This document shows, piece by piece, positions 1 through 64,000 of a DNA stretch of 64,000 nt. Under the pieces are notes generated by a model that did no database searches, was not told where the DNA came from, and saw nothing but the letters and a program-made list of their open reading frames with translations. Made by a program: the position numbers and the translations under genes. Position 1 is the first letter of the stretch. Every line of letters begins with the position of its first letter. Location of the stretch: assembly GCA_951812925.1 (NCBI GenBank), contig OX638371.1, positions 82,531,697 to 82,595,696 of the forward strand, written 5' to 3'. This DNA is from Calliopum simillimum (lineage: Eukaryota; Arthropoda; Insecta; Diptera; Lauxaniidae).

Positions 1-887
1 CAGGTCCTAAAATTCTGAAAAAATTCTAGCAAATTCTTTGATGAAAAATAAATTGATTTTGTTACGATATTTTTTTAAATTAAGCGCCCCCTGCCAAGCA
101 AAAAATTAAAAACGAAAAATTTGGGGTAAAAAAATGCGATTTTTGGCGATATGCGTTACAATACAATCGTGCATAAAGTGCTGTTCGCACGTTACAAAAA
201 ACAGAAGTCGTTGTGAAGATCAATGTACATTTTCAAAATTTTTTGGGAATTTTCCAGTATAAACGAAAAAAGCAAAATCCTCCAAAGAAAGAAGAATATT
301 TGAGCATATCGAAACTGCTTTTGAGGGAATCAAAGAGTCCTTCATTCGTACACTCGTCTTGCGCACGTTACGTTGCGAAAGTTAAAATTTTTATTTTATA
401 TATATACATAGGCTATCGAAAATTGATGTAGCCAATTTCCAATTGACTTAAGCACATTATATTCGCTTGATTTATTTGTGGAAAAGGATGTAAAGATGGG
501 CAGTGCACACAAAAGTAAAATTTTTTCTAGGCACCGCATCTCACGGTAAAAAAACACTGTTGCAGCTCAACCACTGCATCGGTTTTTATGAAATTTGGAA
601 TGCAACGTTATTAAAGACATTTTGTTATGTAGCTGCCGGTGCAACGCCCCTAAAAGCGAAATGCATTTCCGCGGCTAAACCGGTGGACCAATTTTTAGGA
701 AACTCGGAATGGGGATTGAACCCTTAGAAAGCATATTAAAAACTTTAGTTATTTTGTGGGCAATACCACTAGCCTAGTGGCAAAATGCGCTTTTACGGCA
801 ACTTTATAATTTTTCTCTTGGTTGACCTTTTTTCGGATATGCCCATATATTATTACAAAGTATATTCTTTTTAAGTTTAATACATAC
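1..887. other. AT-rich stretch, nothing assigned
   Basis: No exon of the array and no clear transposon ends were found here. A plus-strand open stretch near 503-727 is somewhat richer in G+C than its surroundings, but its translation has no recognisable motif or splice context. Confidence 0.4.
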
Positions 888-944
888 CCTTTTTCTTTCT
901 TCGGCTCTTGCAGCTCTTCCCTGTTGTAAGCGTAATCTTCTCTT
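888..944 (-). CDS. charged micro-exon, 57 bp (most 3' exon seen)
   Basis: Acceptor ctttatag, donor GTATGTAT. Phase-0 peptide KRRLRLQQGRAARAEERKR: Arg/Glu/Ala rich, probably helical. It resembles the charged exons at 24559, 24709, 15129 and 16080. A second frame is also open, so the phase rests on agreement with the other exons. Confidence 0.6.
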
Positions 945-1299
945 CTATAAAGTAAGTAAATTTTCATTATCTAGAACAGAAACATGACAGCAAAATAATT
1001 TGAAATAAATTTGGCAATATTTTTTTGTACGCTTCCCAAATTCGCACTTTTTTACAGTAAATTTTGTTTAGCGATGAAGCTCATTTCTGTTTTTGGTAGC
1101 TTTCTCAATGTGGAGTGCCTTCTGATGAGATTAGTTCGACAAACTACATCATAAATATGCATCATCAGGCCAAAATTTTAATTTCCAGAATGGAGTTTTT
1201 GAAATGCTTCCTAATTGGCTTTAAATAAAATAATCTTCTTACTAAGAGAAAATGGTCTAATGGTATAGTTTTGTAATTTTAAATCCTCTTTCTCCTATC

Positions 1300-1800
1300 A
1301 CACCTATCTTCAATCAAAAATAATTGTCAAAAATATGCCTAATGAAACGGTTCGCGGCATTTTATTCCAGCCATTTAATAGCTTCGAAATCTGTTCCGAA
1401 TGAAAAACTAGCTGATCGTTTTTTTAAAACATCGAAAAACGGTAGGTACCTACGTTTGAAAGTACTTGTCAACCGAATCCGGTCTCGGAATTGCTCTATC
1501 ATTTTCAGTTTTTGAAATATTCTAACCTAAAAGTTGAAAAACTTGATTTTCGAAATTATATAGAGGACGCCCGATAAACTTCCATGTTTCATTTTAAAGT
1601 GGTCATAGATTTTTCGTGAACGAGAAATTTTTGTTTAGTTGTTTTTTATTCTTCATATGAACCTTATTTAAAAAAAAAAAACGATCAATAAGCATTTCAT
1701 TAAGAACAGATTCTGAAACTATGAAATAGCTGGAATAAGATGTCGTGAATCGTTTCATTAGACATATTTTAGACAATTATTTTTGATTGAAGATGGGTTT
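1300..1800. mobile_element. fold-back MITE
   Basis: The left arm (1303-1400, ccatcttcaatcaaaaat type) reappears inverted at 1705-1797, including the stretch around the Asn-Glu-Thr-like 'taatgaaacg' word. It has no coding capacity. Confidence 0.6.
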
Positions 1801-2226
1801 GTAGTATTCCTAGCGATGCAAATTTTTATGACATATGCAAAGTTTAAAATTTTAAACAGTAAGTCTTCTAGATGTCGTCTTTCATTTGGCGCCTGAACAT
1901 TGAGCCTTATTCACTTGACTTACCAAGAAATAGAGGCATGAGTAGGCATTAGTAGAACCAGGACACAAAAAATCTTAAAAAACTCGTCATTCGAAAATAC
2001 CCACTTTCCCATCTAATTTTATCCAACGCCCAGCCTCTGAAGTCTTCGACAATCAGTTTATTTTTTCTTTTTACCAAGATAATTCCATGAGAATATCCGA
2101 AGTTCTTGATTATGTTAAAAACATAAGAAAAAATAACGTCAAAATCTCGGCAACCAATCTAATACCTAAAGCCCTGATGAACTCTAAGTTATTCCGTGCC
2201 AAAAAGTTCAAATTACATTTTCTTAC

Positions 2227-2280
2227 CTCTTCAGCCTCTTCAGATGACATCCTTAAAAGACCCCTAGAAGAACTCTGCAC
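2227..2280 (-). CDS. Ser/Glu micro-exon, 54 bp
   Basis: Acceptor is a poly-T tract plus tag, donor GTAAGAAAA. Phase-0 peptide VQSSSRGLLRMSSEEAEE. It ends in an acidic Glu/Ala stretch like several other charged exons. Both splice sites are strong. Confidence 0.75.
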
Positions 2281-2625
2281 CTAAAAAAAAAAGCACATGA
2301 AATAATATTATTACTATATTATATCGATGCCTCATACGAAAAGAAGGATGATCATTTGTCCCACGAAAATTAGGACAAGATAAAAATTGTTGAAAAGTAG
2401 GATGTCTCAAACTTTCATATGAAAATAAAATGTTTTATACCTAATGACGAAAAAAAGAGCTTATCATATCACAAACGCTCATGGGTACTTCTTCTGAAAA
2501 GTTAAATGTTTTAAAATTTTTATTTTTTTTTTTTTTCGAATCCTCGTTAAATTTCTTTTAACTTGGCATTACATTTGTTTTACCAATTTTTTTAATTTAA
2601 AGATCAGCAAAAAAAAAGCTATGGT

Positions 2626-3138
2626 ATATGAGGAGTAATCGAACAAAAAGTAACATTTCCATGTTTCCTTTTTTTTCAGAAATCAATAAAATGTGATTAA
2701 AAAAGGTAGCATATTTTTTAAAAAAATATGTTTATGCATAAATATACACTAAAAAAACTGCCTTTGAAATTTCGAAATGTTACCTTTTGGCAGGAAATGT
2801 TGGAAATTTTACTTTTTGATAATCATTAAACTGAAATGATGCCTTGTGGGAGCAATAAAAGCAACTGAAAATGTTCGACGAAGGCTATGATTAGTGATTA
2901 GTATAAAATAGGTAAATGTAATTTTTCGTCAGAACTACAAAAAAATTGTAAGTGGAGTGGAAATGTTACTTTTTGTTCGGAAATCGACGAAAAACGCGGT
3001 TTTCTTGGGAACTGTTATTCTTTGAACCGCCAAATTCTACTGGAATGTGTAGTTCATAGATTTACATACGGTTCTTAAAAAAAAAAGCAAAAAGACAAAA
3101 ACTGGAAATGTTACCTTATGTTCAACTACTCCTCATAT
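2626..3138. mobile_element. TIR element (MITE), about 513 bp
   Basis: Ends ATATGAGGAGTAATCGAAC... and its inverse ...GTTCAACTACTCCTCATAT. Internal words 'ggaaatgtta' and 'aaaagtaaca' recur in both orientations. No open reading frame. Confidence 0.7.
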
Positions 3139-3185
3139 AGAAAAGTATTTTTTCCGACCGTATATGAAGCTACTTTTAAACTAAA

Positions 3186-3432
3186 TATCGAGCCTTAACC
3201 GCCAAAAAGACTCAACGGACAAAATTCAAATTTAATAGTACATAGAAGGTTTTTTTGAATTTCCTTTGCACGCATTGTAGTACCAAAGTCAAAATTGTTT
3301 TCGCTATATCTTCGTAACGGTACTTTTTTCCAGTAATGAAATTTGAAGGGAAGATGCATATGGACGCGAGTTATCGATTTCTATCAAAAAACCGAAATCC
3401 GAAATCTTGTCGGTTAAGTCTAGGGCTCGATA
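3186..3432. mobile_element. small TIR element, about 247 bp
   Basis: Starts TATCGAGCCTTAACCG and ends with the imperfect inverse CGGTTAAGTCTAGGGCTCGATA (interrupted match). No coding capacity. Confidence 0.5.
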
Positions 3433-3434
3433 TT

Positions 3435-3660
3435 ATTAAATAATACTATTGAACTTTTAAAAGTTAAATGAGTTTCCAGCGAATATAAATCCTACATACA
3501 TTAAATATTATTTTATACTAAATTACCTTGCTATCTCTTCTCCTTGACGTATTCATCCTTGGTGGCGTTTTGTACTTTTAAATAAATTTAAATTATAATT
3601 ATTATTTTTTATATAAAAGTATCTAGTAATGATGTATGAATATAAAAGAATAGTTTTTTT
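3435..3660. repeat. exon-bearing duplication, copy 1
   Basis: This segment matches 4401-4622 over almost its full length, about 965 bp apart in direct orientation. It includes the exon at 3527-3574 and its flanking intron sequence ('agcgaatataaatcctac...' on the plus strand). Confidence 0.8.
3527..3574 (-). CDS. TPP micro-exon, duplicated copy 1, 48 bp
   Basis: Acceptor tttaaaag, donor GTAATTTA. Phase-0 peptide YKTPPRMNTSRRRDSK. Its paralogue at 4492-4539 differs at three residues (Lys/Thr at position 2, Ser/Cys and Lys/Gln at the end). Another frame is open too; phase 0 gives a 3n length and a TTPP word shared with 4912. Confidence 0.55.
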
Positions 3661-4077
3661 TTAAATGATTTATGTTGACTATATGGAAATTATACTACAG
3701 CATAAAAAGTTCGTTTTACTACTACTTAGATGGCGTTGCTAATATATATACTGATTTATTGTCATAAATTAGACAGAATGGTACTAGACGTGGATAAAAG
3801 TACTAACGGACAATGCAACACTGATTTAGATACGTACGACAGGATACTAAAGAAAAGGAACGAACAGTAAAAAACAGTCTTTTGGAAAGAGTCGTCATTT
3901 GAGGTCGCAAATGTAGTCGCTAGAGTGCGACTGCATCGAAAACTAATAAGTTGTGTACAGAGCCATTAAATTTATTGTTAAACCGCCAAGCTAAATTGAA
4001 CTATATAAATAATTTAATAAAAAGGGTACTTTCTTAAGCTATCTTTAAACTACATAATATGATATTATCATTAAATA

Positions 4078-4405
4078 AAAGGCACTTCAGACTATCTGAG
4101 AAGTCATATGCGTTTTCTTACGTTTTTCTATTTGATTTTTTCTCTGACTGTCAAATGTTTATTGTTTTTAATTTATTTTGTTCAAATTGTTTCAATTTTA
4201 TATTTTTCAAATAACATTAAAAAATTGGAAAACTCATATGACTTCTCTTTTTAAATAGATTCAAATCTAATGCCAAAATAACTCATATGAGTTTTCTTCT
4301 GATAAATCATTTGTGTAATAAATTTACATTCACACTATCAGAGTTGCCATATTTGACAACTCATAAGAGTTTCTGTATGACTTCTCAGATAGTCTGAAGC
4401 GGCTT
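4078..4405. mobile_element. TIR element next to the duplicated exon
   Basis: Left end GCACTTCAGACTATCTGAGA and right end its inverse TCTCAGATAGTCTGAAGC. 'actcatatga' words repeat internally in both orientations. It sits between the two copies of the exon duplication and may have taken part in it. Confidence 0.65.
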
Positions 4406-4622
4406 TAAAACTATTGAAATTTAAAAAGTTATATGAGTTTTCAGCGAATATAAATCCTACATACATTAAATCTTATTTTGTTCTCAAATACCTGGCAATC
4501 TCTTCTCCTTGACGTATTCATCCTTGGTGGCGTTGTGTACTTTAAAATAAATTTAAATTATTATTATTATTTTTTATATAAAAGTATATTGTATGTATGA
4601 ATGTAAAAAATAGTTTTTCTAA
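4401..4622. repeat. exon-bearing duplication, copy 2
   Basis: Direct-repeat partner of 3435-3660, including exon 4492-4539 and its introns. The two copies are close enough to suggest a fairly recent event. Confidence 0.8.
4492..4539 (-). CDS. TPP micro-exon, duplicated copy 2, 48 bp
   Basis: Acceptor ttttaaag, donor GTATTTGAG. Phase-0 peptide YTTPPRMNTSRRRDCQ. The YTTPP start is shared in style with exons at 4912 and 5141. The exon is clearly richer in G+C than the intron around it. Confidence 0.55.
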
Positions 4623-4911
4623 AAAGTATAAAAAACTTTTAAGCAAGATATACAAAACAACATAGTTAGTAGAGATCCGCCTACGTTTTAAACAATTTAA
4701 TTTGTTCTTGTTTTGGAATATATTTTTATTCTGAAGGCGTTCAAGTTTCTGTAAGCAGATTTCCTCTTCCCCCTTTTTAACCAAATAATGTGAAAACTGG
4801 AACAGTAGAAAAACACTTAACTCTTCCTAAGCATGATTACGTACGTGTACCCCACTGTATAAACTTTGGTGTCATATTTTTATATAAGAAGATATTTAAA
4901 TAGACATTTAC

Positions 4912-4968
4912 CATACCCGGTGGTTCTGATTCGTATTCGATTTCCCAAGGGGGCGTAGTATCAGCAAT
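4912..4968 (-). CDS. TPP/acidic micro-exon, 57 bp
   Basis: Acceptor tttccacctag, donor GTAAATGTC. Phase-0 peptide IADTTPPWEIEYESEPPGM. An alternative donor five bases earlier (GTATGG) would not keep the frame; GTAAAT gives a 3n exon. Confidence 0.65.
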
Positions 4969-5032
4969 CTAGGTGGAAAAAAGAAAAAAGTTCTTAGCCT
5001 ACGATGGCATTAACCGCCTCATAGGTACTTAC

Positions 5033-5047
5033 TTGGTAATCTTCAAA
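5033..5047 (-). CDS. 15-bp micro-exon (weak)
   Basis: Donor GTAAGTACC is excellent; acceptor gcatatcag. Peptide FEDYQ, resembling the YEDYR start of the exon at 53898. The next upstream AG would give 23 bp, so the boundary was chosen by length. Confidence 0.45.
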
Positions 5048-5140
5048 CTGATATGCTGTTGTATCGTGCTAAGAAAGATAAAGTTCATCATTCTCGAGAA
5101 ATATATCATGAAAAATAATGATTTTGATATCAATACATAC

Positions 5141-5179
5141 ATAACATGGTGGTGGTGTTGTATTTATTATTTGTGAGTA
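5141..5179 (-). CDS. candidate micro-exon, 39 bp
   Basis: Donor GTATGTATTG; peptide YSQIINTTPPPCY in phase 0. The acceptor (ggaagggag) lacks a pyrimidine tract; a better CAG acceptor near 5209 would give 68 bp in a different phase. The downstream intron start matches that of exon 6167, which supports a duplicated donor. Confidence 0.4.
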
Positions 5180-5482
5180 CTCCCTTCCATCCATAGTTGA
5201 TTGATAATCTGATGCAGATGTGGCCTTCAAAAAAAATGCTTATCTACTTATTGAAAAACTTTTATTCACTAAGTTTTAGTGGTGATACTTGTTTTTGCAT
5301 ATTCTTATGCAATCCTGATTTTTTTAAAAAGTCAAATTTTAAAAGGAACCCTATCGGAAATTTGGAAGCCCTCGCATAAAAGCCAAATAAAAATCGCTTT
5401 ACTCTCATTGTCCGATCGAAAGTTTCCAAGCGCTTCCATTAAATCCAAAATTACCTCAAGTATGGCACTATAAGTCTTAGAA

Positions 5483-5612
5483 CGATGGAATGGTGTGATC
5501 TGGCAAAAGAGGCAAATCTGAGAATGATTTTTTGAGTGTGAGAATAGGTCATGAATATGAATTAACAAATCATTCTCAGAGCAGCGTCTCACTTGCCACA
5601 CCACACCATTCT
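5483..5612. repeat. inverted repeat, about 130 bp
   Basis: 'gaatggtgtgatctggcaa' at the left is mirrored by 'cttgccacaccacaccattc' at the right, with a second inner pair 'gagaatgatttttt/aaatcattctca'. Confidence 0.6.
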
Positions 5613-6166
5613 AATCATTATAAAACATATAAAAAGGTTGAATTCGATATGAGAACAAAGCGCTTTTATAGCGCTTGTGTTGCAGCAAGAACAAAGCGCA
5701 TATATAGTGCTTATGTCAGGGCGACCAAACAAACAAACTCGAAAATCGCTTGATCGATTTTGATGAAATTTTTCCATTAATTTAGTATAGATCAGGAGAT
5801 GGTTATAGGCAAGAAAAATAGGAGGTGCCACGGCCCTCAAAACCAAATCCAACATAACTCTGAAATTGTTTGTCGCATAGAGATGAGAATTGTTGTATAT
5901 CGAAAGGACACAGAGATAGATAACTTGCACTGAAAAACTGTATAGGGGATTGCGTGTTCTATAAGATATTTGCAATTTATTTACACATGCAATTTACAAT
6001 TTAGCAGTTATTCCATAAAAACAGGCGTATATACGTTTTCGTTTATTTCATGGAATAACTGTTATGTCTACTTTTGTTGATTTATTTTTAAAGCACAAGA
6101 AAGAAAAAAAGCATAATTTTGAAGAAAAAAGTCATGAAATATAATGATTTTGAAATCGATACATAC

Positions 6167-6217
6167 GAACTTCCTTGGGTTCCTTCCACCAAAAAAATTT
6201 TCCCGTGGTTTTTCTCT
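6167..6217 (-). CDS. basic micro-exon, 51 bp
   Basis: Acceptor ttatttttcag, donor GTATGTATCG. Phase-0 peptide REKPRENFFGGRNPRKF. The first 40 intron bases after the donor match the intron after 5141, so the two exons share a duplicated donor context while their coding parts differ. Confidence 0.65.
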
Positions 6218-7411
6218 CTGAAAAATAAGTTATTTATTTATAAATTAATATTCAATAAAAGTAATGAAGGTTAATACGTTTGATTCATACAGTGCAGTGA
6301 TGGTATTTTCAGTGAAAAATATGCAAGTACAAAGGTCGTAAATGTAGCCCTTAGAGTGCGACCGTGATTTTCAATACTTTCGGTGGCAAACTTGTACACA
6401 TACATAATAATGTTAAGAAACAACTTAAGACCATGTCAGCGCTGGCATCTTTTAAGATAAAGTACACAATCAGAATAATGTTGTTAAAAGAAAGCAGAAG
6501 ATCAATCTCCAAAACGTACTTTTCGGCAATGATATTAATAGAGTAAGTTTGGCTAATGTGGACAATGTCGATGTGAACCACCCTTTTTTTTTCCTTATTA
6601 AAGTCTTTATAATATTATTTGTAAACATTTTCATTAAAGTTTCATTAAATTTATTGGAACAAGTTTCCACTTTCATTGAATTTGTTGATAATGGTGAAAT
6701 TTCCACTACCACCAAAAAACAGCTAAGTATATTGAACGAGAAAAAAAAAAAATTTCAGGCAAAAGTTTCATATTTGCGAATATTAGTATCGTTGAATAGC
6801 TCTCTAAAAGCTATTGAACTCGTGTTTTTTTTTTATTATCGTGCTGCTTGACCGTTCCGGGACTTTTCAAAACAAATGCTTGTGCAAAAATTCAGCTTGC
6901 AAACTTTGCTTGGAAAATTTGCCCGTTGTAACTAAAGTATAAACGATAAAGTCAAATGACAAAATTAAATAGATAACGTATTTCTGCCCGCATTTTATTA
7001 CCTAAAAAATTGAAAACAGTTAATACAGGGTGACAAAAAAAATCTGTTCGTTGGGACCAGATATTGATTAGCTGAAAAGGAGCTTTATAGTAGAGAAAGA
7101 TTATGATGTGTATGTAGATGACGGATAAGAGGACGTGGCACCCCCACAAAATAAAAAAATCAATAACGCGTGAATCGCTCTGTTTCTGTACTTACACAGG
7201 GAAAAGAAAATAATTCTTGAGAGTTTTGAACATATTTCGTTTCACATTTCGATGTAATAAAGCGTTTTGTTCAGATTCGCTTGTGGCAACGCGCCTTGTA
7301 TTTTTCCTTCTTTCGCGGTTCAACGAGATTCTATCACGTTTGTGGTACTTAACATTTCATGACATACCTGTCCGACTTGTTTTAATTTTTATGGAAATAA
7401 ATTAAGTTGTT

Positions 7412-7606
7412 GGAATTTCGTTCCCAGAGTACCAAAAGTTTCCTTTTGCTATAAGTACCATATAAAATCGGGTCTATTTCAGAGGAAATTTTTTATGTTT
7501 TTGGGATTAATTAAAATTTTTATTTAATAAAGCAAAATTTACGCGGCGACTATTTACATCAATAGGAAACTTTTGGTGCCCTGGGAATGAAATTCGGCCA
7601 ACTTTA
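7412..7606. mobile_element. small TIR element, about 195 bp
   Basis: Ends 'ggaatttcgttcccagagta' and its imperfect inverse 'gccctgggaatgaaattc'; inner words 'aaaagtttcc' and 'ggaaactttt' also pair. Confidence 0.6.
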
Positions 7607-8241
7607 ATTTTGAAACCATTTGTAAGATGTAGACATACATGGTCTTATCTTTTGTATAGGTCTTGCACCTTGGTATGCAATCTCCCCTTTTTTACTGAGT
7701 TGACCAAAGATTCTAATCCCCTTAAAACTTTTGTGTTGAACTTTTTAAAAATCACTCTTATTTCACTCCTATTTCACTAACATTTTAGCAGCTGGCTATA
7801 GGCATGATATGTAAGCACCTATATAGCCTGGGACACATACAAAATATTAAAAGTTCCATCGGCGACAAACCGAAACACGTCTTCTAGTATCAAACTCTAA
7901 AAATTTCTTTGGAATTATATGGAAATAAGCTTGTTTGTTCCGAAATGTTATTTTGGACCACGATTTTCTTTTGAAAAAATTCAGTTTTTGTGATGTATTT
8001 TGAACTAGAGGATGCATTTGAGCATGGTAATGGCGATGCCATTCTTAGTTCTGTTTGAAGTCCGAAGTGAAAATACGCCCCTTAAAGTCGCTCGAGTAAT
8101 ATCCTTAAAAATGGAGATATAACCCCAAAAATCGAAATTTTCGACTATCTCGAGAACGGCCCCAAAGAAATAAATTGGATTTTCGGACTCAGCGACCTCA
8201 AATCAGTTTAGAAAATATTTTTTGCGAAATTTTGTATTTTG

Positions 8242-9395
8242 GGTGTTTAGTGTTATCGGTATCATTGCTGTCATCTAATATAAGTAATACAACTATCGTC
8301 TGCTCCTGCGTCGCACAGTGTGAAATTTGGGAGGTTTAGCGGAACTTTATAAAATTTTTGAAGTACATAAAACGCATCAGATTATTAGTTTTTTCGGTAG
8401 CTTAATATCCCACCTCAAAAACCTCATACTCAGTTTGGTGAATAACCCTGCGAAAAAACTGCAAAATGCACCTGAAACTTCCATTACTTATTTATTCATA
8501 CTTTTGACTATAGAAAGCTTTTCGATTTGTTTTAGTTTATAAATTGGTACATAAAAACGGTAAGTCGATAGGCCGCGATAATTTTTTCATTTATTTTTTA
8601 ACAAAATTGTCACTTATTGGCATTCAACTAATTGCAGAATCTTTTCTAACTCGTGTGTGATTTGTTTGTGAAAATTGTGCTTTTTAAGAAGTTCATAAGA
8701 TTTACATTTTCAAATTGCCATTTTAAAACGTACAAAATTTAAAAGGTAGGTTTATCCTCTACTGGAAACACAAAACATCTTCCGCGATATTTTGCGATCC
8801 TCTTTTAAACTAAACCTTTTCCAGAATGTCTTTGAAAACGTCATATAACAACGAAATTTCATAAAAAACTGACATCGGACGCCATCGTTGGTTTTGTTTT
8901 GGAAAAAATAGACTCACCAACACTAACATCTGACACTCTCCATAGTTTTAAGGTAACTATTCGTACGCTAGCTTATAATATACAAAAAAGGTATAGGTAG
9001 AAGCATTTCTGAATAAAAATGCAAGAAACAGCAAATACCCCTTGTCTTACCCCCTTCATTTTTTATGGTGTTTTTATAAAAAAATGATTATATCTATCAA
9101 ACTTCATAGCGATATCTGGTACGGGAGCAGAAATACAACGTTTTAAGCATTTTCATATATGGGGGGTATAATAACCCCTTGTCTGATCCCCCTTAATTTT
9201 TGCATGGCGTTTTGTATCCAGGTATTAAGTTTCAGAACTATAACTGCTATATGTGCTGAGATACGAATTAAGTTCCGCTAGACTCTGAGAATTTTGCACT
9301 GTGCGTCGTGTCATTATTTATTTCAATGTCATTGCTGTCGTCTAATATACTGCAATTGTCATCTGCTTCTGTTTTTGGGAACGAGCGATTAATAT
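8242..9395 (-). pseudogene. acidic-repeat exon broken by a 1-kb insertion
   Basis: The 3' side (about 9312-9395) reads INRSFPKTEADDNC then SILDDSNDIEINND, clearly an acidic-cluster exon. The other part continues at 8242-8311 (A-G-A-D-D-S-C, then a frameshift before DDSNDTD). In between is a transposon-like insert. The acceptor has extra bases compared with its sisters. It is a dead copy of exons 9452 and 9858. Confidence 0.75.
8312..9305. mobile_element. TIR element inside an acidic exon, about 994 bp
   Basis: Begins CGCACAGTG and ends CACTGTGCG, flanked on both sides by halves of one exon, which defines the insertion. Target duplication is unclear. Internally 'ccccttgtct' is repeated around 9050 and 9175. 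No transposase is seen. Confidence 0.65.
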
Positions 9396-9451
9396 CTTGA
9401 ATGCATTTATAAATGAAATAAGTAATGGCTTATTATAAAAAGATGCCTTAC

Positions 9452-9799
9452 ATCAATATATTTGTCAACAAATTCAACACAATTATCGTCGTTTACACTT
9501 GCAATCGGTTCATCATCCAGAAAGTTAGAAACGATTATCCTCATGTCATCACTTAAGTAAAAAATACTCTGATCTCCGCAATCAAAATCAATGGGATCAT
9601 TGCTGTCATCTAACATGATGTAGTTATCATCTTCTCCTGCATAAGGGATCCTATTATTATCATTACTCTCATCAAACACAAAGTAACTATCATCTGCTCT
9701 TGTTATTGGGATCCTTTCATTAAGTATTTCAATATTATTGCTGTCGTCCAGCAAAATGCAACTGTCAACTGTTTCTGCTTTTGGGAGCGAGCGATTAAC
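9452..9799 (-). CDS. acidic SIM-like repeat exon, 348 bp
   Basis: Acceptor cttccaaag, donor GTAAGGCAT, 116 codons in phase 0. Starts VNRSLPKAE and ends FVDKYID. It contains SCILLDDSNN, SYFVFDESND and NYIMLDDSND, each a short hydrophobic run followed by Asp/Ser, separated by RIPxxxxDD spacers, then the conserved tail (DQSIF ... LDDEPI). Only 58 bp of intron separates it from exon 9858. The protein region is disordered and very acidic. Confidence 0.75.
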
Positions 9800-9857
9800 C
9801 TTTGGAAAGTATTTAATAATCAAATAAGCAATGGCTTCATATAACAAGCTGTCTTAC

Positions 9858-10184
9858 ATTAAGATAGTCATCAATAAATTGGACGCTATCATCGTCGTCC
9901 GCACTACCAATGGGTTCGTCATCCAACATAATGCAACTATCATCCGAAAAGTCAGAAACGTTCATTCTCATATAATCATTGGGATCAAAAATACTCCGAT
10001 CTCTGCGATCAAAATCAAAATCATTGGGATCTTTACTATCGGTATCATTGCTGTCATCTAAGATAATGACACCTTTATCTGCGTCTGCATTTGGGATCCT
10101 GTCATTCATAATTTCAATATCATTGCTGTCGTTTAACACAATGCAACAGTCATCTGTTTCTGCTTTTTGGAACGAGCGATTAAC
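9858..10184 (-). CDS. acidic SIM-like repeat exon, 327 bp
   Basis: Acceptor ttttcaaag, donor GTAAGACAG, 109 codons. Starts VNRSFQKAE, ends FIDDYLN. Three SIM-like cores: CCIVLNDSND, GVIILDDSND and SCIMLDDE. The middle has DPNDFDFDRRDRSIFDPND and the tail DYMRMNVSDFSDDSC. It matches exons 9452, 10719 and those at 41-43 kb. Confidence 0.8.
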
Positions 10185-10227
10185 CTTTGAAAAGCATTTA
10201 TTAATCAAATAAGCAAAGGCTTATTAA

Positions 10228-10700
10228 CCCGCCATCACTCGCGCACCAGTTTATGGACACCGTCACTCGGTGTCTAAAAAATAAATTAAGCTCTATAGTC
10301 AATAGTTTGGACGCAAATTTCAAATTTCTTTTGACACGGAGCACATAAAGGCCTATTGTAAAGGCGTTGGACATATAAGGGCTTAAATTAACGTATTCAC
10401 AGAAAATAAAACTTTTCCCGATTTTTTTTATTAACAAAAAGATTACTTATTCCTTTAGATTTTTTGAAGGTTTTTATTCGCGGTTACTCGCGGGGTGCAA
10501 CATATACCCCAGTCAAATTTTTCAGACATTCTTGCACCGTAACAGTGTGAGCAAAACAAACAAGCGTATGCCAGCTTATGTAACGGTTCAGTAGAAACAG
10601 CTATTATAAAAGGTGCAGTTCAAAAACCATAAGGAAAGCAAATATAGCAATAATTTTAAGTAGTAGGGTGTACTACACAATCCGCGCGAGTGACCGCGGG
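10228..10700. mobile_element. TTAA-type (piggyBac-like) MITE, 473 bp
   Basis: TTAA duplications flank inverted ends CCCGCCATCACTCGCGC and GCGCGAGTGACCGCGGG. It lies in the intron between exons 10719 and 9858; removing it plus one TTAA leaves a 57-bp intron, the size of the sister introns. Non-autonomous, no transposase. Confidence 0.85.
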
Positions 10701-10718
10701 TTAAAAAATATGCCTTAC

Positions 10719-10994
10719 ATCAATATATTCGTCAACAACTTGGACGCTATCATCGTCGACCGTACTTTCAATTGGTTCGTCATCTAACATAATTCAACTG
10801 TCTGAAAAGCCGGAAAAGCCGGAAACGTTCATTCTCATATAATCGCTTGGGTCAAAAATACTCTGATCTCGACGATCAAAATCAAAATCGTTGGGATCTC
10901 GACGATCAAAATCAAAATCGTTGGGATCTTGATCATCACTTTCATCCAATACAATGCAACTATCATCTGCTCCCGCCTTGCATCTCTCCAGCAC
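10719..10994 (-). CDS. acidic exon with an in-frame TGA, 276 bp
   Basis: Acceptor ttcttaag, donor GTAAGGCAT, length 3n. Starts VLERCKAGADDSCIVLDESD, followed by a doubled DPNDFDFDRR unit. A codon is missing and the conserved Cys of SDDSCIMLDD is TGA (near 10793), after a duplicated GFS. It is either a dead copy, an alternative end, or an exon that is skipped, which its 0-0 phase would allow. Confidence 0.7.
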
Positions 10995-11281
10995 CTTAAG
11001 AAAGCATTAAGAGATCAAATAGGCATCCACATTATTAATTTTAAAGGGGTGTTGCAAACTGGCTATTAAGGCCATCATTTTGTGGAGTTCCTTCTTAACA
11101 ACAAAGAACTAAGTAAAACGGACTTATAAGCATAGTTTCAGAATTTGTTTTTTTTTTTTTTTATTTTGTAATAAGCTTGCCACGTCCTTTTAATCAAAAT
11201 CTATATAAATGTTCACCATACCTTATTTTGAAAATTTGATTTTTTGCCACACTGTAATTTGTTTAATCGGAAAAAACTCAC

Positions 11282-11317
11282 CCTTTCGCAGGTACCATTT
11301 CCAAATCTGCTGCTCGC
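11282..11317 (-). CDS. micro-exon, 36 bp
   Basis: Acceptor tattatttag, donor GTGAGTTTT. Phase-0 peptide ASSRFGNGTCER. It lies about 290 bp upstream of the second acidic cluster. Confidence 0.75.
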
Positions 11318-11385
11318 CTAAATAATAAAACTTAATGGATTAGAAAATTCAATGCTTTTATTTATTATTATTTTTAATTCTAGAA

Positions 11386-11690
11386 CACACCGCAGTACTA
11401 TGGTTTCAATGATCACATTTTGTGGCAGAAACCCAAATTTTAAAGTTTTAAAATTATATTTTTTTTATTTCTTGTTTAACCATAAAGTCCACATTCCAAA
11501 GATAACAAAAACACTTATTATAGTTATTTTTGTCATTGTACATTTCAACTTAAATATTGTTTACATTTTGGCCCAAGATTTGCGACCGGCAACCTTGAAA
11601 ACCCGTGTGTACCGATTTTCATGCCCGCATGGTGATGCCTCATAGTTTTGGCCACAAAATGTGGTAAATGGAACCATAGTGCGTGAGTCA
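11386..11690. mobile_element. TIR element, about 305 bp
   Basis: Left end has 'actatggtttcaatgatcac', right end its imperfect inverse around 'ggaaccatagt', with 'attttgtggc' / 'gccacaaaat' also paired. Confidence 0.6.
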
Positions 11691-13860
11691 ACTCATGAAT
11701 ACTTGTAAAAGACGAAAATTGTGAAGAGAATGGAACTAGTCAGAGAATGCAAATATGTACGCTGGTTTCTTTTCCACTTTTGGAATTAAAATTAATTTAA
11801 CAAGATCTTCAGTACAATCTTCGGAAATTTCTGAAAGTTTTCTAGTATATATCTCTAATGCCAGATGGCAAAAATGCATTTATAAATAAATGCTTAAGGT
11901 GCATCATCTCAAAAGCTGATTTACAATTCAAAGTACGCTAAAACAGTTGTATGAAACGTGCTCTCCGGTATTCACACACTGAAAGCCAGTAGAAAATGAG
12001 ATCGACCGAAAGATGACAGAAAATTATACATAGTTTGAGCAGAAATTCAAGAATCGAATGAGTTGTGTGGGAAATCAGTGTCATCACCAATGATCGCTTT
12101 CATTAGGAACGATTCGTATTGGCTCTGTTTTCTAAATGAGTTACAGGAAAATAGAGAGAAAAAAAGTTTTATTACTAAAACGTGCCAAAAGGGGATTGTA
12201 CCTTTAGCGGATTAATGCTTTAGTGTCCAGTAGTTATGAGTTTCTCGTTCCCTTAAAGCACTTTTAAAGGTACTTAATTTGGATTGTTGAATAAGACTTT
12301 AGTTTTGCCACTACTTTGATGAGTTTCAAAACATAATAAAGCGAGTTATATAGTATTTTTTTGTAAAGTCTCTTATGCAGATTCAAGTTAATTCCAATTT
12401 TCGCAAATAAAGAGTCCACCTTTGAAATGCCAACTGATTAGGGTGAGTAATTGTTTTTTGTACAATGCAATCGAAACGCTGTCATTAACTTAATATCTGC
12501 AATACGCAAAAACTCAACTGCCAATATTAACAAACTTGGTGAATTGTTCATTCGATTTTGATTTATTTGAGAATGCAAAGTGCCTACTTTTGCCACGAAA
12601 TGAATTATTCAGAATTGTTGCTGAGACTATACAACCTAATTGAAATGTTCACATTTCACAAAGCCGATTTAACAGAACTGAACATAAAAATTGTTATCTA
12701 CCATTATATCAATCACCACTCAACCAACTGCTTCACCACTTGAAATTTACTAATGGATAGGTCACCATTCGTCATTGAATTACGCTAGTCACTAAGAATT
12801 TAAAGAAAATGCAATAATTTTGAATTTTGTTTTTTTTTTTTTGTTTACACTAGAATTTAATTAATAACTTTTTTTTGTTTTTTTTTTTTTGATTATGCCA
12901 AAATGATAACTGAAAATGAAATAAAATAAAAATATTTACTGCCAAAGTACAGTGGTTCAAAACACTAACCGGACAGAGCGTATAGCTCCACTTGAGTGCT
13001 TATTATAAAAAAATAGGAGATTTTAATTGGAGCAAATTATGCAGTTAATTTTATTTATTTTTCTAGTTTTGGTTGGTACTAACAAAACAAAAAAAAAAAA
13101 ATGTTTTTAATGCATACTATTAGCGATAATTAAAAAATAACTCACTTTTTAAGCTCAAATGTCTAACCGGACACTTAAAAATAATATTAAAATTTGGCAC
13201 TTCCATAAAGCTTGTGTATGGCGACAACAAAACACTCAATTTAATATTAAAAATATTCGTTCTACAGTGATATATGGGGCGGTTTTGTAGTGCGTTGGGG
13301 CTATAAGTCCATTGTAGGTGTCGGAAGTATAGTGTTTGTCGATGGTAAAATAGATGAGTTTGGTTACCTTAATATTTCGAAAGATAATGTTAAGCAAAAC
13401 GCGTAAAAATATGGTATTGAAGAGAATTTTGCATTTTAACATTTTAAAGACCTGAAGCATTCTTTCCAAGTAGCGCAATTATGGCTGATACAAAACTTTT
13501 CCAAGCTATTGCAAACGCTTCGTCAATCACCTGGCATCAACGTGATATAAAATTTATGGACTAAACGGAACAAGAAGCTCTGAAGTAGGACTATGGCATG
13601 CTCAAACTTAATAAAATCCATGAAAAATCGTTCGCAAGCTGTTATAAATACTAATGGTCTATCAACAAACTATGGAAGTGCCAAATTTTAATACTATTTT
13701 TTCACAGTTATATATGACGATTACAGCATATGCCGCGACACTGTATATACTCTTTATATTCGAAATGGATGTAAAAAGTATTGCAACAGTCATCGAAGTA
13801 TCCAATCTAACAAAGAATAATTAAAATAAAAATAGAGCAAAACATATCATTATTTCTCTA
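11691..13860. other. long intron-like stretch, nothing assigned
   Basis: AT-rich DNA with several A/T runs. A 5' 'cagtggttcaaaacactaac' near 12950 looks like a Tc1-type end, but no partner end or transposase was found. Confidence 0.4.
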
Positions 13861-13861
13861 C

Positions 13862-14164
13862 CTGGTCCTATCTTACTTGGCACAACACAGTATTTCAAGC
13901 AATCTTCAATAGTTCCAATATTATATTTACAGTAAGAACCATCGGGCTCCTCAAAATATCTATTAAAAGCAGACAGACCATCTAGCCATTTTCTTAATGT
14001 TGGAAAAAAAAAATAAACCGCCCGAATGATGAATGCATTTCATCAAGTTTGGCCTTCTTTAAACTTGACATAGGTATCAACTGCTCGTATAATCTCGCTT
14101 AAGCTGTGTCACCTGATATTTTTTGTTGTAATCGAAAAGCGTAAGGATTGTGAGATATTCCAGC
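13862..14164 (-). pseudogene. Cys-containing coding-like fragment, not in phase with the array
   Basis: Open segment about 13862-13984 reads (in parts) LDGLSAFNRYFEEPDGSYC, then KYNIGTIEDCLKYCVVPSK: three cysteines and balanced composition, unlike an intron. Donor GTAGAG (or GTAAGA inside). An upstream piece, 14113-14164, has a good acceptor and donor and reads AGISHNPYAF... in phase 0. The pieces fit phase 0 to 1 and 1 to 1, unlike every other exon, and the stretch between them also looks coding-like with stops. It may be a nested or decayed gene. Function unknown. Confidence 0.4.
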
Positions 14165-14764
14165 CTAAAGATCAAAAAATACTGGCCCGTAGTAGCAAAA
14201 TAAAGTTAAATATCTAAAATGATAAAATTTCTGCCGACTTAAAACTTGACAACCACAATTTTATTTCAATCTTTTTTTTTTTTCTTTTCTTTTTTCTTTT
14301 TTTTTTACAGAAAAAAAGGTATTTTTTTAAGTGTGCGGTACTTACCTAAAAATCTTTTTAAATAAAACAAAAACATTCGAAAATTTTTTTTTTATTCTTA
14401 ACAAGCAAAAAATTCTGTTTTATAAACATAAAAAATAAGAATACAGAAATTTTGAAAATGTTTTTAAATATTTTTGGAAAATTACAGCCAATAAGAGCTA
14501 AGCAAATACTAGAATATAAAAGTTATAAAATTACTGTTGCGCTAAAAAAAAAAAAAATATCATAATCACCAAATAATTTCGAAAACGTCAATCCTATGCA
14601 AGAACATTCATGCTTTGAGTAACTCTTTTCTTATACGTTAAGGGTTGCCCGTAAACCCCGTGATGCTAAAGTTCACCATAAAATTAAACTCATCTTCTAG
14701 GTGACGGTAGCATGAAGTAAATGACCTTAAATTTCAACCCTAGGAATTTCGTAAATTTTAATAC

Positions 14765-14842
14765 CTCTGATGCTGCTGAAGCTCTCTTCTCCGTTTGAAA
14801 GACAATCTGCTCCTCACTTTACATTTCGCATCTGTTGAAACT
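14765..14842 (-). CDS. charged exon with an in-frame TAA, 78 bp
   Basis: Acceptor is poly-T plus acag, donor GTATTAAAA, length 3n. In phase 0 it reads SFNRCEM, stop, then SEEQIVFQTEKRASAASE. Frame +1 is fully open (KCKVRSRLSFKRRRELQQHQ), but neighbours are only open in phase 0. A stop-gained exon, an exon normally skipped, or one read after an unseen frame-changing exon. Confidence 0.5.
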
Positions 14843-14911
14843 CTGTAAAAAAAAAAAAATTATGTATCATTTGTCAAAAATTTTTAAAAATTTAATTTAA
14901 TGTTTTTATAC

Positions 14912-14938
14912 CTCTCCACTTCTATTTAGTCTCTTTCG
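14912..14938 (-). CDS. basic micro-exon, 27 bp
   Basis: Acceptor atttttag, donor GTATAAAAA. RKRLNRSGE; only phase 0 is open. One of four charged micro-exons spaced 60-130 bp apart, all ending in GAG before the donor or nearly so. Confidence 0.65.
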
Positions 14939-15002
14939 CTAAAAATTTAGTATTTTAATTATTCAAAAAATTTTTCGACAAATTAATTGTAATTTTATTT
15001 AC

Positions 15003-15032
15003 CTCTGCAATTTTGAGTCTATTTCTTTCAAT
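15003..15032 (-). CDS. charged micro-exon, 30 bp
   Basis: Acceptor aattttatag, donor GTAAATAAA. Phase-0 peptide IERNRLKIAE; a second frame (LKEIDSKLQ) is also open. Confidence 0.65.
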
Positions 15033-15128
15033 CTATAAAATTTATTAAAATTAATATAAATATATGCAGACGTTTAAAAAAATTTTAAATGTGAATATTT
15101 AGCTTAAATAAATTTCGTGAGTAAATAC

Positions 15129-15161
15129 CTCTTCATCTCTTTTTTGTTTTAGTAAACATCG
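15129..15161 (-). CDS. charged micro-exon, 33 bp
   Basis: Acceptor tcattccacag, donor GTATTTACT. RCLLKQKRDEE; only phase 0 is open. Likely part of a short helical charged segment together with its neighbours. Confidence 0.7.
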
Positions 15162-16079
15162 CTGTGGAATGAATAAATTTTATTAAATTTGTGTAAAGCT
15201 ACAAAACTTAAAATCATTAAAGTTAAAAAAGTTTTTTCTCTATTTCTTTTTTTTGAGGTGGATTTTTTAAGTTTAGGTGTTTTTCGGTTTAAATAGCTTA
15301 ATACTCAATTGGAAAATTCAGTTTTTGACACTCTCTACATAGTTATATTCTGTGGATCTTATGTGTTAAACTAAATTATGGAATGGGAAAAAAAATTTTT
15401 ATTTTTAAGTAATTGAAGAAAAATTTAGGAAATGCTTCTAAGTCTACTAAGAATATAAAATCAACATATGATCAAGAAGACACAAAAGAAATTTTGTCAA
15501 AATTAGTAATAGTATTAGTATAGAAATTGTCCATTCCCAGTCGGCAGCAGGCATAATTTATCGACAAATTCCGAATAGGCGCTGCCCGGCTTCACAGTCA
15601 TTAGTTAACTAATCATAAGTAAAATAAAGACAAGGGTTTAACAAACAGCAATTTATTTTTAGGCAAAATTTAACCATTAAGTAGTTAAGGTCCCAAATTT
15701 CATTAGTCAACCAACAGCTGATGAACAGCCATGCAACATCTTTTTCACGAGCCGTAACACGGCTTGTTTCAGTTTTCTTCAATGTAGTACCACTCAAAAA
15801 ATTTTTATGCAAAGTTATTCACTGTGATCCAAATATACAGATAAAGTTTTTTTTTACAATTGGTCAACGAGCAAATCGATGCTTTCAACATTCATTTGTT
15901 ATTTTGTTTTCCTAACCTTGAACAAAAAACATGTTTTCACAAAATCCACAAATTTATCCCGGGCTCCCATTTTTTTGTTCATTGTTTTAACTATAAACTA
16001 TTATGTTTTGATAAATTAATATTTTTCGTATGCAAAAATTGTGTTAAAAATAAATTTTATCAAAAATATTTATAAATAC

Positions 16080-16112
16080 CCGTTCTTCACACTGCCTTTT
16101 GAATGCTTCCGC
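16080..16112 (-). CDS. charged micro-exon, 33 bp
   Basis: Acceptor cttctgttacag, donor GTATTTATA. Peptide AEAFKRQCEER, similar in character to 15129 and 24709. Confidence 0.75.
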
Positions 16113-16262
16113 CTGTAACAGAAGATGAAATATTTAAATACTTTCGAAAATGGACAGACGAGTTTGGTAAGGTTTATTTGAAAAATTATTTTTTATTGTT
16201 TTTCAGGCTTGTTATACCTAATAGGTACGATTTTTTTTTTTTTTTTTGACGCGTATATAGGA

Positions 16263-16915
16263 CTATCCGAAATCTTTCCCGGTCACTTTCCCGAATGCAA
16301 TATCACGACAGATCATTTTCCCGACAACCTTTTTCCCGACAAACAATTTTCCCGACAACCTTTTTCACGACAGCCTTTTTCCCGACACTCGTTTCCCGAC
16401 AAATAATTTTCCCGACAACATTTTTGCCGACAACGTTTTTCCCGACAATGATGTTTACAGCCAATTTCACGACAAGCCGATAACAGTCTCTTAGCGACGG
16501 CTGCTTGACATGTTTTTGTTTTCAAAATTTGATAGTTCCTTTGATCTCTTCATTTTTTCATCTTGCAGAATTGAGTCTTGGCCGAGCTGTTAAAGCTGCG
16601 CCCAAGAAGAAATGGTTAGCCCTCCAAACTCGAGTACAAATTCTTGTGTCAGAGTACCAAACGCAAAAAGAGCGCGGAAACATACTTCAATACCTCACGA
16701 ATATCGCCCATACAATTGTTCTTTGAACCGGAATGTAGTGAAACAAAAATTAAGCACAATAATTAATAGCAATTTTGTCGTGAACATAGTCACTCGGGAA
16801 AAGAGCTGTCGGGAAAAAGGTTGTCGGGAAAATTGTTTGTCGGGATATTGGTTGTCGGGAAAATGGTCTGTCGGGATGATGCATTCGGGAAAATGGACGG
16901 TAATCATCCGAAATT
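16263..16915. mobile_element. Foldback-like element with repeat-built arms, about 650 bp
   Basis: The left arm holds about ten copies of a 13-14-bp unit (TTTTCCCGACAAC) to about 16450. The right arm (16795-16910) holds the inverse (GTTGTCGGGAAAA) and ends in 'cgaatgcat'/'atgcattcg' pairs. Such tandem-repeat arms are characteristic of Foldback elements. Shadow reading frames in the arms are not genes. Confidence 0.8.
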
Positions 16916-17077
16916 AATCTCCTCTTACATGACCCAGGTTTGAAGAAAAATTTTTTTAAGTGAAATTTTTGGGAATTTTTTGGAAAGTTAAGAAAATGTT
17001 TTTTTTTTTTTCTTTGAATAATTTTTGAAAAAATTCAAAATATTTTTTAACCCTTTCGACCCGGCTGGGACGATATA

Positions 17078-18685
17078 CAGTTGCGGTCAACTAATTAGCA
17101 ACGCAGCGGTGTATTACATTTAATTGTCAATATATCATAATTTTCTGAAGAAACTTTAAAAAATTAATGTCGGTTGATGGTCTTACAATAATTATTTGTT
17201 AAGTACACTTCACTTTATGCAAAAGGAAGCTCCTACTATTTTGTTTTTTAGTATATTGAGTAAGGATTAATAATCTTCTCGGTCATATAATTAACAACGC
17301 TTTGTTTATTTTTAATCAAAGCAACTTTTTATTTAAAAAACATTTAATATTTCGTTGCAAGACCATTATTTATCATAACTGCTTCAGTCCTACGAGCCAT
17401 TGAATCCACTAATTTTCGGCACACAGCATTTGGAATGGCTTCCCATTCCATCTTTACTTTTGCAAATAACTCCAAGAAGTTTCCAACTTTATGCAACTAA
17501 ACTTTTTTTTTTAATTGCTCCCAGAGGTTCTCGATGGGATTGAGGTCTAGGCTGCATGAAGGCCGATCCAATAGTGGGATGTAATTTTACCCCATACACC
17601 GTTTTGTTAACCGCTCAGTATGCTTCGGATCGTTGTCTTGCTGCAGGATGCAAGACACTGGCATGTTTTCATCACAGAATGGAACCATAAGGATAGAAAT
17701 ATACTGTTGCTGATCCATATGGCCCTCAATCTTTGCAATTGGACCAACACCGCGCCACGACATGGATCCCCAGATCATAATATTCCCACCACTATGCTTT
17801 AGTGTAGGACGTGTGTATTTTGGGTCAAATTTCTTTAGTCTAAGATGACGGAAGTAGGTTTTACCATCAGACGAAACTCTTTTATTTTTGGTTTCATCCG
17901 AAAAAAGGACTTTTTTCCATTCTTTTACTGACCAGTGCCTATGTTTCCGGCGAACTGTAACCTTTTCTTTCTGTTCACTTCTAATAGAAGAGGCTTCGTT
18001 CTGGTGTTGGTCCTATTGCAAAGATTGAGGGCCATATGGATCACCACCAGTATATTTCTATCCTTAATGATGTAATGGTTCCATTCTGTGATGAAATCAT
18101 GCCACTGTCTTGGATCCTGCAGCAAGATAACGATCCGAAGCATACCGAGCTGTTAACAAAACGGTGTATGGATGAACATTACATCCCACTATTGGATCGG
18201 CCTTCATGCAGCCTAGACCTCAATTCCATCGCGAACCTCTGGGAGCAATTAAAAAAAAAAGTTCAGTTGCATAAAGTTGGAAACTTCTTGGAGTTATTTG
18301 CAAAAGTAAAGATGGAATGGGAAGCCATTCCAAATGCTGTGTGCCGAAAATTAGTGGATTCAATGGCTCGTAGGACTGAAGCAGTTATGAGAAATAATGG
18401 ATTTGCAATGAAATATTAAATGTTTTTTAAATAAAAAGTTGCTTTGATTAAAAATAAACAGAGCGTTGTTAATTATATGACCGAGAGGATTATTAAGCCT
18501 TACTCAATATACTAAAAATCAAAATAGTAGGGGCTTCCTTTTGCATAAAGTGAAGTGTACTTAACAAATAATTATTGTAAGACCATGAACCGATATAAAG
18601 TTTTTAAAGTTTCTTCAGAAAATTATGATATATTGACAAATAAATGTAATACACCGCTGCGTTGCTAATTAGTTGACCGCAACTG
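17078..18685. mobile_element. Tc1-like element, head-to-head palindrome of two transposase halves
   Basis: Ends CAGTTGCGGTCAACTAATTA and its inverse, flanked by TA. The left half (to about 18000) codes on the minus strand and the right half (18010-18420) on the plus strand for the same C-terminal part of a Tc1 transposase: QQDNDPKHTE catalytic motif, then RPSCSLDLNSIANLW, matching the PDLNPIENLW signature with changes. The N-terminal DNA-binding part is missing from both, so it is inactive. Minus-half reading frames are interrupted. Confidence 0.9.
18036..18419 (+). pseudogene. Tc1 transposase C-terminal part (right half)
   Basis: 127 codons ending TAA, beginning in the DDE region (ISILNDVMVPF), containing DNDPKHTE, DLNSIANLWEQL and the C-terminal RRTEAVMRNNG. 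About a third of the normal 340-residue transposase. Its near-copy is on the minus strand at 17380-17800. Confidence 0.85.
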
Positions 18686-18929
18686 TATCCCAAAAAAATT
18701 TTAATAAGCAAAACTGTTTAAAATGAATTTACATACATATAAAGTAATTTTAAACAATTTTGCTTATTCAAATTTTTTTGGAATGTATTGCCCCAGTCAG
18801 GGTTAAGTTTAAAAAATTTTGGTGAAAAAAATTTTTTTTCAATTTTTTAAAAAAAAATTTTTTCAAAAACTATTAAAAAAAGTTTAAAAAAATTTCAAAA
18901 AAATTCACACATATTTCTTGATCGATTCT

Positions 18930-19330
18930 AAGCATTTTATGCCTTGTACACTTTTTTCGTAAGATGCCTTCCTCTTCAGAAAACAAAAAGTTTTACTTGC
19001 CGCGGGAGTTCAAAAGCCAAAAACTCTCATCTAGTGACCGAATCCCATCGTGAGTCATACTACATTTTAAAGCTTATAAAAAAAATTTAAGAGGGGTTTT
19101 TTAAAAAATTTAAAAATATTTTTTACCCTTTCGACCCGGCTGGGACGATATATCCCAAAAAAATTTTAGTAAGCAAAATTGTTTAAAATGAATTTAGATA
19201 CATATAAACTCATTTTAAACAATTTTGCTTATTAAAATTTTTTTGGGATATATTGTCCCAGCCCGACCCGAAAGGGTTAAGTTTAAAAAATTTTGGTGAA
19301 AAAAAAAATTTTTTCAGTTACTTAGATATA
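18930..19330. repeat. partial copy of a dispersed fold-back family
   Basis: 'gcattttatgccttgtacac...' through 'attttaaagcttataaa' matches both arms of the palindrome at 36520-38045 (for example around 37790-37930). Its continuation is interrupted by the 151-bp TTAA MITE. Confidence 0.65.
19126..19276. mobile_element. TTAA-type MITE, intact sister copy, 151 bp
   Basis: CCCTTTCGACCCGGCTGGGA at left and its inverse TCCCAGCCCGACCCGAAAGG region at right, TTAA on the right and TTTA (mutated) on the left. Nearly perfect hairpin. It shows what 17051-18802 was before the Tc1 landed. Confidence 0.8.
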
Positions 19331-19987
19331 TTAATTCAGAAACTTTGGTCAAAGCTATAAATTTTTGAAAAAACACCCTTTTCATGAAAATGACTCAAAA
19401 CGTCAACTTCAACAGCCTGTACTTAAACAACAAATGGTACTAGAACCCAATAATTTATTTTTTGAGGTCTTACCCTTCTTCAGAGCACTATTAAAATGAG
19501 CCAGTTCACAAAACTATAGTTTTGCTTGAAACAAAAAATTAAAATTTTTTTTTTTTTTTTTTCAATAAATAAGAAGTAATGTTAGCACAACTAACATAGT
19601 TTAAGAAACAAATTTAACTACCACAATTTGAAAAATATTTAAAAAATTTTCTGTTTAAGATACTTTTTTAAAATTTTCTAGTGGTCTGCTTTCAAAAGTT
19701 AAAATTTTGAAAAATACATTAGATGGGGAATATTTCAAAAAATATTGAACGCACAGATTTATTTTTGAACTCACTCTGGAATTTATAAAGCAACGTTGAA
19801 CTTAGTTCTATTTAACACAAAATTTACTGTTTGTCACTTGTACCCCTTTGCTTTTTACCTCCTCATATATATACGAAACAAAAGAAATAGGCCTAATGTC
19901 CTATCCATTTTTTGCGTAGGAAACAACAGTTAAATCACATACCAGAATCATACAAGAGTTTCACAGATAATTTTTTGATGTATGTAC

Positions 19988-20629
19988 CTCTTTCCTGCGG
20001 TCGAATTTTGTTGACCAACCCTGTTCAGCTGCTGATGGAATTGATGGTCGGCAAGCTTGTAACCTTGGTGTTGCACAATTTGGTGATCTTGTTCGCGGAG
20101 CATCCAATATTCTTGGTGCTACACAAGGTGATGACCTCGTTGGTCGTGTTATTGATATTCTTGGTGCTGCACAAGTGGATGACGTTGGCCGTGAAAATGA
20201 TGGCTTTTGGGCTGCAAGTCGTTCTGGTGTCGGTTGTGTAATTGTTATCATTGGTGGTCGACAAGGTGATGACCTTGTTGGTGATTTTACTGATATTCTT
20301 GGGACTGCACAAGTGGATGACGTTGGTCGTGTAAATGATGTCCTCGATGATGGCGCAGCACAAGCGGCTGACGTTGTTGGCCGTGTAAATGACCTTGGTG
20401 CTGAACAAGTGGATGACGCTGTTGGCCGTACAATTGATGTCCTCGATGATGGCGCAGCACAAGCGGCTGCCGTTCTTGGCCGTCCAATTGATGTCCTTGA
20501 TGATGGTGCAGCACAAGCGGCTGGCGTTCTTGACCGTCCAATTGATGTCCTCGATGATGGTGCAGCACAAGCGGCTGGCGTTCTTGGCCGTGTAAATGAT
20601 TCCCTTGGAGCTGGTGCTGCACAAGTTTG
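19988..20629 (-). CDS. Cys/Ala/Pro/Thr repeat exon, 642 bp
   Basis: Acceptor poly-T plus atag, donor GTACATAC, 214 codons in phase 0. Starts QTCAAPAPRESFTRPRTP and goes through about a dozen units of the type TPAACAAPSSRTSIGRP (near 18 residues, 54 bp), later degenerating to STCAAPRISITRP, ending AAEQGWSTKFDRRKE. Each unit carries one Cys, which could form disulfides or be modified; Ser/Thr/Pro richness is mucin-like. Other frames on both strands are open because of the repeat, but only this one fits the splice sites and phase of the array. Confidence 0.7.
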
Positions 20630-21059
20630 CTATAAAAAAAAAAAAAATAATTTTAAAACACGTGCGGTTCATAATTTAATAATAAACGAAACTTTTCTTT
20701 TAGAAAATAGTTTATACCATAATCTTTGCTTTAGCTAAATTTCGCCGGCAAAACGGAAACAAGATATATTTCTTTTAAGAAATTCAATGACGGGAAACGA
20801 TTTGCATTGTCTTGCGATACATTAGTTCAAATTCCAGAAAGATCGGTCATAATCGAGATGCGAAAACGTAGAATAAAAATTTCAATTTTCTGTAGAGTAC
20901 GAACTATGAGAAGGTCGCCCAAAATCTTCCACCTATGAGATAAATAAGGGCCTGGTCAAAACGAAAGTTGACGAAGATCCACGATTGATATAAGAAATGG
21001 TTGCTGACGATTTGTGGTAGAATGCCATTCTTGGTCGCATATATTGATTAATTGTTTCG

Positions 21060-21757
21060 GTATCACGAATTTTAATTTTAATTTTTGCTCAGACCTTGCA
21101 CTTATAGTTCTTAGTGTCTGAGTGAAATTTTATTGGATAATCTCAACAAACGTATTAAGTATAGCGTTCTGAAGCTTTTGCTTACATGGGAGGTGCCACG
21201 CCCTCTAGTCCGAGTTCGTCTCAGCTCAGAGCGTGAATTTATAGTTCTTAGTATTTGAGTGAAATTTAGTTTGATTTCATCAAAAAACGCTTTCAGTATT
21301 GCGTTTTGAAGCTTTTTCTTATATGTGAGGTGCCACACCTTCTTGTCCGAATTCGCCTAGTTTTTTTGTCAGAGCTTGCGCTTAAAATTTGTAGTATTTA
21401 TGTGTATTTTGGTTGCATTGTCGTGAAAAATACTCCTAAATTTGCATTTTGAATATATTTTCTGTATGGGCGGTAGGTGTGCCCGTTGACCGATTTCGTT
21501 CATTTACAATCTTACGAGCTAACTTTGACGACGGAGGCAGTGTATTAAAATTTCATTGAATTATCTTGCTCAGTTTTCCCAAAAAATATATTTCCACGCA
21601 CACCCAGACACCCAGTCAGACAGACGGACATGGCTATATCGACTCAGGGGGTGACGTTGATCAAGAATATATATACTTTTCTATAGCTGGCACGCCTCCT
21701 TCTCCGCGTTACAAATGGAAGGACAAAGTGAATATACCCTGGGTGTAGGGTATAAAA
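21060..21757. repeat. dispersed fly-type repeat, inverted copy
   Basis: Ends at 'cctgggtgtagggtata'. Contains 'gacaaagtgaatataccc', 'gacggacatggctatatcgac' and repeated 'gaggtgccacgcc...' blocks, in opposite orientation to the copies at 28.7 and 29.7 kb. Confidence 0.75.
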
Positions 21758-21906
21758 TAGAAACAAAAATCATATCGCCCTGTCTCCGCCTGCAATTAAA
21801 ACACAGATTCTATGATCTCTTAGCTTAGCAATTGCTGCTTCGCTTTTCTGGATTTAAAAAAGTATTTCTTAGACAAAAAGCCACAACTTTTCTTATATAT
21901 AATTAC

Positions 21907-21945
21907 CTGATTAACCTGATTAATTATCTGATTGATTCGTGCACA
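21907..21945 (-). CDS. micro-exon, 39 bp
   Basis: Acceptor atttttttttag, donor GTAATTATA. Peptide CARINQIINQVNQ. It shares its TGTGCA start and the GTAATTAT donor with exon 25930, so the two look paralogous; this copy may have gained an internal (ATNAATCAG)n-like expansion. Confidence 0.65.
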
Positions 21946-22048
21946 CTAAAAAAAATATATGAAAAAAATAATTAACTTCTCTTTGCAAAAAAAATAAATG
22001 CAATACAAGATATTACCCGATAATTTACTATATGAATAGATTACTTAC

Positions 22049-22117
22049 GGATCCTTTTACTCCATGTTTTGTTCTTGGATTTTGCACACCCGAAATTATT
22101 GTTGATGATGGTGGTTT
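22049..22117 (-). CDS. Ser/Lys micro-exon, 69 bp
   Basis: Acceptor ttgtttacag, donor GTAAGTAAT. 23 codons beginning KPPSSTIISGVQN and ending KHGVKGS. Consensus sites on both sides. Confidence 0.8.
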
Positions 22118-22836
22118 CTGTAAACAATAATACTTGTACATTATTAATTGTGGATAGGAATCGGTGTAGTTGTTAAAGCCTTTTGCCGAATTTTCTTCAA
22201 AAACTGAATTTATTACACGACCCAATGTAGCAAAAAGGTTAGTACTTCCGAAATCATTGTACCCAAATTGGTAATTTGATCGTTACATTTTAACGCTTAT
22301 GAGTTGTGCATATAATCATACTACTATATAAAATACAACGTATTCCATAACTCGAGAACCGTTTCTCCGATTTTCATCATTTGTTTCTTGTTCCCAGATA
22401 ATTTGCCTGGTAAGGTTTTAGGACACATTTTGAAATACTCTTGACTTCACCCGGGTGAAAAATCCTATAACTCGAAAAACAGTTATTCGATTTGCACGAT
22501 TTTTTTCTTTCAAAGACATGTTATCCGTTGACGTTCTAGGATAAACTCTAATTTAAAACTCCTTCGGCATCGTCCGGGATATTCAAAAATTACGGTACTG
22601 TGACAAATAACATCCGCTGGGAAAATGGGCAGTAAACTATTTGATAGAGATGAATGAGATTAGGTACATACATATTGAAAAGGTATCGGGAACGGGCGAA
22701 CGAAGTCAGTTCCGGGGTAACTAGTCACATATAATCTAAGAATATCTTGTAGTTGTGTATAATTAAGGAAATACTTAGTTGTAGTACCTACTGATGTGAT
22801 GATATAAACTAAAATGATCTTCAAAAATTTACTTAC

Positions 22837-22878
22837 CCTTATTGTCCTCCTTTCTATTTGGTATAAGGGCTTTGCCGC
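22837..22878 (-). CDS. basic micro-exon, 42 bp
   Basis: Acceptor taacattctag, donor GTAAGTAAA. Peptide AAKPLYQIERRTIR. Confidence 0.8.
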
Positions 22879-23079
22879 CTAGAATGTTAAAAGTAAAAAA
22901 TATATCTCTTTAATACTTATTTCTAATGTTGATAAAATAAAAGCATATTATAATTCCCATTATTGACTTGAAATAATTCTAAATTTGAAAAAGCGACTCA
23001 AAATAACTAAAGGATCATAATGACCCCTGTTAGTTTTCGTACTCTTGAAAAAAAATTAAAATAAAATTAAATGATTAAT

Positions 23080-23660
23080 ATTTTGTGGAATGATCCTTGT
23101 TGGGTAATACCTTGAAAGAGTGGAACTAATTAGACGTTGGAATTTCTCGACATTTATATGCTTCCACCTAGATTTTACCGTATTCATCAACTCTTTCCGT
23201 GAGGTCTCGAAGGTTTTCGATCTGGTTAAAGTCTAGAGGCTAAGCTGGCCAGTTCATGACGTCAATTTTATTTGTCGCAAATCGATTTTTTCACTAACCA
23301 GCTGGTGTATTTTGGGTCTTTGTCTTGATGAATACAGCCATTTTGGCATGGGGCAGCAAAGTTGACTCCACTGTTTGGGCACATAAGCGAGAGAATTTCA
23401 ACAATTTACCGCCCTGGAAACATGCAGCTTCAGATGGTCTTGAAACATAATTGGGACTATCGTGAATAAGTATATATTCCCGGAAAATTTTTCTGAGACT
23501 GCAATGAAAAATGCACATCAGTCTGAGGAATATTTCCCGGGAATATTTATTCACGATAACCCCCAATGTCTGTGTTCTATTAAGCCAATCAATTCAATTT
23601 TTATTTTTGTTGGGCCATGAAATTTTGCGCCATTTATAAGCTGACCAATGAATATGATCT
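23080..23660 (-). pseudogene. Tc1-like transposase relic
   Basis: Frames broken by stops, but two signatures remain: HQDKDPKYTS (DNDPKHT motif) near 23300-23330 and DFNQIENLRDLTE (PDLNPIENLW motif) near 23195-23240. Unrelated in detail to the element at 17-18.7 kb. Ends not found. Confidence 0.7.
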
Positions 23661-24558
23661 TTTGCTTATTTTAGTTTTATTCTGACACTTCTTCACCAAG
23701 AGATTGGAAATGTAACTTCCCTGGGACTTTTACGAGAGAGCTTGGCTTGAATAATTTTTTTTTTTCTAATTGCAAAAGGGTCCACAAACTGATTCAACAC
23801 CTCTTTAATTTTTTTTTTTTTTGCAGGCCAATTTTCTTTTCCTAGTGCCGGCACTTTGTGTCTTTGAAAAACCTAGATTTTGTCCTCATACTTTGAGATT
23901 TTCTACGTTATTTTTGACGTACAATTTCATTTCACTCACACGAACACTCCTATTATTTACTTCTATGTAAAACTTGCATTGTACTTCTCAGTACTAGGAT
24001 TAAGATAGTTTTTATAAATTCAAAAATGTATTAACAGCTCAGAAGCGGACGGGAACATTAGCTTTGAACAAAACCGCAGGCTGGCAACACTCACAATACG
24101 AACAATCAGACAACCTTTAAAACTAAAACTAAACGAAAGAAAACATGACGGACATAACGAAGCGAGGTTAAGAATAAAAAGCGGAAACGAACGAACAGAC
24201 AGTTGGATGGAGACAATTGAATAAGACGGACGAAAATAAGTAGAGCGCGAACAAATGTGAACTCTAAATAAGTAAAACCTAAAATGTAAAAACTTAACAA
24301 TAACTAAATGTAAAATAAAATAATACTAAAGAAACTGAAACCTAAACTTTGATAAATAAAACTAAAAAACTCGCTAAAGTTTTTATTAAAGGAAAACATT
24401 TCCACATGTATCAAATCCACAAAACTGGGAAACACAAATAAAATATTGAACTAGCAAGAAAATGCCACTGTCATATTTAGCTTGAAGCGAACTTTAATAC
24501 CTAGACTGGTTGAGTATATTCGAGCTATAGAATTATAAACTAATTTTTTTATAGCTAC

Positions 24559-24591
24559 CTCTGCAGCTTCTTGTGCTCTTCTTTCCATTAT
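24559..24591 (-). CDS. charged micro-exon, 33 bp
   Basis: Acceptor atttaacag, donor GTAGCTATA. IMERRAQEAAE, close in style to 24709 and 16080; probably a helical Arg/Glu/Ala module. Confidence 0.75.
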
Positions 24592-24708
24592 CTGTTAAAT
24601 AAAGAAACATTTTAAGTATGTATATATTCTATATATGTTAGTATTTACACATATGTATTTATATATATTTTAAGTATTTGCATAATGTAAAATTATATTC
24701 TACTATAC

Positions 24709-24741
24709 CCTTGCTTGTGTTGCCTCTCTCCTTTGTCTTGC
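24709..24741 (-). CDS. charged micro-exon, 33 bp
   Basis: Acceptor cattttgcag, donor GTATAGTAG. ARQRREATQAR. Only 117 bp from exon 24559 and the same length, which suggests tandem duplication. Confidence 0.75.
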
Positions 24742-25488
24742 CTGCAAAATGTAAATATTATTTAAATATTTCTCTTTTTATATTTATACGTATATAAGGA
24801 TGACATTTAAGTAAAATACCGGTTCCTGTGCCACCCCCCAATAGGCGAGAAATCGAAAAAGCTGGTCAAAATTCTGAAAGTCGATAATTCGAAATTTTTG
24901 GACGAATCCGAAATCAATTTCAAAAAAAAAAAAAATCGAGGATCCACAATGGTACACTGAGTTTCCGACAAGTGTACGCCCTCTAAAAAATTCACTGAAA
25001 ATTTCAGCTATCCATATTAATTCTGAAACGTACCCCAAGAGACGTTTCTACATAAGTATAAGCTCTAGGGGATTTTAATTAAAAAATTTTAATCAATCAT
25101 TTCTTATCACGTCGCAAGAATTTTTTTTTTTTAAATAACAAAATAACTGAGTAAATGAACTAATTTTCACGGACATTTATTTTCAAATTTTTAATTCACA
25201 TCATCCAATAGTGCGGTTTTAGCGGGGTACAATAGTACTTTATATTAAGTTATAAGCTGTGCCCATTCTGGGTTCTTTATTTTCTGTGAACAATTGATAT
25301 TGAGAGCTGAAATTTTCAGGGAGTTTTTTGTCTTCTTATCTTTTTCTAGTTTTTTGAGAGAGCGGCACGTCAAAAATTCTGGAAAGAGTATTTTAAGAGC
25401 CAGCCTTAAGTAAATAAGTGAAATATTTTCGAAACAAAAAAAAAAAAAAAACATTATTAAACTAGCGTATAAAAAGACAATAAGGCGA

Positions 25489-25799
25489 TTCCTGAAAACG
25501 TGTAAAAGCCTCGAAAACCTCGTAAGCTCGTAAAACTGTCAAAGTTTACACTTTTACACGTTTAAAGGAATCTCCCAATTGTATTTTACGAGTTTACGAG
25601 GTTTTAGATGTCAAGAGAAGAGCTCGAAAGTTATTTTCGTGGCAAATAATTAAGCAATATTGAGGGGATTCCTGAAAACGCGTAAAAGCCTCGGAAACCT
25701 CGTAAATTCGTAAAACTGTCAAATTTCGTATTGATTTTGACAACATTTACGAGTTTACGAGGTTTTCGAGGCTTTTACACGTTTTCAGGAATCCCCTAA
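25489..25799. mobile_element. two adjacent small fold-back elements
   Basis: The right unit (25658-25799) is a near-perfect hairpin with ends GGGGATTCCTGAAAACGCGT. The left unit (25489-25580) has related ends and a broken stem. A fragment of the same family lies near 61450-61500. Confidence 0.75.
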
Positions 25800-25929
25800 T
25801 TAATTTATAACTTCACTTCCATCTATAGTAATTTTGGATTTTGAACTTATTTTTTTTTTTATATTTTTTAACTCAAAAACTTTTCTTATTTGAGCAATTC
25901 TTTACAAAATTTTTCTAGTGGATAATTAC

Positions 25930-25953
25930 CTGTTCTCCCGTGTTTTGTGCACA
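25930..25953 (-). CDS. micro-exon, 24 bp
   Basis: Acceptor poly-T plus gcag, donor GTAATTATC. Peptide CAQNTGEQ; paralogue of exon 21907 by start and donor. Confidence 0.75.
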
Positions 25954-25989
25954 CTGCAAAAAAAAAATATATAATGTGTTATTAATTGA

Positions 25990-26353
25990 GGCGTTAGGAA
26001 ATAACGCCCAAGGAAATAACGCCCAAAAAAAAAACGAAATAACGCCCAAATTATTTTCATATAAATTTGGGCGATAATCATTTTGGAAATAACGCCCAAA
26101 AATTTGGGCTTTATTTCGTTTTTTTTGGGCGTTATTTCATTTTTTAAAAAAAAAACGAAATAACGCCCAAAAAAATACGAAATAACGCCCAAAAAATTAA
26201 ATGACGTAATAACGCCCAAAATAAAAAACGAAATAACGCCCAAAAAAATGAAATAACACCCAAAATCAAAAACGAAATAACGTCATTTTATTTTTGGGCG
26301 TTATTTCGTTTTTTTTTTGGGCGTTATTTCCTTGGGCGTTATTTCCTAACGCC
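25990..26353. mobile_element. MITE with 9-bp target duplication and repeated ends, 364 bp
   Basis: Flanked by ATTAATTGA on both sides. Ends GGCGTTAGGAAATAACGCCC and its exact inverse. The word AATAACGCCCAA is present about a dozen times in both orientations. A 9-bp duplication fits Mutator-like (MULE) elements. Confidence 0.85.
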
Positions 26354-26419
26354 ATTAATTGATCATACGCATATCTGTATATTAGATTGTATCGCAAAAA
26401 AAAAAAAAAAGTTCGAATG

Positions 26420-27050
26420 AAAACTAATGTTTTTAAGGAAAAAAACATTTTTTTTCGGTCTCTTAATTCGATGCAGTTTTGTTTTTAATATATATCTTCG
26501 CCAAGGACACCTTATAGATTTGAAGCCCACAAAAAATCATGAAATTCATCTCTAAAAAGTTTCCTCAAATTCAGTACAAAATATGAAAAACAGGATGTTT
26601 CAAAAACGAATATTGCCCCCTAAGACCATGCAATATTTTTTTTTATTTATTTGCATGCTGTTTGAATGTCAAATGTTAAAAAAAAATATTGCATAGTTAT
26701 TCGTTTTTGAAACATCCTGTTTTTCTTATTTTGCACTGAGCTTTTAGATTCGCTATAACTTCTTCATTTTCAACAATTAGAATAAACTTGTGAGAGATGA
26801 ATTTTATAAATTTTTGTGCGCTTCAATTCAATGAAGTGTCCTTGGCACTTTAGGGTGGTAGAAACTGAGATAATGAATACAACTAGTCGAAAAAAAAATC
26901 TGGCATAAATGACTTCTGTGAATGAAATGTAGTCTGTATTAAGAAATTTACAACAATATACTATACTTGTTGATTGGACGTCAAATGGCGGAGATATAAC
27001 AAAACTGCATCGAATTTCGAGGCCGAAAAAAACAAATTTTTTTCCCTTAA
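26420..27050. mobile_element. nested fold-back element
   Basis: Outer pair 'attcgatgcagttttgtt' / 'aacaaaactgcatcgaat' and inner pair 'aaaaacaggatgtttcaaaa' / inverse (26583-26730). Confidence 0.7.
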
Positions 27051-27266
27051 AATTCTTTCAATATAAGCTTTCAAACTGGGGGCGATACTATTTAATGTGC
27101 ACAAGAAGAAAGCTAGGGTTTCGTCGAATCACCTGTCAAAAATGACACACTGACTGTTCGATAATTTTTTACAGTAGCGCGATAACTTATGTATTGTATG
27201 CTCAAATTGGAGAAATATGACATGAACGTTTCAAAGAGATGTGTGTGTAGTCTCAAAAACACTTAC

Positions 27267-27341
27267 CACAGAAGGTCTAGCTGTAGATACCCTTGTATAA
27301 GGATAAGTTCCACCACGATAAGGCTGAGAATTTGGACTTGC
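27267..27341 (-). CDS. Tyr/Pro/Ser micro-exon, 75 bp
   Basis: Acceptor gatatatcag, donor GTAAGTGTT. 25 codons: ASPNSQPYRGGTYPYTR then VSTARPSV. Confidence 0.8.
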
Positions 27342-27411
27342 CTGATATATCTAGAAAAATTTAATGCAAATGTGATAAAATCAAACAGATTTTATTTAAT
27401 TTTGTCCCAAC

Positions 27412-27441
27412 CTGTTGACGACGATCGAAGGAAGCGTTGGC
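27412..27441 (-). CDS. micro-exon, 30 bp
   Basis: Acceptor atctcttgcag, donor GTTGGGAC (weak but preceded by CAG). Peptide ANASFDRRQQ. Confidence 0.6.
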
Positions 27442-27660
27442 CTGCAAGAGATATACATAAATGTGGTTGTTATATACTTACATTTGTACATTAGGGTGCA
27501 TAATTTTATACAGTTTTTTTTACTTTCAAACAAGTCTAATAGATTATAAAATAAAGATTTACTGGTAGCATATTCAATTTTTAGTTTCGTTCATATCTTG
27601 TCAAAAAAAAAAAAAAAAATCAGATGAACGTAACAAAGTCCATTGAAAGGAGCATTCAAA

Positions 27661-27781
27661 ATTAACTATTATTTTTTTTTCTTCACCATACAAATCATAT
27701 TTTAATGCACCATCATAAATATTTTGAGTAAGAGCTTTTCTTGCACCAGAATATGTATTTTCTACCCTTGTGATATTAAAC
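27661..27781 (-). pseudogene. coding-like fragment outside the array phase
   Basis: Acceptor ctttcaaacag is good, but phase 0 reads a stop. With one leading base it reads FNITRVENTYSGARKALTQN, then IYDGALKYDLYGEE, clearly protein-like. Possible donor GTATGG gives 90 bp with phase 2-2. No family recognised; it could belong to another gene or a mobile element. Confidence 0.4.
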
Positions 27782-28711
27782 CTGTTTGAAAGAAGGAAAA
27801 ATTAAGCACCCTATTGTACTTAACGTATTTAAGGTCTTTGTATTTTTAAAAGAACTTTTTTTTAAAAAATAATCTGATTTTTTCCTAATTTCATGTTGAG
27901 TTCCTAAAACAAATCCTTTTTTTTAATGAAAAACGCAAAACATTGACTTAATTTTTATAAATTTTATCCAGATGCAATGGCTATTGCTTGTTTATGTTTT
28001 TTTTTTTTTTTTTTTTTAAGTTAGATGCCAAATTCAGTGGAAAATGGAAAAAAATGTCAACGATTTTGGAAAACAGCTTTGTCATATGTTTTTTTTTTTT
28101 TTGCAAAATGTCAACGGTATTGAAAAAAGTCAGCGTTACAAACTGTTTATTTCTGAAAATGTCAACGGCAATAACCCAACAAACAAAAATTTTCATTATT
28201 TAATAACACAGGCCTGCAAATTCGACACTTTTTTCCTCTCTTGATTTTTGAAGCCAATTATGGTGGGTTGGGACCTCCTAATCACGAATCTGAACTTGGT
28301 TCATTTCCATCACGAGAGGATTTTGAGATATTCCAATTTTCATAACCTCAAAAATAATGAAAAAGCGTGTGTTTTTCACTGTTATTTTCTTTTATCTCGA
28401 AATTCTGACGTGATAGAGAAATTCCGTAAACGGATTTGGGCTCATCATCAAAAAATACATTGGAAATCACTCTCGTAATTTTAAAAGGTGTACCCTTGTT
28501 CATCTGTGCAGCATTTGAAAACTTATTAATTCAATCGTTTGTGCTAATGTACTCTTCAATATCACGCCTAAAATGCTCAACATATTTAAACCATTCTTCC
28601 ACCATTTATTTTTTGGTGCTCCCCGTACAATCTAGATAGTTGATTTTGAATAATATTCACCCAGATATCAAGTTTTATAATGCAGGTAAAGTAAGTAGAA
28701 ATGCGTTTTAT

Positions 28712-29640
28712 GTTTTTTTATACCCTACACCCAGGGTATATTCACTTTGTCCTTCCGTTTGTAACGCAGAGAAGGAGGCGTGGCAGATATAGAAAAGTAT
28801 ATATATTCTTTATCAGCATCACCTCGTGAGTCGATATAGCCATGTCCGTCTGTCTGGCTGGCTGGCTGGGTGGCTGGCTGGCTGGTTGGGTGGCTAGCTG
28901 GCTGTGTGTTGAAATACACTTTTTGGGAAAACTAAGCAAGATAATTCAATGAAATTTGGTACACTGCCTCCGTCGTTAAAGATAGCTCGGGGGATTGAAA
29001 ATGAGCGAAATCGGCTACGGACACGCCTACCGCCCATACAAAAAATATATTCAAAATGCAATTTTAGGAGTATTTTTCACGACAATTTTACCAAAATACG
29101 CATAAATAGTAAAAACTTTAAGCGCAAGCTCTGAAAAAAAACTGAACGAATTCGAAGAAGAGGGCGTGGCATCCCCATATAAGCAAAAGCTTTAAAACGA
29201 TATACGGAAAGCGTTATTTGAGATATTCGAACCAAATTCGACTCAGACACTAAGAATCATAAATGAATGCTCTCAACAAAAATTGGGTGAAATCGGAGAA
29301 GGGGGCGTGGCACTTCCCATACAAGCAAAAGTTTCAAAATGCTATACTGAAAGTGTTTTTTGAGATAATCCAACCAAATTCACTCAAATACTAAAGACTC
29401 TAAATGCACGCTTTAAGCTTAAACTAGACGAACTCGGACAGAGGGCGTGGCACCTCCTATATAAGCAAAAGCTTCAAAACGCTATACTGAAAACGTTTTT
29501 CACTCAGACACTAAAAACTATAAATCCAAACTCTGGACAAAACTGGGAGAACTTGGACAAGAGAGCGTAGCACCTCCCATAAGACCAAAGTCTTAAAAAT
29601 ACTGCAGTGTAGGTTATTTAATGTTTGGGCAGGCCAAATT
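28712..29640. repeat. dispersed fly-type repeat, copy A
   Basis: Begins 'tataccctacacccagggta', carries a CTGG-rich tract near 28855-28910, and about 125-bp internal repeats around 'gagggcgtggcacctccca'. Ends near 'gtaggttatttaatgtttgg'. Confidence 0.8.
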
Positions 29641-29659
29641 TTACACCCTTACTATTTTT

Positions 29660-29800
29660 TTTATACCCTACACCCAGGGTATATTCACTTTGTCCTTTCG
29701 TTTGTATCGCAGAGAAGGAGGCGTGGCAGATGCTGAAAAGTATATATATTCCTGATCAGCGTCACCTCCTGAGTTGATATAGCCATGTCCGTCTGTCTGT

Positions 29801-29835
<35 letters not shown>

Positions 29836-30412
29836 TGTGTTGAAATACACTTTTTGGGAAAACTGAACAAGATAATTCAATGAAATTTGGTACACTGCCT
29901 CCGTCGTCAAAGTTAGCTCGGGGGATTGAAAATGAGTGAAATCGGTCAACGGACACGCCTACCGCCCATACAAAAAATATATTCAAAATGCAATTTCAGG
30001 AATATTTTCCACGTCAATGCAACCAAAATACTCATAGATACTAAGAATTGTAAGCGCAAGCTCTGAAAAAAACTGAAAAATTTCGGACAATAGGGCGTGG
30101 CACCTCCCATATAAGCAAAAGTTTCAAAATGCTATACTGAAAGAGTTTTTTGAGATAATCCAATTAAACTTCACTCAAATACTAAAGACTATAAATGCAC
30201 GCTCTAAGCAAAAACTAGACGAACTCGGACTAGAGGGCGTGGCACCTCCCATATAAGCAAAACCTTCAAAACGCTACACTGAAAACGTTTTTCACTCAGT
30301 CACTAAAAACTACAAATGCAAGCTCTGAACAAAAACTGGGTGAACTCGGACAAGAGGCCGTAGCAGTGTAGGGTATTTAATGTTTGGCTAGGCCAAATTT
30401 TACACCCTTACT
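29660..30412. repeat. dispersed fly-type repeat, copy B
   Basis: Direct tandem neighbour of copy A with the same start, a longer (CTGG)n tract at 29800-29835 and fewer internal repeats. Confidence 0.8.
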
Positions 30413-30538
30413 AGTTTGTTTTTGGTATGTTTTCTTTGTATACCGAGCGCACCGTACTTTCATTCAATACCCCCATTACCAAGGCAAATCTGTCAGAATA
30501 TCAGGCGGATATAAGGTATTAATATGGTTTCAATATAC

Positions 30539-30562
30539 CTGCTGGTATAGGCATAGGAGCGA
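30539..30562 (-). CDS. candidate micro-exon, 24 bp
   Basis: Acceptor ttttatttgag, donor GTATATTGA. Peptide SLLCLYQQ in phase 0. Hydrophobic composition differs from other exons, so this could be chance. Confidence 0.4.
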
Positions 30563-30999
30563 CTCAAATAAAATTTTCAATTATTTTGAGTTTTTTTTTT
30601 TTGTATGAGGGGCACAATACCCCCTTATCCAATCGATCTCATATTTCTTATAAATGTGTTGGAGCAACAAAAAAAACATCTGGTGCAAATATGATTTGGA
30701 TACGTTTAGTATTATACATAGGCATGGTAGTCTTGTATATACAAAAAAGGCACTTAAGTAAAACTTTAATTACTGACAATTGTGGCGTGCAGGAATTTTT
30801 TCACTATTTGTCTCGTAATCAGCACACTTTTTAAAATTCAGAGAGGAAAACCCATGCAGGACTGTGTAATCGAAATTGGACCCTTCATATCATACTTGTG
30901 AAAATAATTTGGAGTAAGCTTATTATAATTGTTTTTATACAATGTATTTCAATTGTTTTTATTCAAAATTTTTAAATTGTTCTTTGAATTAACATTTTG

Positions 31000-31700
31000 T
31001 TAGTGTTTATTAATAAGATCAATATAGCCCACGAAAATAATAATATTTCTGCGAAAAAATTCAAAGTGAATTTTTTTCACCGGAATTGTCTTTACTAAAG
31101 CATAATGAATTATGTGTAAAAAGTCTATTGAAGTCCATTGTGCGCATAAAAAGTTATTCAGGCTCAAAGGTCGCTAAAATCAGTTTTTTGCAAATATCTC
31201 GCTAACGCAAACCTTTCCAGAAAAATTATTCTCCACAATTTTGTAACACAGGAAATTTCCTATGTAATGATGTAAAAAATGTTTTTGTGTAGATTATAGT
31301 TCAGGAAATAACTCAATTTAAAAAGTTGTGCACAGTTTTTATATGTAAATGCCACGTATAAGTTCATATTAAAATATTTTACTTTTAAAATTGCGAATAC
31401 TCTTTAACGAGGAGTCGCACAAAAAAAAAAAAAAATTAAAAAACCGTTCAAAAGATAATTGGATTCTGTAAACACCGTATTAAATTTTTTTTGGAGCCAC
31501 TCATGGTCTAAAAGATATTCTTAAAAAACCATTAAGGTCTCGAAAATACTGGTTTTTGAAGGATATCTCTGAAATGGTAAGTCATTCGATAAAAAGCAAT
31601 AACATCAACTTTGTAGAGAATCACAAGATCTACAAAAGATAAGCCATATGTGTACACATTGAAGTAACCGTTTAGAAGATATTCAAAAAAAAAACCTTTA
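31000..31700. other. intronic stretch, nothing assigned
   Basis: AT-rich. Phrases around 'aaaagatattc' recur, as in decayed repeats seen elsewhere in the window, but no ends could be placed. Confidence 0.4.
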
Positions 31701-31716
31701 AGTGGCAAAAAAACCG

Positions 31717-32168
31717 GGCAAGGCTGGTGCAGTGGTTACCAGCCGGGCAAGGCTGGTGCAGTGGTAACGACTTCTGCTACCAACCGGAAGGTCCTTGGTT
31801 CAACTCCCGCCCAGGCCAAAAACACAAAAATGTTTTCAAACTTGCAATTTTGCAATTATAATTAATTTAATGAAATAAATATAATTATAATTACAACAAA
31901 TAGTCTGAGTCTTTGTGGCGAAAGACGAAACAAATGTCACTATAGCCGTGTTATTAATCCGTTCCTTGATTTGTCATAATTATGTGTTAGAAAATGCATT
32001 GATAGATTTATATGCAAATCGATTTTTGTAAATGTATGACTAAAAGTTCAATTAAAAAATCAATTTTCAATTAAAAATAAAAATAAAGTTTATGTTTACT
32101 GAGAATCGGACCTACGACTTTCAAGTTATGAGTCGACAATCTTATCAACTGACCTAGCGTACAAGTTA
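31717..32168. mobile_element. tRNA-derived SINE-like pieces
   Basis: At 31740-31815 an A-box-like 'tggtgcagtggtaac' and B-box 'ggttcaactcc', with a partial direct duplication of the first 25 bp. At 32095-32160 a second, unrelated tRNA-like unit on the minus strand ('ggtcagttgataaga' ... 'ggtccgattc'). Neither folds into a clean tRNA. Confidence 0.6.
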
Positions 32169-32439
32169 CTTATAATTCAAATGCCTTGTGTTTTACTTTG
32201 CTCGATAGTCACTAAAAAAATAAAATAAAAAGCTTTTCGAAAGTTTGGAAAACGATTACTTAAACTTTTGAGAATAAACATTTTCTAATTGTTGACTTTA
32301 ACCTTGTAAATCAATTGCAAAAATTGCAAAAAACCAACATTTTCCAAACATTTGAAAATTAGTTATGAAAACATTTGGAAATTAACTTTTTCTAAGTGTT
32401 GAAATTGAAATATATAAATCTATATTTTGCTTTACTTAC

Positions 32440-32466
32440 AGGATTTTCACATTCTTCTTCCCATCG
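32440..32466 (-). CDS. acidic micro-exon, 27 bp
   Basis: Acceptor ttcaaatatag, donor GTAAGTAAA. Peptide RWEEECENP. Confidence 0.75.
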
Positions 32467-33237
32467 CTATATTTGAAAAAAGAAAATTGAATTTAATAAT
32501 AAGATAATATAATAAGAAATACAAATGAATACTCGGCATCCTTTTAAAGTGTTTTTCTTTTTATTTTCTTTAAACATTAAACCTTCAAGAAATCTTTAAA
32601 TTTACTTATGTTATCGTGTTTCAGGTCAAATTTAACCCAGATAGTAAACTTTTGATATGGGTAATAACATACAATAAATAGCATATAGTTTATATAGCAT
32701 GCAATTTTCTTTCAATAGATTTTTAAATGTAGACATATATATCGTTAGCTTAACATGGAAAAGGCGTAACTCACATTTTCAATACTTAACAGGAGAAGGA
32801 AAAAACAGAATAAAATTTGATAGGCCAAGCATTTAAAAAAACTTTAAAAGCAATTTACAACCAAAACTGTCAACAATTTTCATTATAGGATTTTTTTTTA
32901 TTTTCTTTGTTTTTTGGGTAGTTTTGTGTGTTAGGTCTTTACATTTTAAAATTTTTTTTAAAAAAAAGTGAGTTAGGGCTTTTTACAATAAATCAAAAAC
33001 TATGAACAAAATTAAAGTTATTCAATATAAAATGAAAAGGAAAACCTTTACAAAGAAGGTTAATTAGATTGGGCAAAAATTTTAACGAAAATGTTTATGT
33101 TTTGTATGGAAGATTATTATAAAAGTGGTGACAATCAGCAGGTAACAACAATTTAAAACATTAAAGTGTACATCAAGTAAAGGTTATAACAATAAAATAC
33201 CCACAGCAACTAAATTAATGTTTTCCTATCGGCATAC

Positions 33238-33297
33238 CTTGATATTCTTCGTATTGACTTTGAAGCCTTCGGGTGACTTTCGCGAACCTTTGGATGC
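33238..33297 (-). CDS. SPEGFK micro-exon, 60 bp
   Basis: Acceptor gttttctaag, donor GTATGCCGA. Peptide ASKGSRKSPEGFKVNTKNIK. First of a tandem series; later copies at 33361-33480 and 33794-33960 are decayed. Confidence 0.6.
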
Positions 33298-33360
33298 CTT
33301 AGAAAACTATCAATTAAAGTTTATTGATAGTCCGCCATACATGCTACCCTTCTAGTATGC

Positions 33361-33480
33361 CTAAGAATTCTTTGTTTTGATTTTGAATCCTTTGGGTGGA
33401 CTTTTGAAACCTTCGGGTGTCCCAAAAAACTATGAGTTAGACCTTTTTGATAGTCCCCCAATGATATTTTCCCTCTAGTA
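33361..33480 (-). pseudogene. decayed copy of the SPEGFK exon
   Basis: TPEGFKSPPKGFKIKTKNS followed by a stop, with the donor GT changed to GC. The flanking 'tatcaattaaagttt...' intron is also repeated. Confidence 0.65.
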
Positions 33481-33793
33481 CAAGGGTGTCAGCGTTTTCA
33501 AATCACTGAGCCAAGCGCAAAATTTTCGCTCTTACAACAACTTCATATTCGAATTAAACAATCACAAAAACAATTTTTTGTTGTTTTTTCATGCATCGTT
33601 TACAACAACAATAATATTTCAATAATTTTCAAAATTTCTAAGAACTGGGATACACACAAAAAGTAGGGGTATTCACGCGTTGATGCGCAATGCTCTTGCG
33701 TCGTTGCGGAAGTGCGGTTTGCGAAAGTTTGACATTTGTAAAACATCAAACAAATTGCAGAAAATTTCGCACTACTTCTGCCATTTCTCACGT

Positions 33794-33960
33794 TTTGACT
33801 TTCAAGCCTTCGGGTGTCTTAGAAAACTATCAATTAAGGTTCATTGATAGTCTACCATAGACGTTTTTCCTCTAGTATACCCAGATATTCTTCGTTTTGA
33901 CCAGAAAACCTTCGGATGACCTTCGGGAACCTTCGTGTATGGCATAAAAACCTTTCCATA
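33794..33960 (-). pseudogene. further SPEGFK exon copies (partial)
   Basis: Two more units. The left-hand one (about 33887-33950) is open: HEGSRRSSEGFLVKTKNIW with donor GTATAC but no acceptor at the matching place. The other, near 33794-33820, is truncated. Confidence 0.5.
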
Positions 33961-34214
33961 TTTGAGATACACTCACTGTCAAGTTTTCAGCTTAATTAAC
34001 CGAATAGTTTCTGAGTGATTTTAACACTATTTAAACGCTACATATTGTGAGTTAGGGCTTTTTTCTTTCAAATTTTTTTTTTTGTGTTAGGGCTTTTTTA
34101 AAGTTGACTATAACTTGGCTATTTTTGATATGAAAATATAATTTTTGTAGAGAGGTGTATTAGAGAGTGCCCAATATAAAAATTAAGAATATTGATATTT
34201 TAACAAAAGCTTAC

Positions 34215-34238
34215 ATCATACTCAATCCCCATGTCAGG
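34215..34238 (-). CDS. micro-exon, 24 bp
   Basis: Acceptor aatattttcag, donor GTAAGCTTT. Peptide PDMGIEYD. Confidence 0.75.
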
Positions 34239-34527
34239 CTGAAAATATTGAATTTAAAAGCAAATCAAATTGAAATATTAAAACCGATTCTTTCCGAAAT
34301 CGTGATTAAATCTAACTGAAGATGTAATGCATTTCTATTAATATGATAGAATGGAATTATATTTCAATAAATCAAATTATATATCGGTTACAATCTGATT
34401 TAATGAAATGTGATTCCGATTTGATATTAATAATCGAAAAGCAGAAAATTGAAATCAGATTCAATTCCGACTCCAATCACAATCGGATTTTGGAAAAAAG
34501 GCGTTAGTAATCTTTTTTAAAACTTAC

Positions 34528-34620
34528 AATATGGTCTGCATATCCTGTCATACCTATTGTTGTAGAAAAGACTCCACCCTCATCGAAAGGACATTCACCT
34601 TCTTTAAAGGGAAAGTCTTT
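34528..34620 (-). CDS. CPFDE micro-exon, 93 bp
   Basis: Acceptor atattttcag, donor GTAAGTTTT. 31 codons: KDFPFKEGECPFDEGGVFS, then TTIGMTGYADHI. GECPFDE is shared with GSCPFDD of exon 38318, and GGVF with GGIF of 44691, so these are probably paralogous. Confidence 0.8.
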
Positions 34621-34708
34621 CTGAAAATATAAATTACAAAAAACAAAAATATTTTAATATTCCATCACATATAAAATATAGAGTAAATCATAAATATATA
34701 TATTAAGG

Positions 34709-35398
34709 AAGAGTCTCCCAAGGTGGACATCCCCCTAAGGTGGACACACCTGAATTTTGTTTTTGCATAAGGTGGTAGCACTGTGTGCTTCATGTGTGTA
34801 TTACAGTTTGGTAATACGCAGTTTTTGGTTATGTTTTGAAGTTACTCCTCGTGGCTCTTTGTCTGTTACAATACCCTGGTCGCAGAAGTTACTCGAAAAG
34901 TTTCGATGGCGCTCGGAATAAGTTCGATTTAATAAATAGTGTTTCCAAAAACGTAAGTACCCGTTTAACTTAGCTTACGTACCAAACAAACATATTATAT
35001 ACAAATTTGCATGATATTGGGAGCTGATAATTTTTTTTGTTTTTTTCAAGTAAATTCCGTTTTTACCCTAAGGTGGACACTTTTTAAACCCTAGGATGGA
35101 CACTTACGTTTTTCATCAAAATTTGTGCACAAATAATATTAAATTTTTTTTTTCCAACTTCTGGAGAGAATTTCTCAGGTGTGTACACCTTGGAGGACCT
35201 TTTTTCAATGTGGCCATTTTTGACTATTTTTGAAATGGGTGATAATTTTAGTTACATTGAAGATATCAAAATTCTGTTTCATGGGTTGTTAGCTAATGAG
35301 TTAAGGTTTCAGGAAACGTATAATTGTTCAAGATATGTTATGTTGTTTAGATTCCACCATTGTTTAAAAGATTGGTGTCCACCTTGGGGGACTCTCCC
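34709..35398. mobile_element. TIR element (MITE), about 690 bp
   Basis: Ends GAGTCTCCCAAGGTGGACA and inverse TGTCCACCTTGGGGGACTC. 'ctaaggtggacac' also repeats internally. No transposase. Confidence 0.8.
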
Positions 35399-36008
35399 CC
35401 ACTTAATATACGTATGCTGGACAAAAACTTGTCACTTTTTTTATTATGTGAGAAATGTAGGAGGAGGATGTTGTGTGTCGAATACATATTGTATTTAGGA
35501 CCTAGCAAAGGCATATCAGTTCAGGGGTTTCTATAAAATTAAAGCTTAAAACCAAAAAAGCAGTGCAGTTCAACGCGGAAGCATTCCGACCAAATCGAAT
35601 TTACTTAATTACGTGACCATATTATGCACATCAATTAAAACATATTTCACAATACCATAAAAAAGTGGGAAAAACCCTTATCAAGTGCATTTGTTTTCTA
35701 TCAAAAGTTACGGGGGGGTGCCCAAACCCGAACCATGCCCGCTGGCGGTACTCTTCCCCTACTATAAGACAAAAAAGTTTAAAAAAAAAATCGTAGATGG
35801 AAAAAGCAAATTGCTATCCGGAACCGTGTGTCATGCCCCATATATATAAAACAATCCACTCCAAGTGTACCAGTACCAATTTTTTTTTCTCCGATTTCAC
35901 GCAAATTTGGCAATATGGTAAATTCGGTATGCAAGAACAACAATCCGGGAGGATTTGGTCCTAATATCATATATTATTAAAATACAGGGTGTTGAAGTTG
36001 GCATCTTA

Positions 36009-36413
36009 AGGGCCGTTTTCACAATGTCCAGTTAACGTTTAACTGAAACTTTAACTGTAAGTTTGAATAAAATTGTTTTCTCAATGTGAAGTTATTTATT
36101 AACTGACGGAAAATAAACTCTAACGTTAAGTTAACTTTAACTGGCACAATTTTTTCAGTTAAAATTTAACTGGCAGATTGAAATAAATTCAAATATTTTT
36201 TGAAATTCATATGAAAAAATTTGAAATGTTTACATTTTTTGAAAACATTTTAAGGGGAAATTTGTTATTTATTCACAATATATATTTAACCATAAGTTAA
36301 AAAATGGAATTTATTGAAATCCAAATAATTTAATGGAAAGCTTATACCCATAGCTTCCGTTAGTAAACTTTAGTTTAAAAATATCTTAACTGTACATTGT
36401 GAAACCGGCCCTT
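36009..36413. mobile_element. TIR element, about 405 bp
   Basis: AGGGCCGTTTTCACAATGT at left and ACATTGTGAAACCGGCCCT at right, with subterminal 'agttaacttt/taaaatttaact' words. A TTA lies at both edges. Confidence 0.8.
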
Positions 36414-36519
36414 AGTCATTATCATCATAAAGTTTGTAAATTGATAAATCTAAGTTACTGGTCCCATTCATTTTGCAGTGCTCATTTTATAAAAAAATAT
36501 TTCTTGGTGACTTTTTTTC

Positions 36520-38045
36520 ACCAAAATTTTTTACACTTAAAAATACTTTTGAATTTTTTTTACAAAAAACCCCCCTTGGATTTTTTTAAAAGTACTTTAA
36601 ATTAAAGCATAATTTATAAGCTTTAAAATGATGTATGACTCAAGATGGGATTCGGATGCTAAATGGGAGTTTTTGGCTTTTGGACGCCCGCGGTAGGCAA
36701 AAATCTTTTTTTACTCAAGAGGAAAGCATCTTACGAAAAAAGTGTAAGAGACAAAAAATGCTTAGAATTGTCCAAGCAATACGTGTGATTTTTTTTCGGA
36801 AACTTCTTTTTTGAATAACACAGGTTTACAAAAAAAAAAAATGTCATGACGTTTTGACCAGACTATGTGTTTCCTACGGACTTTGACGTCCTGAATCCGA
36901 ATCCGGGGTCCGTTTTTTTCCAGAACGTCTGAGAAAAAAGATTTCAAGGTCATATGGAGGTCAAAATGGGGTTCATGCGTCGTTTAGTGATAAATTCGCT
37001 AAAACTCTGAAACTCATTTTTTCTCATTGAGTTCTTTGTCCTTAAAAACAATATGTGACCAAAAAAGGTATCTCGGACCTAGTTTCGGAGATGTGGCCAT
37101 CGGAAGATCCGGATATATTTTCTATGAAAACCACTATAAGTTGGGAACCCCTGGATGGATTTGAAAAAAATTGGAGTCATATGAAAGGTAATTTGACAAC
37201 CTCTAAAAATATTTTCAATTGGATTCATAGTTTTGGAGATATGACCTTTTTGAAATTTTAAGAAATTTTTCAATTACAACAACAAATACATCAACAAACC
37301 CAACAACAACAACAACAAAATACCTTTCATATGACACCAATATTTTCCAAATCCATTCCAACTTATAGAGGTTTTCATAGAAGATATATCCGGATCTTCC
37401 GATGGTTATATCTCCGAAACTAGGCTCGAGAGACCCTTTTCGATCACATATTCTTTTTTAGAACTAAGAATTCGATGATATAAAATTAGTTTCAGAATTG
37501 TAGCGAATTTATCACTAAACGACACATGACCATTTTGACCTCCATATGACCTTGAAATCTTTTTTCTCAGACGTTCTGGAAAAAAACGGACCCCAGATTT
37601 GGATTCAGGAAGTCAAAGTCCCTAGGAAACATATAGTCCGGTCAAAACGCCATGACATTTTTTTATTTTGTAAACCTGTGTAATTTTTTTGAAAATTTTT
37701 TCAAAAATTACCAACTCAAAAAAAAAAAAAAAAAATTTTTTTAACTTTCCAAAAAACTTCACACTTATTTCCTTGATGATTCTAAGCATTTTATGCATGG
37801 TACACTTTTTTCGTAAGATGCTTTCGTCTTGAGTAAAAAAAGATTTTGGTCTTCCGCGGGCGTTCAGAAGCCAAAAACTCCCATTTAGCGTCCGAATCGC
37901 ATCTTGAATCATACATCATTTTAAAGCTTATAAATTATGCTTTAATGTAAAGTACTTTTAAAAAAATCTAAGGGTGGTTTTTTTAAAAAAAATTCAAAAG
38001 TATTTTTAAGTGCAAAAAATGTTGGTGAAAAAAAATATTGTTGTT
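36520..38045. mobile_element. 1.5-kb fold-back element
   Basis: Arms of roughly 740 bp run from 'ttcaccaaaattttttacac' to about 37260 and back from about 37320 to the inverse at 38045. The centre is CAA-rich ('caacaacaac'). Another partial copy is at 18930-19330. Flanks at 35780-35960 and 38040-38170 also pair, so the palindrome may once have been larger. Confidence 0.8.
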
Positions 38046-38317
38046 CTTGCACACCGGATCTACCATATTGCCAAATTTGAGCGAAGTCGGAGAAAAAACA
38101 ATTTTGAGCTGGTACACTTGGCGTGGATTGCTTCATATACATAGGAGTGATAGGTACTCTTAAAACGGGCATCAGAATGCTTGTTATCCTTAGACTGAAA
38201 TAAACATTGTCTCATTTTTTATAAAAAACGTAAGTCGCTTAAATGTATACATACAATAATACATAAATATGTAAAGAAATATGTAAATATGTATAAAATA
38301 TTTTGAAAACAACTCAC

Positions 38318-38398
38318 ATCATTTCTAAACGTAGTGTCGAGAACATCTTGATTTGGATTCCAATCAATTTCAAATGAGTCGTCAAAAGGACAGCTTCC
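38318..38398 (-). CDS. CPFDD micro-exon, 81 bp
   Basis: Acceptor tttaaaatag, donor GTGAGTTGT. 27 codons: GSCPFDDSFEIDWNPNQD then VLDTTFRND. Confidence 0.8.
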
Positions 38399-38980
38399 CT
38401 ATTTTAAAAAATATACAATATATTTAGAGCCTGGACACACGACAGACAGGAAAGTTGCGCAACTATCTAATTCTCCATTGCGTTTATGAGAACGAACACA
38501 CTATCGATTTTCTATCACCAGTATATTTGCTATACAAACACGATTAAGACAAGATAATTGCGCAACTATTTTGGCCTTTAGGTTAGATTTGTTAGAAAAG
38601 TATATGCTTCTCAAAATTAACTTATCATAGATGGTTGATTAAGATCATCCGCAGTAATTTGAAAAGTAACTTATTTTAATGTGTGAAATCAATATTACTT
38701 AATAATAACTTAGAAAAAATGTATGATTTTTGTTGGTTTCGTTTTTATATTTTTGTTGTACTATGAAATTATTTAATTATTCCCTTATAATTTCATTTAT
38801 TTAATTATTCCCTTATAATTTCATAGTGGGCGTGGAAGTTGTTTAGGAGCTAGACCAATTACATTCATTTCGTCCTTCTGATATATTTCTTCAAAAAATC
38901 AATCTTTAAATTTGCCACCTTGGTGATTTTGAGCACTTTATCTGTATGTTCGGTTTCTGGCGAAAGATACTCGTACACTG

Positions 38981-39718
38981 AGAAAACAATATGATTATAT
39001 GTACCAAAATTTGGTAATAATTAACAAATAATATATTTGATATAGGCGAATTAAATATTTGACATTATTTAATGAGCGGCATATTTGAGCAATTTTATTG
39101 GTTCAGTTCTATATTTGTTTATAATTACCAAATATATGTTTGAATATAAAATAAAGGCCTTTATTATTTTTTATTAAGGCCTTTATTATTATTAACCTTT
39201 TTATTAATTAGGAACTAACATATAATACATAAAAAAACACTTTCTTGTCTGGGACTCGAACCTACGACCTCCCGAATATCAGTCAAACGTCTTATACACT
39301 CAGCTAACTCTGTCTATATATTCCCGGAGTTTTTCATTACTTTCTTAAATCATTGTAGGTGTAGTTAGCTCAGTGTATAAGACGTTTGACTCATATCTGT
39401 GAGGTCGTAGGTTCGAATTCCACACAAAAAAGTGTTTTTTTTTAATAATTATTTTATTTTTTTACTTTTATAGTGCAAATTATATTTTATGATGTTCTTT
39501 TTCTTGATTATTTTGATTGCAATCGAACCCCAGGCAAGTTTTTTTTTTAAATTATAGCAAATATTTGACATTCTATCAAACAGATACCAATCAACAACAT
39601 TTTAAGGTCCAATTAAAGGCATATTAATATTAACCAAATTTATTAACTATTAACAAATATTTTATAAAATATTAACCAAATATATTTCTTTGAGGGAAAC
39701 AAACTCTTTTCTCAGTGT
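38981..39718. mobile_element. TIR element carrying an inverted pair of tRNA-like units
   Basis: Ends ACACTGAGAAAA and TTTTCTCAGTGT. Inside are two tRNA-like units in opposite orientation, minus at 39243-39312 and plus at 39360-39422, each with 'ttagctcagtgtataagacg'-type A box and 'ggttcgaattcc'-type B box. Confidence 0.75.
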
Positions 39719-39775
39719 ATATCTTCATAAAAATCAAATTGTTGTGTTCTTTTATTCAATTTCTCTTTATCTTAC

Positions 39776-39826
39776 CTGTGCGGGTCCTCCTGATAATAGT
39801 CTTGCTGGTGCAATAGGTGATGTTAT
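39776..39826 (-). CDS. micro-exon, 51 bp
   Basis: Acceptor taaataacag, donor GTAAGATAA. Peptide ITSPIAPARLLSGGPAQ. Confidence 0.8.
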
Positions 39827-40049
39827 CTGTTATTTAATAAAAATAATATATGTATGCATATACTCAGAAAACTCATAATCGAAATTGACAAAGATCATAT
39901 TAAGGCTAAAAATTTAGTTACATTTCATCAGTAAAAGGAAATAAGTTTTAATGAACTCTCTGATTAGGTAAAGCACCAGGCGGACTTGAGTATGCAAAGT
40001 ATGATAAGCGCAACCTGAGCTCAGATTGATAGGACCCCTAAATGCTAGA

Positions 40050-40835
40050 AAGTGGATGATGCCAGAATCCGCAGGTCCAATTTTTTTTATTCACTATCTC
40101 CGTCCAGACCTACCATAGTTTTCCGCCCTCCGTAGTTATCTTCATATGGAATTACATATTCTACAGCACATGGAACTCATTTGAAAAAATCCCGGAAAAC
40201 TTTCCAGGTAACACCATTTTTTTCTTCCAAATACGGTGCTTTTGAGCCATAAAATCTAGTATGGCAACTGAAAGTACCTATAATTTTCTTCAATGCTTAT
40301 TTTGAATTATATCGATGTCTTTTTTCTGAATAATCGTTATCTGCTTTATCGAAAAATCTTTTTAGGTTAGGAAAGATACCGATACAACTTGGAATGATTT
40401 TTTGAAGAAACGATTAATACTTTTAACTATTATATCAGGTTTTATGGATATAAATTAGCATATACCATGTCTTGTTTTACCAAAATTATTTAATACTTTA
40501 TTGGCGAATTTTGACCACTAGGCGATTCTAGTACCTATAATTATGCAGAAACCTGATGGCGTGAAAAAATTTGAGGACAAAATATCATCAGATTTGAAAG
40601 CCGTGATAAGCCATTACAAAAAAAGAATTTTTAAACATGGTTTAAGATTTTAATATATATGTCACAAACTATACAAGCTATTTTGATGTATATTGATAGA
40701 CTGCAAATATTCGATAAAAGAAACCATCATAAACGGCAATAAAAACGAATACGGGAAACCATGGTAGGCCTGGACGGGCCTGTAGGGGATGCAAAAAAAT
40801 TGGACCAGTGCAGATCCTGTTGTCATCCCGCTCTA
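40050..40835. mobile_element. TIR element, about 785 bp
   Basis: 'ggatgatgccagaatccgca' at left and 'gcagatcctgttgtcatccc' at right pair, as do 'caggtccaattttt' / 'aaattggacc' and 'ccgtccagacctaccat' / 'atggtaggcctggacgg'. Confidence 0.75.
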
Positions 40836-40982
40836 AATATTTTGAATCAAATTTTCAATATTATGAAAGACTCATAACATGATGCAAAAGTTTCAAAACC
40901 AAATTTTTTTTCTATCTTTATAAAAACAAAAACATTTGTTCTAATATGCGACAAAGTTTGTATAACCAACGAAATAACTTAC

Positions 40983-41027
40983 TAGCGATCTTGTTTCATT
41001 GTTCGATGGCACGATTCCAGAGTTCTC
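40983..41027 (-). CDS. micro-exon, 45 bp
   Basis: Acceptor ttcattaaaag after a T tract, donor GTAAGTTAT. Peptide ENSGIVPSNNETRSL. Confidence 0.65.
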
Positions 41028-41188
41028 CTTTTAATGAAAAAAAAAATTAGATCAATTTTAAATGTTAGAGAATTATAATTTAAATTTGTCTTGTAGGTCA
41101 TACCGAAGGTTATTTAACGAAAATTAATAAGTACATGTATTTGTATTACAAAATGGCTTACAACACCTTGATGCTGATTTAGGTCAAC

Positions 41189-41338
41189 TTATTCGTCAAG
41201 AAATTTGGCATTACAACCTTGATCCAACATAATGCCATCATTCAACGTTTTAATGACGTCACTTATTTTAATATCATTGCTGTCGTCTAACGCAATGCTA
41301 CCGTTATTTGCTTTTGCATTTGGGGGCGAGTGAAAGAC
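41189..41338 (-). CDS. acidic exon ending in a stop
   Basis: Acceptor ctttccaaag and the usual start context; 49 codons then TAA. Contains NGSIALDDSNDIK and DGIMLDQG, and ends AKFLDE, stop, exactly where sisters read FVDEYID and splice; the donor is lost. Either the last exon of one gene in the array or a decayed copy. No AATAAA is seen just after it. Confidence 0.6.
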   Translation of the reverse strand, partial: VFHSPPNAKANNGSIALDDSNDIKISDVIKTLNDGIMLDQGCNAKFLDE

Positions 41339-41396
41339 CTTTGGAAAGAATTTATAAGTCAAATAAGCAATGGCTTACTAAAACAAGGATCCTTAC

Positions 41397-41900
41397 ATCA
41401 ATATATTTGTGAACAAATTTAAAGAAATCCCTTCCAATCGGTTCATCATCTGAAAAGCCGGAAGCGTTCATTCTATTATAATCACTTTGGTCAGCAATAC
41501 TCTGATCTCTGCGATCAGAATCAATGAGATTATTGCTGTCATCTGCTCTTGCTTTTGGGATCATGCCATTTTTCTTTTCACTGTCATCTCCTTTTGCTTC
41601 TGGGATCCTGGTTTTTTTCTTTTCAATATCATTGCTGTCAATGTCACTGTCATCTGCTCTTGCTTCTGGGATCCTGTCATTTTTCTTTTCAATATCATTG
41701 CTGCCAATGCCACTGACATCTGCTCTTACTTTTGGGATCCTGTCTGTTTTCTTTTCAACATCATTGCTGTCATCTAACTCAACGCAACTACCATCTGCTG
41801 TTGCTTTCGGGATCCTGTCTTTATTCTTGTCAATATCATTGCTGTCGTCCAATATAATGCCACTGTCATCCGCTTCTGCCTTTGTGAACGAGTTATCAAC
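41397..41900 (-). CDS. acidic repeat exon (NDIEKK type), 504 bp
   Basis: Acceptor ctttccaaag, donor GTAAGGATC, 168 codons in phase 0 starting VDNSFTKAEADDSGIILDDS. Then about five 22-23-residue units of the form SNDIEKKNDRIPEARADDS. Ends KFVHKYID. Two SIM-like cores (SGIILDDSND, SCVELDDSND) remain; in the other units the core is degenerate. Confidence 0.75.
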
Positions 41901-41958
41901 CTTTGGAAAGCATTTATTAATTAAATAAGGAATGGCTTAATATTACAAGAAGCCTTAC

Positions 41959-42186
41959 ATTAAAATAGTCATCAAAAAATTGGACGCTATCATCGTCGTC
42001 CGCACTTCCAGTCGGTTCGTCATCCAACATAATGCAACTATCATCCGATAAGCCAGAAACGTTCATTCTCATATAATTGCTGGGGTCAAAATCAAAATCA
42101 TTGGGATCTTCATTATCAGTACCAATGCTGTCATCTAAGATAATGCCACTATCATCTGCTTTTGCATTTGGGAACGAGCGATCAAC
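41959..42186 (-). CDS. acidic SIM-like exon, 228 bp
   Basis: Acceptor ctttccaaag, donor GTAAGGCTT, 76 codons: VDRSFPNAKADDSGIILDDS, DPNDFDFDPSNYMRMNVSG, SCIMLDDEPTGSADDDD, ending FFDDYFN. Introns of 58 and 62 bp on either side. This is the shortest intact version of the unit. Confidence 0.8.
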
Positions 42187-42248
42187 CTTTGGAAAGCATT
42201 TATTTATTAATCAAATAAGCAATGGCTTATTATAAAAATATGCCTTAC

Positions 42249-42893
42249 ATCAATATATTCGTCAACAAATTGGACGCTACGATCGCCGTTCGCACTTCTA
42301 ATCGGTTTGTCATCCACAGATTGGACGATATCATCGTTGTCCGCACTTCCAATCGGTTCGTCATCCAACATAATGCAACTATCATCTGAAAATCCGGAAA
42401 CGTTCATTCTCATATAATCGTTTGGGTCAAAAATACTCTGATCTTGACGATCAAAATCAAAATCATTAGGATCTTCATCATCACAATCATCCAATACAAT
42501 AGAACTATCATCTGCTCCTGACTTGCGCCTCTCCAGCACCTCTCGACGATCGAAATCAAAATCATTAGAATCTTCATCATCACTATCATCCACTACAATA
42601 ACACTATCATCTGCTCCCGATTTGCGTCTCTCCAGCACCTCTCGACGATCGAAATCAAAATCATTAGAATCTTCATCATCATTATCATCCAGCACCTCTC
42701 GACGATCGAAGTCAAAATCATTAGAATCTTCATCATCACTATCATCCGATGTAATAATACTATCATCTGCTCCCGCCTTGTGTCTCTCCAACTCCTCTCG
42801 ACGGTCAAAATCAATATCATTAGAATCTTCATCATCACTGTCATCCAATGCAATGACAATATCATCTGCTCCCCCCTTGCATCTCTCCAGCAC
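42249..42893 (-). CDS. acidic SIM-like repeat exon with 99-bp repeats, 645 bp
   Basis: Acceptor ctttctcaag, donor GTAAGGCAT, 215 codons. A 33-residue unit (VLERRKSGADDSVIVVDDSD, then DEDSNDFDFDRRE) recurs four to five times at exact 99-bp spacing, one copy shortened to VLDDNDDED. SIM-like cores: IVIALDDSDDED, SIITSDDSDDED, SVIVVDDSDDED, SSIVLDDCDDED, SCIMLDDE. The tail follows the common pattern: DQSIFDPNDYMRMNVSGF, then FVDEYID. Very acidic and disordered, with basic RR/RRK spacers. Confidence 0.8.
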
Positions 42894-44232
42894 CTTGAGA
42901 AAGCATTAGTATATCAAATTTGCATCCAGCTCATTATTATTAAAGGGGTGTTGCACTTCTCTTACATATAAGCACAAATATTAAATTCTTCAATATAGAA
43001 GATAGAAGATATGTTCGTGAATGGTTCGAGCAACCGCTTCATAAAAGTTGAGTATCGTTTTATATGAAAATATTCTTTAAAATAATTTACTGATTTCAGA
43101 TTTCTTTTGGATTGTAGAAGCCTATCATTATATGTCAATCCGGTAATTTGTTGATTGTTGCTGTTGTAGTTTCGTTTCCCCTTTTTTTTTTTTTTGCTGT
43201 TCAAATTATCCTTTAGGATATTTTTCTCTAAATGTAACTGTTTAAGAGATATTTGTAAAAAACGGATTTTGGACGCCATTTACAAAAGTTCAAAGCATCA
43301 ATCATGTGGAGCAAGTCCGATATACAGAAATTAAACCCAACTTGTTCGTATGAATAACATTTTGAAATGGCCGACGTTCTCAAAAAATTGGAAAAAATTT
43401 TCAAATAATGAACCGCTCTTATATGCATATATATTGTCTTACAAATACATGTACATTATTAAATAAATTTAAGAGTTATATTTTGGCAGAGTAGGTAAAA
43501 ATTAGAACTTTATTAAACCAAAAGTATCGTTGAATTTTTTGGGCTTAACCCCAAGAGAAAATTTTCAAAGAAATTTGATTATTTTTCGTTTAGAAACAAC
43601 TATATTCTTATGCACTTTTACTTAAAAACAAAAAAACATATTTCAATCGTTATGTCATTTCGTTTTCGAGCTATGAATCACTTTCTCAGATAAATAAAAA
43701 AAAAGTTGTTTGTGCACGATTCTTTTTATATACAGTCTTATTAACTTTTCAACGTTGAATTGAACTGCATTCTCAGAATTGTTAATATATCTGCAGAATT
43801 TTGAGATATGCTTGCTTGAATTTGGAGAAAATTGTGTTTTCAGGCTTGTGGCGCAGCTACAGGAAAGTTTTATTTTTTTATAGCATCTAATAGCTACACT
43901 CTTGCTTATCAAAAAATACCTTCGAACTATTCCGACAAGACTCTTACTTTCTGAGTTATGAACCGTTGAAGAGAAGGTCTTTCAGCCCCCATATAAAGGA
44001 CAAAATCATTTTGGTATCGAAAAACCGATTTATTGCCAAAAACATTTAAAATGAGTTAAAATCAACTGCATTGTCTAAAAAGTATTAGTGCCAATAAAGG
44101 GATAGGCTCTGAGAAAAAAATAGGCGATGCTACGCTCCCCAACTATAACTTAATTCGACATTATCAGTGCGAAAAAACTTGAGCAGTTAAATGAAGTTAG
44201 GAATAAATGTAAAAAAGACAACAAATAATAAT

Positions 44233-44475
44233 ATCCACTTGAAATGGGGGCGGTACTATGCCCCAAAAAGAAAAATTCGTATTATTTCCTAAGCAATTTG
44301 ACGAAGAAAAAAAAAGTTTCACTCGTCTAATCTCTGAATTACTTGACACAGACGAGAGACGTTTATCTATTAAGAAACGTATTATTTTATTATTTTTTAA
44401 ATTTATTGACAAAAAGCTATTGCTATAAGATAAATAAAATAGAATGAGGGCTTTGCACCGCCCCCATTTCAAGTG
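44233..44475. repeat. palindrome, about 240 bp
   Basis: 'cttgaaatgggggcggt' pairs with 'accgcccccatttcaag', with a run of weaker matches inside. Confidence 0.65.
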
Positions 44476-44690
44476 GTATTATCCTTACCAGTCCTTTTTA
44501 CAAATGTACCAAAGTGTAGCTATTTGATGCTATAAAAGGTCAAAATATGTCTTTTTGTTCTTTTTAAAGGAGCAGTGCTGAGCAGTTTGAATTAAATACA
44601 ATTTTTGTTAAGTGCACACCCCTTTAATTTAATATAAATGTAATATACCTTTTCGGCATATTCTCTTTTCAAAAAAACATATATACTTAC

Positions 44691-44726
44691 CTTTTCTCCA
44701 AAGAAAATTCCACCAAGGTTTAACGG
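44691..44726 (-). CDS. micro-exon, 36 bp
   Basis: Acceptor atattacaaag, donor GTAAGTATA. Peptide PLNLGGIFFGEK. Confidence 0.65.
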
Positions 44727-44814
44727 CTTTGTAATATAAAAAAATATTAATTGTTGTATTAGTCATGTTTTCAATCATATTATGACATAAGAATTAGAGA
44801 GGATCAAATTTTTT

Positions 44815-46255
44815 TTCCACTTACTTTCATTCAGTTTCGGATTCTCCGTTAAAATCTAAGTTAAAAACTCCTTGGAACCATATATCCGCGGTGAATTTCG
44901 ACTCAGCCAAAAATCGTTTGAAGTTTTGGGTTTCTTTCGCTGTTGCGAGATTGTCTTTGATAATTTATAACTTCCGAACAACTTGTTGTATTGCTGTGAT
45001 TTTAGAAAGGTGTTGTTGCGTAGTATCAACGCTTTGGCTAATTTATTGAAAAAAAAATATCTGGTTCAAAAGTTATGACCTTTTGAATGAAAATATATAA
45101 AAACTTTATACAAAATGTACCAAAAATTTCATCTTTTTTAAAAAAAAAATATACTTTTAAATTTTTTTATAGTGTATAAAAAGAACTATCTAGAGAGGGT
45201 CTATTCATCCAGATACGGCTAGGCATTTCAAAGTTATGACCTTTTGAATAAAAACAAATACAAACTTCATACAAAGTATATTAGGAATTTAATCTTAAAA
45301 AAACAAAAAAACCGTTATTTTTGAATTTTTTTCTATAGCTCATTAAAAGGCTTTTCCAACACAGTTCTGTCCTATAAGATACGGCAAGAAATTCCAAAAC
45401 TATGACATTTTGAATCAAAGCATACATTTTCTCTATAATACTTGATTTTTCGAACTTTGAGCCATTATAGCACCGCTTAGTGACCCAACTTCAAAAAATC
45501 CTTTGGCGGTTTTTTTCTACTAATTAATGGTAATCGAAAGTGCTACACAAGAACTCATAAAAAAAAAAAAAATTTTTTTTTTTGTTCAACTTTGTTTTAA
45601 ATATTTTTTCACTCAACAGTTCTCAACTGCTCTCATTCAAAATGTCATAACTTTGGAATTGCTAGCAGTATCTTAAAGAACAGGACTGCGTTGGAAAGGC
45701 ATTTTGATAAGCTATAGAAAAAAATTCAAAAATAACGGTTTTTTTTTCTAGGAAGATTAAATTTCTAATATACTTTGTATGAAGTTTTCATCAGTCTTCA
45801 TTCAAACGGTCATAACTTTGAAATGACTAGCCGTATCTGGATGAATAGACCTTCTTTAGATAGTTCTTTTTATACACTATAAAAAAAATTTAAAAGTATA
45901 TATTTTTTTAAAAAAAGATGAAATTTTTGGTACATTTTGTATAAAGTTTTTATATATTTTCATTCAAAAGGTCATAACTTTTGAACCAGATATTTTTTTC
46001 AATAAATTAGCCAAAACGTTGATACTACGCAACAACACCTTTCTAACGGTGCTAAAATCACAGCAATACAACAAGTTGTTCGGAAGTTATAAATTATCAA
46101 AGACAATCTCGCAACAGCGAAAGAAACCCAAAACTTCAAACGATTTTTGGCTGAGTCGAAATTCACCGCAGGAGTTTTTAACTTAGATTTTAACGGAAAA
46201 TCCGAAACTGAATGAAAGTAAGTGGAAAAATTTGGCTTGGAACAAATTGATCCTC
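44815..46255. mobile_element. 1.4-kb fold-back element
   Basis: Arms of about 700 bp: 'actttcattcagtttcggat' at the left and its inverse at about 46200, with high identity throughout (for example the 'acaacttgttgtattgctgt' word). A partial relative is at 59345-59525. No transposase. Confidence 0.85.
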
Positions 46256-46477
46256 TCTAATAAGTATACACGTGTGCAAAGGCAAAATAATGTTGTTTAA
46301 AATAAAAATTTAAAAAAAATTTTTATGTATGTATATCGAAAGTAAATACTCATTCACCCTTCCAATTATGAAATGCATCTCAGTCTCGATGACTTAAGTA
46401 AAAACAACCCATTTCATTTCATGAAGCTGTTGCAAAAATGATCAAGACAATTTCATCTGATGCTGGCAAGAATCTAC

Positions 46478-47207
46478 GTAGTATATATCGATACCTTAGA
46501 GCGCTATAGTCCTATCTCCATTTTTCCAATTGTTGGGAAATTCAAAAAGAAGATTTCGAACAGTGGTTATTTCGGATTGGCTGCTATTTTGGTATAACGA
46601 TATATGCAATATTTTTACCTGTAGTATATTTTAACATAATTTATTGTTTTTAACCAATTTTATTAATTTCTAACGAAATCCCAGCCAATTTATAGTATGA
46701 CATTACTTTTGGCCCTACATAGAATTCCACTACTATTGAAAAAAACGAAGCATATAGTAAATTTTTTGAATTTTTTCCACTAAAATGTCGTAAAAAGTCA
46801 TAAAACCCGTAGAAAACACAAAAAAAACGATTTTTTTTTTTTTTTTTTTTAATTTTTGGTTCCGACAAACAAGAGTGGAGCCTTGGGTGTAACCAAATTT
46901 GTTCACTAAAATGTCGCAAAAAGTCATGAAGGGCTAAGAAAACGCGAAAAAACAAAGAATTTTTTTTAAAAATGTGACTTATTTGAATATTCAGTGGAGA
47001 TAGGACAGTAGCGCTCTTGAAAAAATTACAGTTTGGAGATAGAATTTTTTTTAATTTTCGAATATTTTGGTGTTTTAGTGGTATTTTGACATCACACAGT
47101 TTTCCACACGGTAAAGAAGCCCACAATGTTGCCATAACTGCAAAAATCTCAAAATCTCAAAAAGTGGAGATAGGACTATAGCGCTCTAAGGTATCGATAT
47201 AATATTA
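46478..47207. mobile_element. TIR element, about 730 bp
   Basis: Ends 'tatcgataccttagagcgct' and inverse 'agcgctctaaggtatcgata', about 40 bp of TIR through 'atagtcctatctcca'. Confidence 0.8.
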
Positions 47208-47452
47208 AAACGCAAGCAGAAAACTTTGACTCCCTTTTCCAGCCGATTTAATAGACCGATTGAAGAAAAACTTATACCATTGAATAGGTGTAGCTTGCTT
47301 TTATAGTACAAATTAGTTATTATAATGCAAGTGGGCGATGTCACGCCCCTTAGTTGAAAATACACTCTCACAGCTACACCGATGCATCGATTATCATCAA
47401 ACTCGGTATGGGGATAGTGTTAGCTCTAAGAATCTTTAATATATATATATAC

Positions 47453-47479
47453 CTTTTTGTTTTCAAGTGTACTGTGCCA
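47453..47479 (-). CDS. candidate micro-exon, 27 bp
   Basis: Acceptor ttgattttaag, donor GTATATATA. Peptide WHSTLENKK in phase 0. AAG acceptors are used by several better exons here, but this could be chance. Confidence 0.4.
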
Positions 47480-47740
47480 CTTAAAATCAAATTTAAGTGG
47501 TCGAATTTCGGTCACAAGGAGAACTAAGTATTTTAAAAAGCGGTAGGAGAACCAGATGCAAATTTAGTTTTTATTCGAATATCGCTCCATGAAGATTTAG
47601 TAATATAAGTTAATACTTAATTATTTCCGAGTAGAATTGATTGCGATTTAATCACAAAGCAACAGTCATACTAAAATAGTTACGACTATAATTTAAATAC
47701 CAAATATTGTAACAAATGATTAATTCCTCTGTTTAAATAC

Positions 47741-47764
47741 CTGCGATAATTTCAAGTCGGGTTC
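47741..47764 (-). CDS. EPDL micro-exon, 24 bp
   Basis: Acceptor poly-T plus gcag, donor GTATTTAAA. Peptide EPDLKLSQ. Tandem duplicate of the first half of exon 47849 (EPDLEISQ); the intron between repeats as well. Confidence 0.8.
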
Positions 47765-47848
47765 CTGCAAAAAAAGTTTAATTAGGACTTCCAGTAAGTC
47801 AAAGTCAATTCTTTTTTTTTTTTTGCAAAAATTTTTTTATTTTAATAC

Positions 47849-47899
47849 CTGGACTTTTTTATACGCATCTAGATATTGCGATATTTCAAGATCGGGTTC
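47849..47899 (-). CDS. EPDL micro-exon, 51 bp
   Basis: Acceptor poly-T plus gcag, donor GTATTAAAA. Peptide EPDLEISQYLDAYKKVQ. Confidence 0.8.
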
Positions 47900-48008
47900 C
47901 TGCAAAAAAAATTGAATTATTATTCGTATTAGGAATCTGATCAAAGTCAATTCTTTTTTTATGAAAATTTTTTTATATTAGGACTGTATTTGTTGTATAA
48001 ATACTTAC

Positions 48009-48071
48009 CTGCGGTTTTGTTTTTCGCTCCTGGAAATTAACCCTTTTTGGTTTACTTTGTGCGAGTTCATT
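48009..48071 (-). CDS. basic micro-exon, 63 bp
   Basis: Acceptor tttatttaag, donor GTAAGTATT. 21 codons: NELAQSKPKRVNFQE then RKTKPQ. Confidence 0.75.
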
Positions 48072-48241
48072 CTTAAATAAAAACATTAAATATAAATAGA
48101 ATACTTCAGCTTCAGATTAGTTGCAAAACGAAACATATTTTTAATTAAAAATTTGATTTTTTTTTTTTCGAAAAAACCAGAAGTTTGATCGAAAGCTTAT
48201 TTTAGAGAGCATTATTTAGATTTATATGTTTATGTACTTAC

Positions 48242-48256
48242 TGAGCTGAGATTTAG
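48242..48256 (-). CDS. micro-exon, 15 bp
   Basis: Acceptor ctttttcag, donor GTAAGTACA. Peptide LNLSS. One of the smallest exons with strong sites on both sides. Confidence 0.65.
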
Positions 48257-48381
48257 CTGAAAAAGAAAGGTTTATTGAGTTATTAAAATTTTGTAAGTCT
48301 AAGTGTGATCTAAATGTTGAATAATAATTGAAAAAAATATTATTGCACTATGTTCATATGTATGATATAAAAATATCTTAC

Positions 48382-48492
48382 CCTAGTGCCTCCGCTAATA
48401 GTTCTGGGCAATGATGTAAGCGACATAATTGGCATTGGTGGGGATCTTCGATGCTGCATTATAGCTCCACATGAAGCATTACGAAAAATATT
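48382..48492 (-). CDS. exon, 111 bp
   Basis: Acceptor ttaatctacag, donor GTAAGATAT. 37 codons: NIFRNASCGAIMQHRRS, PPMPIMSLTSLPRTISGGTR. Confidence 0.8.
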
Positions 48493-48674
48493 CTGTAGAT
48501 TAAAGCAAAAAATATAAAATAAATGCTGATCATCATATTTTAATATAATAGTTAATAATAGTTCAAAAAAATAAAAAAAGTATTAAAGTATTTTGTATTA
48601 AAAAGGACAATTTAACCAAAATATATATTTTTATTAAAATAAAATTTTTAAAACTATAACAAGTAAAAACTATT

Positions 48675-49060
48675 ATTCAGGCTTGTTCCGTAATCCGCGT
48701 GGTTTCAATTAATTTTCACTTAGGAGGCTTTTTGGCGAAAATGGTGAATCACACGATAAAAAGAATAAGAATCTTTTTTATGGAGAATTACAGGTTCCAC
48801 AAAAAACATTGATTTGCATTAACGAATAAGTAACCGTTTAGAAAATATTCTTAAAAAACCGAAAAAAGTCGAAAAATTCTAGTTTATCAAATATTTCCGA
48901 AACAGTTTCTTTTTATAAATACAAATCAATGTTATTTCTAGAACCTGTTATTCTCCACAAAAAAAGATTCTAATACTTTTTATCGTGTGTCTCACCATTT
49001 TCATCAAAAAGCCTCCTAAGTGAAAAGTAATTGAAACCACGCGGATTACGAAATAGGCTT
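48675..49060. repeat. palindrome, about 385 bp
   Basis: 'aatccgcgtggtttcaatta' pairs with 'taattgaaaccacgcggatt'. The inner parts around 'cacacgataaaaag' and 'ttgattt' pair too. Confidence 0.8.
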
Positions 49061-49062
49061 GA

Positions 49063-50265
49063 TTACACCGTTCGACACAAAAAAAAAGCACATGAGAAAA
49101 TCCAAAAAATTCTGAAAGTAGACGTTAAAAAAAATACCCGTGTCTCGTGGTTTTTCCCCAGCACGTCACATTTTTTTTTAATCGATTTATGAAATTTTTT
49201 TATCCACTGTACATACATGAAGAAAACAAAAATACCGCATTCTTGTGTTAAATCGATGAATTTAACTATGTGATCCTTACATTCGAGGTGTATTATGTGT
49301 TCAGCAAACGTATGCAAGATATTGCGAGGAATATTCTTGCATCAAATTTTAACCCTTAACAACCCCCACATGTGGGTAATTTTTGCCCCTTTCTAAAAAA
49401 GGTAGTACAAAAAGTGAAACCTAAAACAGAAGAATATTGAGTCAGTATGTACTATAGAAATATTTGCTATACAATTTGACTACTAGTTGCTAAACACTAA
49501 AAAGCAAAATTTTTTCCCGAAAGCAAAAAAATCGTTAAAATCAGTAAGCACTTTTAACAATCAATGTTTTCCAAATTTCATCACACTCTTAAACTCTAAA
49601 ACAACATTTGGGACAAAACTCGTTCTGACAAGATCATAACGAAATCATACAAGGATAATTTTCCGAGAATACATTAACCTATTATATCCTGTTTTTATGG
49701 GTCTTTTTGACCCCATTTTCTAAAACTGAGTCACAATGGGTTAAAAAATTTTGCAAAAATATCCTACAAAAATTTCACCAAAGACGAAAAATTCTTAAAA
49801 CTTAAGGCAAGCGCGTCAGGGACGTAATAAGTATGCAATGTGAAAAGTCCTTATTGATTTTAACGATTTTTTTGGTTTCGGGCTTAAATTTCGACCTTTA
49901 CATGTTTAAAAACTAATAGTGAAATTTTATAGCGAATATTTCTGTAGTACATTCTGACTCAATATTGCCCTGGGGGTTAAACAGGGTTAACATTTCATAC
50001 AAAAATATTCCCCGTAATATCCTGCATAAGTTTGCTGAGCACATGATACACCTCAGATGTAAGGATCATATAGTTTAACACAAGAATGCGGTATTTTTGT
50101 TTTTTCATGTACAGTGGATAAAAAAGCTTCAAATATATATTAAAAAAAAAAATGTGATGTGCTGCAAAACTACCACGAGACACGGGTACTTTTTTATTAA
50201 CGTCTACTATAAGAATTTTTTGAATTTTCTCATGTGTTTTACAAAAAGTTCGAAATTGTCGACCA
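49063..50265. mobile_element. 1.2-kb fold-back element
   Basis: Left arm 'cacatgagaaaatccaaaaa', 'acccgtgtctcgtgg' and right arm its inverse to about 50260. The middle near 49680 is close to the centre. A short related fragment is near 63035-63085. Confidence 0.8.
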
Positions 50266-50382
50266 GTGTTATGTATACTTTAAAGAGAACACCGTGCATA
50301 TGCATAAATACTTATAAAAACATACACTAAGATCTTGACAGGAAGTATTTTCATGTTCATATATTTTATATTGAATACTCAC

Positions 50383-50415
50383 TGTAGCAGATTCTTCTCC
50401 AGCTCTGTTTCTGTC
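50383..50415 (-). CDS. micro-exon, 33 bp
   Basis: Acceptor ctatttaacag, donor GTGAGTATT. Peptide DRNRAGEESAT. Confidence 0.75.
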
Positions 50416-50419
50416 CTGT

Positions 50420-52775
50420 TAAATAGGATATTATTATTTTATTTTTATGAATAAATTTCATGCTAAATAAAATTTTGATAAACTCAGATATTAAAGGAAG
50501 CATACTTTTTTCTCAATTTCATACAGTGCAGATTATATGCTTTTTATAGACAAAGAGATCATTAAATGCGTAATAATTCTGAATTGCTGATGCTCTAGAA
50601 AATATGTACATACTAGGAAAGGCCGAATATTTTTAACGGTCTTGCTCAATGAAAATCGTAAAATTTGGATAATTTAGGGAAACTTTGCCCAAGAAAGTAT
50701 ATATTTTCATTGCAGCTTACACTCCCCCCCACACCTCCGATTTTTACAAATCAGATTTGTCCTTACTAATTTTTTTTAATGCTAGGAAAATAAGGAATTT
50801 TCTGCGAAATAGTTCTAAGTGAATTTTTTTTTACCGTTATAATCTTTATTATTGCATGAAAAATAAAGTGTGAAAGGTCCATTGCGAAACTGAGCAAGTA
50901 TATATATAAGAAAGCATAGTGAACATACACTGATTGCATTTGAATACATGAAAAGGTTCAATAAATATTCATAACATAAAATAGGCAGAATTTCTTAAGG
51001 TTTCAAAAGCCGTACGGTTTATCTTATCATCTAGTGTATGGAGGGAACAATTTTTAAAACTACCTCTACGGTAAACGGTGTCGAAAACTCAATTTAAATA
51101 AAATTTTATAAAACCCTATTTTCCTTTTGAGCAAGACCTACTAAATAAAACTATTACTAAAATCTTTTTTTACCATTTTTTAAAACAGGGTCTAAAAACT
51201 GGGTTATATAAAATTTTATTTAAATTGAGTTTTCGACATCGTGGCACACTGGTTCAAAATCCTTAAAAGCTGGCGAAAGATCGAAAAAAAGTTGTTTTAA
51301 ATTATCTTTTTGTAGACTCTATAGACAATGGTATAGACTGGTTTTCATGGACCTAAAAAAATTGTTAAGAAAGATGCAGGTATTCCTAAAACGTCTTGGG
51401 ATCTCTCTAAAGTGCGCTTCTTAGGCCCAAAATTCTGTAAGTTGAAAGTAAAAATTAAGTGTTCACTGTAAAAATTGTGTGGTTACTGTAAGACTGAACC
51501 GATTTGAATGTTTGAATATGAAATCTCTTTGTAAAAGAGAGTACTATTGAACCTTTAAGCTCAAAACTTTCAAAAGGTTCTACTTTTTTGAAAATTGTGA
51601 TCAACTTAAAATCAAAATATTTCACAAAATCAGTTAGTAGTGGTTGTGAAAAAAGCCTCAAACTAATTTATACCGCTTCGTACCGCTCAGATTTTTTTTT
51701 GCTTTAAGAAGGTTGAACTTTTTCTAACGCATATAAAAAAAAATTAAGCGCCTTTCTTAGCCTTTTCTGTGTCTGACACCAACTTTTCTAAGGCGCGCAT
51801 AGGAAAATTTTACTTATACTTCTTGCCAAGTGTCAATATGTGTTGCTAGAAATTATAAAATTTTTGTATTATACAGCCTATACTCCATGGTAAAATAATC
51901 TTAGAACCATTTTTATGTAGATCAATCTACTGTTGCACACATCTCTGACAAAATTAAAGTTTTGAAATAAATTTTAAAATAAGATATAAAAATTAATTAA
52001 AATATAATATGAGTTTCATAATTAGTGACCCCAAAACCCCCGGGAAAAAATGATTTCGACTTTTGGCCAGCTTTGAATGATTTCAAACCAGTTTGCGTGG
52101 ATAGTTCGATGTGTCTTTGGAAATATATTGAGAGTTAGAAATAAAAAAACTATGTTAGGGTACATCCCGACTAGAAAAAAGTTTAGGTTGAGATTCGATT
52201 CGGATCGGGCTTGCCCGAAGAATGTTTAGGAACGAGTTAAGAAGGTCACACCACATATGAAACGGACCTGATACGGATCCCATAAAGTTTTCAGGAACGG
52301 ATCAGAATAATTCAGGTTCTCATCAGAAAAGTAATTTGTATATTTATTATTGAGGATCGGATCATTTCTATATAAATTAATCTTAATTTCGTTCGGCCAC
52401 AAAATGCTTTCCTAAAACATTTTGTAGCATTTGTTATGACATAAACATAATAACCACCTAAAATGTGTTTGAGAAAACTTTCTGTGGTCGTTTTGATATG
52501 GAATATTTATTTCGTTCTGCAAATTTGATGCGCTACTGATTTAAACAACGAACTTGGACCGTATAAAGATTTTTGGTATTAGATCTTGGTGAGATCTGAT
52601 CCTTATCCGGAAGTCCTGAACTAATTTTTTGTCGGGATATTTCGCTTTGCAAGTTTTTGATTTTTTTTTCTGAATTTTCAAAATTTTTGCTTCGTTTTCA
52701 CATAAAGTTTGTCGTACATGTATGTAGTGAAAATAAAATGGAGTTGTTTTTAAAAATTTAAATTAAAGAGCATAA
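50420..52775. other. long intron, one inverted repeat only
   Basis: No exon found in 2.3 kb. A palindrome lies at 51070-51245 ('gtgtcgaaaactcaatttaa' and inverse). The rest is unassigned AT-rich DNA. Confidence 0.45.
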
Positions 52776-52779
52776 ATAC

Positions 52780-52821
52780 CACTGGTGATCCACAGCGTGC
52801 ACAACTTGGCCCTGCCTGTGC
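52780..52821 (-). CDS. CxxC micro-exon, 42 bp
   Basis: Acceptor atatttcag, donor GTATTTATG. Peptide AQAGPSCARCGSPV. CARC is a possible half of a zinc-binding site, but no partner pair is nearby in the exon. Confidence 0.75.
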
Positions 52822-53207
52822 CTGAAATATACATATATGTAAATATATATGAGCCGTCAATTATGAAAGTTGGGCAAGTCCACTTTTCGTTATTCCAAGA
52901 TATTCAAAGGTTTGCGTTTTATTTAATTTGAAAATATTGGTAAGCATGGAAATTTTTTTATATAACGTATTGTGAGATAATGTTAATGTTATCCCATACG
53001 GTTTAATGTGTTAGCTAAAAAGGAAGTGCAAGAAATAAATGTTTTATTGTACCAAAATGGAATTGCCTCACTATCAAAATTAACAAATTTTTGTAATTGT
53101 TAATTATAAAGGGATAATATATCAGTTGTATCAAACTTTTTGAAATTAAACTTTTTAGCTGCGCCACATATTTTTCACTATATTCCGCTATACCCCGCAA
53201 ACTATAC

Positions 53208-53462
53208 AAGATATCGTCCCTATACAAGTGAAAAGTACTAAGTCAGTTTTCCCAAGTTTTGAGTTAGTTGGTACTACTGGTCTAAAATATTATAGTCTAT
53301 AATTTGATAAGTCCCATTTTGCCATATCTCTGTAAAAAAGTTGTTTTTTTTTATTTCCGTGCAAAAAAAACAAAATTAAATTTTTTGAACATTAAATATC
53401 TCAAAACTTGAAAAACTGACTTAGTACTTTTCACTTGTATAGGAGCGATATTGTGATGAATT
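53208..53462. mobile_element. TIR element, about 255 bp
   Basis: 'atacaagtgaaaagtactaa' and inverse 'ttagtacttttcacttgtat', continuing through 'gtcagttttcc...'. Confidence 0.75.
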
Positions 53463-53734
53463 GTAGTAGGAAATACCGAACGTGGTACACTGGTAAAAAA
53501 TTAACAAAAACGAATGAGTGCCACGCTTACTTTCCCACAAAAAAAAAAAAAAACACTTTAAAATGATATATCTTGAAAATAATTCAAGCTATTTTGAAGA
53601 AATTTGGTAGGAAAGCGCCAATCATGAGTAAAATAAGCTGGCTTTTTGAACAACGTTAAAACTGGCTGTGTGTTATAAAATTTAAAATTAAAAAATAAAC
53701 TTGCATACCCCGTTTAGGGACTAATTCTACTTAC

Positions 53735-53800
53735 TTTTGCCGCAAGTATTTCATCTCTTTCACGTATAAAGTCTTCAACATCAGCATTAATATCGGAGAT
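53735..53800 (-). CDS. acidic helical micro-exon, 66 bp
   Basis: Acceptor catttccag, donor GTAAGTAGA. 22 codons: ISDINADVEDFIRERDE then ILAAK; looks like a short coiled-coil segment. Confidence 0.8.
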
Positions 53801-53897
53801 CTGGAAATGTTTTTCATATTAAAATCTCATTCAAAATATTGACGAGACAATAAAGGCAAACATTCGGACCTGTCCCATTAAAATCTTTTCAACTTAC

Positions 53898-53933
53898 CAG
53901 TCTATTAAGCTGTTGTAATCTATAGTCTTCATA
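53898..53933 (-). CDS. micro-exon, 36 bp
   Basis: Acceptor ttttttccag, donor GTAAGTTGA. Peptide YEDYRLQQLNRL. Confidence 0.8.
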
Positions 53934-54118
53934 CTGGAAAAAAATTTAACATTTAACATAAATGTTTAAGCGAATAAAAACCAAAAACTTTTAGTAAAAA
54001 TCTTCTGAACATATACCTACATAGTTTAGAAAATTAGTGGTATTTCAAAAAAAAAAAAAAAAGTTCTCGATAAATTTTATTCATGATAACGCCCAATATT
54101 CTATTTAGCACGTTGAGT

Positions 54119-54396
54119 GCCAACATACAAGCAAAATGTCCTCCGTGAGGTGCCACGTGAACCGCCGGCGGTACACGCTTAAGCTTCAATACTTTAAACT
54201 TCACGCTATTTTATAGGACAAATAACACTTATAAGCACGAATCCTTTTCCAAAAACTCATTATAAATATACCCCTATAGATCATTATTCAACAGTTATTA
54301 AAAGTCGACCTTTTTTCATACATATTGAATTTGTATGGTGGCACAGCGCTACAAGTAAAGTGTGTACCGCCGGCGGTACACATGGCACTCAACGTG
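54119..54396. mobile_element. TTAA-type MITE, 278 bp
   Basis: Ends CACGTTGAGTGCCA and TGGCACTCAACGTG, with TTAA at right and TTAG (mutated) at left. The subterminal palindrome 'gtaccgccggcggtac' occurs at both ends. Confidence 0.75.
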
Positions 54397-54523
54397 TTAA
54401 AAATACCAAAAAATCCTTTTTTATCCTTAAAACAAGACTTTCTAAGGACGATATTTTTATGGAGTGATCCTTTACAAAAGATGACTTCAGATAAACAAAG
54501 AAAAAAAATACAATATTTTAGTA

Positions 54524-55413
54524 TTGGGTGTACAACTTAAAAACCGGAATTTGACGGTGGATGTCCGTACTAACAAATATCGTGAAAGCTCGAACTTTAT
54601 ATATATGTCATTTTGAAGGTACATTTGACAGCTGTCAAAATCAGTCAACAAAACAATTTTATCTTGTGTGCATCATTATTATTTTTCACGATGAATAACT
54701 TCGAAAATTGGAGAAAAAGACAGCATTTGCGGCAGGTTCTATTGGGTCATTTTTTTTGCAAAGAAAACTGCTGCCAAAAGTCATTTTTCCATCGGATCGT
54801 GACTGGGGATGAAAAATGGATCCATTTCGACAACCCGAAACGCAAACATTCATATATGAAGCCCGGACAACCAGGACCTTCCCAGCCAAAGGCAAATATC
54901 CATGGTGCCAAGGTAATGCACTGTAATGCTCACAGGTGACCTCTATCGAACACAATTAATACGTTTGAAGCGTGCCATCATCGAAAAATGCCCGGAAAAT
55001 GCGACCAGACACGAACCAATAATTTTTCATCATGACAACGCTCGGCCACATATTGCTGCCCCAGTCAAAAATTACCTGGAAAACAACGGAAAACAACGGA
55101 TGGGAAATCTTGCCTCACCCGCTTTATAGCCCAGACCTTGCACCATCAGACTACCATTTGTTCCGATCGATGCAGAATGCCCTATCAGGAATACGCTTCA
55201 CTTAAGTTCAAGATATCGAAAATTGGATGGATTCATTTTTGGCCGCCAAGCCGGCGCAATTTTTTTGGGATGGAGTTCATAAATTGCCTGATAGATGGGG
55301 AAATGTTGTAGCTTCCAATGGACAATACTTTGAATAAAATATATTGAAACATTTTTCCACAATAAAGCATCAAATTTCGCTAAAAAATTCCGGTTTTTAA
55401 GTTGTACACCACG
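54524..55413 (+). mobile_element. mariner-family element, decayed, 890 bp
   Basis: TA on both sides; ends TGTACAACTTAAAAACCGG and inverse. Transposase pieces on the plus strand: VTGDEKWIHFDNPK near 54800, then [10 protein letters not shown] near 55030, in different frames with stops. The middle is deleted (full elements are about 1.3 kb). Inactive. Confidence 0.9.
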
Positions 55414-55450
55414 TAGTTGGAAAAAAATGTTTGATATCAAATACACTTAC

Positions 55451-55576
55451 CGTTTGATAAGCTGGAGGCGGCGATCTAGCTGGTGCAGGTGGGGCAGGTG
55501 ATACATAAGGATCGCAATCTTCATAATTTGGAGGAGGTGAATAAGAAGGAGGTGGTGACATTTCACGGCGAATATT
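55451..55576 (-). CDS. proline-rich PPxY exon, 126 bp
   Basis: Acceptor ttttttgctag, donor GTAAGTGTA. 42 codons: NIRREMSPPPSYSPPPNYED, CDPYVSPAPPAPARS, PPPAYQT. Three PPxY motifs (PPSY, PPNY, PPAY), known ligands of WW domains such as those of Nedd4-type ligases and Yorkie. Partners here are unknown. Confidence 0.85.
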
Positions 55577-56241
55577 CTAGCAAAAAAATGTGAACATAAA
55601 AATATTGTAAGATAAATTTATGTTAAAAGTAACACATGGGTTAATAATTTCGTAGTCTAATGAAGAAATAAAATAAATTTTTGTACAAAATCGAATTTAT
55701 TTATAAACTTTGGCTCATTTGAGAGCGATACAATCATTCCAGCCTTTCTCATACATTTTGATACCTTGCTTAAAGAACGATTTAAATTTGGCCTTAAGTA
55801 GACATTTTTTCGGCGAACGCGTACTTTCTTGAGCCAAATCTTTCTACAATGAGCATTTTTTTGGGTCTGCAAACAGGTAAAAGTAGCTGGGAGACAAATC
55901 TATAGAAACGAGAGGGTGGGGAAGTAATTCCAAACGGAATTAATTTTCTAGAGCGGAGTTCGCACCAAACTTTTGTTTCTACAGTGTTTTTTCCATTAAA
56001 AAGCAATCTTTTATCAAGAAACGAAATTCTTTTTTTATTTTCATTGTTTTGAAAATAACAAAAGTTGTTTCACTGAGACCACTGTAACATTTGAAAATAA
56101 AACCTCGAATAATCATCATACTTTTACAACCACCTTTTGAAAGTTAGTACTCATCAAGAAATAAAAAATATATAAAAACAAATTTTTTGACCAAGAGTTC
56201 AAAATAAAACCAAATATTGTTAAAAAAATTTTTCGACTTAC

Positions 56242-56316
56242 CGGTGGTGACAAAAATGTTGGGGTTGTTGGAGACGTGACGTGCATCGGTCGTATCGGTG
56301 CAAAATTAAAATTCAG
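56242..56316 (-). CDS. proline/threonine exon, 75 bp
   Basis: Donor GTAAGTCGA; acceptor is TTTTTTCAAAAAAACCGTTTCAG-type. 25 codons: LNFNFAPIRPMHVTSPT, TPTFLSPP. Together with 55451 it makes a Pro-rich segment of about 67 residues. Confidence 0.8.
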
Positions 56317-56475
56317 CTGAAACGGTTTTTTTGAATTAAAATTTTTATTCAATATTAAAGTATTTGGTTCTATAAATATTCATATACTAGACTGATTCAA
56401 AAAAAAAAAAAAACTATTTTAAAATTTCCACGATTACGCCCAAAGATCGGAAAGAAGGTGTCAAAAAAGTGATCT

Positions 56476-56507
<32 letters not shown>

Positions 56508-56639
56508 GAATCTAAGTCTTCATTTGGGATTAAAACTGTTGTTCCAAGTTAACCATGAAATTACACAGTGAACAATTTTCCACAACATTTTAAGCCATTC
56601 CATCCTGCTTTTGTGGGTCTTTTGAGCCAATTCAGATAA

Positions 56640-57125
56640 TCAATACATTGGACGGAGATGATGTGACACTTTGGACCCGCTAGTGGGCGATGTCGCGAAC
56701 CTACGTACGTATTCAGTGCAAACCAACGGACTGATATTAAAGTCGAAAATATATTTGGAAATTGTTCGTTTTAAATTATGAAAAAAAGGAAAAAAAATAG
56801 AAATTAATTCGATACGTCCAACGTAAAAGTTGGTTACTCGAAAATCGTAGTTTTGAGTTATGAGCATTTTTGTATTTTAACTTTTTTTTTTTTTGTATGA
56901 AAACCTATATAAAATAAATTTAGGTTGTGCCTTCACAAATAGATCCCTGGCCTTCAAATTTCAAGCAAGAGGTACCAAAATTTGACATAAGATGGAACCA
57001 AATGTGTAGATTTCGAAAAACGCTGTACCGTAAGAAGTTGGTAACTCAAGTTACAAACTTTTACGTTGGAGGTATCGAATTGATTCAACTTTGGTTAGCT
57101 TTTTCGATTTTCAGGCTATGGGAAA
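56640..57125. repeat. inverted repeat, about 485 bp
   Basis: 'aattcgatacgtccaacgta' near 56810 pairs with 'tacgttggaggtatcgaatt' near 57065. Outer parts pair weakly. Confidence 0.5.
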
Positions 57126-57379
57126 ATTGAACAAAATTCTTAAAACAATTCAAAATTTGCATGTGCTTTAATTAGTTCATTTTTGTTAGTATTTGATAGA
57201 CAATACTTCAGTATTTACGAAAATGCTTTTAATTTTTGTAAAAAATAATTTTCCGTTAGTTACCAAGCTGTAAAAGTTGCAAAATTTTGCAAAGGTAAGT
57301 TAGTTCGTCAGCTTGTACTTTTCGTTAGTTTTTGAGATTAATTCTATTTGGCTTTTGAGAGATACATTTACGTAGGTTA

Positions 57380-58058
57380 CTATTTATGTTTCGGGAACAG
57401 GCAACACTAATGTCAATAGCTAAAATCTGGCAGCACCATAATAAAGCTTGACATTTTTTAGCATAAGCGTAGTCACAACGTTTTGATGTACAAGTTCTAT
57501 TTGTTTTGCTTACAGTGAGTTAAGAAAATCAATTTTTCCATTGATAATTTAAGCGATTGATAAATTATGGGGTTTCCAACGAGAACAAACGTTTTTTAAA
57601 CTAAGTGTCCATGCAAAATCGAATGTATTGAAATCGAACTAATGTGCAAGGATGCCTCTATCTCACAATGTCACATGACGATATTGCTTTATCATCGATG
57701 TTTTGTGGCACAACAACTGATTTTGGATAACCTTCACGGAATTCGTCAGCGACCGACCTACGAGCACGATTGAATTCACTATACCAACGATATATTGTGA
57801 TTTTGGATGGTGCGCCATATAAAGAACTGAGTTTATTGACACATTCTTCTTGAGATAATCCACTTCAAAAGTCGTGAAAAATAATCCAACGGACCCTTTT
57901 CTCGAAATTTCCATTTTTTGATTTTCTTAACTGACTGTAAACAAAACAAATAACACTTGTACATCAAAACGTTGTGAGTACGTTTATGCTGAAAAAGGGC
58001 AATTTTGCCAGATTTTAGCTATTGACATTTGTGTTGCCAGTTCCCGAAACATAAATAG
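57380..58058 (-). mobile_element. mariner-type MITE with a transposase HTH relic, 679 bp
   Basis: TA duplications; TIRs of about 150 bp starting CTATTTATGTTTCGGGAA. The minus strand (about 57663-57914) encodes the N-terminal helix-turn-helix of a mariner transposase: SQEECVNKLSSLYGAP, ITIYRWYSEFNRARRSV, ADEFREGYPKS, with upstream frame breaks. It ends 21 bp from the donor of exon 58080. Confidence 0.85.
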
Positions 58059-58079
58059 TACCCATCGTATTCTACTTAC

Positions 58080-58142
58080 TCTAGAATAAATATTTCGAAC
58101 GCGTTCTTCATGTTCCACATTCCCTTGAATATTTCTGTTTAT
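58080..58142 (-). CDS. charged micro-exon, 63 bp
   Basis: Acceptor cttgttttag, donor GTAAGTAGA. 21 codons: INRNIQGNVEHEERV then RNIYSR. Confidence 0.8.
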
Positions 58143-58265
58143 CTAAAACAAGTACATTTATAAGTAAGAAAAATCATTATAAAGTCATTTCTGTAAAATT
58201 AATAAATCGTTCACTCAAAAATCATTGTTATGAAGATCTTTGTTAATAAAATTTTAACTACTTAC

Positions 58266-58295
58266 GCCACTCGCCATATCAGCTATTTCCTGTTC
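58266..58295 (-). CDS. micro-exon, 30 bp
   Basis: Acceptor ttatatttcag, donor GTAAGTAGT. Peptide EQEIADMASG. Confidence 0.8.
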
Positions 58296-58939
58296 CTGAA
58301 ATATAAAAAAATAATGAAAAATAGATGAATATTACACAGAGCGAAAAATAACCAATAAAAGCAATAATAGCAAAGTTAAAATTAAATTTTCTATACAGAA
58401 ACCTCTATCACTTTACTTAGAAAATATACTTTAAAACTTCAAAAAGATATTCACATTATTTCTGTATGGAAGATTACATAGAATGAGGAAAGTAAGGTAA
58501 AAAACATACTTAATTTCAAGTTTGAAGGAGTAAAGCGACAAAATAAGCGATCAAAGTTAGAAAATTAGTAGTAAATTGTAGGATGCTTTACAATTTTAAC
58601 CAATTTACTATTGACTTTCTAACTCTTATCGTTTATTTTTGGCATTGTAAAATCAATTAGTTGTCAAGTTTTTGACTAAAACAGAAACAAAAGCTTTTTT
58701 ACTCCTTGAAGTACCAAAAAAAAATTGAAAACATTGACCAATAAAAAGGCGAAAAATCCGAGCCTTTTGTGTTAGGTCACCATTTGTTTTAGGATCTTAA
58801 AAAAATGCCGCTTATTGTTTTGTGTAATGGTTAATGAACCCGGCATCGTATTTATGATAAACATTTATTCATTTCTCAATTATAAAAATATGTATTGTAT
58901 TATGATGCATTTTTTAGGATGCCTTATACTTTTGGCCAA

Positions 58940-59110
58940 GGGGCTCCCGGAAATAAAGCCAGAAAATTTTTTGGAAATAATGTCAGAAAAAACTCCATAC
59001 GAAATTCTGGAGTTTTTTCCATTTTGTATTGGAAATAAAATCAAAAATTAACTAAGAAATAACACCAGAAAAGTTTTTGGCCTTATTTCCAAAACAAAAT
59101 GGAAATGGCT
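58940..59110. repeat. 'ggaaataa' repeat cluster
   Basis: Repeated words such as 'ggaaataaagccagaaaa' and their inverses resemble the design of the 25990 MITE but with a different core. Ends not placed. Confidence 0.4.
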
Positions 59111-59213
59111 TGGGAGCCGGCCAATGCTGTATATCGTCAACTTTTGCTCGCCACTGTAATATAAAATATAAGTTTATCTCATATATGACATATATACTCG
59201 TATATGTACTTAC

Positions 59214-59264
59214 AATATCTCTAGCATTATTTCCCTGAGGTGGTGCAGCAGCCGGTTCTTGAAC
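59214..59264 (-). CDS. Ala/Pro micro-exon, 51 bp
   Basis: Acceptor ttatttttag, donor GTAAGTACA. Peptide VQEPAAAPPQGNNARDI. Confidence 0.8.
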
Positions 59265-59344
59265 CTAAAAATAAGTAACAAAAATTTTTTAAAAATTAGC
59301 TTTCGAAAATATCTGAAATAATTAAAGCCCAAAAGATTACTTAT

Positions 59345-59525
59345 CAATTTTTTGGGCTGCTTTCATTTACATAGTTTCGGATTTTACGTTAACTTTGAAG
59401 TTAAAAACTCCTCGGGACCATAAGTATATGTATCAGCAGTGAATTTCGAGGCGCCTTTAAATCGTTTGAAGTTTTGAGCGTTTTTTTTTTTCTATTGCGA
59501 GATTGGCTTTGAAAATTGAGTACTA
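59345..59525. repeat. partial copy of the 44.8-46.2 kb fold-back family
   Basis: 'gtttcggattttacgttaac', 'agttaaaaactcctcggga' and 'aaatcgtttgaagttttg' all match the left arm there. Confidence 0.65.
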
Positions 59526-60565
59526 AAGTCTTTGTTCAAAATATTTTTTCGTTTTCGGTTGGTTTCTTTCATATTATCGAAGACTTCTGGCAAACAAATG
59601 ATCGTATACCATCCTTAATTTAAGGTTAGGGCTGCAAACCGGTTTTGAACAGAACCATTTAAGCATGATGATGGCAACGGTATTCTTAGATTGGAAATAT
59701 CCCTTTTTTGCAAAATCATTCCCCAATTTAAATGCAGTTTTGGGATTTATGTTTCATTGATTTTTTTAATTAATTATCCCGTACCCAAACCATGGCTCAG
59801 ATTCATTATAAAACCGATTCTTTGACCAGTACAAGTTTTCATTAAATGATTCGAAACACTCAACCGAATCGCATCGATTTTTGAAGCGGTATGCAGACCT
59901 ATTAATGGTCTTTTAGGTTTCAAAAGTGTCAGTAGCCACATGACCGGTTTTCGTGAAAAAAACTTCACCATTTACTACGCATCGCTCCTACGTCGCACAA
60001 GTTATGTTTGATTTTCTTCGAATGAAAAAACACTAACAGTCAATTGGTTTTTTGTTTCAGGTTCAGACGCAAAAATCCAAGATCCATCACCTATGGCAAT
60101 AGTGAAGACGTTTTTGGAAGAAACTCCGATGAATTTTTTAAGCTGTTGAAGGCACAATTTTTGGGCATCTGATAACACTAGTTTACAGCCAAAATTCCCA
60201 TTGAATGCCATTATTCATTTTATATGTAAAATGAGCTGCTGGTTCCGAAAATCGCATTTTTTTTTTCTTTCGTGTCGTTTTCGAGATATCGGTCATTTTC
60301 GGTTTTCGAACCAAAAAAAAAGATAGTTCCACTTAAATACAAAAAAATTTTTAATCATTTGTAAACTAGTGTAATTTATGTGGAGTCCAACGCGTTCATG
60401 CAAGATTGTTTGCTAATCATGTTTAGGCACTAAACATCCCTCGTTTCTCTACAGATAACATGACGATCTTCTTCAATTAATTTTTGCACAGTAAAGGAGT
60501 TTTCTGGCACAACAGCTGTTTTCGAGTGGGTCATCTTTTTTGCTACTTGTTACAAAAGTTATACA

Positions 60566-61360
60566 GTAGGGGAAGGTAACCGGCTGTGGGCCGTTACCGA
60601 TTGTGGGCCACCCCTTGTATTTTTAGAAGCTTATAAAATATGACAGATCTGAGTATGAGGTTATGTGTACATTGACAATAGACAGTATTAATGCAAACAC
60701 TGAAGTGAAAGGACGCATCTGACCCGCAGCTACAACAAAACAAAAAAAATTTACAAAGAAATTTTCAATAAAGAAATTTCTGAAGATTTTGCGAGTGTGA
60801 TAAAGCGAAGTAAAATATTGCAAAGAGGTGAGTGGTATGCATTTTTATGCAGTATTTGTGTTAAATTTTCCGATTTTGTATCGAGTTTGCTCAAAATTTT
60901 TCGCCACGAGAATTTTGCCAGTCACTTAAGGGATGGCTGCCGTTACCGGTTGTGGGCCACCATGTTTTTTGCATGAAAATTATTGCAAATCAATGTTCCT
61001 CGCACCAATTTGCAGCGAATTCGATCAAATGCAAGGTTGGCTGCGATCGGCTAGTGCATTTGAAATGCGCTGCTATAAAAAAGAGCTATTATACATGCAA
61101 AAATTGCGAATCCGATGATTTGAAGAAGCCACATTTTCTTGATGTTTTTGCACCACTAGAGGCTTCATTGATAAATAAATTTTGATAATACATATTTCTT
61201 TACTGGTTTTTTTTCATAATTTTGCATTTGAAGTGGATTTTTTTTTTGTCAAAAAACAAGCTTTTTACAAAATTTGTTAAAAAAATTGTTTTGTTACTTA
61301 CTGCCTCTAGCTTTCCATGGTACCCACAAGGCCGGCTCACAACCGGTTACCTCCCGCTAT
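60566..61360. mobile_element. TIR element with a zinc-finger fragment, about 795 bp
   Basis: Ends GTAGGGGAAGGTAACCGGCT-like and inverse 'aaccggttacctcccgct'. The word 'gttaccggttgtgggccacc' repeats inside (60590, 60940). See the ORF fragment at 61003-61185. Confidence 0.75.
61003..61185 (+). pseudogene. PHD-like zinc-finger fragment in a TIR element
   Basis: The reading frame contains KCKVGCDRLVHLKC, then YYTCKNCES, giving C-x3-C-x4-H-x2-C-x9-C-x2-C, the second half of a PHD-type finger, and ends in TAA after SLINKF. PHD fingers occur in some DNA-transposon proteins. No transposase remains, and the first Cys pair is not clear. Confidence 0.55.
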
Positions 61361-61516
61361 TAATAAAAACAAGTTATGATTTTGCGCATCTCTGGGCCTA
61401 CGTAAGCCGTGTTTCATACAAATTTTAAATTTTGTTAACGAGACTGGAAAGTTTTCGAGGTTTACGTGTTTTCAAAGGCTTTTACGTGTTAAAAGAAATC
61501 AACTTATTATACTTAC

Positions 61517-61570
61517 TGGACTTTCGTCAAATAACTGTCTCCGAACTGGATGAGCATCGTCATCATCAAT
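61517..61570 (-). CDS. acidic micro-exon, 54 bp
   Basis: Acceptor cttttatttag, donor GTAAGTATA. Peptide IDDDDAHPVRRQLFDESP. Confidence 0.8.
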
Positions 61571-61663
61571 CTAAATAAAAGACATCAAATGTTAATCGAA
61601 AACAAAGAAAAAAGATCGAAAAGGACCTACTTATCAACTTTTTTTTTGTTTTTTTTTTTGATA

Positions 61664-62570
61664 TAGGGTAAGGGAGGGAAATATGGACCACCCATCTTTC
61701 TTTTTAAAATAAAACCCAAAATACATAAAACAAAACAATTAATTTTATGTCATTCAGTAAAGGAAACAATTTACCTTTATTCTGATTCACTTTTAGATAA
61801 ATATCTCATCAGGATAAAGAAAAAAAATTAAAAAACTGAAAATACTCAAAATGAAGATAAAAAAAAGTGTAGTGTTATATGGACTATATAGTCCATATTG
61901 CCCCACATGTTTATTTGGTACAGAAGTTGCATATAAAAATGTCACTTCCACATTCGGCACATTTTTCATGACTCCAAGAACGTCGGATTACACATTCAAC
62001 CCAAAATTCGCCACGTCGATCTTCTGAGTAAAGGGTATTACATTATATGCATTTTTTATCATTTTTTTCCTTTGTAGTTAACGAATTACATATAATGACC
62101 ATCAGACTCGTCATGAAAACTGCAACTAGATTCCCCATCTAAAAAAGATGATAAATACATTTGTTTTTGAGGCTTTTTTCTTTGGTGGTCCATATTACCC
62201 ACAGCACGTGTTGGTGAAATAAATGGTCTTTTTATCAAAAACCCTTTTGGTTCATGAACTTATTTGTGCTAATAAATTATAAATGGTATTCACTGACTTC
62301 ATATAATTAACCATTTATTTAAAAACGCGATGTCTTTAAAGTGAAATAATGAAATATACTCACTAGAAAAAAATTATCACTGATCTTTTTTTTAGAAAAA
62401 TCAATTTTACAGAAACATGCGGCTTCACCGAACGCTAAAATCGCCCTATTATAAGCTTTAGGTATTAGCGTTAAGTTTGAACATGAATAACGGTAGATCC
62501 TATGTATGCAGTGGGAAATAACCGTGTGGTCGATATTACCAACGTAGTCCATATTTCCCTCCCTTACCCT
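61664..62570. mobile_element. TIR element, about 905 bp
   Basis: Ends TAGGGTAAGGGAGGGAAATA and inverse 'tatttccctcccttacccta'. The words 'tatggac'/'gtccata' repeat inside (a perfect 'tatggactatatagtccata' near 61878). No transposase. Confidence 0.85.
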
Positions 62571-62923
62571 ACTTATTATTTCAGAAACCGGCTTCCAAGA
62601 ATACAATTTCAAGGAGAAGAAAATTCTTTTAGATAAGAAACTATCAGCGTGTATACGTTTTTAAATATGGGAGAAGGGGGTTTCGACACCCTAACAAGAA
62701 AGTCCTTATATCTTCCATATGCAATTGTGAATTATTTTGAATACACACAGACTATGCACGAATATGTGTGCTTCTTTTGTAAATTACAATAAATTCTATA
62801 TGTTTGCTATTTTCGGAACTGTGACCAAAAAACCATAGTTAAAATAAATGACGAAACCTCCCACTTTTGTATCCAATCCTTTGGTTTACCTACTCCACCA
62901 ATGTATTTCCAATTTATACTTAC

Positions 62924-62971
62924 AATTCTCTGCCTACCGCGAGGTTGTATTACAGGTGAATATCCAGCACT
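62924..62971 (-). CDS. micro-exon, 48 bp
   Basis: Acceptor ttttttactcag, donor GTAAGTATA. Peptide SAGYSPVIQPRGRQRI. Confidence 0.8.
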
Positions 62972-63122
62972 CTGAGTAAAAAAACAAAATTAATGAAGGA
63001 AACAAATAAAAAGCTACTTATTACATGGCTCGTCACAAAAAAAAAAATAAACACTTGAGAAAATCCAAAAAATTCTTAACAACTTTGAGCCAACTGTTTT
63101 TATTTATTTAACCATAACTTAC

Positions 63123-63194
63123 CGAATCTAGGTAAGAAGAAACATCAGAAGGAATATGTTCCTCTTCAATTCCTGGGACAGGTATACGTATCCT
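63123..63194 (-). CDS. micro-exon, 72 bp (most 5' seen)
   Basis: Acceptor atttacttcag, donor GTAAGTTAT. 24 codons: RIRIPVPGIEEEHIPSDV then SSYLDS; only phase 0 is open. Nothing clear upstream in the last 800 bp. Confidence 0.8.
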
Positions 63195-64000
63195 CTGAAG
63201 TAAATTTAGTAAAAAGTTAATATTATATTATGTACGAGTATATTTTAGTATTAATATAAATTATATTTTTCTATTAACACTTTGTTCTCTCTCCGACTTA
63301 AAAACGTTCATATATATCTACACTTTTCTTACAATTCAAAATCAAGCAATACGTTTTCTAAAGACTTGTAAAAAATAAAAATTTATAAAACTTTGTGGTT
63401 ACAACAGAAAAGAGAGCGACTCACATATATAATCCGTGGCAATGGGAAATAAAATCCCTTTGAACCTGGGGAGGCTCTTTTCTTATTTTTTTTTTTTTTA
63501 GCTCTCATACTAAAGAGTTTATTAAAAGCTCAGGAATGATCGTCAAATGCTCGGGGAAAAGCCACATCTTTTCTGTCATTAAAATAATCAAACAGTATTT
63601 ATAAACTCAGATGCTTCTAGATAATTGTGAAAAAGACCTGTACACTAGACAACTAGACAGTATCGGCCCCCGGACAAAAAAAAAAGTCAGTTTACTCTGA
63701 CCATTTTGAAAGCTAATTATAATACAGTCATTTGGGAGAATCCAATGGGGTTGTCTGGAAAGTTCTCTAGGATTTTGCATGGATTTCGATGTGCTCTTTC
63801 TTTACCACTTCGTATCTTTGCCGCTCGCGCTGCTATGTTGGCATTGGAATGGTGCCTAAAATCAGTTTTTTGCAAATGCCTTGCTAACGGTTACTTTTAG
63901 ATAAAAATATTGTTCCACAATATTGTAGCCTATATAATTTTCTATAGATTATTCCAGTCACGAGAATTCACTTGAAATTACTTCGCATAAATAACAGCGC

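Follow-up and report, generated by a model that had tools for sequence, protein, structure and literature searches.

A minus-strand array of short symmetric exons and candidate SUMO-protease tails in a lauxaniid-like fly

SUMO proteases of the SENP6/SENP7 type and yeast Ulp2 have a C-terminal catalytic domain with His, Asp and Cys and a long N-terminal arm, and SENP6/7 carry SUMO-interacting motifs (SIMs). The predicted fly unit described here has the same layout, with SIM-like motifs, but its arm would be encoded by dozens of phase-0 exons of 15-126 nt over about 100 kb (for the unit of the window), and its end exon is found in tandem copies. To our knowledge, there is no SENP gene with a micro-exon-encoded arm and tandem end exons. 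Small phase-0 exons encoding a disordered Pro/Gln-rich protein are a likeness between the fly array and vertebrate SCPP genes such as the caseins, but SCPP proteins are secreted, have far fewer exons and lack an enzyme domain.

Published micro-exon families, as far as found, encode secreted proteins of parasites or aphids. In the excerpted description (PMC9168663), the bicycle and megacycle genes of aphids share with the fly array numerous single-phase micro-exons, long genes and internal duplication, bicycle genes also fast evolution, and the megacycle gene of M. sacchari has 118 exons within about 100 kb. The same excerpts place the exon start of bicycle genes at codon position 2, whereas it is codon position 1 in the fly array, and give megacycle a secretion signal; none was found in the fly array, where the true first exon was not located. 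The hosts named there are aphids, phylloxerids and coccids, in contrast to a fly with a SUMO-protease end. Schistosome micro-exon genes (MEGs), as covered by portions of PMC5825161 and PMC10526429, resemble the fly array in their short symmetric exons, and alternative-splicing variants have been proposed for them. Their exons are 6-36 bp (up to 81 bp), and their products are secreted with signal peptides, the longest having 189 residues. At 42 nt, the median fly micro-exon is longer than MEG exons usually are.

The fly array seems to share such an architecture, in a different phase and a different insect order, and to supply an enzyme of the SUMO system with its targeting arm. Should transcripts confirm this, micro-exon arrays would be a more general route to fast-evolving disordered regions, and the conserved terminal enzyme would reveal the purpose of the array. 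Annotation pipelines easily miss such genes.

The exon array in the window and its flanks

The window is the whole stretch of 64 kb that was analysed, and together with 280 kb of flanks 344 kb were read in all. The array of minus-strand exon-like segments continues throughout, neither end being reached, and strong (0,0) candidates were present, at least one per block, in 25 of the 27 blocks of 10 kb scanned (the last of 4 kb). The bounds 888..63194 proposed in the first-pass annotation are therefore not those of the array, which goes on beyond both sides of the window. The host, correctly taken for an insect in that annotation, is a lauxaniid-like fly judging by COX1, which is 98% identical to two Lauxaniidae and at most 97% to other flies.

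The window resembles the interior of a giant gene split into dozens of tiny coding segments. Its final model has 38 exons with 3615 nt between 888 and 63194: 33 exons of 15-126 nt and five acidic exons of 228-645 nt. All five acidic exons and four of the 33 short exons were added by hand. About fifty segments of 15-126 bp with 4.9 kb of coding sequence had been reported earlier; the symmetric exons stand, the count and total are lower here, so that some of those segments were not recovered, and the upper size is exceeded by the acidic exons. Although they are 33 of the 38 exons, the short exons make up 43% of the coding bases; over the 344 kb, micro-exons supply 2448 of 3132 residues when the catalytic exons are left out. 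The segments are listed below in window coordinates (score, splice plus codon run; score2, another scoring run).

63123..63194, minus: micro-exon, phase 0/0, 24 aa; splice plus codon score 18.5
62924..62971, minus: micro-exon, 16 aa; score 16.1
61517..61570, minus: micro-exon, 18 aa; score 13.9
59214..59264, minus: micro-exon, 17 aa; score 26.0
58266..58295, minus: micro-exon, 10 aa; score 19.5
55451..55576, minus: Pro-rich exon, 42 aa, three PPxY motifs; score 53.3
53898..53933, minus: micro-exon, 12 aa; score 13.6
53735..53800, minus: micro-exon, 22 aa, added by hand; score2 12.0
52780..52821, minus: micro-exon, 14 aa; score 22.2
50383..50415, minus: micro-exon, 11 aa; score 15.7
48382..48492, minus: exon, 37 aa; score 6.9, score2 19.1
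48242..48256, minus: weak micro-exon, 5 aa, added by hand; score2 7.0
48009..48029, minus: micro-exon, 7 aa; score 8.2
47849..47899, minus: micro-exon, 17 aa, duplicate of 47741..47764 (block duplication); score 9.6
47741..47764, minus: micro-exon, 8 aa, diverged duplicate of 47849..47899; score 7.1
42249..42893, minus: large acidic exon, 215 aa, four SIM-like motifs, internal 99-bp repeats; edges by eye; dN/dS between copies below 1
41959..42186, minus: acidic exon, 76 aa, two SIM-like motifs; edges by eye
41397..41900, minus: acidic exon, 168 aa, one SIM-like motif; edges by eye
40983..41027, minus: micro-exon, 15 aa; score 12.8
39776..39826, minus: micro-exon, 17 aa; score 20.1
38318..38398, minus: borderline exon, 27 aa, outside the final 38; score 7.1
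34215..34238, minus: micro-exon, 8 aa; score 10.9
32440..32466, minus: micro-exon, 9 aa; score 19.4
27267..27341, minus: micro-exon, 25 aa; score 33.3
25930..25953, minus: micro-exon, 8 aa; score 17.2
24559..24591, minus: micro-exon, 11 aa; score 14.7
22837..22878, minus: micro-exon, 14 aa; score 13.7
21907..21945, minus: micro-exon, 13 aa; score 8.7
16080..16112, minus: micro-exon, 11 aa; score 15.1
15129..15161, minus: micro-exon, 11 aa; score 8.6
15003..15032, minus: micro-exon, 10 aa, added by hand; score2 12.2
10719..10994, minus: acidic exon copy with one in-frame TGA (broken or skipped copy), outside the final 38
9858..10184, minus: acidic exon, 109 aa, three SIM-like motifs; edges by eye
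9452..9799, minus: acidic exon, 116 aa, two to three SIM-like motifs; edges by eye
5141..5224, minus: micro-exon, 28 aa; score 24.4
5033..5068, minus: micro-exon, 12 aa; score 13.1
4492..4539, minus: micro-exon, 16 aa; score 16.1
3527..3574, minus: tandem duplicate of 4492-4539 (218-bp duplication, 89%), 16 aa, added by hand; score2 9.5
2227..2280, minus: micro-exon, 18 aa; score 17.1
888..944, minus: micro-exon, 19 aa, Arg/Glu-rich; score 16.4

A splice-only model, without codon scores, was trained on 31 window exons hand-picked as having a length divisible by three (3n) and frame 0 open; two of these (11282-11317 and 38318-38398) are absent from the final model. When this model was tested on the 280 kb of flanks, which are separate from the training window, the numbers of candidates, 3n candidates and candidates with frame 0 open were 147/108/94 on the minus strand versus 33/12/4 on the plus strand at score ≥7, 104/79/72 versus 15/6/4 at ≥8, 76/63/57 versus 6/3/1 at ≥9 and 55/47/43 versus 1/0/0 at ≥10. 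The 63 of 76 minus candidates with 3n length at score ≥9 compare with an expected one third (binomial P = 8e-19). Cross-validation between the window halves, using the splice plus codon model at score ≥8, gave 14 and 16 minus-strand candidates, with phase (0,0) in 9 and 11, versus 2 and 1 on the plus strand, with phase (0,0) in 0 and 1. That model favours (0,0) by design because its codon part was trained on phase-0 exons, a bias avoided by the splice-only model, which lacks codon scores and was tested on the other 280 kb. The earlier description of symmetric minus-strand segments, nearly all 3n, is thus confirmed far above chance by held-out data, and its statement that there is no opposite-strand exon set agrees with the few plus-strand candidates in the flanks and in both window halves.

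Openness by itself leaves the phase unsettled, since frame 1 is nearly as open as frame 0 in short candidates. Among the minus-strand 3n candidates, frames 0, 1 and 2 were open in 57, 53 and 31 at score ≥9 (n = 63) and in 94, 72 and 42 at score ≥7 (n = 108). Phase 0 is assigned from these counts taken together with the long exons, as the acidic exons and the six catalytic exons read are all in phase 0. The array exons would be joined in the mRNA, and skipping of single exons is possible because they are 3n and symmetric.

Rfam and tRNA scans of the window gave nothing, and no Pfam domain exceeded its cut-off in four joined peptides from the window and its two sides. The window peptide had no protein homolog at E ≤ 10 among the 7985 most word-sharing candidates scored, a set probably dominated by the acidic repeats. 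The first-pass annotation recognised no schistosome or aphid micro-exon family, and we likewise saw no sign of bicycle or schistosome MEG membership.

Catalytic exons and their link to the array

In the flanks, terminal exons on the minus strand encode Ulp1/SENP (C48) SUMO-protease domains. Eight open catalytic exons lie in tandem on C4 over 0.98 Mb (within 82.43-83.41 Mb), all on the minus strand, and all eight exceed the Pfam cut-off of 20.7 bits for Peptidase_C48 (PF02902), with 85.1 bits (8e-24) for copy A and 86.9 bits (2e-24) for copy B. The catalytic His-Trp, Asp and Gln-x-Asn-x-x-Asp-Cys-Gly are present in all four copies read whole (A, B, C and 83137140), and dN/dS is 0.30-0.56 in the six pairs formed by four of the eight copies. 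Among PDB sequences, copy A matched SENP7 best (1e-13), then Ulp2 (2e-12) and SENP1 (4e-11); these E-values differ little. The catalytic part had no homolog at 1e-3 among 445 scored proteins of about 570-1810 aa. The terminal domain is predicted to cleave SUMO.

In all six catalytic copies with a read start, the open frame begins in phase 0 immediately behind an AG, and residue 87 is the first Met in four of four copies. The full domain therefore cannot begin within the exon and requires coding exons upstream. In three of the six copies (B, 83137140 and 83220809) a phase-0 micro-exon precedes the catalytic exon by 68-72 nt; none was recognised within 130 nt before the catalytic exon in copies A and C. 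In the splice model, the acceptors of catalytic exons A, B and C receive scores below 0, and the catalytic domain of these copies itself contains stronger AG sites, which are in other phases. The window has no catalytic exon of its own; the link to B spans the 41 kb below it, and most simply the window would be the body of a unit ending there.

The window probably forms the body of a single unit, one of a family of tandem genes for SENP6/7-like or Ulp2-like C48 SUMO proteases. In each unit, a long run of short 3n phase-0 exons would be spliced onto a single terminal catalytic exon. The run would encode a long N-terminal arm, predicted to be mostly disordered and rich in Pro, Ser, Ala, Gln, Arg and Glu, which in the unit of the window would include the tandem acidic exons, read as SUMO-interacting motifs. 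The arm might hold the enzyme on SUMO-carrying or poly-SUMO targets while the terminal domain cuts SUMO off them. Since micro-exons that are 3n and symmetric can be duplicated, lost, eroded or skipped without a frameshift, such an arm could evolve fast while the enzyme is conserved. The predicted product of the window's unit is about 1700 aa and probably intracellular. One very large modular minus-strand gene, or tandem copies, had been suggested from the window; the modular unit, perhaps in tandem copies, is retained, and the apparent SUMO-protease ends were missed because they lie outside the window.

A bicycle or megacycle effector was the initial idea and was abandoned in view of the phase, the COX1 of a fly and the catalytic exons. 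More broadly, a secreted micro-exon or effector gene like the schistosome MEGs or the aphid bicycle and megacycle genes, with the SUMO-protease exons as unrelated neighbours, would account for many 3n exons of 15-126 nt and fast evolution, and its architecture is superficially similar in the excerpts consulted (PMC9168663, PMC5825161). This is quite improbable: the host is a fly, the catalytic exons need upstream phase-0 coding exons, and the bicycle-type frame, with exon starts at codon position 2, was closed in 32 of 63 3n candidates (open in 31 of 63 at score ≥9 and 42 of 108 at ≥7). Signal-peptide-like first exons showed no excess in 264 kb (minus 16 versus plus 13; 2 versus 1 at stricter settings), although the true first exon was not found. 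One signal-peptide-like exon at 1924-2012 is in phase 2 and fits no neighbour found.

C48 peptidases are found in some transposons, and a domesticated or spreading mobile element would agree with the 37 C48 matches in the genome, 10 of which carry internal stops, and with transposon-type ORFs within the array (DUF4817 over the Pfam cut-off, DDE_3 under it). However, the eight cluster copies are all open and on the same strand, and the four compared have dN/dS below 1. Two exon families searched in the genome match only inside the array; of 40 scored matches of a third, five cover the exon and lie in the array, whereas 34 others match only the adjoining repeat. We regard this origin as improbable.

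Exon evolution and cluster organisation

Purifying selection on the micro-exons was expected beforehand and was not found in the paralogous pairs. In 24 pairs the exons changed as fast as their flanks (109 of 948 versus 360 of 3577 positions), codon positions 1, 2 and 3 had changed in 18, 19 and 11 of 207, and pN/pS was 1.58 in another set of 23 pairs; these values speak against purifying selection on the amino acids, and the paralogs compared showed no protein conservation. An apparently higher conservation of micro-exons than of flanks (0.893 versus 0.744) came from the set of 23 pairs, which had been picked by exon identity, whereas the unfiltered 24 pairs showed no difference. That paired exons differ in length by multiples of three follows from how they were paired and was discarded as evidence. 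The excess of amino-acid changes over silent ones, like the frequent openness of frame 1 in short candidates, would suit chance or non-coding splice-like segments without a product, but this is hardly credible given 3n lengths in 63 of 76 minus versus 3 of 6 plus candidates in the held-out splice-only test and a strand bias across 344 kb.

The whole cluster of about 1 Mb might instead be one transcription unit, with the catalytic exons as alternative 3' ends, each with its own last micro-exon, like other genes that have numerous alternative tails. At C4:83.220 Mb, 252 bp separate the stop codon of one catalytic exon from the start of the next, and this gap holds a phase-0 micro-exon of 30 nt and hardly any space for a promoter and an N-terminal array. 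Members of one exon subfamily flank catalytic exon C on either side (-93 to -109 kb), and searches, also after the terminal exons, found no clear first exon. On the other hand, every tail is closed by a stop codon of its own, and one member of the close pair could be live and the other dead. The remaining tails are separated by about 5, 58, 78, 110, 192 and 537 kb, in most cases wide enough for separate genes. A single unit is possible but somewhat doubtful. It is unlikely, though conceivable, that the locus acts as a combinatorial SUMO protease, with hundreds of phase-0 cassettes and at least eight interchangeable catalytic tails under diversifying selection, for instance through a conflict with selfish DNA or with pathogens. 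Such a locus would have a large isoform repertoire with varied SUMO- or target-binding arms.

In the preferred reading, the acidic exons, with SIM-like motifs of the pattern x-I/V-I/V-L-D-D-S-D, are predicted to bind SUMO. The five in the window contain 12 SIM-like motifs against a shuffle mean of 0.46, or 3 against 0.34 with a stricter pattern; the pattern was devised after the sequence had been seen, and the motif-bearing copies are duplicates of one another. Weak similarities to DUF3734 (21 bits, Pfam cut-off 22) and HlyD_2 (12.2 bits, cut-off 25.1) were taken as chance. The acidic exon at 41959..42186 had four genome matches at E ≤ 0.01 among eight candidates scored, all within the window, and dN/dS was 0.21-0.75 in ten pairs of acidic exons.

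Minus-strand array of short predicted exons

The minus strand of the window (C4:82531697-82595696, C4 being contig OX638371.1 of the 690-Mb genome; coordinates without prefix are those of the window) carries exon-like segments bounded by acceptors and donors, nearly all of a length divisible by three (3n) and open from base one. The array of these segments continues into both flanks, and the region analysed comprises 344 kb (-140000 to 204000). Cross-validation of a splice-plus-codon model between the two window halves yielded 14 and 16 candidates of score >= 8 on the minus strand, and 9/14 and 11/16 began and ended between codons, phase (0,0); the plus strand gave 2 and 1 candidates, with phase (0,0) in 0/2 and 1/1. 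A model of splice sites alone, fitted to 31 exons of the window and applied to the 280 kb outside it, gave 76 minus-strand candidates at score >= 9, 63 of them 3n (binomial P = 8e-19 for the excess) and 57 open in frame 0, versus 6 candidates on the plus strand, 3 of 3n length and 1 open in frame 0. Three further thresholds agreed with this result. The tests are decisive in that the 3n length and the minus-strand bias are real, and the first-pass annotation was borne out on sequence outside the training set both in its minus-strand 3n segments open in one phase and in its statement that no exon set exists on the opposite strand.

The frame signal is less decisive, the segments being so short: the 63 3n candidates were open in frames 0, 1 and 2 in 57, 53 and 31 cases, and the 108 3n minus-strand candidates at score >= 7 in 94, 72 and 42. 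Codon-scored blocks outside the training set had phase 0 in 11/12 and 9/13 minus-strand candidates (score >= 8) and in 9/10 and 13/14 (score >= 7), the matching plus-strand numbers being 0/0, 0/1, 0/2 and 1/3, with codon scores that lean toward phase 0 because they were trained on phase-0 exons. At least one strong phase-0 candidate was present in 25 of 27 ten-kb blocks. The final list over 344 kb holds 169 predicted exons (3132 codons), nine of them added by hand and 38 inside the window; the median exon length is 42 nt in a set of 117 exons. Searches for a clear first exon found none. A strong, unplaced ATG candidate is located at 183826-183963.

Catalytic terminal exons and their probable link to the array

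Terminal exons with a C48 (Ulp1/SENP) SUMO-protease domain, from the ORFs of the flanks (Pfam E-values from a scan of A and B; C assessed by genome search)
68479 to 69297, minus strand: terminal exon A, Pfam 8e-24
-41803 to -41069, minus strand: terminal exon B, Pfam 2e-24
-100394 to -99588, minus strand: terminal exon C, above the search threshold genome-wide

Among proteins of solved structure, A matches SENP7 and Ulp2 best. Copies A, B and C, like a fourth one at C4:83137140, all have the residues His-Trp, Asp and Gln-x-Asn-x-x-Asp-Cys-Gly, and pairwise dN/dS among these four is 0.30-0.56. A genome search with B gave at least 24 matches at 1e-5 (41 candidates scored), including eight open exons, each with a 245-273 aa frame, that all lie on the minus strand between C4:82431377 and C4:83413350, and a ninth match at C4:58692083, 74% identical to B. 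The latter is part of a second, distant C48 group on the minus strand (C4:58692083-58713160). No protein relatives of the catalytic part were found at 1e-3 among 445 candidates of about 570-1810 aa.

The catalytic frame begins in phase 0 directly after AG in all six copies whose start was read (A, B, C, 83137140, 83219816 and 83214757), and the first Met is residue 87, within the domain, in 4/4 copies, so that an upstream phase-0 coding exon is needed. Upstream, on that strand, stand phase-0 micro-exons: one of 36 nt, 72 nt before B; one of 27 nt, 72 nt before 83137140; and one of 30 nt, 68 nt before C4:83219816-83220538, all three followed by similar intron starts. No recognisable micro-exon was found in the 130 nt before A and C, and 83214757 has a longer Pro-rich frame in its place. 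The splice model rates the acceptors of all three exons A, B and C below 0, and stronger AG sites in other phases are found inside their catalytic domains. The array and the catalytic exon probably belong to one unit, joined by predicted splicing.

The window is placed between A (upstream) and B (downstream) and would most simply be the body of the unit ending in B, with 57 predicted exons and 1473 codons plus 245 across at most 110 kb, at a median gap of 1.3 kb between exons. We consider it likely that this unit is a member of a tandem family of SENP6/7- or Ulp2-like SUMO-protease genes, a reading in which confidence is reduced by the weak acceptors and by frame 1 being open nearly as often as frame 0. 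The catalytic exons may, however, be alternative ends of one larger unit. At 83.220 Mb, within C4:83219816-83221528, only 252 bp separate the stop codon of the upstream catalytic exon (83220809-83221528) from the next one (83219816-83220538); both are open, and the gap contains a micro-exon and hardly space for a gene start, so that here at least the terminal cassette itself was duplicated. Against a single larger unit, the remaining gaps are about 5, 58, 78, 110, 192 and 537 kb, and most of them suit the separate genes of a tandem family.

Composition and divergence of the predicted arm

The micro-exons (2448 residues) are rich in Pro, Ser, Ala, Gln, Arg and Glu; Lys makes up 1.4% and bulky hydrophobics 17% of them, compared with 8.6% and 38% in the three catalytic exons. 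This composition is partly produced by the codon-scored selection of the list. In 24 non-redundant paralog pairs, differences amount to 109/948 in exons and 360/3577 in flanks, and no protein-level conservation was found in this comparison. In ungapped pairs, 18, 19 and 11 of 207 sites are changed at codon positions 1, 2 and 3, and pN/pS is 1.58 in a separate set of 23 pairs. This divergence is in keeping with a disordered arm whose evolution is relaxed or diversifying; splice sites, frame and 3n length, rather than protein conservation, are therefore the basis for the coding status of the micro-exons. No protein relatives of the window peptide were found at E <= 10 among 7985 word-sharing candidates scored, which are probably dominated by acidic repeats.

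Acidic exons of the window
9.3-11.1 kb and 41.3-43.0 kb: tandem clusters of larger acidic exons, introns of about 60 nt
10719-10994, minus strand: further acidic exon copy with an in-frame stop

A short hydrophobic-acidic pattern, defined only after the acidic exons had been seen, matches 12 times in the five open acidic exons (shuffled mean 0.46, maximum 4 in 2000), and a stricter pattern for SUMO-interacting motifs (SIMs) matches 3 times against 0.34 in shuffled sequence. These motifs look like SIMs, and SUMO binding is putative; acidic and phosphorylatable residues typically flank the SIM core (PMC12751080, PMC12295420). Acidic exon pairs (n=10) have dN/dS 0.21-0.75, and the in-frame stop of the further copy could be tolerable if a 3n cassette is droppable. 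With one acidic exon as query, at least 4 genome matches at E <= 0.01 were found (8 candidates scored), all in the window; another exon family of the array has 9 matches, every one on the minus strand of C4:82696467-82745220. A 222-aa frame rich in Pro, Ala, Ser, Arg and Thr (19964-20629, minus strand), with 54-bp tandem repeats and a strong acceptor in front (score 7.0), gave no Pfam match and is perhaps a further large exon.

Comparison with known genes, host and neighbouring loci

Micro-exon architecture is common to the array, the aphid bicycle and megacycle genes (PMC9168663) and the schistosome MEGs (PMC5825161, PMC10526429); the array is set apart from them by its phase or by its exon size, by its host and, where testable, by secretion. 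A literature search for such an architecture with SUMO proteases gave nothing of this kind by title among the matches listed. The proposed unit would combine a known enzyme family with a known type of gene structure, a pairing for which we know of no earlier description.

The COX1 gene that the same assembly carries on its 16-kb contig C334 shows 98% identity to Pachycerina decemlineata and Homoneura picta, both Lauxaniidae, followed by other flies at 97% and below; judged by this gene, the host is a lauxaniid or a near relative among the flies. The whole assembly has 8 COX1 matches, some bacterial-looking. Those besides C334 are on contigs C211, C219, C326, C50 and C58 and at C2:2557671 and C2:74772964: the two on the chromosome-size C2 look like nuclear mitochondrial copies, three are without stops in the standard code and bacterial-looking, perhaps from symbionts, and two have 10 TGA each.

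Within the array upstream of A, a Myb/SANT-like DNA-binding frame (102188-102601, minus strand; PF13873, 1.6e-19) may be a nested gene, a mobile element remnant or part of the array's own gene. An inverted pair of stretches, 94% alike, is found at 17075-18688, and the frame in its plus-strand member matches the DDE_3 transposase below threshold; the pair recurs at 104074-105686. At 25996-26347 a GGGCGTTATTTC-type repeat occurs densely in both direct and inverted orientation.
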